Shown here one piece after another: positions 1-51,268 of a DNA stretch of 51,268 nt. Source of the stretch: a virus; IMG/VR virus record IMGVR_UViG_3300031753_000297, positions 1 through 51,268 of that record; one strand, given 5' to 3'. The notes beneath the pieces are model-generated. The model was not told where the DNA came from. It searched no databases and was given only the letters and a program-made list of their open reading frames with translations. Positions within the stretch are counted from its first letter, which is position 1. Each line of letters begins with the position of its first letter. The position numbers were made by a program, and so were the translations under genes.

Positions 1-1023
1 ATGACCCAACCAAGTTCAAACGAGGGCTTTTTTCCCCCGAGACTGCTCTCACATCTCGTATCCCCACACAGCTATCTGGAACTTCGAGATGAGTTAGCGC
101 CTCCTCATAGACAAACGACTGACTCAATCCTCCTACGCACGCTCACCGCTCGCGATATCGCCATTCTCACAGCACTTGACCAATACCGTTACCTCGATCG
201 AAAGCAAATCCAGGACCTGTTCTTCCACGGACCACGACCTTGCCAGATCCGGCTTCAGTATCTCAACACTCAACACGTTGTGGTCGCATGGCACGTCCGT
301 CTCCAACCAGGACTCCACCCGCGTCCGTCCGTCTACCTTCTGTCTACCCGGGGGGCTCGCCTGTTAGCGCGAGTTTCGCAGGTCGACCAGGGCCCACCGG
401 TCCGGCGCGCCGAGCACGCACGGACCCGCGCCTACCACGTGACGCACGACCTTGAAGCCAACGCCTTCTTTGTTGCCCTAGCGCGGGCGAGCGCACCGCT
501 CCCGGATCAGGGTCTCTACCACTGGGTCGGCGAACGCGGCTGCTGGCGTGCATATCAGGAAGCTCACGAGCTCGGACCTATTCCGGACGGATGGGGCCGC
601 TATCTCTTGCCCGAAGGCGAGATCATCTTTTTCCTGGAGTGGGATCGCGGCACGGTACCGCGCGCCCGTCTTCGCGCGAAGGTGAATCACTACGTCAGAT
701 ACTTCCGCCGCCGGCGCGGCGCCGCCAACACGCACGTTTTCTACGCGGTTCCTACCGCGGCGAGGGAGGAACTGGTTCGGACAGAGATCAACCAGGCGCT
801 CCGGCTCGTGGGGACCGAATGCTGCCGATTCTGGACGGTCACCATCGAGCGCCTCCAGCGAGATGGTCCCTTGGGCCCCATTTGGCGCGGCCCTGAATCC
901 GCCGGCAACCTCACATCATTCGTCGATCTCCCGACCCAGCCACGTTCGCCTCTCCCACTACCAGGCTGCATCGCGAAGCGCGACTGGTGGAGACATCGTC
1001 CCGCGGGAGGGCAGGGCGCCTGA
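1..1023 (+). CDS. Replication-relaxation family protein
   Basis: A 340-residue protein. Residues about 48-110 form a winged-helix region with the motif LTARDIAILTALDQYRYLD, the hallmark of the Replication-relaxation (Replic_Relax) family found on plasmids and integrative elements, which is thought to act at replication initiation or relaxation of mobile DNA. The rest is basic and rich in aromatic residues. The window opens on its ATG, so a further upstream start cannot be excluded. It is the first gene of a rightward run that continues into a ParB-like gene, which supports a role in element maintenance. Family assignment is fairly firm; the biochemical role is inferred. Confidence 0.75.
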   Translation: MTQPSSNEGFFPPRLLSHLVSPHSYLELRDELAPPHRQTTDSILLRTLTARDIAILTALDQYRYLDRKQIQDLFFHGPRPCQIRLQYLNTQHVVVAWHVRLQPGLHPRPSVYLLSTRGARLLARVSQVDQGPPVRRAEHARTRAYHVTHDLEANAFFVALARASAPLPDQGLYHWVGERGCWRAYQEAHELGPIPDGWGRYLLPEGEIIFFLEWDRGTVPRARLRAKVNHYVRYFRRRRGAANTHVFYAVPTAAREELVRTEINQALRLVGTECCRFWTVTIERLQRDGPLGPIWRGPESAGNLTSFVDLPTQPRSPLPLPGCIAKRDWWRHRPAGGQGA

Positions 1024-1217
1024 CTCACCTTCGTCTCGTTGGGCGGCGTGGGCAGGGGCCAGACTCCGGCCCCCCTGTGGAGCTTGCGGGTCGAAACCGT
1101 TGGCGGATCCGCCTCGCCTTCATCCTGGCGGAGTCCGTCGGCTCCTCGGTTCTGGACCGATCCGGCCAGCCGCGTCGCGTCGATCCCGAGCACCCACCCG
1201 GAGGCGCGGCGGCGTGA
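987..1217 (+). CDS. possible small ORF bridging two maintenance genes
   Basis: A 76-codon ORF fills the 190-base gap between the Replication-relaxation gene and the ParB-like gene, and its TGA overlaps the GTG start of the ParB-like gene (GTGA), the overlap style used throughout this operon. The product is unrecognised, with many Arg, Gly and Pro residues and one short hydrophobic stretch (IRLAFILAESVG). It may be a real coupling peptide or just GC-rich open frame. No clear ribosome binding site was seen. Confidence 0.25.
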   Translation: METSSRGRAGRLTHLRLVGRRGQGPDSGPPVELAGRNRWRIRLAFILAESVGSSVLDRSGQPRRVDPEHPPGGAAA

Positions 1218-2245
1218 CGACCCGGGCTGCGACGCTTCCTGAAGGCGTCGCCGTGCTGCCATTGGCGGTGATCGATCCCTGTCCGATCCAGCCGCGCGTC
1301 AACATCTCGGTGCGGCTGGTCGAGCAGCTGTCGGCATCGATGAAGGCGGGCCGTCACCAGCCATTGGTCGACGTCGAACCGGCGCCGGGAAATCGCGGCC
1401 GCTACCAGATCGTCTCCGGTGAGCAGCGCTGGCGGGCCGCCCGGGCCGCCGGGCTCACCCAGGTGCTGGCACGCCTTCACCCTCCACTCGGCTATCTCGA
1501 GCGGCTCGAGAAGCAATTTGAAGAGAACCATCTGCGCGCCGACCTCGATCCCGTTGAAGAGGCGCACTGCATCTTTCTGCACAAGACGCTTCGTGATATC
1601 GACGTTGCCGAGCAGCTCCTACGCGGTGCCTCGGTCGATTTCCAACTGTTGGAGGACAAGCGCATCGGCAAACGCGAGGCGTTTGTCGAACACCTCGATG
1701 GCCTCCGAACGCTCCTCGTGCAGAACCGGATCAACGTCGTGAATCAGGAGGGACGGCTCGTCGCGGGACCGTTGGCTCCCTGGCGGGAAACTGAAAAAGC
1801 GCTCGGCATCTCCGAGAGCGGTCGAAAAGCCAAGGTCGCCGTCGTCCGGCTCGATCCGCAACTCCAGGATGAACTTCGCACGCTCCCCGCTGAGCACGCC
1901 ATCCAGATCGCGCGACTCGACGATTCGACGCAGCAGGCTCAGTTGGTGGAGCGGGCCCGCGACCTGACCCACCGAGAGGTTCACCAGGCCGTTGCCCGCC
2001 TTCGCGGCGATCCTGACCTCACCGTTTCTGCGGCACTGGCCGAATCAACGGATGCACACCGTCAACACGCGGATCCCCTCGCCTTCGAGGTCCAGATGTC
2101 CCGAATCAGTGACCTTTGCCGGCAGCTCGTCCGCATGGTCAACAACCTCCATCGCGGGCTCACGCATCCGGAACGAGGACAGCTGCGAGATACCCTGGCT
2201 GATCTTCGTCAAGCGCTGGGCACCTTCGAGGCCGAAACCCCGTGA
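1214..2245 (+). CDS. ParB/Spo0J-like DNA-binding (nuclease-like) protein
   Basis: A 343-residue protein with GTG start chosen at 1214 because residues before it in the open frame are Pro/Arg-rich and unlike the family. The ParB/sulfiredoxin-fold domain spans about residues 13-125, with the ParB box SGEQRWRAARAAG at about 68-80 and EENHLRADLDPVEEA at about 103-117. Beyond about residue 130 it does not follow canonical ParB: the helix-turn-helix region is replaced or split by an unfamiliar segment. In such elements these proteins partition DNA, spread on DNA or use the CTP-binding fold for regulation. It overlaps the next gene by four bases. Confidence 0.75.
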   Translation: MTTRAATLPEGVAVLPLAVIDPCPIQPRVNISVRLVEQLSASMKAGRHQPLVDVEPAPGNRGRYQIVSGEQRWRAARAAGLTQVLARLHPPLGYLERLEKQFEENHLRADLDPVEEAHCIFLHKTLRDIDVAEQLLRGASVDFQLLEDKRIGKREAFVEHLDGLRTLLVQNRINVVNQEGRLVAGPLAPWRETEKALGISESGRKAKVAVVRLDPQLQDELRTLPAEHAIQIARLDDSTQQAQLVERARDLTHREVHQAVARLRGDPDLTVSAALAESTDAHRQHADPLAFEVQMSRISDLCRQLVRMVNNLHRGLTHPERGQLRDTLADLRQALGTFEAETP

Positions 2246-3288
2246 CGACCGCCTGCGGGCTGACCTGCGAGGTCTGCCCAGCGGCGTCGCCCTGCGGCAA
2301 GGTCTGCAACTTCTGCATGGCTGGCCGTCATCGAGCGCATGGCGCGCAAACTAGCTGCGCCCACTGCGACACCAATCCCCTTCTCCGGATGGATATCCGG
2401 CGCGCCGTCATCGATCAACTGGGAGGCCTGGACTTCGTCTGGCCACGCCCCGTCCAGCACCTTCAGATTGCTGACCTACCCCTCCATCTCCCGGTGCTGG
2501 TGCAAGCCTATGCGGACCAGATTGATCGTCCCTGGGTCGCGCTCCATGCCGGCCGAGTACTGGGGGTGACGGGTCACGGGTTGACGCCCAGGCATCGCGC
2601 TCCCCTTCGCGAGGTCTATCGGCTGGCGCCGAGCACGAAGTTGGCGCTCGAGTTCTATGTCGAGGACCGAGTCCTGGAGGGGTTCTGGGCGAACCGGCAG
2701 TCGATCATCGCCTCCTTCTCCCACCTCGGATTCGATCTGATTCTGAGCCCGAGTTACTCCGTCTGGTACGACCACTCCCGCTTCGAGCAGCTCGTGCAAC
2801 AGCGCCGCGCCTTCATCGTCTACCACGAGCTCCTGGAAGCCGGCTTGCCCGCCATCGCGGATGTGGGATGGAGTCTCTTCGAACCCGACGGGCGTCGCTG
2901 GGCGGACTGGATCAACAGCCAGTCGCAGCTCCAGGCGGTCTCGCTCTTCTGCGACGGCCGCAAGGTCCATGCCAGTCGGCGCGCGCTTCGCGAAACCATC
3001 GAAGACATTGCGCTGTTCCATCGCGCCGTCCGGCCTGAGGTCGCCTTCGTGCTCGGCGGCGTGCATGCACCCGAGCGCCTTGCCGCCTACCGTCACGTCG
3101 CTCCCGGCCGACAGCTGACCATCTGCAACGGCATGGCCTACGCCCGAGCGCAACGTCGCCGTCGACTCGGAGGTGAGGACCGGACGATCGCCTGGTCAGC
3201 CCGTGACTATTTCTTGCACAACTGCGCCTACAACGACCGCACCTACGCCGAGCTCCTCAACGAGATGGATGCACGCGTTGCCATCTAA
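2242..3288 (+). CDS. DUF4417-like protein with an N-terminal Cys cluster
   Basis: A 348-residue protein. Eight cysteines fall in the first 42 residues (C5, C9, C12, C18, C22, C25, C39, C42), including C-x3-C-x2-C at 18-25, an iron-sulfur or zinc type arrangement. The central part, with LILSPSYSVWYD and a downstream conserved Trp/Gly stretch, resembles the DUF4417 family of mobile elements, whose fold is likely a TIM-barrel-like domain. Function is unknown. It starts at GTG overlapping the ParB-like stop and its 3' end overlaps the ATP-grasp start by 20 bases, so the three are translationally linked. Confidence 0.55.
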   Translation: MTTACGLTCEVCPAASPCGKVCNFCMAGRHRAHGAQTSCAHCDTNPLLRMDIRRAVIDQLGGLDFVWPRPVQHLQIADLPLHLPVLVQAYADQIDRPWVALHAGRVLGVTGHGLTPRHRAPLREVYRLAPSTKLALEFYVEDRVLEGFWANRQSIIASFSHLGFDLILSPSYSVWYDHSRFEQLVQQRRAFIVYHELLEAGLPAIADVGWSLFEPDGRRWADWINSQSQLQAVSLFCDGRKVHASRRALRETIEDIALFHRAVRPEVAFVLGGVHAPERLAAYRHVAPGRQLTICNGMAYARAQRRRRLGGEDRTIAWSARDYFLHNCAYNDRTYAELLNEMDARVAI

Positions 3289-4645
3289 GCGAGGCGGCAC
3301 ACGTGCCGGGGATGGCGTTGCACCGCTTGCCGCGACCCTGGTGACTCCGACCGCGGTGCGCGAGCAGCCAGCCGCTCCTCCGTACGAGTCCGTAGCAGGT
3401 GGCAGCGAGCCGGTTGTTGGGGCTATGCACATGGGCCCAGCAGACTTCTTGGCGGGAGATCTCACCCAGACATTGCGTCGCGGTGCGGAAGTGCAGCGCT
3501 TCGCCGAACTGGCCGCCCGACAGGACGCGCTGACTCCTGACGAGTCGGATGAGTTGTATCGGTACCGCCTTCGCCGCCTGCTTACGCGGATTCGCCAGCT
3601 CGAACGCGCCGGCGCTGGTTCAGATGAGACCGCGATCAGCGAGGCGGTGGGTAATCTCCAGGCTCGGCTCGAGGAGCTCCACAGCTTCGAAACGATCCGG
3701 AGGCAGGCGGGCCTGTTCGCGGACCACGAGGTCGATCTCAGTGCCCACGAGCGCGCAAAGGCCAGGCTTCTCAACCTGGCAGCGCAGCGGCCACGTGGGT
3801 TGATTGCCGGTTCAGACCAGGTGCCCGAGCAGCCCGACGGAAGTGTCCGAATTCGCGATCTCGCCTTCTCGCCTTCCCCGCAGGATGCGCCGATCTACAT
3901 CCTCGCGCCGGCGTCCATCTCGTCTGGATCACTGAGCCAGCACGTCAGCGAAGTGGCGAGCCAGGGCGCCCGGATTCATGTGGTGCGAGATGCCAGCGAG
4001 ATTCCACCGACTGAACCGCCACCAGTGATCCTGAACTGGGGCTCCACCCACACCCTTCCACAAGGGGTCATTGCCCTCAACCAACCGGACGCGGTTCGGA
4101 TAGCGTCCGACCAGGTCGAGTCGATTCAGCGCCTCGCCGAGCTGGCTCCGAGAACCGTGGCAAATCCCGAGGATCTCCAGTTGCTCGGTTCCGATCGCGT
4201 CGTCGCCAAGCGTCGACACGGGACCCGCGGCAGCGGGAAGGCGGTCCTGGCGGCAGACGGTCCCCCAGCCGAGCGCGCCGGGAACGACCTCTTCCAGGAA
4301 TTCATTCCCGACCGACGGGAGTACCGCGTCTCGGTGCTCTCCGGCGGGATCGCCTCAGCCTACGTGAAGCGGCCTCCAGAGAACGCGCGGCCCGACGACC
4401 TCCATCCGGCCTGGACGTTTGAGCGTGCCCAGGTCATTCCGAAAGCGGTTGCGGTGATGGCCAAAGAAGCCGCGCGCCGGGTCGGCCTCGACTACGCCGG
4501 CGTCGATGTCATTGAGGACCTTCGCACAGGCCGCGTGTACTGCTTGGAGGCGAACTCGGCACCCGGCATGTCGCAGGAAACCCTCAAGAGGGTCTATGCG
4601 CAGATCCAGCAGGCGCTGCGCCGACGATTGGCACGTGCCGGCTAA
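3269..4645 (+). CDS. ATP-grasp carboxylate-amine ligase
   Basis: A 458-residue protein; the ATG at 3269 was chosen because it lies inside the preceding gene's end and the upstream residues are low-complexity. Residues 1-200 are charged and probably helical. From about 208 the protein has an ATP-grasp core: VVAKRRHGTRGSGK (311-324, ATP-binding Lys and glycine loop), QEFIP (343-347), EYRVSVL (351-357), GVDVIED (411-417) and YCLEANSAPG (424-433, the Glu and Asn that bind metal). RimK-like members join an amino acid or amine to a carboxylate through an acylphosphate. The next gene encodes a second, unrelated amide-forming enzyme, a pairing known for peptide- or protein-modification systems. The substrate is unknown. 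Confidence 0.8.
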   Translation: MHALPSKRGGTRAGDGVAPLAATLVTPTAVREQPAAPPYESVAGGSEPVVGAMHMGPADFLAGDLTQTLRRGAEVQRFAELAARQDALTPDESDELYRYRLRRLLTRIRQLERAGAGSDETAISEAVGNLQARLEELHSFETIRRQAGLFADHEVDLSAHERAKARLLNLAAQRPRGLIAGSDQVPEQPDGSVRIRDLAFSPSPQDAPIYILAPASISSGSLSQHVSEVASQGARIHVVRDASEIPPTEPPPVILNWGSTHTLPQGVIALNQPDAVRIASDQVESIQRLAELAPRTVANPEDLQLLGSDRVVAKRRHGTRGSGKAVLAADGPPAERAGNDLFQEFIPDRREYRVSVLSGGIASAYVKRPPENARPDDLHPAWTFERAQVIPKAVAVMAKEAARRVGLDYAGVDVIEDLRTGRVYCLEANSAPGMSQETLKRVYAQIQQALRRRLARAG

Positions 4646-5932
4646 ATGCCCAGCAAGGGTGGAAGTCGAGAGTCTCAGGGTCGAATAAGCAGTGCAGCGG
4701 TCGGTCCAGCTGCAACCGTCCTCCAGGCCGTCGTCGGCACTGCTCGGGCGGTCGCCATTGAGGCTTCAAGTCCGGCAGGGAACCTCGATGCCGTTCCTGT
4801 CGGCGCTCTGGTTGACGATGACCCGCCAGTCGATAGCCCGGCCTGGGTTGAGCTCTACGCCTCAGCGCTGGCACAGTATCGCGAACAGCGCGAGCAAACG
4901 GAGCGAGAACAGGAGCGATCCCAGCAGCTCTGGGACGAGTTCCTCCGGCTCCAGGGCCAGAACGTCCCCGAAGGGGAGCGATCACTGGTCACCAACGAAG
5001 CCCTGCATCGGGAGCTCAAGCGACTGGCGATGACCGCGGAAGCTGCAAGCTACGAGCGCGAGAACGTGATTGGTGATCCGAACCAGACCTTCGGGGTCGA
5101 GATCGAGTTCGATGGCGGCAACCCCAACGCCGTGGCGCGTGCGTTGCATGAAGCCGGTTTAGCCTCGAGCGCACGTCAGGAGCCGTATCACTTCAGTAGT
5201 CGCGTTCCGGGCAAATGGACGGTGGAGCACGACGCGACAGTGGCGGGCGAGGTGGTCAGTCCGATTCTGCAGGACACGCCGGAGACCTGGGCGCAGCTCG
5301 AACGTGTGTGTCAGATCCTGCAGGCTCAGGGAGCGCGCGCGAGCGGCCGGACGGGCGGCCACGTCCACGTCGGGGTCGACTCGGCAGGCATGGACCACGA
5401 CGTGAACAAGTTCCGCCGTGTGGCTCGCGTATGCGCCTGGGCCGAGGACCTCATGTACCGGCTGGCCGCAGCAACCGGTCAGCGTGGACGCAGTCACCGC
5501 GGAAGCACCAACGGCTATCGCTGGTGCGGCCCCATGGGCTCGGGACAATTTGAGGAGGTGCAAGGCCTCAGCGACCTGGCCAACCGGGTCGGCAGCAGTC
5601 ACTCGGTCGGTCTCAACTTCGGCAACATCCTCGAACGCAACCGGACCATCGAGTACCGCTATTTCGACTCGAGCCTGGATCCCGCTCGCTTGCAAGCGAA
5701 CATCAAGCTGGCCTGCTGGGTCACCAAGCGTGCGGCGGAACTACCCGACACCGCGATTCCACGAGAACGGACACCGCTGGGTAGTCATCGGAGCCCTCGC
5801 GATCCCGACGATGGCGACCGGATGTTGCGACGCTTCGCCGACCTCATCTTTGTCCGCCCGAAGGACAAGCTGAAGCTGTATTGGGTCTACCAGCGCTCGG
5901 CCTGGCAGCGGACGCGAGCGAGGGCCGCCTGA
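4646..5932 (+). CDS. amidoligase (glutamine-synthetase fold, Amidoligase_2 type)
   Basis: A 428-residue protein that begins directly after the ATP-grasp stop. Residues 1-140 are Ala-rich then charged and helical. The catalytic part shows the signature order of the Amidoligase_2 family: FGVEIEF (149-155, two metal-binding Glu), WTVEHDATV (191-199) with GEVVSP (201-206), GGHVHVG (237-243), and TIEYRYFDS (334-342). Members form amide or peptide bonds using ATP. All key acidic and histidine residues are present, so it is probably active. Iyer and colleagues (2009) predicted that such enzymes work with ATP-grasp ligases to make peptide tags or metabolites. Its target is not evident from sequence. 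Confidence 0.8.
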   Translation: MPSKGGSRESQGRISSAAVGPAATVLQAVVGTARAVAIEASSPAGNLDAVPVGALVDDDPPVDSPAWVELYASALAQYREQREQTEREQERSQQLWDEFLRLQGQNVPEGERSLVTNEALHRELKRLAMTAEAASYERENVIGDPNQTFGVEIEFDGGNPNAVARALHEAGLASSARQEPYHFSSRVPGKWTVEHDATVAGEVVSPILQDTPETWAQLERVCQILQAQGARASGRTGGHVHVGVDSAGMDHDVNKFRRVARVCAWAEDLMYRLAAATGQRGRSHRGSTNGYRWCGPMGSGQFEEVQGLSDLANRVGSSHSVGLNFGNILERNRTIEYRYFDSSLDPARLQANIKLACWVTKRAAELPDTAIPRERTPLGSHRSPRDPDDGDRMLRRFADLIFVRPKDKLKLYWVYQRSAWQRTRARAA

Positions 5933-6288
5933 TGTATCGGCTAGTCCATCCGGAAGACTCGCAGGAATTGCCCCTGAGGATGCTTTTCCATCCAGTCGGC
6001 AACGGTGTCTACCTCAAGGCGTGCGAGGCCGATAGCATGCTCGGGCTGGTTGCCGCCCTCCTCAACGATCCGGCCTACGAAGCCGCCGATCCACGGTCGC
6101 GTTTGGCGGAACGCCTTCGAATCGCGAACGACATCGTGCTACTCGCTGAGCTCGACGGCCGGCGACTGGAGATCTCGGATCGTGAAGGGCCCGAGACCAT
6201 CGTCATCGCCTCCGACGACCCTCTCCTCTCCTCGCTCGAAAGGCTGGGGTTCGTGTCCTTGTCGGCCCCCCCGGGTGTCAAGCCCTGA
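5932..6288 (+). CDS. small unknown protein of the amidoligase operon
   Basis: A 118-residue protein starting at an ATG that shares one base with the amidoligase stop (TGATG), so it is coupled to that gene. No family is recognised. It is mixed alpha/beta by composition, acidic, without cysteines apart from one, and without membrane segments. Its constant place between the amidoligase and an HTH gene makes it a candidate partner or acceptor protein, but nothing in the sequence proves it. Confidence 0.6.
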   Translation: MYRLVHPEDSQELPLRMLFHPVGNGVYLKACEADSMLGLVAALLNDPAYEAADPRSRLAERLRIANDIVLLAELDGRRLEISDREGPETIVIASDDPLLSSLERLGFVSLSAPPGVKP

Positions 6289-6560
6289 TGGAGGCCCAGT
6301 TCAGTAGCCACCTGGTGAAGATGGAAATGGCCAAACGAGGCTGGCAGCTCATAGACCTTGCCAAGCACACCGGGCTATCGGGGCCAACGGCGAGGGCCGT
6401 CGTTCGAGGCCAGAACGTCTCCATGGTCACCGCGCTCAAGGTGGTCCGAGCACTGGAACGCAATCCGCCCAATGAACGGCTGATTGCACTCCTCAGCTGG
6501 CGGGAGGCGCACCCCAGACAGGTCGTCCCTAGCCAGCTGGTTACCGCGCGCGATCGCTAG
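6288..6560 (+). CDS. small helix-turn-helix regulator
   Basis: A 90-residue protein, coupled to the preceding gene through TGATG. Residues about 10-60 read as an XRE/Cro-type helix-turn-helix: MAKRGWQLIDLAKHTGLSG followed by a recognition-helix-like TARAVVRG. The tail is basic. As the last gene of the operon it may autoregulate it or mark the DNA target of the element. No operator was identified. Confidence 0.6.
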   Translation: MEAQFSSHLVKMEMAKRGWQLIDLAKHTGLSGPTARAVVRGQNVSMVTALKVVRALERNPPNERLIALLSWREAHPRQVVPSQLVTARDR

Positions 6561-6963
6561 CTGATAAGGCATCGGATGAACTGGGCCGGATGGAGCCTCA
6601 GCGCGATCGCTCCATATACGTATAGAAGTGTAGGGGTTGGGGTGTGGTCCCCGGCAGGACTCGTCGGTATCATCGAACCAATGTTCGATCATGACCGGTC
6701 CCTGAAACTCATCGAGTCCAGCAGCGCGCCTTCGCGGGCTGCGCCGGCCGGCTAACCGACGCGGCGCTGAGTCGGGGCGGCTGGGCCTTCTGCCGAGAAT
6801 GCCATTGCGCATGGATGATTTCCACGATCGATGGGCACGTGTATGCGACCGTGATTCCCTCACCGGCACACGCTAGGGGTAGCGAGCAGCGGTGACCCTG
6901 CTAGTTCAAGCTGACAGGCGGGATCTAGACTGAGGTCGGGGCCGAGGTTCAGCCGACGCTAGC
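6561..6963. other. intergenic stretch with no supported gene
   Basis: About 400 bases between two rightward transcription units. Open frames here are short or run antisense and show no family motifs. One short frame near 6780-6890 contains a cysteine cluster (CRECHCAW) but lacks a credible start. A perfect TATACGTATA palindrome lies at 6615-6624. This is the likeliest place for the terminator of the amidoligase operon and the promoter of the next gene, but neither could be called. Confidence 0.4.
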
Positions 6964-7476
6964 ATGAATCTGGGCCGATTGAGTTCGATAAACCTCTGCC
7001 AAGCGTGTTCGAGACCACTTTGTGAACAACCGTGCACGACTGCCGCACGGTTCGCTGCCTCATGCCACGACGTAACCCATGGCTCGCCGCTGAGCTATGA
7101 GGGTGAAGGTTGGCTCGCGGAGCTGTTCGAGTATTTTTACAGCCGGACTGAAACTCGCACGCCGCCTTGGTGGTCGCCACCGCAGGAGGCTGCTCGGATC
7201 TTCGCGGACTGGCTCATCGGAAGGGCGGCGGAACCTCCACCTGCTGAAGAAATGATCTTTGGCCAGCGGGTCGGCGGAGGCGACTGGTTTGATCAGCATC
7301 GCAGTGAAGCCGAAGAACTGCTTCAGCAACTTGTGGCTCAAAGCGCCCTGGTAGAAATCGAGGCTCGGCAACAACGAAAAGCCGAACTCTTGCGCTCGCT
7401 CGGCCTGAATGAAGATGGTCGGCCCTTAAAAGCAAGCCGCAAACGCAAACCCGGACAACGACGGCCCCCAAGCTGA
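6964..7476 (+). CDS. hypothetical protein
   Basis: A 170-residue protein with no recognised family. The first 40 residues contain four cysteines and look less convincing than the rest, so the true start may be further in. The middle is aromatic and acidic (FEYFYSR, PPWWSPP); the last 60 residues are helical, then strongly basic (RKRKPGQRRPP), which suggests nucleic-acid contact. It precedes the TcmP gene by 83 bases on the same strand and might share its promoter. Confidence 0.45.
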   Translation: MNLGRLSSINLCQACSRPLCEQPCTTAARFAASCHDVTHGSPLSYEGEGWLAELFEYFYSRTETRTPPWWSPPQEAARIFADWLIGRAAEPPPAEEMIFGQRVGGGDWFDQHRSEAEELLQQLVAQSALVEIEARQQRKAELLRSLGLNEDGRPLKASRKRKPGQRRPPS

Positions 7477-7559
7477 GAGGGCAGCACCGGAAGAACGCCC
7501 GATTTAGCCAACCGTCCAAAACGAGCCCTATACGCGGGGAGGGCGCCGCGGGATAGCCG

Positions 7560-8561
7560 TTGACGAGGAGACGACGCGGCCGGTCATGGGGATTCTGGAC
7601 AAAGGGCAAGCTCGACGTCCTGCGCCGATATCTACCCGGCCTGACAATCGCATCCAGCAGGAAATCCCCAGAGGCGATCTATCTCGACCTGTTCGCCGGC
7701 GAGCCTGAGAACTTCGACCGCGAGACGGGCCAGCCAATCGACGGATCGGCGACCATCGCGTTGCAGACCCAGCCACCCTTCACTCGGTTCCGCTTCTTCG
7801 AGCTTGCACCGCGCGCTCAGCAGCTCGAGGCCCATCTTCGCGCCCGCTTTCCGAATCGCGATATCAAGGTCCACCCGGGCGACTGCAACGTCAGTATCAC
7901 CGAGGCGCTCGCCGAGCTGGAGTCGGTTCGGTGGGCGCCGACCTTCGCGTTCATCGATCCCAACGGGCCCCACTTTCACTGGAACACACTCCGGGCGCTC
8001 GCCGGGCATAAGGCGGGGGCGAGCAGATTCAAGGTCGAACTCTGGCTGCTGTTCCCGGTCGGGTTGTTCATGCGCAACTTGCCGACCAAGGGAAAGCCGC
8101 TAACGAAGGAGGCTGCCGACGAACTGACCTTGATGTTCGGCACTGGTGAGTGGGGGGCCATCTACCACGACCGGGTGGCGGGCATCCTTGATGGCCGTGA
8201 GGCAGCAGAAGAGTATCTCAACCTCATGCGCTGGCGCCTAGAGAAGGTACTCGGCTATCGGCGCACACACGCGCTCGAGGTCAAGAACGAGCAGGGTGCC
8301 CGGCTCTACGACATGATCTTTGCGACCGATAACGAGGCGGGCGATCGGATCATGACTAGCCTTTACACCCGTGCGCTCGAGGACTTTCCGGCCATGCGCA
8401 GAGACGCCATTAGCAAGCACAAGGCGCCGACTCTGGCGCCGGAGTTCGAGGAGCCCGAGCTTTTCGACACCAGCGTTTTCGGGCCACCGCCGAAGCCGCC
8501 ACCAACGCCGATCACCTATCGGTACGAACCGCCATCGCCGCCCTATGAGTCAGAGCCGTGA
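7560..8561 (+). CDS. tcmP: three-Cys-motif partner protein TcmP
   Basis: A 333-residue protein with a TTG start. It has the pattern of the TcmP family: YLDLFAGEPEN (41-51), FRFFELA (77-83), GDCN (107-110) and FAFIDPNGPHFHW (129-141), which together look like a Rossmann-like methyltransferase or nucleotide-binding core. The family is defined by its constant genomic partnership with a protein carrying a three-cysteine motif, and that partner is the adjacent gene on the opposite strand. The C-terminal 50 residues are Pro-rich. Biochemical activity of the pair is unknown. Confidence 0.75.
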   Translation: MTRRRRGRSWGFWTKGKLDVLRRYLPGLTIASSRKSPEAIYLDLFAGEPENFDRETGQPIDGSATIALQTQPPFTRFRFFELAPRAQQLEAHLRARFPNRDIKVHPGDCNVSITEALAELESVRWAPTFAFIDPNGPHFHWNTLRALAGHKAGASRFKVELWLLFPVGLFMRNLPTKGKPLTKEAADELTLMFGTGEWGAIYHDRVAGILDGREAAEEYLNLMRWRLEKVLGYRRTHALEVKNEQGARLYDMIFATDNEAGDRIMTSLYTRALEDFPAMRRDAISKHKAPTLAPEFEEPELFDTSVFGPPPKPPPTPITYRYEPPSPPYESEP

Positions 8562-8563
8562 CG

Positions 8564-9304
8564 TTACGAGACGGCGACCGCGGGTACGACGGCCTTGGCG
8601 GTTTGCGGCAACTCGTCCCAAAGACGGCCGTCCAGTGTACGGCCGCCGGCCTTCGGCGTGCGCCCACCCCATTGCTTAAAGAAGAAGGCAACGCCACGGG
8701 CAATGCACTGATCCCGCACACCGCGAGCCCAAGCGAGGTCCATCGGCCTGGCGTGCGGCCCACTTTCTCCACCGACGATGACCCAGTGGATCCCGGTCAG
8801 GTCCAGCGTCACCGGGCCGAGCAGCGGCTCGACCGAAAGGAATCGCACGGCCGCCGGCACCTCTGCTAGGCGCTTCGCGCGAAATGCGAAGACCTGGTTC
8901 TCGACACTGACGCCCATCCAAACGTTCCGCGGCCAGTCCAGCTGCGGCGCCAGGCGCCGGACCCGATCGGCTCGCTTGGTGAGGATCTGATAGGTGTGCT
9001 GGGGTGTTGCAGCCATGACCTCGAACCCTTGACGGATCCAGTCGATCGGGACGTCTTCATGGAAGAGGTCGCTCATGCTATTGACGAAAATCCGGCGCGG
9101 CCGGCGCCACGACAGCGGCAGCGGCACGACCTCGGGATGGAACGTCAGCTCGAACCCGTTTCGATAGCGGTGTGCGCCGGTCGCCTTCAGACGCTTAGAG
9201 AGCGCCTCCGCATAGCAGTGATCGCAGCCAGGGCTGATGTGGCTGCAGCCGGTCAGAAAGTTCCAGGTCGCATCAGTCCACTCGATCGAGCTGTTCTCAG
9301 CCAC
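8564..9304 (-). CDS. DUF5131 / phage Gp37-Gp68 family three-Cys-motif protein
   Basis: A 246-residue protein. The N-terminus has SSIEWTDATWNFLTGC followed by SPGCDHCYAE, giving C20-x6-C27-x2-C30, the three-Cys motif of the Gp37/Gp68 (DUF5131) family, which recalls radical-SAM iron-sulfur motifs. Further family marks are FVNSMSDLFHEDVP, QILTKRADR and SVEPLLGP. It ends two bases from the TcmP stop, so the partner genes are tail to tail. Upstream it overlaps the ribbon-helix-helix gene by eight bases, forming a two-gene leftward operon. Confidence 0.85.
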   Translation of the reverse strand: MAENSSIEWTDATWNFLTGCSHISPGCDHCYAEALSKRLKATGAHRYRNGFELTFHPEVVPLPLSWRRPRRIFVNSMSDLFHEDVPIDWIRQGFEVMAATPQHTYQILTKRADRVRRLAPQLDWPRNVWMGVSVENQVFAFRAKRLAEVPAAVRFLSVEPLLGPVTLDLTGIHWVIVGGESGPHARPMDLAWARGVRDQCIARGVAFFFKQWGGRTPKAGGRTLDGRLWDELPQTAKAVVPAVAVS

Positions 9305-9536
9305 GCCGGCGCGACCTCAGTCGGGCCTGGCTGAGCTTTTTCGTCTTCCGTGCTCGATCGAAGAAGTCCGTGGCGATCAGACGCGTGACCTGCTCCCTAA
9401 CCAGATTCTCGGCGACCTCGGTCTTGCTCGTGCCGTAGACCTCGAGCTCGACCAGGTCGAGTAGCCGATCCACGACCTCATTAGACAACGAGAGGTTAAT
9501 CCGACCGCGCTCGTTCGGTCCACTCTTAGTCGGCAT
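9297..9536 (-). CDS. ribbon-helix-helix type small protein
   Basis: A 79-residue protein; the ATG at 9536 was chosen because a GAAGGAG ribosome binding site lies just upstream (complement of 9541-9547). INLSLSNEVVDRLLDLVELE (about 14-33) reads as the beta strand and first helix of a ribbon-helix-helix fold, followed by a second helix TSKTEVAENLVREQV. The tail is basic. It is the first gene of the operon with DUF5131, and a near-perfect palindrome sits upstream of its start, so it is probably an autoregulator. Confidence 0.6.
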   Translation of the reverse strand: MPTKSGPNERGRINLSLSNEVVDRLLDLVELEVYGTSKTEVAENLVREQVTRLIATDFFDRARKTKKLSQARLRSRRRG

Positions 9537-9555
9537 TTCACTCCTTCGAGGATAG

Positions 9556-9578
9556 CACCAACTGGTAACCAGCTGGTG
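9556..9578. promoter_or_regulatory. palindromic operator upstream of the RHH/DUF5131 operon
   Basis: CACCAACTGGT and ACCAGCTGGTG flank a single central A, matching as inverted repeats at 10 of 11 positions. It lies 20 bases upstream of the RHH start codon, where a promoter is expected. Binding by the RHH product is inferred. Confidence 0.55.
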
Positions 9579-9600
9579 CGCTGCCATTGGCCTGTTGGGG

Positions 9601-9750
9601 GTGGTCCAGGAAGCCTACGACCACGGCGTCAGCACGCGCAATGTAGACGCGCCGGCCATAATCACCGTGGAGCCGCACGCCGGTTTTTACACCACTTCCC
9701 GCGACGTCGCCAAGCGTACGGCGCGTCGTCTAATCGAAGTTGCAAGCTAG
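9601..9750 (+). pseudogene. possible IS256-type transposase remnant
   Basis: Reading from the GTG at 9601, residues VVQEAYDHGVSTRNVD resemble the conserved GVSTR-x-VDDL region of IS256-family (mutator-type) transposases. The similarity stops after about 16 residues, and the frame ends at a TAG at 9748-9750 after a different sequence (FYTTSRDVAKRTARRLIE). Only a scrap of the transposase is left. No inverted repeats were found. It could also be a small unrelated ORF. Confidence 0.35.
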
Positions 9751-9817
9751 GTGCAAAAGTCTCTCTGAGTCTCTGTATGCGTTCGCGCTCAGAGCCCTAG
9801 AGGGCGGGCTCTCATCA

Positions 9818-10456
9818 TCACGCTTTCGGATGATCGGTTTCCGGACCGTAAACAGGTCCAACGGCCTCCAGATTGCGCTTGAGCCACTCTTGGCTTAGCA
9901 CTTTGGTCGCTTCACGGAAGGCCTTCCTTGCTTCCTCTAATTCGTGTGGGCTGGGCAGCGGGTCGGTCATCGCCGCAACGATCACTTCGCTACGGTAAAG
10001 GCCAAACTGGAGCGTCAAGTCTTTGCATCGTTTCTCGACCGAGTGAACCGCGTCCTTGAATTCGGATTCTGCAACCAAGTCCAGTGTGGCCCTGGCATTA
10101 CTGATGTCTTTCGCCGCACCCCTAATCCCTTTGATTTGTCGTAGGCGGTCGACATAACGAGATCGATCGTAGATCCCGCGATTTAGGAGTCCCAGTGAGC
10201 CAAGGAGCCCTCCCACAACGTCTTCCACAACCCCCACTGCGACCACCAGTTGGGCGAGCCCTCTCAATGTCTCGCTGCGCTGCCAATTCGCGTAAAACTG
10301 CCTTTGTCCCTCCACCCGCCCTTGGGCAGCCAGCCTCTCTGCCGCATTTCTGTCCTTCTGAGCTTGCCTTCGAGCCTCCCACGTAGCAACCAGCGTGAAA
10401 AGCGCGACCAAGATCGTGACACCAACGAGCGCCCACGTTGCGATTACTAAGTCCAT
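9818..10456 (-). CDS. single-span membrane protein with coiled-coil
   Basis: A 212-residue protein from the ATG at 10456, preferred over 10489 because the transmembrane helix (LVIATWALVGVTILVALF) then begins at the N-terminus. A charged stretch of about 35 residues (ATWEARRQAQKDRNAAERLA) follows and looks like coiled coil. The remainder is soluble and helical. It resembles the many single-span hypothetical proteins of accessory islands; no enzymatic motif is visible. Confidence 0.55.
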   Translation of the reverse strand: MDLVIATWALVGVTILVALFTLVATWEARRQAQKDRNAAERLAAQGRVEGQRQFYANWQRSETLRGLAQLVVAVGVVEDVVGGLLGSLGLLNRGIYDRSRYVDRLRQIKGIRGAAKDISNARATLDLVAESEFKDAVHSVEKRCKDLTLQFGLYRSEVIVAAMTDPLPSPHELEEARKAFREATKVLSQEWLKRNLEAVGPVYGPETDHPKA

Positions 10457-10610
10457 CTCGCTGATCTGATCGCATGAATTGGAAAGCAACGTTGGCCTTG
10501 AGCGATTCTGCGGATGATGTCAGCCGCGGTTATCTTTTGGAGGTCCGCCATCGACGGGACGTTCATTGCCACAACCGCCAGAAGTCGAGCCGCCGTGTAC
10601 TCTGGAATTG

Positions 10611-10861
10611 ATGCCCGGCTTTTTCCCCGTTTCGTTCTTTGTCTTCGGTGTTCTCTTCATCATAGAGGGAGGATTATCCTTGGCTCGCGGACGAGTTGTT
10701 TTGGCTGGCCCTGGGAAAAGCGGCCTCGCTCCACCTGGGAGTTTTGGAGCCAACTCCTGTTCGGCATCGCCTTCCTCCTGGCTATTCGACCACGTCGGCG
10801 TCGATCCAGTGGAGCTCGGCGGAGCAGCCCAGCTCTTCGGTTGGGCCGCCCGGGACGGTGA
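10611..10861 (+). pseudogene. frameshifted small two-helix membrane protein
   Basis: From the ATG at 10611 one frame gives MPGFFPVSFFVFGVLFIIEG, a good first membrane helix. After the GGGAAAA run near 10713-10720 the coding character moves to another frame, which gives WEFWSQLLFGIAFLLAI and a basic end. Joined by a -1 shift the two pieces make a two-helix membrane protein of about 80 residues. The 3' end overlaps the opposite-strand gene at 10782. A mutation or a sequencing error is more likely than programmed shifting. Confidence 0.4.
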
Positions 10862-11828
10862 ACGCGTGCACCATCCGCAGGCCGGAGACCGGTCGCATCA
10901 CGCCTAGGCTCAGGACCTGCGTCGAGGGATCGAACCGACCGACCGACCAACGGTCCAAGAGCTCGGCGACGGCGCGCTCCCCGGGGCCGTTGACGAGTAC
11001 GTACCTCTGTCTCCCCAGACTCCTATACGCGGCTGCGTCATAGGGAACGAGCGCCTCAGGCTCGATCGCGCAATCGAGGACGATCTCGGCCTTCTCTGGT
11101 GACACGAACCGGAGGACCTCCGTTCCATCGCGTGTGCGCGCCGTAAAGAACGCGTAGGCACCGGTGCGCGTCCAGCCACCAACGTCGACGACGGCGCCAA
11201 CCCCTCGAGTTACCACCCGACTCTCACCAAGGCCGCTCATCACTCGCGCCGCGTCGTCGGTCAGCAAGAGCGCCAGGTCCTGCGTCGGCGACCAGGCGAT
11301 GGTCCGCGGCCAACCACCGCGATACTTCTGGTGGACGACTGCCCGCTGGCGGACGTCATAGACGACGACGCCAACCGCGAGCCGTCCACCGTCATCGATG
11401 AGGTGGGCCAGCATGAGGAGCTGACTGCTCGAGTTCCACGGGACATAACACGACTGCGGAAGCAGTCGGCTGCCAATCACTTCGAGCAGCGCCCCGTGGC
11501 GCTTCGTGCTCTCAGCCCCGTCTTCGAACACCCTGGCTTCGGTCCAGACGCCGAGTCCCATCCGGACCTCGCTCGGCTTTCCTAGGACAAGTTTCAATCT
11601 GCCATCTGGGCTTACGTACGACTCCGAGTCCGGCATCCAGCGGGAGCGATCGGCGCCTTCGGCGGTCGGGACCAGCCTCACGTTGGTGACCCCAGGCATG
11701 CCGAGCGATCTTACGAGGCTAGCGTGTAGATCCAGATGATCGTCATTGATCGAAGCCAGCGCACGTTGAAGAAAACGTTTCCATGCAGCTACAGCAACGG
11801 GCCGCCCGCGCCTTCTAAAGTTGTCCAC
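10782..11828 (-). CDS. hypothetical beta-rich protein, possibly propeller-like
   Basis: A 348-residue protein with no recognised family. Repeated short strand-turn units with Trp/Ser-Pro and Asp (WMPDSESYVSPDGRLKL, IAWSPTQDLALLLTDDA, GGWTRTGAYAFFTARTRDG) recall WD40/TolB-like beta propellers. There is no signal peptide, so it is probably cytoplasmic. Its start overlaps the end of the upstream NYN gene by 40 bases, so the two are likely one leftward operon. Confidence 0.5.
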   Translation of the reverse strand: MDNFRRRGRPVAVAAWKRFLQRALASINDDHLDLHASLVRSLGMPGVTNVRLVPTAEGADRSRWMPDSESYVSPDGRLKLVLGKPSEVRMGLGVWTEARVFEDGAESTKRHGALLEVIGSRLLPQSCYVPWNSSSQLLMLAHLIDDGGRLAVGVVVYDVRQRAVVHQKYRGGWPRTIAWSPTQDLALLLTDDAARVMSGLGESRVVTRGVGAVVDVGGWTRTGAYAFFTARTRDGTEVLRFVSPEKAEIVLDCAIEPEALVPYDAAAYRSLGRQRYVLVNGPGERAVAELLDRWSVGRFDPSTQVLSLGVMRPVSGLRMVHAFTVPGGPTEELGCSAELHWIDADVVE

Positions 11829-12430
11829 TTCTCGAAAAATACATCACTCAAATCGATAAAATTATCGGCTGCGAGTCGCAGCTCATCGCTCAGCCCTGCG
11901 TCGGGCTCTCGAAAAAAGAGGACGAAGACCAGCTTCCCAAGCCTTTTTACTTCCTCAATGAGCGGAACGTAATCGCCATCTCCGGCTATTAAGACTGCCG
12001 CGTCGTAGTTGCTTAGGAAGGCGTGGCTGAGTACGTCCTTGGTCAAGGCGATATCCACACCTTTTGACTTTCTGTCGCCGGTTCTCTGAAAGACATACGG
12101 GGTAAAGCCCAGTGTCCAGAGGTCATCTCTAATCTCCCTTAGCGTGGGAGGATCACCTCGAGCGCTGGTGTAAAAGTAGGCCCTTGTCGCGTACCTCCGG
12201 ACGCCGATGGCGCTTATATCGCTGAATCGAAAACCCTGCGTCGCGGGCCAGTCGGGAATCCAAACAAAGATGTCTGGCCTCCAGTAAGGTCCCTCTTTAA
12301 GAGCGTAGCCTCGGGCCTTAGCTACCGCCTGTGCCCGAATGGTGAAGTTTTCACCGTCAACGAATAGCATCCAGCGTAAGGCGGTAGGGTCATCCGGCTC
12401 CCTGATCGGAATAAAGGACTCCAGGGCCAT
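11789..12430 (-). CDS. NYN-domain (PIN-like) ribonuclease
   Basis: A 213-residue protein. FVDGENF (23-29), KSKGVDIALTKD (121-132) and LIAGDGDYVPLIEEVKRLGK (147-166) supply the Asp set of NYN domains (LabA/DUF88 type), which are metal-dependent RNases related to PIN domains. Such proteins occur in RNA processing and in defence or mobile-element islands. An internal ATG at 12370 would give MLFVDGENF and remains possible, because the longer start leaves just 28 bases to the divergent integrase gene. Confidence 0.8.
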   Translation of the reverse strand: MALESFIPIREPDDPTALRWMLFVDGENFTIRAQAVAKARGYALKEGPYWRPDIFVWIPDWPATQGFRFSDISAIGVRRYATRAYFYTSARGDPPTLREIRDDLWTLGFTPYVFQRTGDRKSKGVDIALTKDVLSHAFLSNYDAAVLIAGDGDYVPLIEEVKRLGKLVFVLFFREPDAGLSDELRLAADNFIDLSDVFFEKWTTLEGAGGPLL

Positions 12431-12458
12431 TCCATGTGTGGTATATCAAACGCCGGCA

Positions 12459-13415
12459 ATGCCAGAAGGGAAGTTGCTTGCTCCGCCGAGCGGCCAAGGC
12501 TTGGCGCGGCTAGCCGAGGAATGGACCGATTGGCTCCGCAAGAAATACAAAGCCTCCACAATGAGGGATTATCGCTTCTGGCTCGACGACTTCCTACGAT
12601 ATCTTCGACCGCTTCAGGTCACCGACTCTCGCGCCCTGACCCGTCGCCACGTTGAAGGGTGGCAGGATCAATTGACGATGCGCATGCTCAGTCAAGCAAC
12701 GCGCAGTTTGGGCACGACCTCGATTAAGCGGTTCCTCTTATGGGCGGAACGCAAGGGCGTACCTTTTGGCGATCCCAATCTCTTCCTTAACGTCGCAACC
12801 GTTCCGGTACCCGACCGTTATCCACACCCATTGCCGGATGAGGACCTGAATAAGCTTCTCCAGTATTTCAAGTCGCAGCCCAACACCCAAATCGCGTTGC
12901 GAAACCGGGCCCTCTTTGATGCATTGCTAGCGAGTGGGGCCAAAATAACGGACATGCTGGCGCTAAACCGAAGGGATTTGAGCCGCATTACAAGCGTCAG
13001 GCAAGCCGGGCGTCGAACCATCGCGGTTCCGCCCAGTGTTGCGTTTGAAATCGCGGAGTATTTAGACAAACGGACTGACGACAATCCGGCACTGTGGATT
13101 ACAAACCACCCGCCGACGATTCGCCGCCTTGCACCTGCGGGCGTCCTTAAAATCTGGGAGCGGACTGCTGACGCCATCGGAATCCGTCGCTTTACTTCCC
13201 ATCAGTTGCGCGACACGAATACTCTCAAACTAATGGAAGCGGGTGTCCAGCTATCCGTGATTGCCGCGCATCGTGGCAATAAAGAAATCGAACCGCTAAG
13301 AAAGTACGTGCAATTGATCGCTCAGCGCCGTCAGGAAGCGCTCGATGCCATCGAACAGGTCATAGCTGGGCGCAGTAGTAAGACTAAAAAGAAAAATCGG
13401 CCCACCAGCCACTGA
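12459..13415 (+). CDS. tyrosine recombinase, catalytic Arg replaced by Lys
   Basis: A 318-residue protein with an N-terminal SAM-like core-binding domain (about 15-100) and a C-terminal catalytic domain. Catalytic residues visible are H248 and R251 (SHQLRDT), H271 (AAHRGN) and Y283 (RKYVQL). The first arginine of the family box is a lysine: ASGAKITDML, K162. This substitution usually weakens or abolishes recombination, so the enzyme may be degenerate or a divergent subtype. It is divergent from the NYN gene and converges on the second integrase. Confidence 0.75.
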   Translation: MPEGKLLAPPSGQGLARLAEEWTDWLRKKYKASTMRDYRFWLDDFLRYLRPLQVTDSRALTRRHVEGWQDQLTMRMLSQATRSLGTTSIKRFLLWAERKGVPFGDPNLFLNVATVPVPDRYPHPLPDEDLNKLLQYFKSQPNTQIALRNRALFDALLASGAKITDMLALNRRDLSRITSVRQAGRRTIAVPPSVAFEIAEYLDKRTDDNPALWITNHPPTIRRLAPAGVLKIWERTADAIGIRRFTSHQLRDTNTLKLMEAGVQLSVIAAHRGNKEIEPLRKYVQLIAQRRQEALDAIEQVIAGRSSKTKKKNRPTSH

Positions 13416-13557
13416 AAAACTCGGAGGCCGTGGATGTACCTACGAACTAACGATGTGGCGCACGTGCCGCGTGGCCGTTTAGCTAAAACGACCGCTCCCT
13501 GCCACGAAGAAGACGAAACGGTGGGTCAACAAGAACGGCAAGTGGCAGTTGGAAGAA

Positions 13558-13576
13558 CCGGCGAGGTATTCGCCGG
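13558..13576. terminator. hairpin between convergent integrase genes
   Basis: CCGGCGA and TCGCCGG pair perfectly around the loop GGTAT. The hairpin lies between the convergent ends of the two recombinase genes. On the minus strand it is followed by a T-rich TTCTTCC run, so it may end transcription of the second integrase. Confidence 0.4.
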
Positions 13577-13591
13577 CTCTCCTGACGGTTT

Positions 13592-14617
13592 TCAGGCTGC
13601 TGAGTCGAAGAAGCGGTCCCATCCGCGGATCAGCTCGGCTTTTCCGAAGTGGACATAACGAGAAACCATGCTGAGGGTGGTGTGTCCGAGGACGCGTTGA
13701 AGTCGGAGCAGATCCATCCCACCCGCGAGCGCCCTCGTCGCGAACGTGTGCCGAAACGTGTGTGGTGACACCCGGCCTGGCTTGATGCCTGCCCGCTGGC
13801 CTAGGCGCCGGATCATCAGCTGGATTGCAGATGGCCGCAAGACTTGCCGGTCCTCCTGGCCGAACCCAGACCGCTCGGTAACGAACAGAGCAAGGCACGA
13901 CGTGGTTGGACGCTCGTGGGTCACGTAGCGTCGAAGCTTGCGAGCCAAGACGGTCGTCAAGGGAACGGCACGCTGCTTGTTCCCTTTGCCAGCCCGCACA
14001 TCCAAATAGGGGCCATCAGGATGGTCCAGCCGAAAATCTCGGACCTCGAGGCCACATAGTTCGGAAACGCGCAGGCCGGTGCCGAGCAGGACCTCGATGA
14101 TGAGCCGGTCGCGGGAGCTTGCCAGGCCGAGCATGGCATCGATCTCGGCCGTAGTGAAGACACGCGCTTCGCGAACCGGCTCGCGGGGCGAGGGCAGCCG
14201 TCCGATCCCGCGATCGGGTGAGTAGCCTTCGGACACGCACCAGCGATAGAAGGCACGCAGGACCCGGTGGTAGGCGTGTAGGGACGCAGGAGTCAGCGGG
14301 GTCCACTCGCTGCTGACCTTGCCGTCGAAGCGATGCCGGGGCCGGCGGCCGTCACGCTGGAGCTGGTCGCGCAGCTCGCGAATGTGCACGCGTTGGATCT
14401 GGTCGACGGTGCGAATGCCTTGGCGGGTCAGCGCCGGCAGGATGCGCCCCTGAAAGAGGTCGCGGTACCAGTCGATGGTGGTCTGACTGCGGTTGCTCAG
14501 CCGCAGCTCGGAAAGCCAGTCCCGTAAGGCAAGCTCGAGGGGCATGCCGCCCCCGCCGCTGGTTGAAGGATCGCCGACGGCGCTAGAAGCGGACGAAACG
14601 CGGGGAGTCGAAGCCAT
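13592..14617 (-). CDS. int: tyrosine integrase of the phage
   Basis: A 341-residue protein from the ATG at 14617; residues of the longer open frame before it lie in the attachment-site region and were excluded. N-terminal core-binding domain at about 27-130. The catalytic set is complete: R183 (GTGLRVSEL), K211 (AGKGNKQR), H286 and R289 (HTFRH), H312 (LGHTTLS), Y321 (RYVHF). The tRNA-Lys 3' half begins 139 bases upstream of its start, the usual int-att arrangement. It catalyses site-specific integration of the phage. Confidence 0.9.
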   Translation of the reverse strand: MASTPRVSSASSAVGDPSTSGGGGMPLELALRDWLSELRLSNRSQTTIDWYRDLFQGRILPALTRQGIRTVDQIQRVHIRELRDQLQRDGRRPRHRFDGKVSSEWTPLTPASLHAYHRVLRAFYRWCVSEGYSPDRGIGRLPSPREPVREARVFTTAEIDAMLGLASSRDRLIIEVLLGTGLRVSELCGLEVRDFRLDHPDGPYLDVRAGKGNKQRAVPLTTVLARKLRRYVTHERPTTSCLALFVTERSGFGQEDRQVLRPSAIQLMIRRLGQRAGIKPGRVSPHTFRHTFATRALAGGMDLLRLQRVLGHTTLSMVSRYVHFGKAELIRGWDRFFDSAA

Positions 14618-14755
14618 GGATAGATCACCCTTTTGCACTTTTGCAATCTTGTAGATCACTTGACTTCGACCATTTTGGCCGCGGTTTCGGGGTTTGTGTG
14701 CGGGACGAAAGTGGACCGAAACCGAATTGAAAACCGGGGGAAAACGGAGAGGAAG

Positions 14756-14797
14756 TGCCTGCACCAGGATTCGAACCCGGGACCAACTGATTAAGAG
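14756..14797 (-). tRNA. 3' half of tRNA-Lys(CTT), phage attachment-site core
   Basis: Read on the minus strand, 42 bases match tRNA positions 32-73: anticodon loop CTCTTAA (anticodon CTT), TCAGT, variable loop TGGTC, T stem CCGGG and CCTGG around TTCGAAT, acceptor strand TGCAGGC and discriminator A. The T stem pairs. The bases before the anticodon loop (AACAC) cannot pair with TCAGT, and no matching acceptor 5' strand exists, so the 5' half is missing. No CCA is encoded. Integrases commonly use exactly this 3' portion of tRNA genes as att core. Confidence 0.8.
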
Positions 14798-14857
14798 GTG
14801 TTGGGCCTCCCGCCAAATACGAGAGCCGACATCAACCCGGCATTAGACCAACTGATT
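14781..14857. repeat. 12-bp direct repeat flanking the att core
   Basis: GACCAACTGATT occurs at 14781-14792, inside the tRNA half, and again at 14846-14857. Both copies are preceded by AACCCGG at slightly different spacing. The outer copy is therefore a degenerate duplicate of part of the tRNA core. It could be an arm-type integrase site or an old core remnant. Confidence 0.5.
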
Positions 14858-15123
14858 TACGTGACGATCCGAATCGTCTCCGACCTCTTGCCACCTTGAC
14901 GACGACGAAGCGCGCGCAGGCTTTCCAGATATTCGGCAGCCTCTTTGACCCGCAGATCCAGGAGTTGGGCCGGATCCCCGGCAGGCTGGACGTTCCGGAG
15001 CCACGTGGCTTCGTGGATAAGGAAGGCGCGAAGCTCCGAGACCTTGAGCTCCTGGGCGGCGTCCTCATAGCAGTCCGCGAGCGCGCGGAAATGCTTGACG
15101 ACATCTTCCGCTGTGACTGCCAC
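14857..15123 (-). CDS. small hypothetical protein in the lysogeny module
   Basis: An 88-residue, mostly helical, charged protein beginning MAVTAEDVVKHF. No family is recognised. It lies between the CI-like repressor and the attachment core on the repressor's strand; an excisionase or other accessory factor is conceivable by position only. Its stop codon abuts the second copy of the att direct repeat. Confidence 0.55.
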   Translation of the reverse strand: MAVTAEDVVKHFRALADCYEDAAQELKVSELRAFLIHEATWLRNVQPAGDPAQLLDLRVKEAAEYLESLRALRRRQGGKRSETIRIVT

Positions 15124-15154
15124 CCCAAACCCCCGCCCACTAGTTTACGCACAG

Positions 15155-15514
15155 TTAACCGACCTTGACAGCATTGGCATCAGCCGCCGCTTCGCCGCCT
15201 GTCATTCTCTGCAGCAGTTCGATGATGAGGCGTCGGCTTACGGGTTCCAGCCGGGCCCAGAGCTCGGCAAGTTGCTGCTCGTCCGGACCGCCAGGCGAAA
15301 ACATGGGATAGCCCGCGGCACGGAAGAGGTCGGCGATCGGAACTTTGAGGAGTTGCGAGAGCCTCCCCAGGCGTTCTGGCTCCGGGTTCTCGGTCTCGCC
15401 GCGCTCCAGCCGGGCGTAGGCTCCGACCGCGTAATCGACCTTTCGGGCGACATCCTCCTGGCTGAGATCAGCACGTCGACGTGCATCCCTGAGGAGGGCG
15501 CCCAGCCGCTCCAT
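15155..15514 (-). CDS. XRE-family repressor (CI-like)
   Basis: A 119-residue protein from the ATG at 15514. Residues about 3-60 form the helix-turn-helix: LLRDARRRADLSQEDVARK then VGAYARLERGETENPEPERL, typical of the Cro/CI-type fold. A C-terminal helical segment (about 80-110) may dimerise. It is divergent from a second XRE gene at 15657 with a palindrome between them, the classic lysogeny switch, so it is most likely the prophage repressor. Confidence 0.75.
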   Translation of the reverse strand: MERLGALLRDARRRADLSQEDVARKVDYAVGAYARLERGETENPEPERLGRLSQLLKVPIADLFRAAGYPMFSPGGPDEQQLAELWARLEPVSRRLIIELLQRMTGGEAAADANAVKVG

Positions 15515-15614
15515 ATCTGCCACCAAACGACGCGAGAGTAGACCCGGAGGGCTACCCACTTAAAGCCATCCTCCTGCCGCTGGACTGGCAGTCGTATACG
15601 CCCGGCCCCTACCT

Positions 15615-15634
15615 CTTTAGGACTTTACCTAAAG
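15615..15634. promoter_or_regulatory. operator palindrome in the repressor/Cro intergenic region
   Basis: CTTTAGG and CCTAAAG form a perfect 7-bp inverted repeat around ACTTTA. It sits in the 142-base gap between two divergent XRE genes, 22 bases before the rightward GTG start. This is the expected place for the repressor/Cro operator that controls both promoters. Confidence 0.65.
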
Positions 15635-15656
15635 TGGTTGCAGTTAGTCAATCAAA

Positions 15657-15908
15657 GTGCTATTGTCCGCGGCAGTGGGCATCGCAGATCGGATGCTCGG
15701 CGAGCAGACCGCCGACATTCCACGAGCAATACGCCGGGGGCGGCTCGTCAAGCGCCTAACCCAGCAGGAGCTCGCCGATCGGGCCGGGCTCCAGCGAACC
15801 ACCATCAGTGAGCTCGAAAACGGCAAGCACCCGCCCGAGCTGCGAACGCTCCGAGCCCTGGACGACGCATTCGGCCAGCCCGTCGAGACCTTCCTCCGGA
15901 GCGCGTGA
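15657..15908 (+). CDS. XRE-family Cro-like regulator
   Basis: An 83-residue protein with a GTG start at 15657 (a GTG at 15675 and an ATG at 15693 are alternatives). RLVKRLTQQELADRAGLQRT and SELENGKHPPELRTL give a clear helix-turn-helix. It opens the rightward early region and is divergent from the repressor, so a Cro-like or early activator role is likely. Confidence 0.7.
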   Translation: MLLSAAVGIADRMLGEQTADIPRAIRRGRLVKRLTQQELADRAGLQRTTISELENGKHPPELRTLRALDDAFGQPVETFLRSA

Positions 15909-16055
15909 ATGAAGCGATCCCTCCTTTTCCTGGGAGTTGCTGCTGCCGGTGTCGGGCTGATCGCCGGCAGCATCTTCTCCTTCTGGCTCGAAGAGCGGCG
16001 TGCTGATCGCGACTGGATCCTGGCGAACCGCCATCCACGGCCGGTGCTCCGATGA
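15909..16055 (+). CDS. 48-residue membrane peptide
   Basis: A short ORF from the ATG at 15909 right after the Cro-like stop, ending in an overlap with the next ATG (ATGA). Residues LFLGVAAAGVGLIAGSIFSF form one transmembrane helix, followed by a charged tail (EERRADRDW). Function unknown. The tight coupling on both sides supports it as real. Confidence 0.55.
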   Translation: MKRSLLFLGVAAAGVGLIAGSIFSFWLEERRADRDWILANRHPRPVLR

Positions 16056-16240
16056 TCTGGCCCAACCCCAGCGCCAAAGAGGACCGCCGGTTGGTTTCGG
16101 CACTGCGATCGGCGGTCCTTCGAGCCACCGGTGCCATCCAACCGTGCCCTGACTGCGAGGGCAGCGGTCATGATCCAAAGGCCTTCGGCTACTGCCTGCG
16201 CTGCGATGGCGCTGGCGAGATCGGCAAGGCGATCGCCTGA
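16052..16240 (+). CDS. zinc-binding microprotein
   Basis: A 62-residue protein. CPDCEGSGHD and CLRCDGAGE carry two C-x2-C knuckles with Gly, like the zinc-binding repeats of DnaJ. It probably binds one zinc ion. It overlaps the membrane peptide by four bases. Role in the phage early programme unknown. Confidence 0.6.
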   Translation: MIWPNPSAKEDRRLVSALRSAVLRATGAIQPCPDCEGSGHDPKAFGYCLRCDGAGEIGKAIA

Positions 16241-16539
16241 TGTTGTCGACGGACGCTACACCGGCTGCTGGCCCCCTTCCCCAGCAGTCGGGTCCCTTCT
16301 CCTTGCGGTCGATGCTCGCGGCGACGGCTCAAGCCCCCCGAGTCGTCGTCGCTCCTACCAATGAAACACGGCCGTGCCGCAACTGCGGCGGCACGATGCA
16401 CCTGGAGCCCCAGAGCGGATGGGTGTGGCAGAACCGTCAACAGCGGTTCTGGAGCGCGCACGCCAGTTGGTGGTTCCATTGCGGCGACTGCGACCTGATT
16501 CTGTCGGCCGCCCTGTTCCGTCCCGGGGCGGTCGCATGA
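16240..16539 (+). CDS. zinc-ribbon small protein
   Basis: A 99-residue protein with CRNCGGTM in the middle and CGDCDLI near the end, giving a zinc ribbon separated by a Trp-rich stretch (WVWQNRQQRFWSAHASWWF). The N-terminal 45 residues are low-complexity. It starts at the last base of the previous stop. Probably a nucleic-acid- or protein-binding phage early protein. Confidence 0.55.
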   Translation: MLSTDATPAAGPLPQQSGPFSLRSMLAATAQAPRVVVAPTNETRPCRNCGGTMHLEPQSGWVWQNRQQRFWSAHASWWFHCGDCDLILSAALFRPGAVA

Positions 16540-16700
16540 AGAGCGATGCCACGCAGCAGCCCAAGGCCGAGATCCTCCAGGGATCGATATGCATCGTGAC
16601 GGTCGACCAGGAGAGCTCGATTGTGACGATGACGCTTCAGCCACTCGGCTCCGCGGAGCGCTTCACGTTTGCCCTCGTCGGAAAGGCGGAGATCCCATGA
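16536..16700 (+). CDS. small hypothetical protein
   Basis: A 54-residue protein starting MKSDATQQPKAEILQ, mostly beta-like, overlapping both neighbours by four bases. No recognised family. Supported by the unbroken ATGA overlap chain in which it sits. Confidence 0.5.
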   Translation: MKSDATQQPKAEILQGSICIVTVDQESSIVTMTLQPLGSAERFTFALVGKAEIP

Positions 16701-18115
16701 GCGCGGCCGTCGCGAACGAGCTCCGGATGATGGCCATCAAGGACATCACGCCGGCGAAGGACAACCCGCGCCGCGACGTCGGCGACGTCACGGAGCTGGC
16801 GGCCTCGATCAAGTCGGCCGGGATCCTCGAGCCATTGATCGTGACCATCGAGCCCAAGGCGACGTTCCAGCCAAGGAATGGCGGCGGCCCCGTCACGATG
16901 CACGAGGCCCGTCACCTGCTGGTCATCGGCCACCGCCGACTCGCGGCGGCGAAGCTCGCCGGCCTGACCGAGGTCCCGGTCGTCGTCCGGACGCTGAGCG
17001 AGAGCGAGCGGATCGAGGCGATGCTCATCGAGAACCTGCAGCGCACCGACCTGGCGCCCCTCGAGGAAGCCCAATCATTCAAGCGCTTGCTCGACATGGG
17101 TTGCAGCCAGCACAAGCTTGCCGAGCGGATCGGCCGGTCCCAGTCCCACATCTCCAAGCGCCTCGCACTGCTGGAGCTGCCCGACGTCGCGAAGAAGGCA
17201 CTCGATTCCGGCGGAATCACGCTGCCCGATGCCTACGAGCTGACCAAGCTCGCCGCGCATCCGGAGCGGGTCAAGAAGGCGATCGCCGAGCGGCATCGGA
17301 ACGGCTACTACCGCGACATGAACCAGGTCGTCGAGCAGGAGCTCCTGCTCCAGCAGCAGGAGGACCGCGGCGCGAAGGTCCGCCGCCAACTCGAGGCCGA
17401 GGGCGTCAAGCTCGTGCCGGCTCCGCGCGACATCTGGAATCCACCGGCCGGCACGCAATTCCTCGGCAGTCCCGGCGAGTACGGGCGCGTGGGCGTCACC
17501 GTCGACGCGCACAAGAAGTTGCCGTGCCATGCCGCCTTTATCGGCTCCGATGGCAAGGCGCGGTGGATCTGTACCGATCCGAAAGTTCACGCCTCTCCCA
17601 AAGAGAAGGCGGCGCTGACCCGCGAGTTGACGGAGCGGCAACGCCAGGTCGCGGACAAGAAGCTCGAGCGCGAGGCGCAGCGTGAGCGCGCCTCGTTTCT
17701 CGAGAAGTTCGCACAGCGCCGTCCGGCCAAGACGCACGTCGCCCATGCCATCCAGGTCCTCATTCAGGCCCAGTCGGCGAACGATGCCTGCCATACGGCC
17801 AAGGTTCTCGGACTCGAGCCGGCGATCGTCAAGACGAAGTACTTCACCGGTCGCGACTATCACAAGCCGCTGCTGAAGCTCGCCACGAAGAAGGGCGGCC
17901 TCGAGAAGGTGCTGGTCGCGATGGCTCTCGCGCGCGGCGAGGAGAGTTGCAGCTACAGCTACATGGCGGGCCAGGTGGGCCTCCTCCACTACGGCTTCAT
18001 CAAGAAGGTCGGCTACGAGCCCAACAGCTGGGAGCGCCGCTCGGCCAAAAAGATCAAGTCCGATGCCGCGGACGAGCGCGAAATGGACCTCGAGGAAATC
18101 GAGGATGCCGGATGA
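16697..18115 (+). CDS. ParB/KorB-like DNA-binding protein
   Basis: A 472-residue protein. The ParB N-terminal domain spans about 11-120, with GHRRLAAAKLAG (78-89) and ENLQRTDLAPLEEA (112-125). A clear helix-turn-helix follows: SQHKLAERIGRSQSHISKRL (137-156), as in ParB and KorB. The segment from about 230 onward, including a charged coiled-coil (330-360) and a C-terminal domain, is not recognised. In phages such proteins partition the prophage plasmid or bind dispersed operators. One copy of the GATTCCG palindrome family lies in its own coding sequence at 17204, so it is the leading candidate to bind that family; this is inference. Confidence 0.8.
   Translation: MSAAVANELRMMAIKDITPAKDNPRRDVGDVTELAASIKSAGILEPLIVTIEPKATFQPRNGGGPVTMHEARHLLVIGHRRLAAAKLAGLTEVPVVVRTLSESERIEAMLIENLQRTDLAPLEEAQSFKRLLDMGCSQHKLAERIGRSQSHISKRLALLELPDVAKKALDSGGITLPDAYELTKLAAHPERVKKAIAERHRNGYYRDMNQVVEQELLLQQQEDRGAKVRRQLEAEGVKLVPAPRDIWNPPAGTQFLGSPGEYGRVGVTVDAHKKLPCHAAFIGSDGKARWICTDPKVHASPKEKAALTRELTERQRQVADKKLEREAQRERASFLEKFAQRRPAKTHVAHAIQVLIQAQSANDACHTAKVLGLEPAIVKTKYFTGRDYHKPLLKLATKKGGLEKVLVAMALARGEESCSYSYMAGQVGLLHYGFIKKVGYEPNSWERRSAKKIKSDAADEREMDLEEIEDAG
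17204..17218. repeat. GATTCCG-N-CGGAATC palindrome, copy 1
   Basis: Exact GATTCCGGCGGAATC with a single central base. It lies within the ParB/KorB-like gene. One of about nine related sites found only in the phage half. Confidence 0.6.
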
Positions 18116-18342
18116 AGAACGCCGACGAACTCCCTTGGCCTGGCAACCAATATGCCGGCGATCGCCGCTGGCGGCCCTGCGACTGGCTGCTCTTCCCTCA
18201 TTACCTCAAAGCTCCCGCCGAGCCGGATCCCAATCCCGACTTCGGTAAAGCGGTCGTCCGCGAATTCGCGTCCGCGTTCATCCTCGTGCTCGGTCTCGTC
18301 GTCGTGGCCCTCTCGACCGTCTTGCACACGTCCACGCCCTAG
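18112..18342 (+). CDS. small membrane protein
   Basis: A 76-residue protein overlapping the ParB-like stop. The N-terminal half is aromatic and soluble (WPGNQYAGDRRWRPCDWLL); the C-terminal half has one membrane helix, EFASAFILVLGLVVVALSTV. It is a tail-anchor-like layout. Function unknown. Confidence 0.5.
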   Translation: MKNADELPWPGNQYAGDRRWRPCDWLLFPHYLKAPAEPDPNPDFGKAVVREFASAFILVLGLVVVALSTVLHTSTP

Positions 18343-18356
18343 TCCTGGAGGTGATC

Positions 18357-18533
18357 ATGCTTCCGACCACGTCGACCTGGGTGATCCTCAAGCACCGCTC
18401 GCCGAACATCCGCCTCTCGATTGAGTGTGATCCGGATCGCGTGCCGCAGGTGGCCGCCGAGGGCAAGAAGATGCTGCCGAAGCTGGCCAAGGTGGCCAAT
18501 GGCAACAACCACGCCAAGGAGAAGGCCTCTTGA
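18357..18533 (+). CDS. small hypothetical protein
   Basis: A 58-residue protein beginning MLPTTSTWVILKHRSPN. The ATG at 18357 is preferred to a GTG at 18351 because a good GGAGGTG site lies at the right distance. No family recognised; basic C-terminus. Its end overlaps the next TTG start. Confidence 0.45.
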   Translation: MLPTTSTWVILKHRSPNIRLSIECDPDRVPQVAAEGKKMLPKLAKVANGNNHAKEKAS

Positions 18534-18787
18534 GCCAGGGGCTCGCGCTGGCGATCGCCGCGTGCTGGGTATGCATCGCGATCGGCATCCTGATCGGCGC
18601 ATGGTGGGCCGGTCCTGAGCGTGCCGTTATCGAGGATCTCTCGACCCTCGATTCGTTGCAAGCCAAGGGCCTCATCGAGATTCGCGGCGGCCGACCGGTC
18701 GTTACGAACGCTGGCCGGCGCGTCCACGCCAGCATGGGGCGCACCGCTCCCGAGCCCGACAGGGAGGACGCAGCCACCACCAGCTAA
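18530..18787 (+). CDS. small membrane-anchored protein
   Basis: An 85-residue protein with TTG start. Residues 5-27 (LALAIAACWVCIAIGILIGA) form an N-terminal membrane helix. The rest contains LQAKGLIEIRGGRPVVTNAG, which looks like the wing of a winged-helix domain. Function unknown. Confidence 0.45.
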   Translation: MSQGLALAIAACWVCIAIGILIGAWWAGPERAVIEDLSTLDSLQAKGLIEIRGGRPVVTNAGRRVHASMGRTAPEPDREDAATTS

Positions 18788-18831
18788 CCCGTCTCAGCAA
18801 CAGTCCCACCCGGCGAACCACAAGAAAGGGG

Positions 18832-19356
18832 TTGCCAGTCTTGCCAAACGTCTCAGAAGAATCGCGAGCACGCCGACAGGCCACGCTGGCCGATGGTCGG
18901 CGCAGCCGCGGCTATGTGCCGGTCGAGGAGGAGCTCCTCGAGATGCCTATCAGCGACGCGGCCTTCCGTCTGCTACTCAACCTGCGTCAGCACTCAAGCG
19001 AGCGCGAGACGGACGGCTTCATCGAGGAGCGGGCCCTCGGGACCGCGAGCGGTTTTATGAACCTCAAGCCGGCGCGGCTCCGGACACTGATCCAGGAGCT
19101 GCAGACGGCGGGCCTGGTCTTTACCAGCGCACGAGGGATCCGGGACGTCAATCACCTCTGCTGGTGCCGCTCCAGGGCCGAGCGCGACCGGCTGCGGTTG
19201 CAGTGGGCGCAGCAGCAGCGGCGTTCGCGTGGGACTGGCGACGGGATCGTGCCGCTCATGTCAGGCACTGGGTCAGGCAGTGTGTCAGGCCCTGACACAG
19301 ATACCAGGTCAGGCAGTGTGTCAGGCCACTCAAGGTCAAGGTCAAGAGCAACGTGA
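18832..19356 (+). CDS. replication initiator-like winged-helix protein
   Basis: A 174-residue protein from a TTG start with GAAAGGGG just upstream (TTG at 18841 is an alternative). Residues about 36-110 look like a winged-helix domain (ISDAAFRLLLNL, ELQTAGLVFTSARGIRDV), as in phage replisome organisers. Residues 140-174 are low-complexity Ser/Gly/Asp (SGTGSGSVSGPDTDTRSGSV), because the DNA there is an array of repeats. As in lambda O, an origin within the initiator gene is plausible. The next gene overlaps by four bases and may be the helicase-loader counterpart. Confidence 0.55.
   Translation: MPVLPNVSEESRARRQATLADGRRSRGYVPVEEELLEMPISDAAFRLLLNLRQHSSERETDGFIEERALGTASGFMNLKPARLRTLIQELQTAGLVFTSARGIRDVNHLCWCRSRAERDRLRLQWAQQQRRSRGTGDGIVPLMSGTGSGSVSGPDTDTRSGSVSGHSRSRSRAT
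19261..19345. repeat. iteron-like repeats, candidate replication origin
   Basis: TCAGGC occurs repeatedly. A 21-base unit containing GTCAGGCAGTGTGTCAGG is present exactly twice, at 19271-19291 and 19307-19327, and the first copy runs into TGTGTCAGG-C-CCTGACACA, a perfect palindrome at 19281-19299. GGTCAAGGTCAAG follows. The array lies inside the 3' end of the initiator-like gene, the lambda-O type location for a phage origin. Confidence 0.55.
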
Positions 19357-19811
19357 CGAACGACGAAAGGCCGTCTCACCAGACGACTCGTTCCTCGTCG
19401 TCTGTTTCGACGTCGCTGCGCGCCGAAGAGAAAAAGCGGGGGCTTACGCCGGCCGAGAAGGCGCTGATCGAGCAAGTCTGCTTCGCCTGGGCCGAGCATC
19501 AGGGCTGGCCGAAGGGTCGCTGGCCGCGCAGCCGGCGCTACGACGCGGTGCTGATCACGCTCTGGGTGCGCAAGCTGGGTGGATCGATCGACCGCTGGAA
19601 GCTCGCCATCACCCGGGTGCCCCGCGACGCTGCCTTCACCGCGCTGACGACGCCGCCTGCGCCGGGTCGGATCCCGCTGCTCGAGGAGATCCTCGTCGAC
19701 ACTGCGGGCCGTGAGGCAGCCTGGGCCAGCGAGAAGAAGCAGCACGCCGAGGACTCGAAGACGATCGGCGACGTGCTGCGCCGGATGGTCGGAGCGCCAC
19801 CCAATGCCTGA
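19353..19811 (+). CDS. hypothetical protein downstream of the initiator-like gene
   Basis: A 152-residue protein with GTG start overlapping the previous gene (GTGA). The first 25 residues are Ser-rich; the rest is helical and positively charged (RGLTPAEKALIEQVCFAW). No Walker motif, so it is not a full helicase loader. Position suggests a replication role. Confidence 0.45.
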   Translation: MTNDERPSHQTTRSSSSVSTSLRAEEKKRGLTPAEKALIEQVCFAWAEHQGWPKGRWPRSRRYDAVLITLWVRKLGGSIDRWKLAITRVPRDAAFTALTTPPAPGRIPLLEEILVDTAGREAAWASEKKQHAEDSKTIGDVLRRMVGAPPNA

Positions 19812-20094
19812 CGAGCAGCAATATGCGGCGGGCAAATTCGCGCAGGGATTCGGCCGGCGTGCAGCCTTCGGATGCTGCGCTGATTGCGGAGAGGCGCTGC
19901 TAGAGATCACTGCGCTGATATGCGATCCCTGCCGGTACAAGCCGGAAAACCGGACGCCCGAGTTTGCCGAACGTGAGGCCGGTCATCGCGAGCGGATCGC
20001 GGACCTCTCCCGGGGCGTCAGAGACAGCTCGCTGACGTGCGCAAAAGTCGACGCGATCTACCGGAAAAAGTGCAAGGAGGCCGCGGCCGCGTGA
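19804..20094 (+). CDS. zinc-ribbon small protein
   Basis: A 96-residue protein from the ATG at 19804. CCADCGEALLEITALICDPC has two C-x2-C pairs, a treble-clef or ribbon-like zinc site at about 24-43. The C-terminal part is charged and helical. It overlaps both neighbours by a few bases. Confidence 0.55.
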   Translation: MPDEQQYAAGKFAQGFGRRAAFGCCADCGEALLEITALICDPCRYKPENRTPEFAEREAGHRERIADLSRGVRDSSLTCAKVDAIYRKKCKEAAAA

Positions 20095-20318
20095 AAGAAA
20101 CCGTGCGCGTCAAGCAACCGGATCCGCCCGTTTCCAAAGAGATTTTGGCCGAGGCGATCGTCCGGATCGGGGAGGCCGCGGAGCGTCTCCAGCAGGATGG
20201 CGGTCTTAATAAGCGCGCGGTCGTCACGCTGCTGGCCGACTACACCCGGATGGGCAAGCGAGAGATCGAGACTGTCCTCGACGCCCTGCCCCGCCTGCGT
20301 AGTTGGTACTGCCGATGA
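20091..20318 (+). CDS. small helical protein
   Basis: A 75-residue protein from the GTG at 20091, which overlaps the preceding stop (GTGA). KRAVVTLLADYTRMGKREIE looks like a small helix-turn-helix, but no family is recognised. Part of the unbroken early-gene chain. Confidence 0.5.
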   Translation: MKETVRVKQPDPPVSKEILAEAIVRIGEAAERLQQDGGLNKRAVVTLLADYTRMGKREIETVLDALPRLRSWYCR

Positions 20319-20446
20319 GCGCGCACTTCATGGCCGACATGGAGGCGATCCAGCGTTGCCGGACCTGCGGGAAGGGCGTGCCGGCGAACGCCGAGGCCTG
20401 TGCCTGGTGCCAGCAGCTGGTCGACAGTAAGGACCGGTCGGCATGA
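20315..20446 (+). CDS. 43-residue zinc-knuckle protein
   Basis: CRTCGKGVPANAEACAWC has two C-x2-C pairs, a compact zinc ribbon. Start and stop both overlap the neighbours (ATGA). Function unknown. Confidence 0.5.
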   Translation: MSAHFMADMEAIQRCRTCGKGVPANAEACAWCQQLVDSKDRSA

Positions 20447-20688
20447 GCTCGCTGGCCGTCAAACCCTGTAAGGCGTGCGGAACCGAGATCTTCTGGCTGC
20501 GCCACGCGATCAGCGGCGTGCCGTTGCCGGTCGAAGTCCATCCCGATCGGACCGGGCGGGGCAACCTCGTCATCGACATTGACCGCGAGGTCTATTTCAC
20601 GGTTCCTCCCGGCGCGAAGACGTACGACAAGCCGATCCATGCGAACCATCGCAAGACCTGTCTCAACCCGTCGGTGTCGCCGGGGTGA
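20443..20688 (+). CDS. small zinc-binding protein
   Basis: An 81-residue protein. CKACGTEIFW at 9-18 and a late HANHRKTC provide a C-x2-C plus His/Cys site. This form (Cys pair, then a 'PVxVHPD' beta stretch, then H-x6-C) recurs in small phage proteins of GC-rich hosts. Role unknown. Confidence 0.55.
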   Translation: MSSLAVKPCKACGTEIFWLRHAISGVPLPVEVHPDRTGRGNLVIDIDREVYFTVPPGAKTYDKPIHANHRKTCLNPSVSPG

Positions 20689-20927
20689 CGACCGCGCTGA
20701 CGGTCGGCAATTCCGACGGAATCGTCGGGCGCTGCGATGCGAAGTGTCACACCGCCCAGGAGGTCGACTGCGACTGCGTATGCGGCGGCCGGCTGCACGG
20801 CTGCGGATCCTCCCAGCTGGCCATCGAGCGAAACACGGTTGACTGGTTCGGCTCGCTTGAGGCAGCGCAGGCCTGGGCCCAGGCGCATGGCGTTGAGAAC
20901 CCCATCATCGAGCGGCCGCTCCTGTGA
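20685..20927 (+). CDS. Cys-rich small protein (CDCVCGG type)
   Basis: An 80-residue protein with GTG start. The segment CDAKCHTAQEVDCDCVCGG followed by LHGCG has six cysteines within about 30 residues, a layout I recognise from small proteins of actinobacterial phages and plasmids. Likely zinc-binding. A copy of the dispersed palindrome lies in its 5' end (20709). Confidence 0.55.
   Translation: MTTALTVGNSDGIVGRCDAKCHTAQEVDCDCVCGGRLHGCGSSQLAIERNTVDWFGSLEAAQAWAQAHGVENPIIERPLL
20709..20723. repeat. GATTCCG-N-CGGAATC palindrome family, copy 2 (variant)
   Basis: AATTCCGACGGAATC, one mismatch in the outermost pair. It lies 24 bases into the gene at 20685. Confidence 0.5.
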
Positions 20928-21118
20928 TGCCGAAGACGCTGCTCGAGCAGGCCGACTGGCTCCTGAAAAAGCCGGTGCCCGTGGAGCTCGAGGAGATGGC
21001 TGGCCAGCTAATGGTGGCCCGCGGCATCCTCGATCGCCTCGCCGCTGAAGTTCGCCAGCATCCAGCCTCCGAGCAGTTGCCCGCCTTCGGCGGAACCGAG
21101 CCGCGGTGCGTCGCATGA
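20927..21118 (+). CDS. small helical protein
   Basis: A 63-residue helical protein (MPKTLLEQADWLLKKPVP), sharing one base with the previous stop; a GTG at 20924 would add one residue. No family recognised. Confidence 0.45.
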   Translation: MPKTLLEQADWLLKKPVPVELEEMAGQLMVARGILDRLAAEVRQHPASEQLPAFGGTEPRCVA

Positions 21119-21390
21119 ACTGCCCGACCTGTCAGCACCCGCTCGACAGCCATGGATCCCACGGGAACTGTCTATTCCCTAACTGCGAGTGCGGTCGCGG
21201 TCAGAAGCTCGAGCTGAACTTCCACGTTCATATGGCGCCGGATGGTGTGTCCACCTGGTGGGTCCAGGCGCATTGCATCGAGCTCAACGTCAACTTCGAG
21301 TTCGCCGTCAAGGCTGAGACCGAGAACGAGGCCCTGTGGAATGCGACCAAGACGCTGCGCACCCTGCGCATCAAGAGGCTCGATGGCTGA
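21115..21390 (+). CDS. small protein with N-terminal zinc site
   Basis: A 91-residue protein from the ATG at 21115. CPTCQHPLDSHGSHGNC and CECG near the N-terminus suggest a zinc site. The second half is a beta-rich domain with VHMAPDGVSTWWVQAHCIEL. It overlaps the RusA gene by eight bases. Confidence 0.5.
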   Translation: MNCPTCQHPLDSHGSHGNCLFPNCECGRGQKLELNFHVHMAPDGVSTWWVQAHCIELNVNFEFAVKAETENEALWNATKTLRTLRIKRLDG

Positions 21391-21889
21391 GGCGGCGACG
21401 TTCACCATGACGCGGGTACCGCCCAGCTGGCCGAACCGTCGGTTTCATTGGGCAAGGCTTGCCAGCCAGAAGAAGGCCTGGCGCGGAAGTGCCCAGATCC
21501 TCGCCCAGTCGGCGCGGAATGAGGCTCGCTGGCCGCTGCCCGTCGTGTGGCATCTCTTCGCCACGCCTCGGGTCACCATCCTGCTCCGCCGCGTGCGCCT
21601 CCTCGACCACGACAACGCCTACGCCTCCGTCAAGCCGATCGTCGACGGGCTCCAGGGCGCACTGATCCACAGCGACGCGCCAGACCAATGCGAGCTGCTG
21701 GTCACCCAGGAGCGCGTCAAGCATTACGAGGAGGAGGCGACGGTCGTCACCGTCACGAGGATTGCCAAGACGAACCCCGACCCGGTCGTCAAGGTCACAC
21801 GTCGGCGCCGGCGGACGTCGCAGGAGGCGGCCACGCTTGCCGAGATCCAAGCCCGTCAAGCCGAGGAGCTCGAGGAATCCGGGCGATGA
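21383..21889 (+). CDS. RusA-like Holliday junction resolvase
   Basis: A 168-residue protein from the ATG at 21383. RRVRLLDHDNAYASVKPIVD followed by GLQG matches the RusA core, in which the Asp residues of D-x-DN-x-K-x2-x-D bind metal at the junction. RusA resolves Holliday junctions in phage replication and recombination. The C-terminal tail is charged and helical. Placement among replication genes fits. Confidence 0.75.
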   Translation: MAEAATFTMTRVPPSWPNRRFHWARLASQKKAWRGSAQILAQSARNEARWPLPVVWHLFATPRVTILLRRVRLLDHDNAYASVKPIVDGLQGALIHSDAPDQCELLVTQERVKHYEEEATVVTVTRIAKTNPDPVVKVTRRRRRTSQEAATLAEIQARQAEELEESGR

Positions 21890-22146
21890 ACGACGGCATG
21901 CATTACTGCCAGGCGAAGAGCTGCACGCTCGAGATCCCGCGCGTCGTGCTGATGTGCCGACCGCACTGGGCGATGGTGCCCAACCCGTTGAAGAACGCCG
22001 TCAATCGGACCTGGCGCGCGCTCAACGTCGCGCTCCGATCGACCGTCCTCACGGCGCACGACAAGGCGCAGGCACTTCGCGACTATGAGGCAGCGCGAGC
22101 GGAAGCGATCAGCGCAATCGCGGTCCTCGAGGAGCCCGAGCACTGA
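21886..22146 (+). CDS. small hypothetical protein with Cys motif
   Basis: An 86-residue protein. CQAKSCTLEIPRVVLMCRPH gives C-x4-C then C-x2-H, a likely zinc site, followed by a helical tail. It overlaps both neighbours. Similar short proteins are common in phage early operons. Confidence 0.5.
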   Translation: MNDGMHYCQAKSCTLEIPRVVLMCRPHWAMVPNPLKNAVNRTWRALNVALRSTVLTAHDKAQALRDYEAARAEAISAIAVLEEPEH

Positions 22147-22478
22147 TGGGCGAACCGGTCTTGCAGGCAAGCATTCCCATCGAGATGACCCAGGACTCGT
22201 TCATCGCTGCCGAGATCGTCGAGGCCTTGGCGGCTCGTGAGTCTGCCGGTTGGGATTCGCCAGACCGGTCAGCACTGGCCTTCCACTTCGGTTACAACGT
22301 CGACTACTTCTCGGACCGGGCTTCCCCTAATCAGCCGAAAACCTTTCGAGCCTTCATGGTCCATCTGCGTCGATTGCAAGCCGAAGGCCTGATCGCTTAC
22401 TCGCCCGGCTCACCCGCCAGGAGCGTCGTCTTTCTAACGGACAAGGGTCGCGCTCACGCTGCGGAGCCGCTTTCCTGA
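22146..22478 (+). CDS. winged-helix-like small protein
   Basis: A 110-residue protein. FMVHLRRLQAEGLIAYSPG followed by SVVFLTDKGRAHA reads as the recognition helix and wing of a winged-helix domain. No family name can be given. Probably DNA-binding. Confidence 0.5.
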   Translation: MGEPVLQASIPIEMTQDSFIAAEIVEALAARESAGWDSPDRSALAFHFGYNVDYFSDRASPNQPKTFRAFMVHLRRLQAEGLIAYSPGSPARSVVFLTDKGRAHAAEPLS

Positions 22479-22693
22479 TGGGCGACCTGGTCTTCCTCTG
22501 CCGGCGTGGTCAGAATTTTCAGCACGTCCGCGGCCTGGTCCAGTGCCCTAACTGCAGCTGGTCGTCCGGATGGTTCGGGCCCGGGAACACGCCTGACGGA
22601 GATCCCTTTGTCTACGAGGGTTCCCGCGTGCTCTGCCCGCGCGGTTGCAACGTGCAGCTGCTCGTTCATCCCGCGAAGGCTGCAACGCCGTGA
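22478..22693 (+). CDS. zinc-ribbon small protein
   Basis: A 71-residue protein with CPNCSWSSGWF and CPRGC separated by about 30 residues, a zinc ribbon. It shares one base with the previous stop. Function unknown. Confidence 0.5.
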   Translation: MGDLVFLCRRGQNFQHVRGLVQCPNCSWSSGWFGPGNTPDGDPFVYEGSRVLCPRGCNVQLLVHPAKAATP

Positions 22694-23046
22694 CGATGCT
22701 CGCGCCGGCGCGCCGAGGCATCACACCCAAACAACGCGCCGCGAACGGGCGGCTCTGGAATCACTGCGGCCGGCTGGTGGCCACGCTCTATGCAATGGCG
22801 CAGAGCGGCCAGGTCGGGATCACGCAGAAAGACCTCGCACTCCGCTTCGGCGTCAGCACGCGAACAATCTACCGAGACCTGGCCACGCTCTTCGAGGCCG
22901 GCCTGCCGATCGACGCCATCATCGTCGACGTCCTCGCGCCCGCGCGCTCGATCAGGCGGTATCGCCTCCGGACCCCGACTGAAAACTCGGCCGCGCGGAA
23001 GCTGGCGTCCATCGTCAGCGGCTCATCGCTTGATCGCGAGGCATGA
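22690..23046 (+). CDS. HTH_11-type helix-turn-helix protein
   Basis: A 118-residue protein from the GTG at 22690 (ATG at 22696 possible). ITQKDLALRFGVSTRTIYRD is a clear DeoR/HTH_11-type helix-turn-helix, followed by LATLFEAGLPI. It may regulate early-to-late switching. The tail is basic. Confidence 0.6.
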   Translation: MTMLAPARRGITPKQRAANGRLWNHCGRLVATLYAMAQSGQVGITQKDLALRFGVSTRTIYRDLATLFEAGLPIDAIIVDVLAPARSIRRYRLRTPTENSAARKLASIVSGSSLDREA

Positions 23047-23663
23047 GCGGACGGGCGCAATGGCTCGCGTCGCGCCAGGCGATCCCGTCCTCGCCGGCGA
23101 AGAGCAACGCGCGATCCCCTGCAGCGCGGCCGGTCCGGCGATCGCCCGCCTGTCGGATCCACGGGACGTTGCTGCTCGATGTCGACGCACACGGCGGCCG
23201 CTTCCGCAAGCCGATCTGCCTGGAGTGTGTGCCGCCGCATCGGCCCAGCTGCATCCAGGGCGAGTACGTCGAGAAGCAGACGATCTTTTACGCCCTCGAA
23301 CTCGCCGAGAACCCAGACTACGACCTGGCCGACGTCGAGTTCTGGGAGCGCTTCGACCAGGTGCCCGACTGCCGCTGTCCGGAGCGCCGGCGTGCCATGG
23401 AGCTGCGCGAAGAGCCACCGATGGCCGAGCCGGCGCCGGCGTTCCAGCTGAGCATCGGGCGGGAGGCCACGGCCTACCACTGGCGCACGCTGCGACCGCG
23501 ACTGGCTCGCCTCGCCCGTCAGCAGCTGGGCAAGCGAGCGGTCCTCAGCTGGGACCTCGAGCAGCTGGCCCCGGTCATCGACCTGATTCCGGCGGAATCA
23601 CCGCGGGCCCGGGCCCGAGCCATCCTGGAGCGGCTTCGCGCGTTCGAAATGGACGGGAAGTGA
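23043..23663 (+). CDS. hypothetical protein with Cys pairs
   Basis: A 206-residue protein. The N-terminal 35 residues are Ser/Arg/Pro-rich. CRIHGTLLLDV, CLECVPPH and CRCPERR supply a scattered Cys/His set. The C-terminal third is helical and basic. A perfect GATTCCG palindrome lies near its 3' end (23585). Confidence 0.45.
   Translation: MSGRAQWLASRQAIPSSPAKSNARSPAARPVRRSPACRIHGTLLLDVDAHGGRFRKPICLECVPPHRPSCIQGEYVEKQTIFYALELAENPDYDLADVEFWERFDQVPDCRCPERRRAMELREEPPMAEPAPAFQLSIGREATAYHWRTLRPRLARLARQQLGKRAVLSWDLEQLAPVIDLIPAESPRARARAILERLRAFEMDGK
23585..23599. repeat. GATTCCG-N-CGGAATC palindrome, copy 3
   Basis: Exact GATTCCGGCGGAATC, 64 bases before the end of the gene at 23043. Confidence 0.6.
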
Positions 23664-23728
23664 TAGCGATCCACCCACGTCTCTTGAGGGTCTTAACAGA
23701 TTCGGCGCGTAGGTATAGGGGGAAGTGC

Positions 23729-23971
23729 ATGCCTCTGAAGGGTGAGCGGAAACGTGACTGGCAGCGGACGTACATGAAGCCGTATATGAAACGCCGGCGC
23801 GCGCCGCAGACTACTGCCGAGATCAACCGTCGGCTCGAGGAGCTCGGCATCCGGCAGCCGATGCCTGACGGGAAGAAGGCTCACGGGCCCGTGATCCTGT
23901 CCCTGAGCGATGCGCGCACCGCTCGCCAGCTGGATCGGCTCTGCTACGAGGAATGGAGGAGAACCGGGTGA
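23729..23971 (+). CDS. small basic protein
   Basis: An 80-residue protein from the ATG at 23729, chosen because GGGGGAAG precedes it. The N-terminus is very basic (ERKRDWQRTYMKPYMKRRR), typical of nucleic-acid binding. No family recognised. Confidence 0.5.
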   Translation: MPLKGERKRDWQRTYMKPYMKRRRAPQTTAEINRRLEELGIRQPMPDGKKAHGPVILSLSDARTARQLDRLCYEEWRRTG

Positions 23972-24723
23972 ACGAGCTCACCGCGGCGCAGGAACGCTAC
24001 ATCGGCTTCGTCAAGGAACTGGTCATCGAAGGCCTCAATCGCGTCGAGCGAGTCCTCGGCGTCGATGTCGCGACGACCGCGATCACGATCGAGGAAGTCG
24101 TCCCGTCCGCGATCGCCGCCGTCACGACGAAAGCCATCGAAGCGGTCAAGACGAAGCGAAGCTACAAGAAGCGATCGCCCAAGGCGATCGTCGTCGACGA
24201 GGTCGGCAAAGAGCCCAGCGCCCGGAAGCACCACCAAGGTCGCAAGGGCCAATCAGCGACCGGGCCGATCACGCGCCCGGTCGAGGGTGTGCGCCAGGCG
24301 GAGGCGCATTCGGAGAAGCCTGCGAGCCCGCCGACCTCATCGCCGAAACCAAAAGTCGAAGGCATCGGCGTCAAGCCGCTCGAGCCCGCTGTCGCCGCGA
24401 TGCGCGAATGCCCTTGCGTCAACCCGACGAAGGAAGACTGCGCGCGGATCGCGCCGGCCGGGATCCACACGCGGGGGACCGGCGCCGCGGCTCAGTTCTC
24501 ACGTTGCCGCTTCTATGACGTCCGGATGGCAGTCGAGAACAAGCGCAAGGGTCGCTTCAACGGTCCTGCAGTGTCCGTGTTCCCGACGGCGAGTCCTGGG
24601 CTTGACAGGCGCGGCCGGCGCAAGCCAGCGACGTTCGGTCACCCCTGCGAGAACGGGTGTGGCAACCGGACGAGCAACGCCTACAAAGTCTGCAAGGCCT
24701 GTCGCGCGAAGTCAGCCGCATGA
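23968..24723 (+). CDS. hypothetical protein with C-terminal zinc site
   Basis: About 251 residues from the GTG at 23968, which overlaps the previous stop. A helical N-terminal part is followed by a Lys/Pro-rich linker (about 90-145) and a Cys-rich C-terminal half with CPCVNPTKEDC and CENGC and CKACRA. Reminds one of regulatory proteins with a nucleic-acid-binding tail; no family named. Confidence 0.45.
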   Translation: MNELTAAQERYIGFVKELVIEGLNRVERVLGVDVATTAITIEEVVPSAIAAVTTKAIEAVKTKRSYKKRSPKAIVVDEVGKEPSARKHHQGRKGQSATGPITRPVEGVRQAEAHSEKPASPPTSSPKPKVEGIGVKPLEPAVAAMRECPCVNPTKEDCARIAPAGIHTRGTGAAAQFSRCRFYDVRMAVENKRKGRFNGPAVSVFPTASPGLDRRGRRKPATFGHPCENGCGNRTSNAYKVCKACRAKSAA

Positions 24724-24968
24724 ACGTCGAGGTTCTCGAGCGAAAGCTCTCGGACGCCCTGAACAAGTTCGCGAAGTGGCGCACCTGGTTCGCCAGCTGG
24801 CAACTGGGGACGCGCAGCGATCACGACGGTGAATGCAGCGCGGTCAAGGACCATCGTGAAGTCACGATGCTGCTTCGGGCGGAAGTCAACGCGCTGACCA
24901 AGGTCCTAATCGACAAAGGCGTCAATGACGACCATCGACTTCAGCGAGGCGCTCCTCGGAGAGGTTGA
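24720..24968 (+). CDS. small helical protein
   Basis: An 82-residue charged, helical protein starting MNVEVLERKLSDALNK at an ATG overlapping the previous stop. Its last 15 residues (from 24925) read through the start of the next gene in another frame, so the natural end may have been lost. Confidence 0.45.
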   Translation: MNVEVLERKLSDALNKFAKWRTWFASWQLGTRSDHDGECSAVKDHREVTMLLRAEVNALTKVLIDKGVNDDHRLQRGAPRRG

Positions 24969-25086
24969 GGCGCTCGACAAGGCCTACGAGCAGCGCTTTC
25001 CGGGCGTGCGGGCAACCCTGGACGGCCTGGCATTCTCGCTGCCGGCTGCGCGCGACACGATGCAGCGCATGAACTTCAGGCCCTGA
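24925..25086 (+). CDS. 53-residue hypothetical protein
   Basis: MTTIDFSEALLGEVEALDKA starts an acidic, helical peptide that overlaps the end of the preceding gene by 44 bases. Codon-position bias looks coding. No family recognised. Confidence 0.4.
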   Translation: MTTIDFSEALLGEVEALDKAYEQRFPGVRATLDGLAFSLPAARDTMQRMNFRP

Positions 25087-25172
25087 ACCGCCTCGCCTTC
25101 GGCTGCGGATTCCTCGTCGGCGCCGCGCTCTTCTTCGCCGCGCTGACGCTGCACTTCATCATCACGACCTAA
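25083..25172 (+). CDS. possible one-helix membrane peptide with CTG start
   Basis: After the CTGA overlap with the previous stop, the frame encodes LAFGCGFLVGAALFFAALTL, a clean membrane helix, then stops at 25170-25172. No ATG, GTG or TTG is available upstream in frame, so a CTG start coupled to the preceding stop is the only option. Tentative. Confidence 0.3.
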   Translation: MNRLAFGCGFLVGAALFFAALTLHFIITT

Positions 25173-25213
25173 ATCGGACGCCCGTTGGATCCCGCGAGTG
25201 GAGGCAGGTTTCC

Positions 25214-25327
25214 ATGCCGAAACGCACCGGCGATCGCTATCGCGACGACGACGAGCCTGACGAGGACACGGGCCTTCTACAGTTGCAGGGCTACGGAACA
25301 CTCGCGCAGCGAGCGAGGCGCTCCTGA
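25214..25327 (+). CDS. short ORF, possibly the displaced N-terminus of the phosphoesterase
   Basis: MPKRTGDRYRDDDEPDEDTG starts a 37-residue ORF. Its end (LQLQGYGTLAQ) leads smoothly, after a -1 shift near 25305-25320, into SEALLKLKKGLAVDAPYWFK of the next reading frame. It therefore looks like the N-terminal piece of the metallophosphoesterase rather than a separate gene. Confidence 0.4.
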   Translation: MPKRTGDRYRDDDEPDEDTGLLQLQGYGTLAQRARRS

Positions 25328-25398
25328 AACTGAAGAAGGGGCTGGCCGTCGATGCACCGTATTGGTTCAAGGGCACGGCCTCGGCGTTTCGGAAAGAG

Positions 25399-26388
25399 TT
25401 GGCGGCCTTCAGTAACCGCGAGCTCATCGCACGCCACGGTGTCACCCTGCGCCAGGTGACCGGCGCCAGGGAACGCCAGGGCATCAAGCAATCACCGGAT
25501 GCCAGGGGTCGCAGCTACGACGCCAGGTTCGTGACCAACCGCTTGCCAGGGCCGACGAAGCCGGCGAGTCAGCGCGACATGATCGCGATGCTCGAGGCCG
25601 CCGGCTACCGCGTGAGCAAGGCGCTGCCGCACGAACCGATCGTCAGGCTCGACGGCAAACCGGGGACGCGCTACAAAGCCGCCGTCGTCTGCTGCACCCA
25701 CTTCGGCAACGTCGCCCAGCAGATCACGCACCTGCATGACTTCTACCGCTACGCCGAGTCCCAGGGCTACGAGGAATTCTGGAACGCCGGCGACACGACC
25801 GACGGCCCCGACTCGATGCATCGGGACGCGGTCCATGAGCACTTCGTCCACACGTTCGATGGCGCCGTCGACTACTGGGTCAAGAACTACCCGAAGCCGA
25901 AGAACGGCAAGACGCGCCTCATTCTGGGCAACCACGACGAGGCGTGGCTGAAGGATCCCAGCGGCAGCGACATTGGTCGTGCGGTCGCAGCTCGTCGACC
26001 CGACGTCGAGTACATCGGGCGCCGCGCGGCCGACGTCCACGTCGGTCCGCTGCGGATCTACATCATCCACGGCGCCGGCGGCGGAAGCTACGCGCGGAGC
26101 TACAAGCTGCAACGGATGGCGGAGGGGTTCCCGCCGACGCGACGTCCACAAATCCTCCTGGCCGGCAACTGGCACGTGCCCGCGCACATCCCGGGCTACA
26201 TGGGGATGGAGGCGTTTATGCTGCCGAGCTTCGAGCACTCGACGCCATTCATCACCAGCCTGGGCAAGGGCGACTCGGTCATCGGTGGCCTGCTGCTCGA
26301 CATCGAGCTTGGGCAGACCGGGCTTCGCGACATCAAGACGCAATGGCGGCTCTATGACGTCGCGCTGAAAGGCGATCACCCGAAGTAA
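25399..26388 (+). CDS. calcineurin-like metallophosphoesterase
   Basis: 329 residues from the TTG at 25399, but the coding signal clearly extends upstream in this frame to about 25261 with no standard start, which suggests a frameshift from the ORF at 25214. Family motifs: THFGN (first metal site), NAGDTTDG, GNHDEAW, IIHGAGG and AGNWHVP. These match the D-x-H / GD / GNH / H / G-x-H order with the first motif altered. The N-terminal region (LIARHGVTLRQV) may bind DNA, as in phage phosphoesterases near recombination genes. Confidence 0.7.
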   Translation: MAAFSNRELIARHGVTLRQVTGARERQGIKQSPDARGRSYDARFVTNRLPGPTKPASQRDMIAMLEAAGYRVSKALPHEPIVRLDGKPGTRYKAAVVCCTHFGNVAQQITHLHDFYRYAESQGYEEFWNAGDTTDGPDSMHRDAVHEHFVHTFDGAVDYWVKNYPKPKNGKTRLILGNHDEAWLKDPSGSDIGRAVAARRPDVEYIGRRAADVHVGPLRIYIIHGAGGGSYARSYKLQRMAEGFPPTRRPQILLAGNWHVPAHIPGYMGMEAFMLPSFEHSTPFITSLGKGDSVIGGLLLDIELGQTGLRDIKTQWRLYDVALKGDHPK

Positions 26389-26405
26389 GTCCCCGAGGTG
26401 CAGCG

Positions 26406-26639
26406 ATGGACGTGGACTGGAGCTCGATCGAGGAGTTGTGTCGGACGCATTCGATCGCGCTCGAAAAGAACGACGCGATGAACCGGCCCGCCCTCGACGA
26501 TGTGGGTCCGGTGATCCACAAGGACAACTGCTGGCTCGGCAAGAACTACGTCAATCAGCCAGAGATGCGAGCAAAAGGCTGTGACATGGGTTGCTTCAAA
26601 GAGGCTGCCCAGCGCCTGAAGCAGGGAGGGCAGTCGTGA
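26406..26639 (+). CDS. small hypothetical protein
   Basis: A 77-residue protein with GAGGTG upstream of its ATG. It has scattered Cys/His (C-rich end: CWLGKNYV, CDMGC). No family recognised. Its stop overlaps the next start (GTGATG). Confidence 0.45.
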   Translation: MDVDWSSIEELCRTHSIALEKNDAMNRPALDDVGPVIHKDNCWLGKNYVNQPEMRAKGCDMGCFKEAAQRLKQGGQS

Positions 26640-27193
26640 TGCAGCTGGCCGTAGTCTGCCAAATCGCAAACATCACGACGCACCCCGACGCCGACAAGCT
26701 GGAACTGGTGACTCTTCGCCGTCCAAACCCGCACCCAGTCGCCACGGACGACACTTACCTTTACGTCACCGTGGTCACGGGGCCTCACTACCGAATTGGG
26801 CAGCTTGGCATTCACGTTGCCCCTGGCTCTCTGATGCCGGGCTATCTGGCCGAAGAGTCCTGGCTCGTAGGTCGTGGCGGCTCCTACCGCTGGTACTTCG
26901 TTCAGACCAAGACCATGCGCGGCGTGCCCAGCCCAGGAGTCTTCTTGGGTCAGTGGTATCGCAAGGATGCCGATGATCAGCGAAGCGTTGATCGGTTTGA
27001 GCTGCAGCGATCGAGCCTCTGCCAGATTCGCGGAGATATCGGCGGGCCACTCTGCTGCATCCAGACGGCTGATCACGAGGGCGACCATCAATGGGTACCG
27101 GATACCAGCCAGTGGACCAAGTGGCGTTGCTGGCGCGACCACTGGAAACTTGGCGAGGATGTCAGCGCGTATCTCGGCATCCGCGCCGCGTGA
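26639..27193 (+). CDS. OB-fold protein related to RNA-ligase/tRNA-binding N-termini
   Basis: A 184-residue protein (ATG at 26639; GTG at 26636 possible). Residues about 7-75, including ANITTHPDADKLELVTL and HYRIGQLGIHVAPGSLMPGY, resemble the OB-fold N-terminal region of phage RNA ligases of the DraRnl type and tRNA-binding domains. The ligase catalytic motif (K-x-D/N-G) is absent, so only the binding module is present. Cysteines late in the protein may bind zinc. Confidence 0.5.
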   Translation: MQLAVVCQIANITTHPDADKLELVTLRRPNPHPVATDDTYLYVTVVTGPHYRIGQLGIHVAPGSLMPGYLAEESWLVGRGGSYRWYFVQTKTMRGVPSPGVFLGQWYRKDADDQRSVDRFELQRSSLCQIRGDIGGPLCCIQTADHEGDHQWVPDTSQWTKWRCWRDHWKLGEDVSAYLGIRAA

Positions 27194-27525
27194 TCCCGGT
27201 CGAGGAGCACGCCTTCAATGCCGCCGTCAAGAGCTCGTTCGCGGAGGCCTCGGCCATCTGTGACGAGCGCGCCGGCCAGTACGGCGACAGCTGGGCCGTT
27301 GACAACATGCGCGGCGGCTACCTCGAGGCGACGCTCGCCTTGCCGCAACCCGCTCGACTGCGACTCGAGTTCATTCGCCTGGCGCGCTGTGCCACGATGA
27401 TCGACCTCAAAGACCAGCGACCGATTGGCAAGCAGGACACCCTGCTCGACAAGCTCAACTACGAGGCCGCCTACGCCCAGTGGCGGGCCGAGTACGAGCT
27501 CGCCCTCCGTCCCGCTGATCACTGA
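27190..27525 (+). CDS. DUF6378-like phage protein
   Basis: A 111-residue protein from the GTG at 27190, overlapping the previous stop (GTGA). DERAGQYGDSWAVDN, then LARCATMIDLKDQR and LDKLNYEAAYAQ, resemble the phage DUF6378 layout (YGD..., lKl.R..., D...D.agY), thought to be related to MazG-like pyrophosphohydrolases. Weak match; the metal-binding acidic set is only partly present. Confidence 0.4.
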   Translation: MIPVEEHAFNAAVKSSFAEASAICDERAGQYGDSWAVDNMRGGYLEATLALPQPARLRLEFIRLARCATMIDLKDQRPIGKQDTLLDKLNYEAAYAQWRAEYELALRPADH

Positions 27526-27538
27526 TTCCGACGTAATC
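27524..27538. repeat. GATTCCG-N-CGGAATC palindrome family, copy 4 (variant)
   Basis: GATTCCGACGTAATC, one mismatch. It begins at the stop codon of the preceding gene and lies at the start of a 200-base non-coding gap. Confidence 0.5.
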
Positions 27539-27729
27539 ACCCCAGTCACCGGCGTGAGCGCGTCGGTGCCAGCCTGCTGAGGGGCTCCGAGCAGCGATCC
27601 TGCAGCCGTCCTGCCATCGCCGCTGCAATGCCCCTCCTCATCGCCCTCGGGCCCTTCAACAGGCTGTACTGAGTAACATCGTTGCCGAGAGAGACTCCGA
27701 GTCGCAAAGGGCCAGGGCTTGAATTCAAG

Positions 27730-27966
27730 ATGAGCAGTCGGCAGCCGCCGCGACCAGTTGATTCCGACCGCCGTCGAAAGATCTTTGGTCCGGTCTACGG
27801 AGCCGCTGCGGCCCTCATCCTCGGCGTCCTGGTCATCGTTGGCTCGATCCTCGTCCCGGCGTCGGATCCGGTCCGCTTCATCGGCCTCCTGATCGCCATC
27901 CTTTTGATTAGCGGCGGCCTCGGCCGGCTGACCCGGCGGGCCTACGAAAGGCGGAAGAAGGGCTAG
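27730..27966 (+). CDS. small two-helix membrane protein
   Basis: A 78-residue protein from the ATG at 27730. Two membrane helices, GAAAALILGVLVIVGSILV and FIGLLIAILLISGGLG, sit between basic ends. It lies at the junction of early and late regions. A holin is possible by topology, but nothing confirms it. Confidence 0.5.
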   Translation: MSSRQPPRPVDSDRRRKIFGPVYGAAAALILGVLVIVGSILVPASDPVRFIGLLIAILLISGGLGRLTRRAYERRKKG

Positions 27967-28115
27967 CCGGCGCAGCGATCGGCGACAGGATTGGCCGTCT
28001 AGGTTCTTCGCGTCACCTTCAATGCGGCTCGAGTTTCGCACCGAGCAGCGACCCCTCGCTCTCCTCATTGCCTCAGACCCTTCAGCTGACCGACGCACCG
28101 CTCAGGAGGTAACAA

Positions 28116-28658
28116 ATGGCTGATGTCGTGGTGGTCGATCGGACCGGATCCGGTCTTCCAATTCTCATGAAGGACGTCGGCGGCGGCAACTTGGCGCCAT
28201 ACTCCGGACTCATTGACGGCGCCGGGCTCAGTCCCCAGATGACTCAAGCCGGCGACAGCATCGGCAACCGGATCGGCCTGACGGTCTTCGCCATTCTAGG
28301 GGCGGTCACCGGAACGAACATCCACGACCAGATCCGAGCCGTCAATGTCATCAAGAAAGTGCAGGCCGTCGCCGTGACCGCCGGCACACCCGTGAGCATC
28401 TGGACCCCGACGTCTGGAAAGAAGTTCCGCTTGATGGCCTGGCTGTTGAGCCTTTCCGTCGCCGGCAAGATCCTCTTCGAGGACGCGACTGGTGGCGGCA
28501 ACGAGTTCGCGCGGACCGCCTTGATGGCTGCCGGTGTTGGCGTGGCCTCCCCGCCGCTTGGGAACGGCTTTCTCTCGGCTGTCGCCAACAACCAACTCTT
28601 CATCGATGTCTCGGCGACGGGCAGCGTCGACGGCTTCGTTGCCGGCGTGGAGGAATAG
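28116..28658 (+). CDS. putative virion structural protein
   Basis: A 180-residue beta-rich protein with AGGAGG before its ATG. The core (VSIWTPTSGKKFRLMAWLLS through LSAVANNQLFIDVSATG) matches a type of structural or decoration protein seen in phages of GC-rich hosts. It opens the late region, upstream of the tail spike. Role in the virion not proven. Confidence 0.55.
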   Translation: MADVVVVDRTGSGLPILMKDVGGGNLAPYSGLIDGAGLSPQMTQAGDSIGNRIGLTVFAILGAVTGTNIHDQIRAVNVIKKVQAVAVTAGTPVSIWTPTSGKKFRLMAWLLSLSVAGKILFEDATGGGNEFARTALMAAGVGVASPPLGNGFLSAVANNQLFIDVSATGSVDGFVAGVEE

Positions 28659-28661
28659 AGA

Positions 28662-29009
28662 ATGGCTGAAGAGATCGAGATCACCGGCATCCACGACCTG
28701 GGCGATGACGTCCTCGAGGTCGAAGCGCTGGGACCCGTTTACGACGCGACGGACGCGGACGAGAAGCCGGTCAAGGCGCGTAATCGCTATACCGCCCGCG
28801 GCTGGGTGTCGGCGCTCACGAATCACTTTGACGCCGCCGAGCTCGACGCGGACCTGGTCGACGGAAAGGTCCTGCGCGGGCTGAAAGGCGAGCGCCATCC
28901 GGATGCGAAAGCGCGCGAGATGACTCCTGCCGAGAAGCGGGAGTACTGCCTGGGGTTGCTCCGCACGCAGAATCCGGAGCTCCGCGAGAAGAAGCCACTG
29001 GCGATCTAA
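28662..29009 (+). CDS. hypothetical protein of the spike block
   Basis: A 115-residue protein between the structural gene and the tail spike, all three separated by three bases. The first half is acidic and beta-like; the second half is helical (EMTPAEKREYCLGLLRTQ). No family recognised. It may be a chaperone or small virion protein. Confidence 0.5.
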   Translation: MAEEIEITGIHDLGDDVLEVEALGPVYDATDADEKPVKARNRYTARGWVSALTNHFDAAELDADLVDGKVLRGLKGERHPDAKAREMTPAEKREYCLGLLRTQNPELREKKPLAI

Positions 29010-29012
29010 CCG

Positions 29013-31052
29013 GTGGCCACCACAAAGGTCGTCACCGGGAAGGTCCTGTCGGCGGACGGCACGGCGCGAGCCAACGTCCTTGTGCGGGCGAAGCTCTCGC
29101 AAGCCGTCACGATCCCCGGAACTTCCGAGATCGTGCCGCTCGAGGTCCTCGCGACCACCGCGGCGGATGGCAGCTATAGCTTCTCCCTCTATTCGAACGG
29201 CGACCTAACGCCAGCCGGGACCTGGTACACGATCACCGAGGACGCGCATTCGGGAGACTTCTTCCAGTTCGCCGTCGTCGTTCCGCAGACCGCGGGACCG
29301 TTCCAGATGAGCAGTTTGGCAACCGTGACACCCGCCGCGCCGCCAGTCAGCGGCCACGTGTCAACGCTTCTGGTGGACGGCGCGTCGACGTTTTCCGGCC
29401 CTATGAGCCAGGGCGGCGTGGGAATCGCTGCGACCGGCGAGATCAGCGCCCTTGACCCGGCCTACGGCGCGAAGGGCGATGGTCAATGGCTAAGTGATGC
29501 GGCGATCACCAGCGGCCAGGCGGTCGTGAGCTCGCCGACGATCTCGACGGTGCTGAAGAACCCGCCGAAGATTGGCCAGCTCGTCAGCTTTGTCGGCGCT
29601 GGAGCTGCCGGCAAGCCGTTGCTGACAACCGTTCAGAGCGTAAATCTGGCCGCTGGCCAGATGACGCTAGTCGCGAACGCGCAAACGACGGTCGCCGCCA
29701 ACGGCGTTGTCTTTTTCGCGACGGACGATACGGCAGCCCTCAATGCCTGGATTAGCGATCTCATTTCGAAGAAAGCAAAAGGCATCCTGCCACGCCAGAA
29801 GTACGGCTACAGCGGCACGCTGGCATTAACCGACGAGCTGTATATCGAAGGCGCCGGCGTCACGGATCTCTTCGGATCAATTGCCAGCGGCGGCAACGCA
29901 GCATGGTTCCCGACCGCGGCACCGTACCTGGGCGGAACCGTACTCTGGCAGTTTGCGGCCGCGGCGGATGCGGTCTCCATGCCTGTGGTCGGGAAGACCG
30001 TAAAGCTCAAGGACTTCGGAGTCCTCTTCGCGAATCTTTTCAACGGCGCCGGCCACGGGTTCAATCAAACCCCGTCGCCGACCTATCTCGGCGCCCTCGA
30101 CACGGGCGTGACCTACGGCGAATTCGACAACCTAAAGGTCTTCGGCCACGACGGAAATCATTACGGCTTCGTCGTGAACAACCCACTCGTCAACACGTAC
30201 AAGAATCTTCAGAGCATCGGCGGCGGCGCGCTGAAGATCCACGGCGAAGGTCAGAACAACTACGGCAACAGCGAGTTCGCGCACTTCAACGGGCTGGTCA
30301 TCTCAGGCGGAACCGCTGATGCGATGAACATGACGGCGAGCGCCAAGAGCAAGTTGAATTTGCTCGTCTTCTTGCGGCCGGCGTTCGCGGTCTTCAATCC
30401 CGCAGCGCTGCCGGGCAATGTCGCGCCAAGCAACGCGCAGGCGATCTGGAATTCCGACGGCAACACGACTCAGGTCGTCACGATCGGCGAAGATCTGGAG
30501 TCGAACTGCGGCAGCGCGGTCACCCGTCCCGGCACGCTCTGGCAGCTTGGGAGCTACGGCGGCGGCGCCGACGTCCAGCTGCAGGGCCAGGCTGCAGCCA
30601 CGATCGTCTTCCGCATTTATTGCGATTCCGGCCAGACGGCCAACATCATGGAGGTCCACAACAAGAATCTCCAGACCGCCTTCTGGATCGCGGCTGCCGG
30701 CACGGTCGGTTACCTCAAGGACCTGCTTCGCAGCCAGCACAGCGTCAACCTCAATGGCGGGACGGTCAATGTCGACCCGACGACCGGAGAGCAACAGCTC
30801 TGTGCGCTGAGCGCGAGCACGACGATCCAGATTCCCAATGGCGCGGCCGGCCAGGAGATGATTCTGGAGATCACACACGACGGGACGGCGACCGTCTACA
30901 CGCTGACCTGGCCGGCAAACGTGAAGCTCGCCGGCGGCGCATTCGGCACCAATAAGGGCGGCACGAACGCTGCGAACAGCAAGGACGTCCTGGTGATCGC
31001 CAACGACGGCACGAACTGGGTCGAGAAGAGTCGGGCGATGAACCTCAGTTAA
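29013..31052 (+). CDS. tail spike / fibre with beta-helix domain
   Basis: A 679-residue protein (GTG start). Residues 1-90 form a carboxypeptidase-regulatory-like domain (KVLSADGTARANVLVRAKLS, TAADGSYSFSLYSNG), often the virion-anchoring part. From about 210 (FFATDDTAALNAWISDLI) the sequence has the signature of pectin-lyase-like right-handed beta-helix spikes, with repeated N/G turns. A C-terminal beta domain follows (about 580-679). It probably binds or cleaves a surface glycan. It sits upstream of the packaging genes, an uncommon place for a spike. Confidence 0.7.
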   Translation: MATTKVVTGKVLSADGTARANVLVRAKLSQAVTIPGTSEIVPLEVLATTAADGSYSFSLYSNGDLTPAGTWYTITEDAHSGDFFQFAVVVPQTAGPFQMSSLATVTPAAPPVSGHVSTLLVDGASTFSGPMSQGGVGIAATGEISALDPAYGAKGDGQWLSDAAITSGQAVVSSPTISTVLKNPPKIGQLVSFVGAGAAGKPLLTTVQSVNLAAGQMTLVANAQTTVAANGVVFFATDDTAALNAWISDLISKKAKGILPRQKYGYSGTLALTDELYIEGAGVTDLFGSIASGGNAAWFPTAAPYLGGTVLWQFAAAADAVSMPVVGKTVKLKDFGVLFANLFNGAGHGFNQTPSPTYLGALDTGVTYGEFDNLKVFGHDGNHYGFVVNNPLVNTYKNLQSIGGGALKIHGEGQNNYGNSEFAHFNGLVISGGTADAMNMTASAKSKLNLLVFLRPAFAVFNPAALPGNVAPSNAQAIWNSDGNTTQVVTIGEDLESNCGSAVTRPGTLWQLGSYGGGADVQLQGQAAATIVFRIYCDSGQTANIMEVHNKNLQTAFWIAAAGTVGYLKDLLRSQHSVNLNGGTVNVDPTTGEQQLCALSASTTIQIPNGAAGQEMILEITHDGTATVYTLTWPANVKLAGGAFGTNKGGTNAANSKDVLVIANDGTNWVEKSRAMNLS

Positions 31053-31123
31053 GGCGGGCGCTTCGACGGCACGCAGTTCGTGCCGATCCCGAACCGATTG
31101 ACTTAACATCGACGCGGGCGCCA

Positions 31124-32563
31124 ATGGTCGACCGCAAATTCCGTCCTGTGGCGATCGCGCTCCTAATCCTATTGGCGGTTGCCGTTGGCGTGACCATGAT
31201 CGACTTCGGCGCTCGCCTGGGCCTGCTAATCCTGGTGATCGGGATAACTCTGCTCATGAGCGTAGGCGCGATGGGGCGTCTCAGGTCCTCTCTCGGCGCG
31301 GGAATCGGCTTGGTTCAATATGCCGGGCTGTGGCTTCTCGGCGCGGCAATCCTGACGATCACGTTCAGCGGATTGCGGGTCACGACATTTCTCACCGTGT
31401 CAGACCTGATCCTGTTGATCACAGCGGCGGTTCTGCTGCTGGCGATTCTCGCCGACCGAACGCCGATCATCACGACTCCGAGTTGGCTTCTTATCGGCGG
31501 CATTGGCCTCCTGGTCGCAGGGTTCCTGGCGAGCTTTACGGCCATCGATCTCGCGCATGACGTCGTGGCATCGGGTGAGTTTGCAATCGCTCTGTTGGGC
31601 GTTCCGATCCTCCTGGCGCAAGGCACCGGCAACGCGACGAGGGTGCTTTTCATCGCTCGCCTCTGGCTTCTGTCGGCGTCGGTGAATGCCACCGTCGCGC
31701 TGACGGACCTGGCGCATCTCACTTCGATCGGCACCCTCCCCGCAGGCCGGCCGACTGGCTTGACATCACATCCGAACCACGTTGGCATGATCTGCGCGAT
31801 GGCAGTTCCGATCGCTCTGTATTTCCTGATCAACGCTCGTTCGATACTCTCCCGCGGGCTATATGCCGTCGCCCTCGCTCTCGTCAGCTTCGGCGCTCTG
31901 GCATCGGGCTCGAGAGCCGCAATCCTGGCGGCGTTTGCCGGCGCTATTTTGGTCCCGCTGCTTGGGCGGCGAATGTGGCGACCGGTGATAGGAATCGCAG
32001 CTGCAGCAGCGGTTCTTCTCTTCGCGACGTCGCTTGTCATCACGCCGGACCAATCTTCGCCATTGACAGCAAACCCGTTCATTGCGATTGAACGCCTAAC
32101 GCACGAAGCATCGATCTCAAACAGCGACACGGCCCGACTCGACTACTACCGCACCGCGATCAGCGACTTCATCTCTAATCCGCTGACGGGGACTGGGTTC
32201 GACCTCATCCGAGACGCTCACGATATTTACCTCCAACTGTTAGAGGCTGGCGGGATCTTGGCCTTTGTTTCATTCATGGTCTTCGCGTTCGGCGCTCTTC
32301 GCTTGGGCGTGCGGCTCACCGGGAGTGACGCACTCGAGGATCCAATTCGGAATCTGGCGGCAGCGCTGACCGCCTCGCTGGCGGTGTGGCTGCTGGGCAG
32401 CTTGGTGCAGAACTTCGTGTATGACCGGTTCCTCTACGTTCCCGTAGGGCTGCTGATCGGACTCAGCCAAATTACCGCAGGGAGGATCAACCATGGCGAA
32501 AGACAAGCAGGAGACAGCATCAGTGACGGAAGCGCCGGCAGCCCCGGATGGGCCGGTCGTTAA
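31124..32563 (+). CDS. O-antigen ligase/polymerase family membrane protein
   Basis: A 479-residue protein with about ten to twelve membrane helices. Family marks are HPNHVG (216-221), SGSRAA (261-266), NPLTGTGFD (352-360) and AHDIYLQLLEAGG (365-377), as in the Wzy/WaaL O-antigen ligase family. These enzymes join or polymerise glycan chains at the outer face of the membrane. Beside a tail spike it looks like a lysogenic conversion gene that changes the host surface. The last 24 residues, from 32493 on, read through the start of the next gene in another frame, as if the gene lost its own stop on insertion. Confidence 0.75.
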   Translation: MVDRKFRPVAIALLILLAVAVGVTMIDFGARLGLLILVIGITLLMSVGAMGRLRSSLGAGIGLVQYAGLWLLGAAILTITFSGLRVTTFLTVSDLILLITAAVLLLAILADRTPIITTPSWLLIGGIGLLVAGFLASFTAIDLAHDVVASGEFAIALLGVPILLAQGTGNATRVLFIARLWLLSASVNATVALTDLAHLTSIGTLPAGRPTGLTSHPNHVGMICAMAVPIALYFLINARSILSRGLYAVALALVSFGALASGSRAAILAAFAGAILVPLLGRRMWRPVIGIAAAAAVLLFATSLVITPDQSSPLTANPFIAIERLTHEASISNSDTARLDYYRTAISDFISNPLTGTGFDLIRDAHDIYLQLLEAGGILAFVSFMVFAFGALRLGVRLTGSDALEDPIRNLAAALTASLAVWLLGSLVQNFVYDRFLYVPVGLLIGLSQITAGRINHGERQAGDSISDGSAGSPGWAGR

Positions 32564-32795
32564 TGCCGCGCCCGTAACCGAAGAGCCATCACGCAAGGCG
32601 CTCGCCGATGGCGAATCGGTCGCCGACGTCCAGAGCCGGCTCAATGCGCTGATCGACAACCACACCAAGTGGATCGACACGCCACCGGCGGAAGGCGAAG
32701 ATGGCTACGACAGCTACGATCGCGATGCCCTGATCAAGGAACGCTCGATCGCACACAACGCCCTGATCGCCATGGGCGCGCCGCGCTCCGCCTAA
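32493..32795 (+). CDS. small hypothetical protein
   Basis: A 100-residue protein with GGGAGG before the ATG. The first 35 residues are low-complexity Ala/Pro/Glu; the rest is acidic and helical with EGEDGYDSYDRD. It overlaps the O-antigen ligase end by 71 bases. Structural or assembly role possible by position. Confidence 0.5.
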   Translation: MAKDKQETASVTEAPAAPDGPVVNAAPVTEEPSRKALADGESVADVQSRLNALIDNHTKWIDTPPAEGEDGYDSYDRDALIKERSIAHNALIAMGAPRSA

Positions 32796-32798
32796 ACG

Positions 32799-33017
32799 AT
32801 GGCCAAGGTGCGCCTCCGTCTTCCGGCGTGGAAATTCGTCCTACGCCTGGGCTTCTCAGGGCTGAAGGCGGATCTCGAAGTCAGGGCGAAGGTTGTGCCT
32901 GAGCCGACGTTGCGACAGCTTTACCTGGAGGCGTATCGAGAGATCCGCGGCGGCCCCAGGACGGGAACGAAACTACCGAAGCCGCCGGCGATGAGGCGCA
33001 CGAAATCCGGCGCCTAA
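32799..33017 (+). CDS. small basic hypothetical protein
   Basis: A 72-residue protein, strongly basic (MAKVRLRLPAWKFVLRLGF and a Lys/Arg-rich tail). No family recognised. Its 3' end overlaps the start-less HNH frame. Confidence 0.45.
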   Translation: MAKVRLRLPAWKFVLRLGFSGLKADLEVRAKVVPEPTLRQLYLEAYREIRGGPRTGTKLPKPPAMRRTKSGA

Positions 33018-33414
33018 TCAGCTCGCCGGTCCGTGCATCGTCAGGCCTTGCCCTGAATTAGCGCACCGCGGCGGGCGTTGCCGTCGGCATCTAGCTGAGG
33101 CAGAGCAGCGACACCGAGAAGCCACCGACTACTACCACTCGGCTGAGTGGCTTGCCCTCCGTGACCAGCAACTCGAGCGAGAGCCCTGGTGCAAGCGATG
33201 CGGCGGGATCGCCACGGTGGCCGACCATGTGAAGCCTCGTCGACAGGGCGGCACGGATACGCTCGACAATCTTCAATCACTCTGTGCTCGCTGCCACGAC
33301 AAGAAGCGGGCGGGGGAGGCCCGGATGCAAAAAGTTTCAAGCGATCGTCGGGGACCGGTCCCCGGCTTGGCTCAAACGCCCGCGAAATTAGCTCACCCGG
33401 GGGGTGGCCGGTAG
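32995..33414 (+). CDS. HNH endonuclease next to the terminase (no standard start)
   Basis: The frame from 32995 encodes RPCPELAHRGGRCRRH, then the HNH core: EPWCKRCGG, VADHVKPRRQGG, DNLQSLCARCHDKKRAGEA. The two Cys pairs and DH, N and H residues are complete. HNH proteins beside terminase genes are required for cos cleavage in many phages. There is no ATG, GTG or TTG in frame before the first Cys motif; ATG at 32991 is one frame away, so a frameshift or a non-canonical start is implied. Confidence 0.7.
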   Translation, partial: GARNPAPNQLAGPCIVRPCPELAHRGGRCRRHLAEAEQRHREATDYYHSAEWLALRDQQLEREPWCKRCGGIATVADHVKPRRQGGTDTLDNLQSLCARCHDKKRAGEARMQKVSSDRRGPVPGLAQTPAKLAHPGGGR

Positions 33415-33416
33415 GA

Positions 33417-33605
33417 ATGTGGCGCGTCGCGCTCGCTTTCGGGCTCCTGGTGGCCGCCGGCAGCGGCTATGAGACCTGGGCCCTCGCCTACCGACCGAAC
33501 TGGACGATCACCGAGCTCGTCAAGCGCTGGACGCACCTAGCCATCATCCTGGGCGCTGCCATTTTCATGCTCTTCGGCTACGCGCTGGGCGTCGGTGGTC
33601 GCTGA
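33417..33605 (+). CDS. small two-helix membrane protein
   Basis: A 62-residue protein from the ATG at 33417. Two hydrophobic helices, MWRVALAFGLLVAAGSGYET and LAIILGAAIFMLFGYALGV, separated by a short loop. It sits between HNH and the small terminase gene and ends in TGATG with it. Holin-like topology, function unknown. Confidence 0.5.
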   Translation: MWRVALAFGLLVAAGSGYETWALAYRPNWTITELVKRWTHLAIILGAAIFMLFGYALGVGGR

Positions 33606-34081
33606 TGCGCGGTCGCAAGCCGAAACCGGTCGAGCTCCGCGTCCTTCAGGGCAATCCTGGCCATCGACCGATCCCGACGAACACGCCGAAGCCGAAACCG
33701 AAGGCGCCGCCGTGTCCCGCCTTCCTCGATGACGTCGCGAAGACCGAGTGGAAGCGCGCCGGCCGCGAGCTCGAGCGGCTCGGCCTGCTGACCGGGCTCG
33801 ACATGGTTGCGTTCGCTGCCTACTGCCAGCTGTACTCGCGCTGGAAGGCCTGCGAGGATATCATCCGCGAGAAAGGAATAACCGACACCATCAGTCGGCT
33901 GGACAAGGAAGGTAATGAGGTCACGCTCTTCGATCAGACGAGGCCCGAGGTCGTGATCGCGCGGCAGTCGCTGCAGCTGATCAAGGTCTACTGCGCCGAA
34001 TTCGGCCTCACGCCCTCGAGTCGCGCTCGCATCACGCTTCCCGGTGCCAAGGACGAGGACCCGGACGGCGTACTGAGCTGA
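33605..34081 (+). CDS. terS: terminase small subunit (P27 type)
   Basis: A 158-residue protein. The opening MRGRKPKPVELRVLQGNPGH followed by a Pro/Lys-rich stretch is the signature of P27-family small terminases, which recognise the packaging site and load the large subunit. The central helical part (about 45-140) is complete. It directly precedes TerL with a three-base gap. Confidence 0.85.
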   Translation: MRGRKPKPVELRVLQGNPGHRPIPTNTPKPKPKAPPCPAFLDDVAKTEWKRAGRELERLGLLTGLDMVAFAAYCQLYSRWKACEDIIREKGITDTISRLDKEGNEVTLFDQTRPEVVIARQSLQLIKVYCAEFGLTPSSRARITLPGAKDEDPDGVLS

Positions 34082-34084
34082 GCC

Positions 34085-35713
34085 GTGCGGCGCTGGAAGC
34101 CGCGCAACGTCAAGGAGCGCGCCGCCGCCGATCGGGCAGTTACATTCATCAGCCGTTACCTTCGGCACACAAAGGGTGTCTGGGCGGGCGTGCCATTCGA
34201 TCTTCTTCCCTGGGAAGAGCAGGAGGTCGTTCGGCCGATCTTCGGCGGGCTCAGGCCCGACGGTGCCCGGCGCATCCGCATGGCCTGGGTCGAGGTAGCC
34301 AAGAAGTCTGGCAAGTCGGAAATTGCCGCGGCGATCGCTGCAACGTTGCTCTTCGCAGACGACGAGCGGATGGGCGAGATCTACGGAGCGGCGCGCGACC
34401 GCGACCAGGCCTCGATCGTCTTCAACGTGCTCGCCGAGATGGTGAAGAAATCACCAGCGCTCGCCGCCCGCGCGCAGATCATCCGGTCGACGAAGCGAAT
34501 CCTGGTCACCAAGGGCGCCTCGGCCGGGAGCTTCTATCAGGCCCTTGCGGCCGATAGCGATAGCGCCGATGGCGTTAATCCCTCCGGCATCATCTTCGAC
34601 GAGGTCCACCGGCAGCCTAATCGCCGGCTATGGGACGTCCTCAACGACAGCACCGCAGCGCGCCGGCAACCTCTGGTCTTCGCCATCACCACGGCCGGCT
34701 ACGACCGCGAGAGCCTGGCCTGGCAGGAGCATGAGTACGCGCGCAAGGTGCTCGAGGGGAACCTCGACGATCCGACGTTCTGGCCGGTCATTTATGCGGC
34801 CGCGCCCGACGATGACTTCCGGGATCCGAAGGCCTGGAAGAAGGCGAGTCCGAGTCTCGGTATCACCGTGCCGCTCGAGTTCTACGAGCAGCACGCCAAG
34901 CGGGCCGAGCAGGAGCCGGCCTACGAGAACACATTCCGTCGGTTCTTCCTGAATCAGTGGGTGGCCCAGGAAGAACGCTGGATGCCAATGGAGGCCTGGG
35001 ATAAGTCGGCCGGCATCTTGGGCGCGAAGGAGCTCGAAGCCCAGCTGGCGAACAACGGCTGCTTCGCCGCCCTGGACCTGTCGCAGCAACGCGACCTCAC
35101 GGCCCTCTCGCTGATCTTTCCTCCGTACAGCGATCCGCAGAGCGGCGAGTACCGGATGCTGACGAAGTTCTGGATCCCCGCGGAGAACGTCGAGGCCAGG
35201 ATCCGCCAGGACGGTGTGCCCTACGACGTCTGGATCCGCGAGGGTTGGATCAAGACCACGCCGGGCAACGTGCTTGACTACGCGACCATCGAACGCGACG
35301 TCCGCGCCGAAGGCATGCGCTACGGGATCCAGGAGATCGCCTTCGACCCGCACTTCGCCTGGCAGATGGCGCAGCAGCTCGCTGGCGCCGGCTACGTGAT
35401 GGTGCCCTTCCGCCAGGGCTTCGAGACGATGAGCACGCCGACGGCGGACCTGCTCTCGCTGGTGCGGGAGCGGCGCCTGCTGCACGGCGGCAACCCGGTC
35501 TTGCGCTGGATGGCGGACAACGTGGTCGTCGAGCAGGACGTCGGCGGCCGCTGGCGTCCATCGAAGCGCAAATCAACGAAACGCATCGACGGTATCGTCG
35601 CCGCGATCATGGCCCTCGATCGCGCGGAGCGGCATCTCTTCGGTGATGAGCAGGAGCCCGACGAGGACCTCCTGGTCTACGACGACCCGGTGACGATCGG
35701 GCCCGACTTCTGA
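34085..35713 (+). CDS. terL: terminase large subunit
   Basis: A 542-residue protein with GTG start. ATPase: Walker A-like VAKKSGKSE (71-79) and Walker B GIIFDEVH (168-175), with the family's usual divergent P-loop. Nuclease: CFAALDLSQQRDLTAL with D331, then FDPHFAW and a C-terminal RIDGIVAAIMALDRAE supply the acidic metal site. It drives DNA translocation into the prohead and cuts the concatemer. Phage HK97/P27-type arrangement with TerS and HNH. Confidence 0.9.
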   Translation: MRRWKPRNVKERAAADRAVTFISRYLRHTKGVWAGVPFDLLPWEEQEVVRPIFGGLRPDGARRIRMAWVEVAKKSGKSEIAAAIAATLLFADDERMGEIYGAARDRDQASIVFNVLAEMVKKSPALAARAQIIRSTKRILVTKGASAGSFYQALAADSDSADGVNPSGIIFDEVHRQPNRRLWDVLNDSTAARRQPLVFAITTAGYDRESLAWQEHEYARKVLEGNLDDPTFWPVIYAAAPDDDFRDPKAWKKASPSLGITVPLEFYEQHAKRAEQEPAYENTFRRFFLNQWVAQEERWMPMEAWDKSAGILGAKELEAQLANNGCFAALDLSQQRDLTALSLIFPPYSDPQSGEYRMLTKFWIPAENVEARIRQDGVPYDVWIREGWIKTTPGNVLDYATIERDVRAEGMRYGIQEIAFDPHFAWQMAQQLAGAGYVMVPFRQGFETMSTPTADLLSLVRERRLLHGGNPVLRWMADNVVVEQDVGGRWRPSKRKSTKRIDGIVAAIMALDRAERHLFGDEQEPDEDLLVYDDPVTIGPDF

Positions 35714-35726
35714 TTCCGCCGGAATC
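35712..35726. repeat. GATTCCG-N-CGGAATC palindrome, copy 5
   Basis: Exact arms with central C: GATTCCGCCGGAATC. It overlaps the TerL stop codon and lies in the short gap before the next gene. Confidence 0.6.
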
Positions 35727-35751
35727 ACTTGAACAAACGGAGGCAACCGAT

Positions 35752-35940
35752 ATGGCCCAGCTCCTCGTTCGGCGTGCGAGCTTCGATAGCGCCTGTGCAA
35801 CCCTCTACCAGCTGCTCGTCGACACCAAGACCGACATCACCGGGGCCGACTCCGATTCGGTCGAGCTCCGTCGCCTGCGGGACCGGATCCGGCATGGTCT
35901 GACCGCTATGGGTCTGCCCGTCAAGGGTTCCGAGCTCTAG
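35752..35940 (+). CDS. 62-residue protein, paralogue of the one at 40294
   Basis: MAQLLVRRASFDSACATLYQ begins a helical protein with a D-I-T-GADSD and RLRDRIRHGL core. The same pattern (AGDSD, RLRDRV) appears in the 65-residue product at 40294, at similar length. Two small paralogues thus bracket the portal/head-fibre block. AGGCAACC ribosome site precedes the ATG. Function unknown. Confidence 0.6.
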   Translation: MAQLLVRRASFDSACATLYQLLVDTKTDITGADSDSVELRRLRDRIRHGLTAMGLPVKGSEL

Positions 35941-35948
35941 GCCGGTAG

Positions 35949-37766
35949 GTGGCAGGCCTGCAGGAGCTGATCGAGGTCGCGGCCGGCCTGGCCGAGGCCT
36001 CGGGCAGCCAGGTCGAGTTGCGGGAGCGCCTCGCCGAGCTCGAGCTCTCCATCGAGGACCAGGGCTGGACGCGGCTCACCACGGTCCTCGACCGTGAATT
36101 CTCGCGCGCCGGCCTCAAGCGTGCGACGAAGATCGCGCGCCTCATGTACCTGAGCAATCCGCTGATCCGTAATGCGGTCAACGTTCAGGCGAACTACGTC
36201 TGGGGCCAGGGCGTCAACGTGCGGGCCAAGGCTGCGGTGGTAAATGGCGTCGTGCAGACCTTCCTCGACCTACCGCACAACCGTCGAGAGTTCACCGGTC
36301 AGACAGCTCGCCTTCTCAAGGAGATTGAGCTGCAGCTGGCGGGCAACCTGTTTCTCGCTCTGTTCACGCAACCGAGCACTGGCACGGTCCGGACACGCTC
36401 GATCGACCCTGAAGAGATCGACGACATCGTCACCAATCCCGATGACAGTCGGGAGCCTTGGTACTACCGGCGGGTCTGGAGCCAGGCGACATGGAACGAT
36501 GAAACCGGCGCTTGGGCCTCGAGCTCGCCGCAGGTCGCCTACCATCCGGACTGGCTGCACCCGCTCCTTCACGCAACGCCGAGGCCAGCCAAGATCGGCG
36601 AGAAGGACATTGTCTGGGATGCGCCCGTCTATCACCTCAAGGGCGGCGCGCTCGACACTATGCGGTTCGGTGCGCCGGAGATCTTCGCGGCGTTGGACTG
36701 GGCGCGCGCCGTCAAGCAGGACCTCGAAGACTATGCGACCATTCGCCGGGCCTTGACACGGTTCGCCTGGACGCTGACCCGCAAGGGCGGGAAGCAGGCA
36801 GTCGCCGCGGCCAAGGGAAAGCTCGAGAGCAACATCGCCGCCGGCAATGACATGGAGACCAACCCACCGCCGGTGACCGGCAGCACCTTCGTGCAGAGCG
36901 AAGGCGTGCAGCTGCAGCCACTGAAGACGGGCGGCATGGCGCCGAGCCCGGACGAGGGACGCCGTCTCTGGCTGATGGTCTCTGGCGGCGTCGGGATCCC
37001 AGAAGCCATGATCTCGGGCGACTCCGCGCAGGGCAGCTGGGCGACGGCGAAGTCGTTGGACAGGCCGACCGAGCTCAAGATGCGCAATCGCCAGGAGATG
37101 TGGCGCGGCACGCTGCGCGACATCCTCAACTACGTGATCGACGAGGCGGTGCTGGCCCCGAACGGACCGTTGAAGGGCCGGCTGGTCATCGATAAGTACA
37201 CGGGCGAATCCCATGTCGAGATCGGGCCCCGTCGCGAGCCGATTGATCGCCGTCTCGACATCGATTTCCCCGACATCCTCGAGCGCGACGCCCTGGCGCG
37301 CGTCCAGGCGATCGCCACGGCGACAACCCTCAACGGCCAGACGCCGGCGGGCGTTCTTCGTCCGGAGACCGTTACCGAAATGACGCTGCAGGCGCTCGGC
37401 CAGGACAACATCGACGAGGAATTGGCCCGGATGTATCCCGACGATCCGGATCCGGCCGCGCCGCCGCCAGGCGCCGTCACGAGCGAGACCATCCATCGTG
37501 ACCTAGGCCGTATCGAGAGCCTGCTGGAGCGCTCCGGTCAGTTCTCGAACGAGACCATGGCGAGGTTCCACCAGGCGATCGCCGCGGTCGCGGACCGGCC
37601 GATCGTTGTCGAGAACAAGCTGCCCGAGATTCCTCCTCATGTGCCGATGAAGAAGCAAACCAAGTTCATTACCGAGACCCGCGATGGCGTCAAGAACGTC
37701 ATCGTCGGGAAGGAAGAGATCGAAGTTCCGGTCGAGACGTCGCCCAACGGCCACGGAGCCAAATAG
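35949..37766 (+). CDS. portal protein
   Basis: A 605-residue protein with GTG start. Position after TerL, length, the IARLMYLSNPLIRNAVNVQA start of the core and the large mixed alpha/beta body fit phage portal proteins, the dodecameric channel at one vertex. The last 130 residues contain a helical crown-like part and a basic end. Homology is by context and general pattern rather than one diagnostic motif. Confidence 0.8.
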   Translation: MAGLQELIEVAAGLAEASGSQVELRERLAELELSIEDQGWTRLTTVLDREFSRAGLKRATKIARLMYLSNPLIRNAVNVQANYVWGQGVNVRAKAAVVNGVVQTFLDLPHNRREFTGQTARLLKEIELQLAGNLFLALFTQPSTGTVRTRSIDPEEIDDIVTNPDDSREPWYYRRVWSQATWNDETGAWASSSPQVAYHPDWLHPLLHATPRPAKIGEKDIVWDAPVYHLKGGALDTMRFGAPEIFAALDWARAVKQDLEDYATIRRALTRFAWTLTRKGGKQAVAAAKGKLESNIAAGNDMETNPPPVTGSTFVQSEGVQLQPLKTGGMAPSPDEGRRLWLMVSGGVGIPEAMISGDSAQGSWATAKSLDRPTELKMRNRQEMWRGTLRDILNYVIDEAVLAPNGPLKGRLVIDKYTGESHVEIGPRREPIDRRLDIDFPDILERDALARVQAIATATTLNGQTPAGVLRPETVTEMTLQALGQDNIDEELARMYPDDPDPAAPPPGAVTSETIHRDLGRIESLLERSGQFSNETMARFHQAIAAVADRPIVVENKLPEIPPHVPMKKQTKFITETRDGVKNVIVGKEEIEVPVETSPNGHGAK

Positions 37767-38282
37767 ATGCCCATCTCAGCCGCGAACCTCAAGTGGTACC
37801 TCTCCGGCGGTGCAGGCAATGCCGATCCGAACGCATCCCTCGGCGGCGCCCGGTCGACGACGCTGGTGGGCGCCGGCCTGAACAACCTTTTCGATGACGT
37901 AACCGGCGACGAGGCCGCGGCGGGGTTCACCGACTACGTCTGCATCTACTTCAGGAACGAGGATGCCAATGCGAACGGTCTGCTGGCGCCTCTCAAGCTC
38001 TGGATCGACCAGCAGACGACGGCGAGCGGCGACGACATTTCGATTGGGGTGGATCCGGCTGGCAAGAATGCTGCGGCGACCACCATCGCCAACGAGACAA
38101 CCGCGCCGGCCGGCGTCGTCTTCTCGGCGCCGCTGACGAAAGCGACGGGGATCGATCTTCCGGGCGCGCCGTATGCGCAGAACGACTACGTGGGCGTCTG
38201 GATCAAGCGTGTCGTGAACGTGGGCGCGGCCAGCGATCCGAACGACCAGGCGAGCATTCGCGTCGAGGGTGACTCGGTCTAA
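37767..38282 (+). CDS. putative structural protein downstream of portal
   Basis: A 171-residue beta-rich protein starting directly after the portal stop. TDYVCIYFRNEDANANGLLA and LKLWIDQQTTASGDDISIGV suggest a jelly-roll or Ig-like virion protein. Its neighbours (38282, 38604, 39297) form a small block of likely virion genes between portal and protease. Confidence 0.5.
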   Translation: MPISAANLKWYLSGGAGNADPNASLGGARSTTLVGAGLNNLFDDVTGDEAAAGFTDYVCIYFRNEDANANGLLAPLKLWIDQQTTASGDDISIGVDPAGKNAAATTIANETTAPAGVVFSAPLTKATGIDLPGAPYAQNDYVGVWIKRVVNVGAASDPNDQASIRVEGDSV

Positions 38283-38590
38283 TGCCGCGCGGCGACGTCC
38301 AACTCGCTCCGGATAGCACCGGAAAGTTCGTCACGACCTACCAGGTGACCCGGATCGATCCGGGCAGCGGCGCGCCGATTACCGAGCAGCAGCAAATCAT
38401 CTCGATCGTCGATGAAACCGGCAACGTCATCGATCTCTCCGGGATTGCGATCCAGATGCGGATGCTTCGAATGCTGCAGCGGATCGCCGGCGCGCTCGAG
38501 CAGGGCATGGATCTCGGCGTGAATCTGGCCGACGAAGACCAGGTCGAGGACGCCCTCGAGATCGACAACTCGAACACGGCAGTCTCGTAA
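38282..38590 (+). CDS. small hypothetical virion-block protein
   Basis: A 102-residue protein sharing one base with the previous stop. N-terminal half beta-like, C-terminal half helical and acidic (MLRMLQRIAGALEQGMDLG). It may be a trimeric head-fibre or chaperone; no family recognised. Confidence 0.5.
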   Translation: MPRGDVQLAPDSTGKFVTTYQVTRIDPGSGAPITEQQQIISIVDETGNVIDLSGIAIQMRMLRMLQRIAGALEQGMDLGVNLADEDQVEDALEIDNSNTAVS

Positions 38591-38603
38591 AGGAGAAGAG
38601 GCA

Positions 38604-39296
38604 TTGGGAAAGTTCAAGATCATCGGCGGCGGCCAGGGCGCCATCTGGCAGGCGGCGGAGGCAGGGGTTGATGGCTTCGGTGCGCTGAAGACCTCACCGC
38701 GGCCTCTCGACCACACCTCGCCCTACGTCATTCTCGGCCACTACCGGGCCAACCTGATCACTGGCGCCACGACGGTGTTGGCGGCCAATGCTCCGATCGC
38801 TGCGATGCGATGGGGAGATACCTCCCGCTACTTCGTTCTGATGAGTCTACGGGCGAGCGCCGGGATCACGACCGCCTTCACGGCCCAACAGGCTCTCGAT
38901 ATTGAAGCTGTCATTGCGCGACAGTTCACGGTGGCGGATACGGGCGGCACCGCGGTTTCCCTTGCGTCACCCAATCAAAAGAACCGGACAAACATGGGAG
39001 CTCCCCTCGTCACCGACTTGCGTGTCGCCGCGGCCGTTGCGCTCACCCCCGGCACGCGCACGCTCGATGCTGTCGGCTTTGGTGGAGGCTACTTTGTCAG
39101 CCAGGGCGCATCGGGCGCTGCCTTCTTGGGCGGCCTGCCGGCGATCGACCTCTACAAATGGGATTCACCGGGCCAGCACCCTGTCGTTTTAGGGAAGGAC
39201 GAAGGGATCATCGTGCGGTTGCCCACCGTCCAGGGGGCGGCCGGCGTTGTGAAGTACTTCATGACCTGGGAGTGGGCTGAGGTCGTCGCCTTCTAA
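38604..39296 (+). CDS. putative virion beta-sandwich protein
   Basis: A 230-residue protein with a TTG start and AGGAGAAG upstream. Largely Gly/Ala-rich beta strands (VLAANAPIAAMRWGDTSRYF, GTRTLDAVGFGGGYFVSQGA) as in head-decoration or fibre proteins. It ends next to the repeat protein gene. Confidence 0.5.
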   Translation: MGKFKIIGGGQGAIWQAAEAGVDGFGALKTSPRPLDHTSPYVILGHYRANLITGATTVLAANAPIAAMRWGDTSRYFVLMSLRASAGITTAFTAQQALDIEAVIARQFTVADTGGTAVSLASPNQKNRTNMGAPLVTDLRVAAAVALTPGTRTLDAVGFGGGYFVSQGASGAAFLGGLPAIDLYKWDSPGQHPVVLGKDEGIIVRLPTVQGAAGVVKYFMTWEWAEVVAF

Positions 39297-39995
39297 ATGC
39301 TGATCGCGCTTCGCTCGCTATATGAGCGAACGCCGGTCGGAGCCTCGCGGGCCGTGTCATGGGAGATCCATCCCGCGCCGGTTGGGAAGTCGCTTCCCGC
39401 GTCGTGGCGAATTGCCAACGCCATCGGCAGCAGTCGATCATTCTCGTGGCGCCTGCTCAACGCGGTGGGCGCGTCGCGCACGATCACCTGGCGAATCGCC
39501 GCCGCAATCGGGAGCTCCAGAAATCTCTCGTGGCGGCTGCTGCAACCGATCGGGGCGAGTCAAGCGCTCTCGTGGCGTCTCATCCAGGCGATCGGTGTCA
39601 GTCGATTCGCCAGCTGGCGCCTGAACTTTGTGCCGGCGCAGGCGGGTATCGTCGGCGGAGGCGGACCAATCCGCGCGGCCGAACCGCCGGAGGCGCCTGC
39701 ACAAGCTGTGCCGGTCACCGCCGAGCTCTCGATGACCTGGCGGATCCGGACCGTGACGGCCTCGCCGCCGTGCCGACTCAGCTGGCGCCTCAAGGGGCGC
39801 GTGGTTGCTCGCCGGCGAACTGCGTGGCGGCTCCGACAGACGGTCTTCTCCCCGCGATCCGTTGACTGGGGCCTTCGAACCGTCCGCGAAGCCCGGCTTG
39901 ACATCGAGATCGGTCATGAGCTCCGAATCCGCGGGACCACGAACTACCGAATGGCGCTGGCTGACTTGGATCCCGACCTCGAGCTCGTCGCCTGA
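39297..39995 (+). CDS. W-R-L tandem-repeat protein
   Basis: A 232-residue protein. About seven 14-residue repeats run from residue 14 to about 112, with units such as IGSSRSFSWRLLNA, VGASRTITWRIAAA and IGSSRNLSWRLLQP; further degenerate SWRL/TWRI units follow after a Pro-rich linker (about 120-140). Each repeat ends in an amphipathic WRL strand, so a beta solenoid or stacked-strand filament is likely. No Cys, no signal peptide. Probably a virion fibre or internal structural protein. Confidence 0.55.
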   Translation: MLIALRSLYERTPVGASRAVSWEIHPAPVGKSLPASWRIANAIGSSRSFSWRLLNAVGASRTITWRIAAAIGSSRNLSWRLLQPIGASQALSWRLIQAIGVSRFASWRLNFVPAQAGIVGGGGPIRAAEPPEAPAQAVPVTAELSMTWRIRTVTASPPCRLSWRLKGRVVARRRTAWRLRQTVFSPRSVDWGLRTVREARLDIEIGHELRIRGTTNYRMALADLDPDLELVA

Positions 39996-40014
39996 CAGGG
40001 GGAAAGGAGTCCCA

Positions 40015-40293
40015 ATGTCGTTTTGGCAGTGGCTCGCGCATGTCTTCGGACTCGATAACCTCTCCGGCCCCTTTTATGGCTTCTGGTCAGGCGTCGGGAG
40101 CGATCTCGGCGAGCTAACGATCATCGGCGCCGCGCTCTCGATCTATTGGCGCCACACCTGCCACGTGAAGGGCTGCTACCGAATTGGTCGGCACTCCGTC
40201 GAGGGCACGCCGCACGTCGTCTGTCGAAAGCACCATCCGACCGGTGAACCAACGCACGAAGACATCCTTCGTCAGCACAAGGAGGCCCGCTAA
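40015..40293 (+). CDS. small membrane/zinc protein
   Basis: A 92-residue protein after a strong GGGGGAAAGGAG site. One hydrophobic helix (ELTIIGAALSIYW) is followed by a zinc-type HTCHVKGC and CRKHH cluster. I recognise this layout as recurring in phages of actinobacteria-like hosts, without known function. Confidence 0.55.
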   Translation: MSFWQWLAHVFGLDNLSGPFYGFWSGVGSDLGELTIIGAALSIYWRHTCHVKGCYRIGRHSVEGTPHVVCRKHHPTGEPTHEDILRQHKEAR

Positions 40294-40491
40294 GTGGCAA
40301 ACCTCGCTCTACGTCAAGCAGATTTCGCGGCCGCGGTCGCGGCCATGCAGACGGTCATCACGAATTCGGAGGCCGACATCGCCGCCGGTGACAGCGACGC
40401 ATTCGAGATCGGCCGCCTTCGCGATCGCGTCCAGAGCGCGGTTGTCGAGCTGGGGATCCTCAGCGGGGGCATCGACCAGCCGGGCAACTAA
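40294..40491 (+). CDS. 65-residue protein, paralogue of the one at 35752
   Basis: GTG start immediately after the previous stop. MANLALRQADFAAAVAAMQT begins a helical protein with AGDSDAFEIGRLRDRV, matching the small protein at 35752 at the same relative positions. It was probably duplicated. Function unknown. Confidence 0.6.
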   Translation: MANLALRQADFAAAVAAMQTVITNSEADIAAGDSDAFEIGRLRDRVQSAVVELGILSGGIDQPGN

Positions 40492-40498
40492 CCCTGTA

Positions 40499-40948
40499 AT
40501 GACGGATGTTGTCGAACGGTTTCTGAGGAAGATCGATTTCAATAGCAGCCCGAATGGCTGCTGGGTCTGGATGGCGTCAACAAGGCGGGATGGCTACGGC
40601 CAGTTCGGTATCGGCAAGCAACTCGGTTTCTCTCAGCCCGTCACCGTGGCTCATCGTGTTGCCTACGTAATTTTTGTTGGGCCAATTCCCGAGGGTCTAA
40701 CCCTCGATCACCTCTGCCGGAATCGGCAATGCGTGCGTCCGGCCCATCTCGAACCGGTGAGTCGATCGACGAACGTGCTGCGCGGCGTGGGCCTCGCAGC
40801 CGTGAATGCGGTCGCGACCGCATGTGCGAAAGGGCATCCGTTCAACGCCGCCAACACATACGTCCGTCCCGAGGGATGGAGAGACTGCCGCAGTTGCAAG
40901 CGGATGCGTCAGAGCAATTACCTAGAGCGCCTGAAGGAGGCCGCATGA
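40499..40948 (+). CDS. HNH_3-type (homing-like) endonuclease
   Basis: A 149-residue protein. AHRVAYVIFVGPIPEGLTLD, then HLCRNRQCVRPAHLEPVSRS, matches the HNH_3 family used by phage free-standing homing endonucleases. The H-N-H residues are all present. A C-terminal zinc-like CRSCKRM follows. It lies inside the head-gene block next to the protease, as such selfish genes often do. Confidence 0.85.
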   Translation: MTDVVERFLRKIDFNSSPNGCWVWMASTRRDGYGQFGIGKQLGFSQPVTVAHRVAYVIFVGPIPEGLTLDHLCRNRQCVRPAHLEPVSRSTNVLRGVGLAAVNAVATACAKGHPFNAANTYVRPEGWRDCRSCKRMRQSNYLERLKEAA

Positions 40949-42744
40949 AGAAAAAGACTCGCGCTGCGGCGATCGCCGTTCATCACACCGAAACCACGGA
41001 TACGGCCTGGGATGCCGGCGCGGCGGAGAAGGCGCTGGGTGACAGTCCGTCGGCGGCGGTCATCCGCGCGGAGTATGCATGGATCTCTGACAGTGCCGGC
41101 GACACGCCGACAAAATCAGATGGGAAATTCCCTCATCACGAAGCAGCTGACGGAGCTGTGGGTGATGCCAACACGAAGGGCTGCTCAGCCGGCGTGGCGG
41201 TGCTCAACGGCGGCCGCGGCGGCGCGGACATCCCTGATGGCGATCGCCAGGGCGTCTACGATCACCTGGCCGCTCACCTCAAGGACGCCGGCGTCGATGA
41301 GGTGCCGAAGCTCGAGTCGGCCACCGAGGCGGTCAGGCGTCGCCTGCAGGCCGGCATCGCCAAGCTGACCGAGGCCGGCCGCACGTTGTCAGCATCCAAC
41401 GAAGAGAAGCTCCGGACCGCGCTGAGCAATCTACAGGCTGTCCTCGACACGCTCGAGCCCGACGGCAACGGCGGCGACAGCGAGCCCGCCTCGGCTGATG
41501 AGGCGGCCAAGCGGAAGATCGCCGAGGCCTACTCTGCCTCGGCCTGGGACGCGAGCGACGGCGCCTACATCCTGGCGCAGCTGCTCTCGCTGATCAGTAG
41601 CGAGTCGGATGAGCCCGACCAGGTCGCCATGCTGACCGACGCCTTCAACTCGGTCAGCAAGTGGATCGCCGCCGAAGTGGCCGAGATCGCGACGCCCGAT
41701 GACCTCGAGGACTCGACCATGATTCCGTGGGAATCGCTGCGCAAGCAGCTCCCCGCGGGCGCGCAGCGGATCCGGGAGGGCGCCACGCGCGTCGCCGGCG
41801 ACGTCGTGCAACTGCTCGAGAAGGCGGTCGGCGACGACGGGACTGTGCCGATCAAGATCATCCAGCCCGGCTGGGGCGCGTCGGGCTACTACCCGGCGGC
41901 GGTGCTCGAGCGCGACGGCCCGAAAGTCTTCGCGGCCGGCACCAAGCAGTTCTGGGACCACGCCACGCTCACCGAGGACCTCGAACAGCCAGAGCGCTCG
42001 CTGCGTGACCTGGCCGCCGTGCTGGTCAGCGACGCCCGCTACGAGGCGGACGGACCCTCGGGGCCCGGACTCTATGCCGAGGCGAAAGTCTTCAGCGAGT
42101 TCGCGCCGGTGCTCGAGGAACTGGCGCCCTACATCGGGGTATCGATCGCCAGCCTGGCGATGGCCTCGCAGGGCGAAGCGGAAGGCAAGCGCGGCGTGAT
42201 CGTCGAGCGGCTGATCCCGGATCCGCTCAATTCCATCGACTACGTGACCACACCTGGAGCTGGCGGCCAGGTGTTGCAGCTGTTCGAAGCGGCTCGCCAG
42301 CGCCAGCAAACATCTCGTAACCAGGAGGTTGGTATGGATCCGACGATCGAAGAGTTGAAGAAGCGGCGCGAGGCGGAGAAGCTGCGGGCCGACCGGCTCG
42401 AGGAGGCGCTCATTTTGCGTGACGCCAAGGACCTCGTTCGGGTGAAGCTCGCCGCGGTCACCGCGGTGCCCGACGTCACCAAGGCTCGGCTCGCGCGCAC
42501 CCTGGTGGCCAATCCGCCCGTCAAGGACGGCAAGCTCGACGGCGAAGCGCTTGGGAAGGCGGTCGACGAGGCCGTTGCCCAGGAAGCCGAATACCTGGCG
42601 CAGGCCGGCGCCGGCCGGGTGCGTGGTTTCGGCCCGAGCAAGCCAGGCGGCGGCGATGGCGACAACAAGGAGCTCGTCGGGGCGTTCTCGCGCCTCGGTC
42701 TCAGCGAATCTGCGGCGAAGACCGCCGCGCAAGGGAGGCAGTAA
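40945..42744 (+). CDS. capsid maturation protease with fused scaffold
   Basis: A 599-residue protein overlapping the HNH stop. Residues 1-115 form a separate domain (EYAWISDS, GKFPHHEAADG, GVYDHLAAHLKDAG), then helical linkers. The protease domain lies at about 300-455, with IKIIQPGWGASGYYPAAVL, WDHATLTE and GLYAEAKVFSEFAP, and ends at a SIDYVTTPGAGG motif as in phage prohead proteases. From 463 (after Met) the rest is a helical scaffold. The His of WDH and a later Ser are candidates for the catalytic set. Context next to the decoration and capsid genes confirms it. Confidence 0.8.
   Translation: MKKKTRAAAIAVHHTETTDTAWDAGAAEKALGDSPSAAVIRAEYAWISDSAGDTPTKSDGKFPHHEAADGAVGDANTKGCSAGVAVLNGGRGGADIPDGDRQGVYDHLAAHLKDAGVDEVPKLESATEAVRRRLQAGIAKLTEAGRTLSASNEEKLRTALSNLQAVLDTLEPDGNGGDSEPASADEAAKRKIAEAYSASAWDASDGAYILAQLLSLISSESDEPDQVAMLTDAFNSVSKWIAAEVAEIATPDDLEDSTMIPWESLRKQLPAGAQRIREGATRVAGDVVQLLEKAVGDDGTVPIKIIQPGWGASGYYPAAVLERDGPKVFAAGTKQFWDHATLTEDLEQPERSLRDLAAVLVSDARYEADGPSGPGLYAEAKVFSEFAPVLEELAPYIGVSIASLAMASQGEAEGKRGVIVERLIPDPLNSIDYVTTPGAGGQVLQLFEAARQRQQTSRNQEVGMDPTIEELKKRREAEKLRADRLEEALILRDAKDLVRVKLAAVTAVPDVTKARLARTLVANPPVKDGKLDGEALGKAVDEAVAQEAEYLAQAGAGRVRGFGPSKPGGGDGDNKELVGAFSRLGLSESAAKTAAQGRQ
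41721..41735. repeat. GATTCCG-N-CGGAATC palindrome family, copy 6 (variant)
   Basis: GATTCCGTGGGAATC, one mismatch. It lies within the protease gene near the boundary of the protease domain. Confidence 0.45.
42334..42744 (+). CDS. nested in-frame scaffold protein
   Basis: Within the protease gene an ATG at 42334, in frame, is preceded by AGGAGG at 42323-42328, five bases away, a far better site than expected by chance in a coding sequence. Translation from it gives a 136-residue helical protein (MDPTIEELKKRREAEKLRAD) with a Gly-rich end, the classic size and composition of a scaffold. The arrangement equals lambda C/Nu3, in which the scaffold is made separately from an internal start. Confidence 0.6.
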   Translation: MDPTIEELKKRREAEKLRADRLEEALILRDAKDLVRVKLAAVTAVPDVTKARLARTLVANPPVKDGKLDGEALGKAVDEAVAQEAEYLAQAGAGRVRGFGPSKPGGGDGDNKELVGAFSRLGLSESAAKTAAQGRQ

Positions 42745-42747
42745 GCC

Positions 42748-43107
42748 ATGGCTGGCAACCGGACTCGTATTTTCGGGCGGCGCCTGAACCTGGCCGTCAC
42801 TGACGGCGGGGTGAACTCGGGCGATCCGTGCCTTGTTGGCCAGATCTCCGGCGTCGCGGAGACGCCCAAGGACGCCAACGGCAACTGCATCGTGTCCCGC
42901 GAGGGCGTCTACAACCTGAGCGTGAAGGGCACGAACGGCGCCGGCGTGGCGGTGGCCGTGGGTGACAAGCTCTTCTACACCGTCGCCAACACGCCAAAGA
43001 TCGACAAGACCGCCTCGGGCGTCTTCTTCGGCTACGCCCTGGGCACTGTCGGCTCGGGCGCGACGGCGACGATCCCGGTCGATCTCAGCGGCGGCAGCTT
43101 TAGCTAA
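42748..43107 (+). CDS. capsid decoration protein (DUF2190-like)
   Basis: A 119-residue beta-rich protein between scaffold and major capsid. VGQISGVAETPKDANGNCIV and GVYNLSVKGTNGAGVAVAVG with GDKLFYT match the DUF2190 capsid-cement family, which stabilises heads. Confidence 0.75.
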   Translation: MAGNRTRIFGRRLNLAVTDGGVNSGDPCLVGQISGVAETPKDANGNCIVSREGVYNLSVKGTNGAGVAVAVGDKLFYTVANTPKIDKTASGVFFGYALGTVGSGATATIPVDLSGGSFS

Positions 43108-43131
43108 AGAGGGAGGTCACAAACACCAGCC

Positions 43132-44325
43132 ATGGAATTTCTTGACGTCATCGACACCATCCAGGCCGAGGAGGCCTCGGTCCAGCGGCTGTTCGCTGGG
43201 GAGGGCGCGCGCGTGCGGAATGGCCATCGCGGGCCAGACTACGCGCGCAGGCTCACCGAGACCGCCAAGTTCGTCGCCGAGATCTACGAGGGACGCCGGC
43301 CGCTCTACCACCTCCGTGAGGCGCTGGGCACCGCCGATTTCCCGCTGCTCTTCGGCGACGTCATCGACCGGCAGCTGCTGGCTCGGTATGCGGAGACGCA
43401 GCCGACCTACACCAAGTACTGCAAGGTCGACCGCACCATCCCGGACTTCCGGACGGTGAAGCGCTTCGCGATCGATGGCTCCGAGGCGGTGTTGCCGGCC
43501 GTCGGCCAGCTCGAGGAGTACCCCGAGTCGAAGCTCTCCGACACCGTGTACAGCTACACGGTCGGGAAGTTCGGCCGGAAGGTCCCGCTGATGTGGGAGT
43601 CGATCATCAACGATGACCTCGGTGCCTTCCGCGATCTGCCGGACCGTCTCGCCCGGGCCGCGCGGCGCTCGGAAGAGAAGTTCGCGACCCAACTTTTCGT
43701 CGACGCCAACGGCCCGCATGCGTCGTTCTACACCGTGGGCAACGCGAACAAGATCAACCCCACGAACGCGGGCGGTAACTTCACCGTCGTGAACCCCGCG
43801 CTCTCGATCACCGGGCTGCAGGAAGGCTTTGCCGTTCTGGCCAACCAGAAAGACGTCGACGGCGAGCCGATCGAGATCGACGCCGTCCACCTCGTGGTTC
43901 CGCCGGCGCTCGAGGTTGTCGCGCTGAACATCCTCCACGCGACCGAGCTGTGGATCGTCGGCGATGGCGGCGGCGGCACGGCCAACCAGCAGGTCCACGT
44001 GGCCAACTGGATGCGCAACCGGTTGACCCTGTCGGTCAACTACTACATCCCGCTGGTCGCGACGACCAACGGAAACACCAGCTGGTTCCTCATCGCGGAT
44101 CCGGCCTCTGGACGTCCGGCGCTCGAGATGGGCTTCCTGCGCGGGCACGACACGCCCGAGATCTTCATGAAGGAAGCGAACTCGATCCGCGTCGGCGGCG
44201 GGTCGATCGATCCGAGCCAGGGCGACTTCGAAGCCGATGCCGTGACCTACAAGATCCGGCACGTGTTCGGCGGGGCCCGCGAGGACTTCCGCGTCACCGC
44301 GGCCAGCAACGGCGCCAACGCCTAA
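43132..44325 (+). CDS. major capsid protein
   Basis: A 397-residue protein of HK97-fold size and position, following protease, scaffold and decoration. The N-terminal region (res 1-60) is helical; the main part alternates alpha and beta with GKFGRKVPLMWESIINDDLG typical of Mu-like/HK97-fold capsids. It ends with GG-rich and hydrophobic strands. Not one diagnostic motif, but context is strong. Confidence 0.85.
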   Translation: MEFLDVIDTIQAEEASVQRLFAGEGARVRNGHRGPDYARRLTETAKFVAEIYEGRRPLYHLREALGTADFPLLFGDVIDRQLLARYAETQPTYTKYCKVDRTIPDFRTVKRFAIDGSEAVLPAVGQLEEYPESKLSDTVYSYTVGKFGRKVPLMWESIINDDLGAFRDLPDRLARAARRSEEKFATQLFVDANGPHASFYTVGNANKINPTNAGGNFTVVNPALSITGLQEGFAVLANQKDVDGEPIEIDAVHLVVPPALEVVALNILHATELWIVGDGGGGTANQQVHVANWMRNRLTLSVNYYIPLVATTNGNTSWFLIADPASGRPALEMGFLRGHDTPEIFMKEANSIRVGGGSIDPSQGDFEADAVTYKIRHVFGGAREDFRVTAASNGANA

Positions 44326-44326
44326 C

Positions 44327-44575
44327 GTGGCGAGCTCGAGGCGACTCGGCCTGCCGGAACCCATCAGCGACCTGAGCGGGGTTGCGGCACGGCTCGACAT
44401 TCTCATCGATCAGCAAGACGAGATCCTGGCGGCCCTCACCGGCCGCCAGGCCTCGCCGCCTTCGGCGCTGGGCACCATTCGGGTGCGCGAGCCAGAGATG
44501 CCGTCGGCGGCCAGCTCGGCCGCGCCATGGCCAGTAGATTCCGGAATCAAGGGGCGACGACGCCGAGGGAGGTAG
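44327..44575 (+). CDS. small head-block protein
   Basis: An 82-residue protein with GTG start directly after the capsid stop. Helical central part (VAARLDILIDQQDEILAALT) and basic tail (KGRRRRGR). A connector or capsid accessory is plausible. A palindrome lies near its end (44537). Confidence 0.5.
   Translation: MASSRRLGLPEPISDLSGVAARLDILIDQQDEILAALTGRQASPPSALGTIRVREPEMPSAASSAAPWPVDSGIKGRRRRGR
44537..44548. repeat. GATTCC-GGAATC palindrome, copy 7 (short form)
   Basis: GATTCCGGAATC, the same arms without the spacer bases, near the end of the small gene after the capsid gene. Confidence 0.45.
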
Positions 44576-44578
44576 TCC

Positions 44579-44971
44579 GTGAGCTTCACTTACGACGCCT
44601 CCACGCCGGCGGGCAAGGTCCGGCTGCTCTGCACCGATCGCGACTCGAATAACCAGGCCTTCCAGGACGACGAGATCCAGGCGTTCCTCGATCTCAATGG
44701 CCAGAGCATCATCCTGGCGGCCGCGCAGGCGCTCGACCAGCTGGCCTCAAACGAGGCCTTTATCCAGGGCAAGATCAAGCTCGAGAACCTGGAGACCGAC
44801 GGTACCGCGCTGGCGGCCGCCCTCCGGGCCCAGGCGGACAAGCTGCAGAAGCAGTACGCCGAGGGCATCGGTGATCCGACGGATCCAGGCTATGACTATG
44901 CCGAGCAGCTGCTCGACGTCTTCAGCGAGCGCCAGATCTGGATCAACCGCAGCCTGCGGCAGCAGATCTAA
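44579..44971 (+). CDS. head-tail connector (adaptor) protein
   Basis: A 130-residue protein with GTG start. The order after capsid, size and helical composition (DDEIQAFLDLNGQSIILAAA) match gp6/gp15-like adaptors that sit under the portal. Confidence 0.7.
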   Translation: MSFTYDASTPAGKVRLLCTDRDSNNQAFQDDEIQAFLDLNGQSIILAAAQALDQLASNEAFIQGKIKLENLETDGTALAAALRAQADKLQKQYAEGIGDPTDPGYDYAEQLLDVFSERQIWINRSLRQQI

Positions 44972-45360
44972 TGCCCCGCACCTCGATCGTTGACCCGCGG
45001 ATGCCGGCGAGGCTACGCCAGCGGTTCCTCAACACGCCGGTCACCATCCAGCAGTATGTCGATGTCCCGGACGGCGCCGGCGGTTCGGCGCGGACCTGGG
45101 TGACCTACAAGACGGCCAAGGCAGCCATTACCTCGAGGCCTGTCCGTAAAGAACCGCCCACTGGCGAGCGGCTGCAGCTCGAGATCATCCACTTCGTGGT
45201 CGTCGAGTACGACAGCGGAATCACGGCCAAGATGCGGGTTCTCGAAGGCGTCCGGATTCTGGAGATCCTGGGCATCGAGGACTTCGGTGAGCAGAAGCTC
45301 TTCCTGGGGCTCGATTGCCAGGAGCGGGGCCAGGTCTCGACCGCGCCCTGGGACGCATGA
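44971..45360 (+). CDS. head closure / head-tail joining protein
   Basis: A 129-residue protein. RQRFLNTPVTIQQYVDVPDG opens a beta-rich fold of the SPP1 gp16 / HK97 head-tail joining type; LRVLEGVRILEILGI-like strands follow. It shares one base with the adaptor stop. Confidence 0.75.
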   Translation: MPRTSIVDPRMPARLRQRFLNTPVTIQQYVDVPDGAGGSARTWVTYKTAKAAITSRPVRKEPPTGERLQLEIIHFVVVEYDSGITAKMRVLEGVRILEILGIEDFGEQKLFLGLDCQERGQVSTAPWDA

Positions 45361-45695
45361 GCACGCGCATCGTCGACCTCACCCCCGAGGTTCTCAAGAT
45401 GATCGAAGTCAACGCGGTACGTGGCGTCCAGAAGGCCGCCGACGTGGTGCTGCGCGAGGTCGAGTCTCGCACGCCCGTCAATACCGGCGCCGGCGAACGG
45501 AGCTATCACGTCGCCACGGATCCGGACGATCCGACCAAGGCCTATGTCACCAACACCGATGCGACGTCCTACCTCAAGTACGTCGAGCAGGGGACCAGCA
45601 AGATGGCGGCCCGGCCGCACATGGTCCCCGGCGCCGAGGCCGCGAGCAACGAGGCAACGGCCGCGCTGGCGGAAACCCTCAGGGAAACCGTCTGA
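45357..45695 (+). CDS. tail completion protein (HK97 gp10-like)
   Basis: A 112-residue protein from the ATG at 45357. VLREVESRTPVNTGAGERSY and YLKYVEQGTSKMAARPHM are the family's hallmark: a helix followed by the 'T-P-x-x-T-G' and 'G-T-x-x-x-x-a-R-P' motifs of HK97 gp10 neck proteins. Confidence 0.85.
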   Translation: MSTRIVDLTPEVLKMIEVNAVRGVQKAADVVLREVESRTPVNTGAGERSYHVATDPDDPTKAYVTNTDATSYLKYVEQGTSKMAARPHMVPGAEAASNEATAALAETLRETV

Positions 45696-46097
45696 GTGGC
45701 GGCCCCGCTCTACGCCGTCCAGCAGGCCATCTTTACGGTCTTGACCGGCGACTCCACCCTGTCGGGCAAGGTGCAGGGCGTTCTTGACAACGTCCCTGAC
45801 GAGCAGGCCTTCCCCTACATCGTGATCGGGGCTGCCGTCGCCACGCCGGATGACACCCACGACCACGAAGGCTGGCAGATTGTCTGCCCGATCGATACCT
45901 GGAGCCAGGCGCGCGGCAACAAGGAAGTGGAGTCGATCCAGGCCGACCTCGATCGTCTGCTCCACCACCAGGTCCTGCCGGTGAGCGGCGCGACCTGGAT
46001 CTATTCGCGCTGTGACTACGCGGAGCCAATCCGGGATCCCGACGGCATCACGCGCCACATGAACGCCCGCTACCGGATCTGGGTGCAGGTCCCCTGA
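45696..46097 (+). CDS. tail terminator (DUF3168 family)
   Basis: A 133-residue protein with GTG start. Size, position after gp10-like protein and AIFTVLTGDSTLSGKVQGVL / YIVIGAAVATPDDTHDHEGW fit DUF3168, lambda-gpU-like tail terminator that caps the tail tube. Confidence 0.8.
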   Translation: MAAPLYAVQQAIFTVLTGDSTLSGKVQGVLDNVPDEQAFPYIVIGAAVATPDDTHDHEGWQIVCPIDTWSQARGNKEVESIQADLDRLLHHQVLPVSGATWIYSRCDYAEPIRDPDGITRHMNARYRIWVQVP

Positions 46098-46108
46098 AGG
46101 AGGTCCTC

Positions 46109-46354
46109 GTGGACGAAGCAACCGAGGCTCCGGCCTCTCCGACTGCCTATTACGACGTCGGGACGTGGCGCGGCCTGCCGCACTACGAGTGCCGGCGGTG
46201 CCCCGTCGACGCGCTCGACCAGGTCGCGATCGAGATGCACCTGATGCGCGATCACCCCGAGCTCTTCGAGAAGCCGAAGCCCCCACCCCCGAGCGAAAAC
46301 GACGGCGAACCGCCGGCGCCGATTCCGGCGGAATCATCCGAGCAGGAGGCCTAG
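46109..46354 (+). CDS. small protein with C2H2-like motif
   Basis: An 81-residue protein with GTG start. HYECRRCPVDALDQVAIEMH, then LMRDHPELFE, gives C-x2-C-x13-H-x4-H, a zinc-finger-like site. Its last 37 residues are repeated, with changes, at the end of the next gene product, because its 3' end belongs to a duplicated 402-bp unit. Confidence 0.6.
   Translation: MDEATEAPASPTAYYDVGTWRGLPHYECRRCPVDALDQVAIEMHLMRDHPELFEKPKPPPPSENDGEPPAPIPAESSEQEA
46321..46335. repeat. GATTCCG-N-CGGAATC palindrome, copy 8
   Basis: Exact GATTCCGGCGGAATC near the 3' end of the gene at 46109. It lies inside the duplicated unit. Confidence 0.6.
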
Positions 46355-46756
46355 ATGCCCCGTACAGTCCTGACAAAGACGCTCGTGCCCGTCGAGGTCG
46401 GCATCGTCGCCGGCACGGCGGTCACATGGACCGCGGCCGACGTCGGCAACCTCAATCAGTTCCCATTGACCGGGACCGAGATCGTGATCGCCTGGAACAC
46501 TGATGGCGCCGGCGCGCACAACGTCACGATCACCTCGGTCGGCGACGCCAAGGGTCGGAAGGGCGATATCACGACCGACAGCGTCCCGACCAACGGGTTC
46601 AAGGTTTACTGCCGGCACTCGGTCGATGCCTGGCGGCAGACCGTCATGCGTGATCACCCCGAGCTCTTCGAGACGCCAAAGCCCGCGCCCCAAAACGAAA
46701 ACGACGGCGAGCCGCCAGCGCCGATTCCGGCGGAATTATCCGAGCAGGAGGCCTAG
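46355..46756 (+). CDS. chimeric virion protein made by duplication
   Basis: A 133-residue protein. Residues 1-97 match the next gene product (EVGIVAGTAVTWTAADVGN, HNVTITSVGDAKGRKGDITT). Residues 98-133 (MRDHPELFETPKPAP...) instead match the end of the protein at 46109. So this gene is a fusion of the front of one gene with the back of another, exactly at the border of the tandem duplication. It lacks the last 20 residues of the next gene's product. The front is an Ig-like beta domain seen in phage structural proteins. Confidence 0.6.
   Translation: MPRTVLTKTLVPVEVGIVAGTAVTWTAADVGNLNQFPLTGTEIVIAWNTDGAGAHNVTITSVGDAKGRKGDITTDSVPTNGFKVYCRHSVDAWRQTVMRDHPELFETPKPAPQNENDGEPPAPIPAELSEQEA
46723..46737. 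repeat. GATTCCG-N-CGGAATC palindrome family, copy 9 (variant)
   Basis: GATTCCGGCGGAATT, duplicated copy of site 8 with one change in the outermost pair. Confidence 0.5.
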
Positions 46757-47113
46757 ATGCCCCGGACAACCCTCACCAAGACATCCGTGCCCACCGAGGT
46801 CGGCATTGTGGCCGGCACTGCGGTCACCTGGACCGCAGCCGATGTTGGCAACGGTAACCAGTTCCCATTGACCGGAACGGAGGTCGTCGTCGCCTGGAAT
46901 ACCGATGGCGCCGGCGCGCACAACGTCACGATCACCTCGGTCGGCGACGCCAAGGGTCGGAAGGGCGATATCACGACCGACAGCGTCCCGACCAACGGGT
47001 TCAAGGTTTACTGCCGGCACTCGGTCGATGCCTGGCGGCAGACCGACGGCAACCTCTACCTGTCGGCCGACAACGCCTTGATCAAGTTCGCGATCCTGCA
47101 GCTGCCCTTCTGA
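46757..47113 (+). CDS. virion structural protein (Ig-like)
   Basis: A 118-residue beta-rich protein; AHNVTITSVGDAKGRKGDIT and the C-terminal DGNLYLSADNALIKFAILQL form a compact domain. The intact parent of the chimeric gene upstream. It lies between the tail terminator and the tail tube gene. Confidence 0.65.
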   Translation: MPRTTLTKTSVPTEVGIVAGTAVTWTAADVGNGNQFPLTGTEVVVAWNTDGAGAHNVTITSVGDAKGRKGDITTDSVPTNGFKVYCRHSVDAWRQTDGNLYLSADNALIKFAILQLPF

Positions 47114-47139
47114 GCGGCGGGAACCACAAGGAGGTATAG

Positions 47140-47550
47140 ATGTCCAACGCGGTTTTCGCACGCGGCACGCTGCTCAAGATCGACGATGGCGCCGGCAACT
47201 ACACGACCATCCCCGAGTGCATGAACATCAAGGGCCCGGCCCTGGTCCTGGACACGGTCGACGTGACCAACCATGACAGCCCGTCCGGTGCCAAGGAGTT
47301 CATCGGCGGCCTTCTCGATGGCGGCACAGTGACGGCGGACATCAACTTCCAGCCGAGCAACGCCGTGCACAAGCAGCTCTACGGCGACATGTTCAACCGG
47401 GTCAAGCGCAACTTCAAGCTGGTCTACCCGGACACCTCGACCGACACCTTCGTCGCGCTGGTCACGAAGTTCGATCCGAGCGCCAGTGAGAAGGATCGCC
47501 TGCTGACCGCGCTCGAGCTGCGCATCACCGGCTGGCCGACCCTGCCGTGA
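47140..47550 (+). CDS. major tail (tube) protein
   Basis: A 136-residue protein after GGAGG. LKIDDGAGNYTTIPECMNIK, LDTVDVTNHDSPSGAKEFIG and LLDGGTVTADINFQPSN follow the tail-tube family pattern (start 'G...l...d', 'D.T...S...e'). Position before the chaperone and tape measure fits. Confidence 0.85.
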   Translation: MSNAVFARGTLLKIDDGAGNYTTIPECMNIKGPALVLDTVDVTNHDSPSGAKEFIGGLLDGGTVTADINFQPSNAVHKQLYGDMFNRVKRNFKLVYPDTSTDTFVALVTKFDPSASEKDRLLTALELRITGWPTLP

Positions 47551-47897
47551 ACGAGGCTCAGGCCTATCCCCTGGTCGACGTCGACCTGGGGGACGGCGTT
47601 CCGCGTCGCTTCAAGTACACCGGCCTGGCGGCCATCCGCCTCAAGCAGGCGTTGGGCAAAGCCGTCGGCAGCATCGGCGACCTCAAGAACGTCGACGAGG
47701 CCGATCTCATCTACCTGGCCTGGGCGCTGCTCCTGCACGAGGAGCCGCGGATCACTCTGGACAAGGTCGCCGACCTCATCGATATGAAGCGGCTGGCAGA
47801 GATCGGTTTGAAGATCGGCGAAGCCCTGCGCGCCGCCTTCACGGAGGATGAGGGCCGCCCTTTAGGACGGAAGAGGCGCCGGAGCCGGACTGGCTAA
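47547..47897 (+). CDS. tail assembly chaperone, 0-frame product
   Basis: A 116-residue protein with GTG start, overlapping the tail-tube stop. It has the family's acidic, helical appearance (LAAIRLKQALGKAVGSIGDL). The slippery CCCTTTA at 47858-47864 near its end allows a longer product. Chaperones of this type bind the tape measure protein. Confidence 0.8.
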   Translation: MNEAQAYPLVDVDLGDGVPRRFKYTGLAAIRLKQALGKAVGSIGDLKNVDEADLIYLAWALLLHEEPRITLDKVADLIDMKRLAEIGLKIGEALRAAFTEDEGRPLGRKRRRSRTG

Positions 47898-48232
47898 GAG
47901 CCTGGGCGGTCGCTCGGTGCGACGGCCAGCTGAGCGACGAAGCCTTCTGGAACCTCACGCCGGCGCAGTACGACGCCTTCTACGGCCGCCTCGAGGAACG
48001 GGAAAAAGACGCAGACTTCCGCGTTGGCCAGCTGGCCGCCGTCATGGCCAGCACGCTTTCTGGCAAGTCCTTTAGCCCATCGGACTTCTTTCCGCGGCTG
48101 AAGGAGCAGGACGACGTCGCGACTGACCACGGCGACTCGCCTGAACAACTGAAGGCGCGGATGGGATACCTGCGGATGGCCATGGAGGCCCGCGCCGCTC
48201 AACAGGAGGGAAAGTCATCCCCGGTGGAATAG
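47547..48232 (+). CDS. tail assembly chaperone, -1 frameshift fusion product
   Basis: Slipping back one base at CCCTTTA (47858-47864) joins the 0-frame first 106 codons to 122 codons of the -1 frame that ends at 48232, giving about 228 residues. The -1 part is plainly coding: FRTEEAPEPDWLRAWAVARC and DEAFWNLTPAQYDAFYGRLE. It contains the W-x-L-T-P-x-E/Q pattern common in the second part of these proteins. This two-product arrangement is the lambda G/G-T scheme, used for tail assembly in nearly all long-tailed phages. Confidence 0.8.
47858..47864 (+). promoter_or_regulatory. programmed -1 frameshift slippery heptamer
   Basis: C CCT TTA in the 0 frame, a perfect X-XXY-YYZ slippery site (CCC, TTT, A). 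It is positioned at the point where coding moves from the 0 to the -1 frame. A GC-rich stretch follows and may form a stimulating hairpin. Confidence 0.75.
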
Positions 48233-48243
48233 CACTCGGCAAC

Positions 48244-49578
48244 ATGACGTGGGACGTCACTGCCAACCTGGCGCCCCTAAGGAAAAACCTCGCCGTCGCG
48301 AAGAGCGAGGTCGCGCTGGCAGGCAACAGCATCGCCAGCTCGAGCGGAGTCAAGAACCTCGAGAAGGATGTCACCGGACTGGGCAAGAGCGCCGCCGGCG
48401 GGATCCCGATCCTCGGCTCACTTGGCAGCTCCATCGGCGGACTCCCGCTACCCGCCTTGGCTGCGGCCGCTGCCCTTGGTGGCCTGGTCATAGCCGGCAA
48501 ATCCATGGTGGAGATCTCTGATAGGTGGGAAGCAGCGCAAGCCGGCCTCAAGCAGGCCACGACGGCGACCGGAGGAAATTACGCCGAAGCCCGGTCCGAA
48601 GTTGACAAGTTCATCGCCAGCAATCGCAGGTTCATCCCGAACCAGGCGGAGGTCGTCGACAGTTTTGCCGCCCTGACTCGGCAGCTGGGCCCAACAGGTC
48701 GGGTAACGCAGGACCTGAACCTAGCGCTCGACCTTGCGGCCATCAAACACATCAGCCTGAAGGATGCGACCACCGCGCTACAGCAGGCCGAGGCCGGTCG
48801 CGGCCGGGCGCTGCTGACGCTGGGGATCCAGATGAAGGATTATCCCGTGCTGATGGAATCGCAGCACCAGGCCGATGTCAAGCTGGAAGCCGCCGAGAAA
48901 GCGGTCGAGAAGGCGACGTTGGCCCACACCGCTGCCGTGAAGGCTCACGGTCCCCACAGCGCCCAGGCGCAGTCTGCCGCAGTCGCTCTAGCAGCGGCGA
49001 ACGTGAAACTGGCAGAGGCGCACAACTATGCAAAGGACCGCGCTACGGCCTCTGCGGAGATTCACGATCTTCTCGAGAAGAAGCTGAAGGGCGGTCGGGA
49101 GACGACCGAGAGCCTTCAACAGAGCATGAACCAGCTGGGCAACGTCTGGCAGACGCTCTCGGAGCGGGCTGGTCCAGGCGTCACGAAAATTCTTGCCTTC
49201 ATGATCGACCAGTTCACCGCGCTTGTTGGATTGATCTCTGACGCTGTCGGCAAGGTCATGGACCTGATCGACTGGCTGGGCAAAATCAAGCTGCCTTCGA
49301 TCAGCCTGCCATTCGGTATCGGCGGGCCGAGCCGCGACTCAACGCACCGCGCCCTCGGCGGCGACGCGTTGCCAGGGCGAACCTATACGGTCGGCGAGAG
49401 CGGAACCGAGACCCTCGTGATGGGCCAGCAGGGCGGCTACATCATTCCTCACGGCGGCGGCAGAGCGGCCGCTCCGATCCATATTCACATGGACGGCATC
49501 TACGCCGGCGACGGGCCGAGCCTGGACATCTTGGCCAACAAGATCGCCCTCAGGCTGGGCTATGCAACTGGAAGATAG
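48244..49578 (+). CDS. tail tape measure protein
   Basis: A 444-residue protein. The N-terminal 60 residues are helical; a hydrophobic Gly/Ala segment (LPALAAAAALGGLVIAG) follows. The central part is coiled-coil (about 210-300), and the C-terminus carries the family end motif ALGGDALPGRTYTVGESGTE and GGYIIPHGG. Tape measure length fixes tail length; 444 residues implies a short siphovirus-like tail of roughly 65 nm by the 1.5 angstrom per residue rule. It follows the chaperone as expected. Confidence 0.85.
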   Translation: MTWDVTANLAPLRKNLAVAKSEVALAGNSIASSSGVKNLEKDVTGLGKSAAGGIPILGSLGSSIGGLPLPALAAAAALGGLVIAGKSMVEISDRWEAAQAGLKQATTATGGNYAEARSEVDKFIASNRRFIPNQAEVVDSFAALTRQLGPTGRVTQDLNLALDLAAIKHISLKDATTALQQAEAGRGRALLTLGIQMKDYPVLMESQHQADVKLEAAEKAVEKATLAHTAAVKAHGPHSAQAQSAAVALAAANVKLAEAHNYAKDRATASAEIHDLLEKKLKGGRETTESLQQSMNQLGNVWQTLSERAGPGVTKILAFMIDQFTALVGLISDAVGKVMDLIDWLGKIKLPSISLPFGIGGPSRDSTHRALGGDALPGRTYTVGESGTETLVMGQQGGYIIPHGGGRAAAPIHIHMDGIYAGDGPSLDILANKIALRLGYATGR

Positions 49579-49582
49579 CTGA

Positions 49583-50737
49583 ATGGCGACGCTCGCGGTT
49601 GAGACGTCGCCAGGCAGCGGGGTGTATGCCGACCTAACCGGCTATCTGCTTCATGGCAGCCTGACGCTCAAGTTCAATACGATCGACTTCTCGCTGATCG
49701 ATCCGCCCTTGACGGCCTGTCAGCTCACCGCAGCGATCAAGACCACCAATCCGGCCTGGAATGGCACGGTCGCGACGCGCATCAGTTCTGATCCTGTTGA
49801 CCGGGTTGGGCATTACACACTAACGGTGACCGGGACGAACACCAATGTGTTGCCGAACGACACCGCGCCTTTTGACCTGGCCGACGTTTCAGTCCCCGCG
49901 ACACTCGGCGATTACCTGCTTGAGTCCGGCAGCGGTCACTATCTGCTCGAAGATGGCACCGACTGGGCGCCAGGGGCATACCTGCTCGAGCAGCCATATT
50001 CGAAGGGGTACTCGGGACTTTCGGTCCAGACCACGGTTAGCACCACGCCGGGAGGACCGCCGACCACGCTGGGCCAGGCTCGCGTCGTCGCCCCAGGCCT
50101 GCGGCCCGGCAACCAATTCCGTTTGACCTCAGCCAACCAGGGCTATAGCGCCGCCCCGTTCCGGATCACGCAGGTGACCACCCGCTGGCCGGGTCGGGCC
50201 ACCGACCCGCTGTTCGATATCGAGTTCGGCGACACGCCGCAGACGCTCGCCCAATGGAGCAGCGTCACAGCACCTGCCATTGCTACGCCCGTGGCGCCTG
50301 TGACCCCGCCAGCGCCGGCATTTGTGCCCGCCGGGATTGCCGGCAACTACGGCGGGGCCAGTACCGGGCACACGCTCTATCCCATGGGCGGCGGCATTGT
50401 AACCCTCGCCAGTGCCAGCTTCTCGGTGAGCGCGCCGAGCGGTCACTCATTGACGGTGCAGCTCCAGGGTGCCATTGACGCGAGGATGAGGAACTGGGAC
50501 AACTACGTGGCGGCGCCGCGGCGCGCCGTCCGAGCGGTCATCTCAGGCGGCATCTACACCGGGGCCTGGCAAGAACTCCCATTCGGCCTCACGCGAGCGA
50601 TCTACGACCTGAGCTCGGCCGCTGGCATCGCGCTCCCAAGCGGCACCTACACGGTGTCACTGCAGATCATCACCACGGAGTACAACCAAATGGAAGTTTT
50701 TAGCGGATGGGCTCAAGCCGCGGTCAGCGTGGTCTGA
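49583..50737 (+). CDS. minor tail / tail-tip protein
   Basis: A 384-residue protein after the tape measure. Residues 1-235 contain beta-rich parts that look like a distal-tail domain; an Ala/Pro linker (TPVAPVTPPAPAFVPAG) leads to a C-terminal beta-sandwich. It may form the tail tip or a receptor-binding subunit. No single motif is decisive. Confidence 0.6.
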   Translation: MATLAVETSPGSGVYADLTGYLLHGSLTLKFNTIDFSLIDPPLTACQLTAAIKTTNPAWNGTVATRISSDPVDRVGHYTLTVTGTNTNVLPNDTAPFDLADVSVPATLGDYLLESGSGHYLLEDGTDWAPGAYLLEQPYSKGYSGLSVQTTVSTTPGGPPTTLGQARVVAPGLRPGNQFRLTSANQGYSAAPFRITQVTTRWPGRATDPLFDIEFGDTPQTLAQWSSVTAPAIATPVAPVTPPAPAFVPAGIAGNYGGASTGHTLYPMGGGIVTLASASFSVSAPSGHSLTVQLQGAIDARMRNWDNYVAAPRRAVRAVISGGIYTGAWQELPFGLTRAIYDLSSAAGIALPSGTYTVSLQIITTEYNQMEVFSGWAQAAVSVV

Positions 50738-50740
50738 CGT

Positions 50741-51268
50741 ATGGCTGACACTAAGATCAGCGGGTTGGCCGCTGCGGCGGCCTTCTCGCCCTCAACCACC
50801 CAAGAGTTCCCGATTAATGATGCTGGAACCTCCCACAAGCTCAGCGCCGCGCAGCTCGCCGCCTATTTTCCGAACGGAACGCAGGGAAGCAGCTGGTATG
50901 CCCAGGTCACTGCCAACCAGACGCCCATTACGGCCCTGGTTGACCTGACCAGCCTCACCGTGACCGTGACTGTGCCGGCGGGGCGCCGACTAAAGATCAC
51001 GGGTTACGGCATCCTCTCATCCAGCGTCGCGGATGACAATGCCAGCATCAGCATCGTGGAAGATGGCACGACTGTGCAGACGGCCTCCGTAACGCTGCGA
51101 CCGGTGGGCAATGGCGTGGTCTGCATCCCGCTGGTGGTGCGGACTCCAGCGGCCGGCACCCACACCTACAAACTCCAAGCCGCGCGTGGCAATGGGACCG
51201 GCAACATCACGCTCAACGCGGGCGCGAGCCAGCCAGCCTTCATTCTCGTCGAGGACATTGGCACATGA
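50741..51268 (+). CDS. tail fibre-like protein
   Basis: A 175-residue protein ending at the last base of the window with TGA, so it is complete. MADTKISGLAAAAAFSPSTT and the following short segment match the common N-terminal 'KISxL' motif of phage fibre proteins, which links the fibre to the tail. The rest is a compact beta domain (YAQVTANQTPITALVDLTSL). Probably a receptor-binding or fibre component. Confidence 0.65.
   Translation: MADTKISGLAAAAAFSPSTTQEFPINDAGTSHKLSAAQLAAYFPNGTQGSSWYAQVTANQTPITALVDLTSLTVTVTVPAGRRLKITGYGILSSSVADDNASISIVEDGTTVQTASVTLRPVGNGVVCIPLVVRTPAAGTHTYKLQAARGNGTGNITLNAGASQPAFILVEDIGT

Follow-up and report, generated by a model that had tools for sequence, protein, structure and literature searches.

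A viral record that opens with a tightly packed run of genes for two unrelated amide-bond-forming enzymes, a ParB-like protein and a Cys-rich protein raises the question of which element these genes belong to, and of what their products may do together. The window analysed here is the whole of an IMG/VR virus record (IMGVR_UViG_3300031753_000297; 51,268 bases, 64% G+C). A sequence-only reading had taken its genes at 1214-6560 as an undescribed modification or defence system.

Gene content and position of the operon

Seven genes lie on the plus strand within positions 1-6560, and their coordinates and family matches bear out the order, overlaps and tight packing described in that reading. The gene that precedes its starting point (1..1023), coding for a replication-relaxation (Replic_Relax) protein (Pfam E 5e-24), is also part of the block and stands where conjugative plasmids of actinobacteria have it too. 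It is followed by a ParB-like NTP-binding protein (1214..2245; ParB_N E 3e-11; TIGR00180 E 9e-15, below cut-off), in whose translation, inspected directly, GEQRWRA and ENHLRADLDPVEEA boxes are evident. The next genes encode a DUF4417-like protein (2242..3288; Pfam E 2e-4), a RimK-like ATP-grasp ligase (3278..4645; phrog_2599 E 6e-27), a GS-fold amidoligase (4646..5932; Pfam Amidoligase_2 E 2e-19), a small protein of 118 residues with no assigned family (5932..6288) and a Cro/C1-type HTH regulator (6288..6560; HTH_26 E 3e-4, slightly under cut-off).

Two tyrosine integrases occupy positions 12339-14764. All the genes recognised as structural genes of a phage (terminase, portal and major head protein) are located beyond them. 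The operon is therefore part of the DNA adjoining the prophage; it sits outside the prophage that earned the record its virus label, and is not a phage system. Its proposed role in defence found no backing, as PADLOC returned no match.

Other genes of the record were also recorded. At 7560-9304, a three-Cys-motif partner protein (TcmP; TIGR04474, E 6e-50) is convergent with a DUF5131 protein (E 6e-101), which also matches, less strongly, radical SAM mobile pair protein A. A NYN-domain protein lies by two tyrosine recombinases on opposite strands (11789-14764), at the border between element and prophage, and the phage part contains a Wzy_C O-antigen-ligase-like protein (31124-32563).

The conserved transfer locus in relatives

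The block corresponds to a segment that is conserved among conjugative plasmids of actinobacteria (Streptomyces, mycobacteria) and integrated elements. The order Replic_Relax - ParB - DUF4417 is repeated on many plasmids and chromosomes, and is therefore more than a chance arrangement; Replic_Relax is found in the matching order at loci L004, L007, L009, L011, L121, L122 and L146, and the plasmids of Streptomyces and Kitasatospora show the order ATPase - Replic_Relax - ParB - DUF4417. Since TcpC (VirB8-like; E 3e-15), a VirB4-type AAA_10 ATPase (E 2e-58) and an SLT/NlpC-P60 protein stand upstream in the relatives, their locus is a conjugation locus. This T4SS setting is seen in the relatives, whereas the window itself, which begins at Replic_Relax, contains that gene alone and no visible T4SS genes.

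Plasmid-borne DUF4417 relatives were found in Streptomyces, Kitasatospora, Mycolicibacterium, Euzebya, Rhizobium, Sinorhizobium and Aminobacter; among phages they are represented by two records of one single phage. At the actinobacterial loci scanned, ParB directly precedes DUF4417 wherever the stretch of sequence sufficed, and in one genome (G372; L121 10366-11928) the ParB gene points the opposite way from DUF4417 and the amidoligase, the block being otherwise conserved. ParB was not found at the two rhizobial DUF4417 loci examined, on plasmids (L003 and L006) where the relative lies near DprA-like, KwaB-like, OLD/TOPRIM and helicase genes. When viral contigs were scanned with the window amidoligase, DUF4417 and ATP-grasp proteins singly, no relatives appeared, and two narrower DUF4417 alignments, used because the first was too diverse for scanning, gave none there either.

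Six close amidoligase loci were compared (NBC_01456, YIM 121038, Nonomuraea NBC_00507, S. alboflavus and genomes G013 and G372). In all six, the amidoligase genes follow DUF4417 directly or with at most one gene between, preceded by ParB-DUF4417. A conserved association thus exists for ParB, DUF4417 and the amidoligase. The ATP-grasp gene was seen in this place in the window only, and the ParB-DUF4417 loci scanned with its profile did not show it.

A shared N-terminal header

At most other loci, DUF4417 is followed by two large proteins of about 730-905 residues, which form two unrelated families, each common to Streptomyces and Mycobacterium. The two families are alike in their first 16-55 residues and show no similarity beyond, as in the examples MGTNSKSSHASYAIAPS, MGTGSKSSHQSYAVSPT and MGSGSSKDHDAFTVAPP. 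The plasmid amidoligases begin with the same motif (MGSGSRIDHQHHLVATT), as does the Nonomuraea enzyme when read from an in-frame upstream start (MGRGSRSSHVHREVAPT). A DNA pattern of this header gave 24 matches in 13 whole genomes, all 24 at genes of the ParB-DUF4417 operon, although the loci are mutually related and the matches are not 24 independent events; the reversed pattern gave no match in the same genomes. On a 293-kb plasmid the header is present in just two genes, both of the operon.

The header also occurs in divergent form. The G372 amidoligase carries a variant, MPTKGPSRGHEAFRLQTP, against which the start of the window amidoligase, MPSKGGSRESQG (MPSKGGSR), ranks first of 831 starts. 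For the ATP-grasp enzyme the TTG at 3278 is the most likely start, giving a protein that begins MPSKRGGTR; its opening, MPSKRGGTRAGDG, ranks first of 830 starts against the window amidoligase header. Shuffled headers gave p values of 0.0009 for the window amidoligase and 0.0025 for the ATP-grasp enzyme. Both window headers are of an MP[ST]K variant, which bears a weak resemblance to the widespread MG[ST] form; they are supported, though not as strongly as that form.

The two large tagged families are without Pfam assignment (L004 9518-14469, L017 15362-19959), and the larger displays a conserved motif, D-H-D....N-L-R ... C-D-x-G, that by eye resembles those of kinases. Inspection by eye had suggested that the tagged proteins of 904 and 745 residues might be a kinase or an ADP-ribosyltransferase; this received no support from Pfam or PDB sequence searches, and we therefore call both proteins unclassified.

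The amidoligase, the ATP-grasp ligase and the small protein

The window amidoligase matches Amidoligase_2 (PF12224) with 71.2 bits (cut-off 22), and its active-site residues, which had been recognised by inspection, are conserved in the alignment with plasmid relatives (E.E, D.TVAGE.VSPI, GGHVHV and R positions). In a tree of 74 amidoligase catalytic domains it groups with 11 enzymes of T4SS plasmids (support 100/99), next to three more, and the 59 phage amidoligases fall apart from this clade. In a sample of 396 genomes of the same phylum, close amidoligases were found in only two, and the centre genome was one of these.

The ATP-grasp enzyme, which carries an N-terminal extension of about 210 residues, aligns over residues 267-436 with a solved RimK structure (5zct, E 1e-5). 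The K..GT.GSGK and E.N motifs noted earlier lie within the aligned region, indicating a RimK-like core; the Pfam RimK score (19.1) is just short of its cut-off (21). As inferred from their families, both ligases would join carboxyl groups to amines. Seen against the other loci, where different tagged proteins take their place, they look like cargo that can be exchanged.

A family of small proteins is present at all five amidoligase loci tested, and its profile ranks the 118-residue window protein first of 11,243 candidates. Since the E value is nonetheless 0.9, we call membership as a divergent homolog probable; hhalign comparison with a plasmid counterpart was not significant (7.5-7.8% probability).

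Neighbouring ATP-grasp and amidoligase genes are common in phages, together with GAT-II and GGCT, and the window ATP-grasp enzyme is similar to those of such cassettes, which were reportedly treated by Iyer et al. 2009 (Mol Biosyst; cited in PMC11318856). Like the window, these cassettes place an ATP-grasp gene beside a GS-fold amidoligase; they differ in adding GAT-II, GGCT and a COOH-NH2 ligase, and those inspected have no annotated ParB or DUF4417 alongside. A scan of window proteins encoded around the operon detected neither GAT-II nor GGCT, and in this respect the operon departs from the cassettes.

The likeness nevertheless suggests an alternative in which the enzymes would modify the envelope or a protein of the donor, for entry or superinfection exclusion, the header being a docking tag that unites them with ParB-DUF4417. 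The amidoligase of phage phiEco32 has been proposed as a receptor modifier, a like proposal exists for the phage amidoligase cassettes, and GGCT genes lie beside several plasmid amidoligases, all in line with such a role. We regard it as unlikely, however, given the position of the window amidoligase in the T4SS-plasmid clade and the presence of the same header on proteins that are not ligases.

The DUF4417 protein and possible DNA base exchange

The match of the window protein to DUF4417 (PF14386; 21.2 bits) is below the Pfam gathering cut-off (28.9), as are those of the scanned relatives annotated as DUF4417 (24.6-27 bits). Two AlphaFold2 models were compared with solved structures: that of the window protein (pLDDT 61) and that of a Streptomyces protein (pLDDT 77, with 80-96 over most of the barrel). 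For both, the best 50 Foldseek matches are all tRNA-guanine transglycosylases (TGTs), and those of the Streptomyces model include the DNA preQ0 insertase DpdA (7ui4). VIA likewise listed 50 entries, all TGTs; against archaeosine TGT, the window model gave Z 15.2 over 260 residues at 4.2 A and the Streptomyces model Z 18.4 over 258 residues at 3.5 A. The models thus predict that DUF4417 is a TGT/DpdA-like barrel following a Cys cluster. The sequence-only notion of a merely Cys-rich protein gives way to that of an N-terminal cluster followed by a putative barrel.

In sequence, the family is remote from TGTs. Comparison of DUF4417 with E. coli Tgt was not significant, and with E. coli Tgt as query in phages no annotated DpdA appeared among the matches listed. 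Judged by eye on a weak alignment, the position of the TGT nucleophile Asp is not acidic in DUF4417; an invariant Asp (D142 in the window), again located by eye, follows a barrel strand.

DpdA acts together with a ParB-like ATPase, DpdB (PMC12839542), so a ParB-DUF4417 pair has a precedent and, by analogy and with the modelled fold, appears to resemble DpdB-DpdA. The operon might then serve DNA hypermodification of the Dpd type, ParB-DUF4417 inserting a deazaguanine-like base to which the ligases would add amino groups or amino acids. The modelled fold, the ParB-like partner and the enrichment of ParB-DUF4417 fusions in phages are consistent with this scheme. It is improbable all the same: the nucleophile Asp is apparently absent, unrelated tagged proteins replace the ligases at most loci, and access to preQ0 is poor. 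Full-length QueC was found in three of 14 host genomes, in none of six plasmids and in none of three mycobacterial hosts. Because the other 11 hosts and the six plasmids lack it, a preQ0-derived base is unlikely to be the general substrate.

That ordinary partition and accessory genes stand here as chance neighbours with no functional link is very hard to credit, since, even though most elements with ParB-DUF4417 are without an amidoligase, DUF4417 immediately precedes all six close amidoligase loci and the header is restricted to the operon.

Relation to described systems

Several of the Streptomyces and Nonomuraea loci (NBC_01456 unnamed1, YIM 121038 pSSP121038, S. alboflavus pMDJK44.1 and Nonomuraea) share with the window the series ParB - DUF4417 - amidoligase - small protein and the header on the amidoligases. 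Replic_Relax stands ahead at the Streptomyces loci; the Nonomuraea locus has none annotated alongside. They possess up to three amidoligases and GGCT, as opposed to the ATP-grasp enzyme and single amidoligase of the window. These loci are annotated gene by gene, and we found no paper that describes them as a system.

Like the DpdA-DpdB system of 7-deazaguanine DNA modification, the window places a predicted TGT fold beside a ParB-like protein; unlike DpdA, DUF4417 has an N-terminal Cys cluster, a sequence far from TGTs and no QueC on the plasmids searched. The same two domains occur in phage ParB-DUF4417 fusions (Kaljevic et al. 2025, PMC12704722), fused there and separate here; DUF4417 is termed there a domain of unknown function. 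Such fusions and the phage ligase pairs were thus already known. The combination, as the earlier reading had supposed, seems to be undescribed: the literature searched, from which subscription papers were mostly absent, yielded no account of it, and in the accessible literature, similarly limited, we found no earlier account of the TGT-like fold of DUF4417 or of the shared header.

Proposed function

The constant part of these loci is a transfer locus with ParB and the predicted TGT-like protein, and the variable part consists of header-tagged enzymes. We read the window operon as the last part of a conjugation (transfer) operon carried by an integrative element, with a ParB/TGT-like pair and tagged cargo enzymes, a reading for which we consider the chances evenly balanced.

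With gene content, gene order, fold match and header in view, we infer an exchange of bases, the delivery of enzymes and their ligase activity inside the recipient. ParB would join the TGT-like protein in an enzyme of two components that, like DpdB-DpdA, acts on bases in the DNA of the element, and the modification may protect that DNA during transfer. The header would route the tagged enzymes to the conjugation machinery or onto the DNA being transferred, for action in the recipient, where the ATP-grasp ligase and amidoligase would form amide or peptide bonds, the target being a protein or the envelope. The small untagged protein could be a partner or protector in the donor.

A delivery tag fits with what is thought of conjugative elements, which are believed to send enzymes into recipients as polyvalent proteins, often with an N-terminal header domain (PMC5512222). 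Like these, the operon encodes enzymes of a conjugation locus predicted to enter the recipient; unlike them, its products are single-enzyme proteins and the header is a short motif rather than ArdC-N. Amidoligases go unmentioned in that paper (PMC5512222). Only tentatively do we suggest the full proposal: conjugation of a new kind, with the transferred DNA modified by a ParB/TGT-like pair and with interchangeable protein-modifying enzymes, amide ligases included, directed into the recipient by a short N-terminal header specific to the operon.

The predicted TGT-like fold provides a first testable function for DUF4417, a family found in phages and plasmids and often paired with or fused to ParB; the family may represent a new enzyme of DNA base exchange. 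Should the header be a delivery signal, it would offer a simple sequence handle for the cargo of actinobacterial conjugation machines, and plasmids would be predicted to give their recipients protein-modifying enzymes along with DNA.

Follow-up and report, generated by a model that had tools for sequence, protein, structure and literature searches.

The phage genome analyzed here carries a dispersed family of palindromes that is confirmed as real and that, with high probability, is bound by an orphan ParB protein predicted as its reader and encoded in the same genome. ParB proteins are DNA clamps, the usual use of which is chromosome partition. Sequence comparison shows that the motif travels with a single ParB subfamily among integrating phages that are otherwise unrelated. 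We regard ParB as the likely binder because these unrelated phages share only the protein and the motif, and because codon choice in parB seems to be bent toward the site.

Four exact copies of the 15-base palindrome GATTCCGNCGGAATC (at 17204, 23585, 35712 and 46321) and four more with one mismatch (20709, 27524, 41721 and 46723) are present in the window, that is, the whole stretch of 51,268 nucleotides that was analyzed (IMG/VR record IMGVR_UViG_3300031753_000297), where the eight sites span 17.2–46.7 kb. A simulation of the phage part gave about 0.01 expected sites at up to one mismatch versus the eight observed, in accord with the statement of the preliminary description that the pattern is too specific for chance; at up to three mismatches, there were 13 matches versus 4.08 expected, and none of the shuffles reached 13. 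All four perfect copies listed in that description were confirmed, and so were four of its five close variants, each with one mismatch; the fifth, at 44537 (GATTCCGGAATC), was rejected as a 12-bp palindrome that lacks the NCG center and is out of register. A weight matrix derived from 44 sites of ten other phages, with the window sites excluded from training, identified the same eight positions, all scoring at least 21, followed by a runner-up of 13.8 at 46035 (at a score of 15 or more, the chance expectation is 0.05 per 36 kb). Neither the motif nor the external matrix scan detected a site in the first 15.5 kb of the window, as had been claimed for the first 15 kb. The center base of the palindrome is unconstrained, with G or C favored, and the extended consensus is a 17-bp dyad, TGATTCCGNCGGAATCA, the outer T/A being present in 68% of the sites. 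The sites are listed below without strand; scores are those of the external matrix.

17204–17218: site GATTCCGGCGGAATC, exact, inside parB, encoding DSGGI
20709–20723: site AATTCCGACGGAATC, one mismatch, intergenic, score 21.2
23585–23599: site TGATTCCGGCGGAATCA, exact, score 31.3, close to the 3' end of gene 23169–23663
27524–27538: site TGATTCCGACGTAATCA, one mismatch, score 23.1, its TGA being the stop of gene 27190–27525
35712–35726: site TGATTCCGCCGGAATCA, exact, score 28.4, its TGA being the stop of gene 34085–35713 (terminase large subunit)
41721–41735: site TGATTCCGTGGGAATC, one mismatch, score 23.1, within gene 40945–42744 (head maturation protease)
46035–46049: possible weak site GATCCCGACGGCATC, a candidate only, two mismatches, score 13.8
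46321–46335: site GATTCCGGCGGAATCA, exact, score 28.6, end of gene 46109–46354 (tandem copy A)
46723–46737: site GATTCCGGCGGAATT, one mismatch, score 24.3, end of gene 46355–46756 (tandem copy B)

The copies at 46321 and 46723 have long shared flanks and near-identical gene ends that mark a tandem duplication, and therefore are not independent. The earlier claim that several sites lie at gene ends is valid for 27524 and 35712, where the TGA of the site is the stop codon of the gene upstream, but not for 17204, 23585 and 41721, which are intragenic.

IMG/VR was scanned for the exact motif, and the matches listed were inspected record by record. At least 13 divergent viral records carry the motif in 2–8 copies each, and each of these 13 encodes a protein related to the window ParB (the carriers with ParB relatives include G001, G002, G003, G012, G017, G018, G019, G021, G034, G045, G096 and G076). 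ParB is the sole window protein that was matched in every carrier compared, and the compared carriers have no module for packaging or replication that all of them share. Among the matches listed, a window-type ParB is encoded in nearly all multi-site records and missing from nearly all single-site ones (of the latter, G014 and G016 gave just weak, more distant ParB hits), and a relative of the window ParB is present in all records with at least three sites except G004 and G086. The former was dropped as an independent carrier, being 100% identical to part of G034; in the latter, a 24-kb fragment, ParB was not found, yet it contains 18 related sites at up to two mismatches. As some carriers are kin to each other (the pairs G003/G019, G017/G018 and G034/G045), the independent lineages number about ten. 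In the reverse, ParB-first sample of 40 whole records, six have 2–7 sites and 34 have none, and the ParBs encoded in those 34 are more distant from that of the window.

The positional conservation in related phages, which the preliminary description had proposed to examine, turned out to be partial: in the alignable related phages, the parB-internal site and one other (G003 6135, equivalent to G019 22552) are found at matching positions, whereas other sites have turned over. No near relative of the window phage was found among the INPHARED records. The cultured relatives Gordonia Kiko and Arthrobacter Maja encode ParBs that are about 33–36% identical; in these two phages and a Xylanimonas plasmid, the motif is absent and a clear substitute was not seen. 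A de novo palindrome search ranked ATTCCG-N-CGGAAT first in G000, G018 and G034, and GATTCG-N3-CGAATC first in G045, the ParB of which is more distant; the L169/G045 ParB would favor GATTCGNNNCGAATC. In other GC-rich records, the search returned mainly codon-driven words of the TCGACG type, so that cognate sites are not readable there, and it is this noise that keeps the motif from ranking first in several carriers.

The predicted binder and the neighboring genes that define its context are the following.

13592–14764, minus strand: tyrosine integrase (PF00589, E 2e-32), marking an integrating phage
15155–15514, minus strand: CI-like HTH repressor (HTH_31/HTH_3, E 1e-11 to 1e-12)
15693–15908, plus strand: Cro-like HTH protein (HTH_3, E 5e-12), upstream of parB, at the start of the early rightward genes
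16697–18115, plus strand: orphan ParB of 472 amino acids, predicted site binder, with ParB_N, HTH_ParB and KorB domains

The window ParB belongs to the ParB superfamily, in which it is unremarkable. Pfam searches identified ParB_N (PF02195, E 1e-16), HTH_ParB (PF17762, E 3e-15) and, above the cutoff, a KorB-type domain (PF08535, E 3e-8), and profile matches include Spo0J, ParB, Noc and KorB chains. The AlphaFold2 model (mean pLDDT 77.9) is best matched in the PDB by Noc, ParB and Spo0J, followed by KorB (8qa8/8qa9). The CTP-pocket boxes GHRRLAA and ENLQR, which correspond to the GxRRxAA and ENxQR motifs, are present in the window protein; a simple-pattern search of L169 and L223 gave no match to the Box III motif. 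In the window, the order is integrase, CI-like gene, Cro-like HTH gene and then parB in the early rightward cluster, and this location beside the CI/Cro-like pair suggests that ParB acts at an early stage of lytic growth. The related ParB-like genes of Kiko and Maja are similarly placed, downstream of an annotated immunity repressor.

Several lines of evidence connect this protein to the motif. With residues numbered as in Caulobacter ParB (PMC7383237), the combination of Q173 and K178 in the recognition helix is found in 12 of 12 carriers versus 6 of 34 non-carriers (P = 5e-7). The records of the six non-carriers with this combination have no sites at up to one mismatch; weaker related palindromes are present in three of them (G020, G022 and G024), in two cases at the matching place in parB (TATTCCGGGGGAATA in G022 and TATTCTGGCGGAATA in G024). 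On a ParB tree computed without the site columns, a quick build with many open forks, the carrier label requires 5 changes versus 11.5 in shuffles, of which 0 of 500 were as low. In seven divergent parB genes (that of the window and six others), a site is located at the same position, just after the HTH, where it encodes LDSGGIT (LDSGRIT in one gene, with Leu replaced by Val in two); the internal copy is missing in carriers G001 and G002. When the 91 columns that are conserved in six or all of the seven genes are ranked by how improbable their codon use is, GAT (Asp), GGA (Gly) and TCC (Ser) of the site take ranks 1, 2 and 3. In most of the seven genes these codons are seldom used, which suggests selection on the DNA word itself, so that the parB-internal copy is kept at the DNA level; shared ancestry could inflate the anomaly, but it is not seen at the other conserved columns of these genes. 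The suggestion in the preliminary description that the 16697 product is the leading binder is thus backed by co-occurrence, covariation with the recognition helix, the tree test and the signature of codon selection, all of which make it the predicted reader of the sites.

In being an odd palindrome centered on an S, the window site is like the OB core. The analogy with KorB and OB that had been proposed holds for layout and protein architecture but not for the site, the sequence of which is not that of OB, parS or NBS. Specifically, KorB of RK2 and the window ParB share the ParB_N-HTH-KorB architecture, and in both systems a mobile element carries several palindromic sites that are dispersed over it (PMC11790492); unlike the RK2 system, the window site differs from OB TTTAGCSGCTAAA, parB is an early gene of integrating phages and the sites are unlinked to promoters. 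In the window, OB gave one match at three mismatches versus 3.5 expected, parS none at up to three mismatches and NBS none. The similarity to ParB-parS and Noc-NBS (PMC7383237) involves the DNA-binding domain, with equivalents of Q162, G170 and S172 and a Noc-like Q173; in contrast, the window site is 17 rather than 16 bp long, with an extra dyad base and A at position 2, the window ParB differs at K178 and position 201, and ParA is lacking. The Noc specificity residues QKKR at 173, 179, 184 and 201 align with Q, R, E and P of the window ParB. The half-site T-G-A-TTC-C-G combines the TTC core and C6 of NBS with G1 of parS, and this resemblance to parS/NBS plus one dyad base fits a putative ParB-type reader of altered specificity. 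The system is not ParABS, neither ParA (PF13614) nor parS having been found, nor KorB/OB or Noc/NBS by its site, nor a set of stoperators by its symmetry; what we infer is a clamp formed by an orphan ParB that loads at distributed sites, resembles KorB and Noc in mechanism and uses the distinct 17-bp site.

Under the mechanism that we propose, the palindromes would serve to load the orphan ParB that the phage itself encodes, a dimer of which would read the 17-bp dyad directly via its HTH, bind CTP, close into a clamp and slide off the site, so that sites placed every 3–10 kb could allow ParB clamps to cover the entire phage genome. KorB, a CTPase clamp, reaches promoters as far as 1.5 kb away by sliding (PMC11790492). 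Operating without ParA, the ParB-covered DNA probably serves transcription control or DNA organization rather than plasmid-type partition: it could either support genome-wide transcription control of the KorB, VirB or BisD kind or organize replicating phage DNA, and our judgment is about evenly divided between the two. We lean slightly toward the general view that a class of integrating temperate phages coats its whole genome, and so organizes or globally regulates it, by an orphan ParB clamp with evenly spread loading sites of its own, one of them within parB itself, without ParA.

A mainly architectural role, in which the clamps compact, mark or organize replicating DNA in a Noc-like manner instead of regulating transcription, has, provided that ParB is the binder, a substantial though somewhat less than even chance of being correct. 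It is favored by the spacing of the sites, which is more regular than random (P 0.00025–0.0015 across sensitivity tests), by the lack of any detected promoter or terminator preference and by the occurrence of window sites in early and late genes alike; against it, one site per 3–10 kb is also a KorB-like layout. Intergenic sites show no bias to divergent or convergent gaps, nor to gap length. Gene-boundary sites number 24 of 52 versus 9.4 expected (P = 3e-6) and intragenic sites 31 versus 44.4, i.e. coding sequence is avoided, both statistics being approximate because genes were called by a home-made program based on codon usage.

It is improbable that the palindromes are parS-type centromere sites for partition, even though the predicted binder is a ParB. 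Prophage N15 likewise combines a phage ParB-type protein, SopB, with several separate palindromic sites, IR1-4, but it is a plasmid prophage that requires active partition (PMC7205306), whereas a PF13614 search found ParA in 0 of 15 carrier records, the ParA-binding motif is absent from 13 of 13 ParB proteins examined and a tyrosine integrase is encoded in 11 of the 15 records; taken together, these features make plasmid-type partition unlikely. We give equally little credence to stoperators or operators bound by the CI-like protein and blocking transcription across the prophage, the second analogy proposed. The window does encode such a protein, and many sites scattered along the genome of a temperate phage, frequently close to gene boundaries, recall those of mycobacteriophage L5, which sit in short intergenic spaces (PMC9283540). 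However, L5 sites are asymmetric and oriented with transcription (PMC9283540), while the palindromes here are symmetric and several are intragenic; the CI-like repressor (15155–15514) is separate from the predicted ParB binder, which belongs to the early rightward cluster, and is not common to the carriers, ParB alone being matched in all; and the motif follows the ParB recognition helix and sits inside parB. Least probable of all is that the motif is a codon-driven repeat, or a word of the replication, packaging or restriction type, without connection to ParB, because, although some copies encode protein (DSGGI, stop codons), there are none in 34 comparable phages, the carriers have no common packaging or replication module, and the codon anomalies argue against a protein-driven cause.

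Orphan ParB-CTPase proteins are common on phages, their targets and purpose being largely unknown (PMC12704722); they resemble the window protein as orphan ParBs on mobile elements without a ParA-binding motif, and the phage proteins are not known from that survey to have a DNA target, whereas one is proposed here. A predicted target, with evidence of codon-level selection, is now available for one orphan phage ParB subfamily, and matched variants of protein and site (e.g. GATTCCG versus GATTCGG) form a natural series. This brings phage ParB function within reach of direct tests and adds a new orthogonal pair of ParB and site. Coating of whole phage genomes by clamps loaded at regular intervals, should it occur, would put the ParB switch to a new use. 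The TGA of the motif serves as a gene stop at 7 of 52 sites, compared with 4.8% of all TGAs, a frequency only modestly above background, so that this use is probably incidental.

In two of the compared records, L142 and L145, the palindrome inside parB takes the variant forms TATTCCGGGGGAATA and TATTCTGGCGGAATA; these encode YSGGI at the place where the motif-carrying viral records have DSGGI. An Actinomycetales MAG contig (L223) also encodes a ParB relative, surrounded by three exact copies of the motif, and a second ParB_N protein lies upstream.

Scanning of the whole 24.2 kb of the fragment G086 (L332, L333) yielded 18 motif-related sites at up to two mismatches, many of which read nATTCC[A/G]CCGGAATC, with one orientation predominating. 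ParB was not found on this 24.2-kb fragment, and the sites may be served by a related ParB encoded elsewhere or by another binder.

Products encoded in the left part of the window are listed here, together with the two tyrosine integrases.

Features of the left part of the window and the integrases
1-1023, Replic_Relax, motif-free left part
863-2245, second ParB_N protein with no ParB HTH match, motif-free left part
2242-3288, DUF4417 (weak match), motif-free left part
4646-5932, putative amidoligase (Amidoligase_2), left part
8564-9304, DUF5131 protein, left part
12339-13415, + strand, tyrosine integrase
13592-14764, - strand, tyrosine integrase

The two integrases adjoin each other, an arrangement that suggests a junction of two elements. 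The motif-free left part may belong not to the host but to a different mobile element. Toward the other end of the window (46109-46756), the 3' end of a small gene is duplicated in tandem, with one site in each copy.

What the first reader, a model, noticed from the sequence alone, without database searches (positions are those of the whole stretch)
29013..32563. O-antigen ligase moron next to a tail spike
A ten-to-twelve-helix Wzy/WaaL-type ligase sits between the spike and packaging genes, with its C-terminus running into the next gene, as if inserted and deprived of its stop. Together with the beta-helix spike it suggests the phage binds a surface glycan and, as a prophage, changes it to exclude rivals. 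Such morons are well known in Gram-negative phages; in a GC-rich non-proteobacterial host it would be unusual.
Basis: partly seen in the sequence, partly recalled or inferred. Interest (0 to 1): 0.7.

Follow-up and report, generated by a model that had tools for sequence, protein, structure and literature searches.

The report
Phage sugar-coat enzyme beside tail spike
This virus of bacteria carries, right after the gene for the spike it probably uses to grip sugars on its host, a foreign-looking gene for a membrane enzyme of the kind that other phages use to change those sugars; the arrangement is already known from phages of Gram-negative bacteria, but this copy faces the same way as the virus-particle genes and the phage may well infect a different group of bacteria.

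Summary
ORF 31124-32563 (479 aa) is a polytopic Wzy_C protein (PF04932, E 1.5e-12). It sits directly after a beta-helix tail spike (29013-31052) and upstream of HNH-TerS-TerL. Its open frame runs 71 bp into the next gene, past the point (about 32480) where similarity to its best homologue fades. Three residues shown to be essential in phage D3 Wzy-beta align here as R324, R338 and H366; a fourth (R272) is replaced. Codon use is the most deviant of 27 window genes examined. The family was found in 1 of 41 related records (MinS1, beside its spike); many of the others are fragments, but it is evidently not a conserved structural gene. A phage with a related spike (L003) carries an acyltransferase-3 gene at the same place. 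Salmonella phage epsilon15 and Pseudomonas phage D3 have a like layout and convert their hosts' O-antigen, so this is a known kind of thing. What differs: here the gene is co-directional with the late genes, no inhibitor gene was identified, and the genome looks actinophage-like (host inferred, not shown). Polymerase versus ligase, substrate and any effect on superinfection remain untested. I judge it an ordinary but informative extension.

The parts
29013..31052 (+). Tail spike with right-handed beta-helix (pectate-lyase-like) core, about residues 239-490
31124..32563 (+). Wzy_C (O-antigen ligase / polysaccharide polymerase superfamily) membrane protein, 479 aa; R324, R338, H366 match essential residues of D3 Wzy-beta
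32480..32563 (+). Run-on tail of the Wzy frame across the ribosome-binding site and first codons of the next gene
31053..31106 (+). 17 codons open in the spike's frame after its stop, then a second stop; possible scar, resemblance to the spike C-terminus not significant (P 0.064)
32493..32795 (+). 100-aa hypothetical gene whose start lies inside the Wzy frame
   Evidence: no relative in 50,697 phage records
33058..33411 (+). HNH endonuclease upstream of TerS
33417..33605 (+). 62-aa membrane ORF, one strong TM segment by the threshold used; candidate inhibitor or holin, no family
33605..34081 (+). Terminase small subunit
34085..35713 (+). Terminase large subunit
13592..14764 (-). Tyrosine integrase (temperate lifestyle)
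14756..14797 (-). 3' half of a tRNA-Lys(CTT)-like sequence, probable attachment core (anticodon read by eye)
   Evidence: ARAGORN finds no complete tRNA

Best explanation
A temperate siphovirus-like phage binds, and probably cleaves, a host surface polysaccharide with its beta-helix spike. It carries an acquired Wzy_C glycan polymerase or ligase directly after the spike. Once made in the host, the enzyme would join lipid-linked glycan repeats with a different linkage, or attach them differently, using the periplasm-side Arg/Arg/His site, so that the surface glycan no longer fits the spike and related phages cannot adsorb. Shown: family, position, conserved catalytic-type residues, deviant codon use, sporadic occurrence. 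Inferred: activity, substrate, timing, exclusion.
For: Wzy_C match; R324/R338/H366 align with R254/R270/H300 of D3 Wzy-beta, all reported essential there (abstract and passages read); epsilon15 has the 'O-antigen ligase family' beta-polymerase immediately after its tailspike, D3 has wzy-beta three genes after its tail protein; MinS1, which shares portal, protease, capsid and a connector-region gene distantly, has an unannotated Wzy_C ORF beside its spike-position gene; L003, with a spike 37% identical in the core, has an acyltransferase-3 there; integrase and tRNA half; codon z -8.2 against -4.5 to +4.6 for the other 26 genes; 1 of 41 related records carries Wzy_C.
Against: The gene lies on the late-gene strand, unlike MinS1, L003, D3 and epsilon15, where the wzy or acyltransferase gene compared here is antisense to the spike (D3's own acetylase is co-directional); no promoter (sigma-70 type only) and no clear ribosome-binding site at 31124. 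No inhibitor gene was identified. Of six spike relatives only L003 has a glycan gene beside the spike; L004, L005, L006, BobBob and Jinkies do not, so the pairing is not general. Codon scores of other phage genes also scatter widely.
Confidence: 0.62

Rival explanations
1. Late-expressed receptor masking: transcribed with spike and head genes, the enzyme acts during lytic growth or induction, so that sibling virions do not inject into doomed cells or stick to debris, rather than in the quiescent lysogen.
For: Same strand as the late genes, packed between spike and terminase with an overlapping downstream gene; no own promoter found.
Against: Glycan turnover is slow compared with a lytic cycle (general knowledge); the two proven phage wzy genes looked at here are antisense to the spike; the promoter scan covers one promoter type only.
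Confidence: 0.2
2. It is a decaying hitchhiker: inserted by illegitimate recombination, lacking its own stop and ribosome-binding site, and not functional.
For: Run-on C-terminus, weak start context, odd codon use, 17-codon scar-like stretch before it.
Against: 479 codons open, three of four key residues kept, and 30% identity to MinS1 over 370 aligned positions.
Confidence: 0.12
3. It is an oligosaccharyltransferase that glycosylates proteins, for example the phage's own tail or host pilins, as some Wzy_C members do.
For: Wzy_C includes such enzymes (family knowledge); the best NCBIfam model is an O-glycosylation ligase model, but far under cut-off (35.9 versus 188.1 bits).
Against: Sub-threshold model; no acceptor gene seen; the active site would face away from cytoplasmic virion assembly (family knowledge).
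Confidence: 0.06

Closest known systems
Salmonella phage epsilon15 beta-polymerase (NP_848229) beside tailspike gp20
   Same: Wzy_C protein in a temperate phage immediately after the spike gene; R/R/H residues shared
   Different: Antisense to the late genes and paired with a 66-aa alpha-polymerase inhibitor with two TM segments; phage of Salmonella; no significant direct match to this protein
Pseudomonas phage D3 Wzy-beta with Iap and Oac
   Same: Wzy_C-type protein near the tail spike; same three essential residues
   Different: Antisense, three genes after the spike, with inhibitor and acetylase; function proven; D3 R272 is D340 here
Microcystis phage MinS1 unannotated Wzy_C ORF (L002:19590-21077)
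   Same: Closest phage homologue found (about 30%); convergent with the spike-position gene; distant head-module kinship
   Different: Opposite strand to the late genes; reported cyanobacterial hosts; its paper does not hold the term O-antigen (PMC8876498, term search)
Acinetobacter prophage Wzy (WzyPh1, Wzy1Ph, Wzy2Ph) with tailspike depolymerases
   Same: Prophage wzy plus spike, and the same exclusion hypothesis already in print (PMC9241936 abstract and two sections; PMC13228068 passages and discussion)
   Different: Capsule of a Gram-negative host; linkage change shown chemically
VarioGold VG_p25 (Variovorax phage)
   Same: Wzy_C moron-like gene in a temperate phage (PMC9658991, passages)
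   Different: After the lysis genes, minus strand, proteobacterial host

Membership tests
Wzy_C / O-antigen ligase superfamily (PF04932) | Score above the curated family cut-off | tested here: met
   47.9 versus 31.7 bits
Wzy_C / O-antigen ligase superfamily (PF04932) | Polytopic inner-membrane protein with a large loop before the last helices | tested here: met
   13 hydropathic segments, gap between residues 306 and 378 holding R324, R338, H366; AlphaFold model from a single sequence too poor to use (pLDDT 47.5)
Wzy_C / O-antigen ligase superfamily (PF04932) | Essential Arg/Arg/His of the catalytic loop | tested here: met
   R324, R338, H366 align with D3 R254, R270, H300; D3 R272 is D340 (T in MinS1, L in epsilon15); the alignment is between very divergent sequences
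Serotype-converting phage unit (D3/epsilon15 type) | Wzy gene beside or near the tail spike of a temperate phage | tested here: met
Serotype-converting phage unit (D3/epsilon15 type) | Wzy gene antisense to late genes (own expression in the lysogen) | tested here: not met
   plus strand like spike and terminase
Serotype-converting phage unit (D3/epsilon15 type) | Small membrane inhibitor of the host polymerase | tested here: inconclusive
   small TM ORFs at 27682-27966 and 33417-33605 without a family
Serotype-converting phage unit (D3/epsilon15 type) | Changed surface glycan and resistance to superinfection | not testable with these tools
   needs lysogens
WaaL ligase (as against Wzy polymerase) | Transfers finished polymer to lipid A core | not testable with these tools
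   sequence does not separate ligase from polymerase; no PDB sequence match

The most novel reading that the evidence does not exclude
Receptor-binding spike and receptor-remodelling enzyme travel as a matched, swappable pair far outside Proteobacteria, including into phages of Gram-positive hosts without LPS; in this phage the pair is co-transcribed with the virion genes, so the coat change is part of the lytic or induction programme rather than of quiet lysogeny.
Probability: 0.17. Interest if true: 0.65.

Novelty: new variant of a known kind. Interest (0 to 1): 0.42.

Why it matters
It extends the spike-plus-glycan-polymerase arrangement known from converting phages of Gram-negative hosts to an actinophage-like genome, with a different orientation. 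If active, it would point to surface-glycan conversion as a general superinfection strategy and would give a cloned spike/enzyme pair with which to find an unknown host's phage receptor.

Tried and rejected
Close relatives of the Wzy protein: none in viral contigs (with a two-sequence profile, 86 with the MinS1 protein), none in genome contigs, none in plasmids, one phage record of 50,697. Rarity cannot be read from this: the epsilon15 protein likewise finds only epsilon15-type records (3). The donor lineage was therefore not identified.

Host: portal in genome contigs found nothing. Kinship hints only: the portal matches 43 phage records, most of the named hosts Actinomycetota but the best hit archaeal Methanoculleus viruses; the capsid similar, with proteobacterial phages too; the terminase best to phages of Firmicutes; the Gp37/Gp68-like protein at 8564-9304 has its 12 listed best plasmid hits all in Actinomycetota at 61-64%, although Burkholderia records are the most numerous; the integrase was uninformative.

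Empty site: no relative keeps the gene after the Wzy gene, so insertion between spike and 32493 could not be shown. The 17-codon stretch after the spike stop resembles the spike's end only weakly (P 0.064). A profile of the MinS1, epsilon15 and D3 proteins ranks this ORF first of 508 frames but at E 0.055, under significance; the signal is MinS1's (6.7e-23), and neither epsilon15 nor D3 alone finds it. Rfam: nothing. The Wzy structure model was unusable and not searched. Kapi1 (passages) is not an example: its modifying gene was not found to be a wzy. Literature: searches for actinobacteriophage with O-antigen ligase, Gordonia phage with O-antigen and Gram-positive prophage wzy terms listed no paper that I recognised, from titles and abstract starts, as reporting such a gene in a non-proteobacterial phage; of those only PMC11856565 was opened, by term search.

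Full report
What is there. The window is a 51,268-base IMG/VR virus record. On the plus strand run two small genes (28116-28658, 28662-29009), a 679-aa spike (29013-31052), a 479-aa membrane protein (31124-32563), two short hypothetical genes (32493-32795, 32799-33017), an HNH endonuclease (33058-33411), a 62-aa membrane ORF (33417-33605), TerS, TerL, portal, protease and major capsid protein. The membrane protein matches Pfam Wzy_C over residues 250-384 above the curated cut-off (E 1.5e-12); PHROGs has no match.

Is it more than chance? The Pfam hit, a 30% identical homologue in Microcystis phage MinS1 (E 4e-13 in 50,697 records), and conservation at R324, R338 and H366 of residues reported essential in D3 Wzy-beta make it a real, probably functional gene. 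One of the four essential D3 residues (R272) is not kept here, in MinS1 or in epsilon15. A profile of the three other phage proteins together is not significant by itself (E 0.055); the signal is carried by MinS1.

Run-on end. Similarity to MinS1 fades near residue 452, coordinate about 32480, where the ribosome-binding site GGGAGG and start (32493) of the next gene lie. The remaining residues are read from the next gene in another frame.

Foreign origin. Codon use, with amino acids held fixed, gives z -8.2 for this gene; the other 26 window genes I picked range from -4.5 to +4.6. GC3 is 0.71 against 0.81 for the spike and 0.86 for TerL. Wzy_C occurs in 1 of 26 and 0 of 15 related records, that is 1 of 41, MinS1 alone; many records are short fragments, and the related records were chosen by spike, portal, terminase or the 28116 gene, most sharing only one gene with the window.

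The spike. Four viral contigs and two named phages carry relatives. Of the four contig relatives three match the pectate-lyase-like model PF12708, two over its cut-off; the window spike itself does not. A model from five sequences is confident only at about residues 239-490 and aligns to Sf6 tailspike and other depolymerases (best Z 22.0, rmsd 2.7, 232 residues); Foldseek alone gives no match at E<=0.001.

The slot. In L003 an acyltransferase-3 gene (E 1.3e-29) lies convergent with the related spike. In MinS1 the Wzy_C ORF lies convergent with the spike-position gene, which itself has no Pfam match. In epsilon15 the Wzy_C gene follows the tailspike, in D3 wzy-beta lies three genes on. The other five spike relatives (L004, L005, L006, BobBob, Jinkies) have no such neighbour; G003, the record of L005, has an acyltransferase-3 elsewhere. 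The window differs from those four examples in having the glycan gene on the spike's own strand.

Mechanism. Most likely an acquired glycan polymerase or ligase that changes the glycan the spike recognises. For Acinetobacter prophages carrying both a spike depolymerase and a Wzy this very idea is in print (PMC13228068, discussion read), and the chemistry of a prophage Wzy changing the linkage is shown (PMC9241936, abstract and two sections). D3 infection makes cells resistant to superinfection (PMC4815439, passages). Here expression, substrate and exclusion are untested; co-orientation with late genes leaves a lytic-phase role open.

Host. An integrase and a tRNA-Lys(CTT)-like 3' half (anticodon read by eye) indicate a temperate phage. 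Head genes are nearest to Methanoculleus viruses and then mostly to actinophages, the Gp37/Gp68-like protein to Actinomycetota plasmids, the terminase to Firmicutes phages. An actinobacterial or other non-proteobacterial high-GC host is my inference, not a result.

Verdict. Observation confirmed, interpretation partly supported; a known kind in a variant setting.

Noticed in passing
L003:11172-12290: Acyltransferase-3 gene convergent with a spike related to the window's spike: a different glycan-modifying enzyme in the same slot.
   Followed up: yes
L002:19590-21077: Unannotated Wzy_C ORF in Microcystis phage MinS1; the same genome has Lsr2- and DUF3263-type genes that I associate (from memory) with Actinobacteria, odd for a reported cyanophage.
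   Followed up: partly
46244-46945: Two tandem copies of a 300-nt stretch, 87% identical, over genes 46355 and 46757.
   Followed up: no
12339-13415: A second tyrosine-recombinase gene next to the integrase, in the window's lowest-GC stretch (0.57).
   Followed up: no
863-2245 and 16589-18115: Two ParB-like proteins in one phage genome.
   Followed up: no
4646-5932: Amidoligase_2 family protein (E 1.7e-19) in the left arm.
   Followed up: no
31053-31106: Seventeen codons open in frame after the spike stop, ending in a second stop; possible recombination scar.
   Followed up: partly
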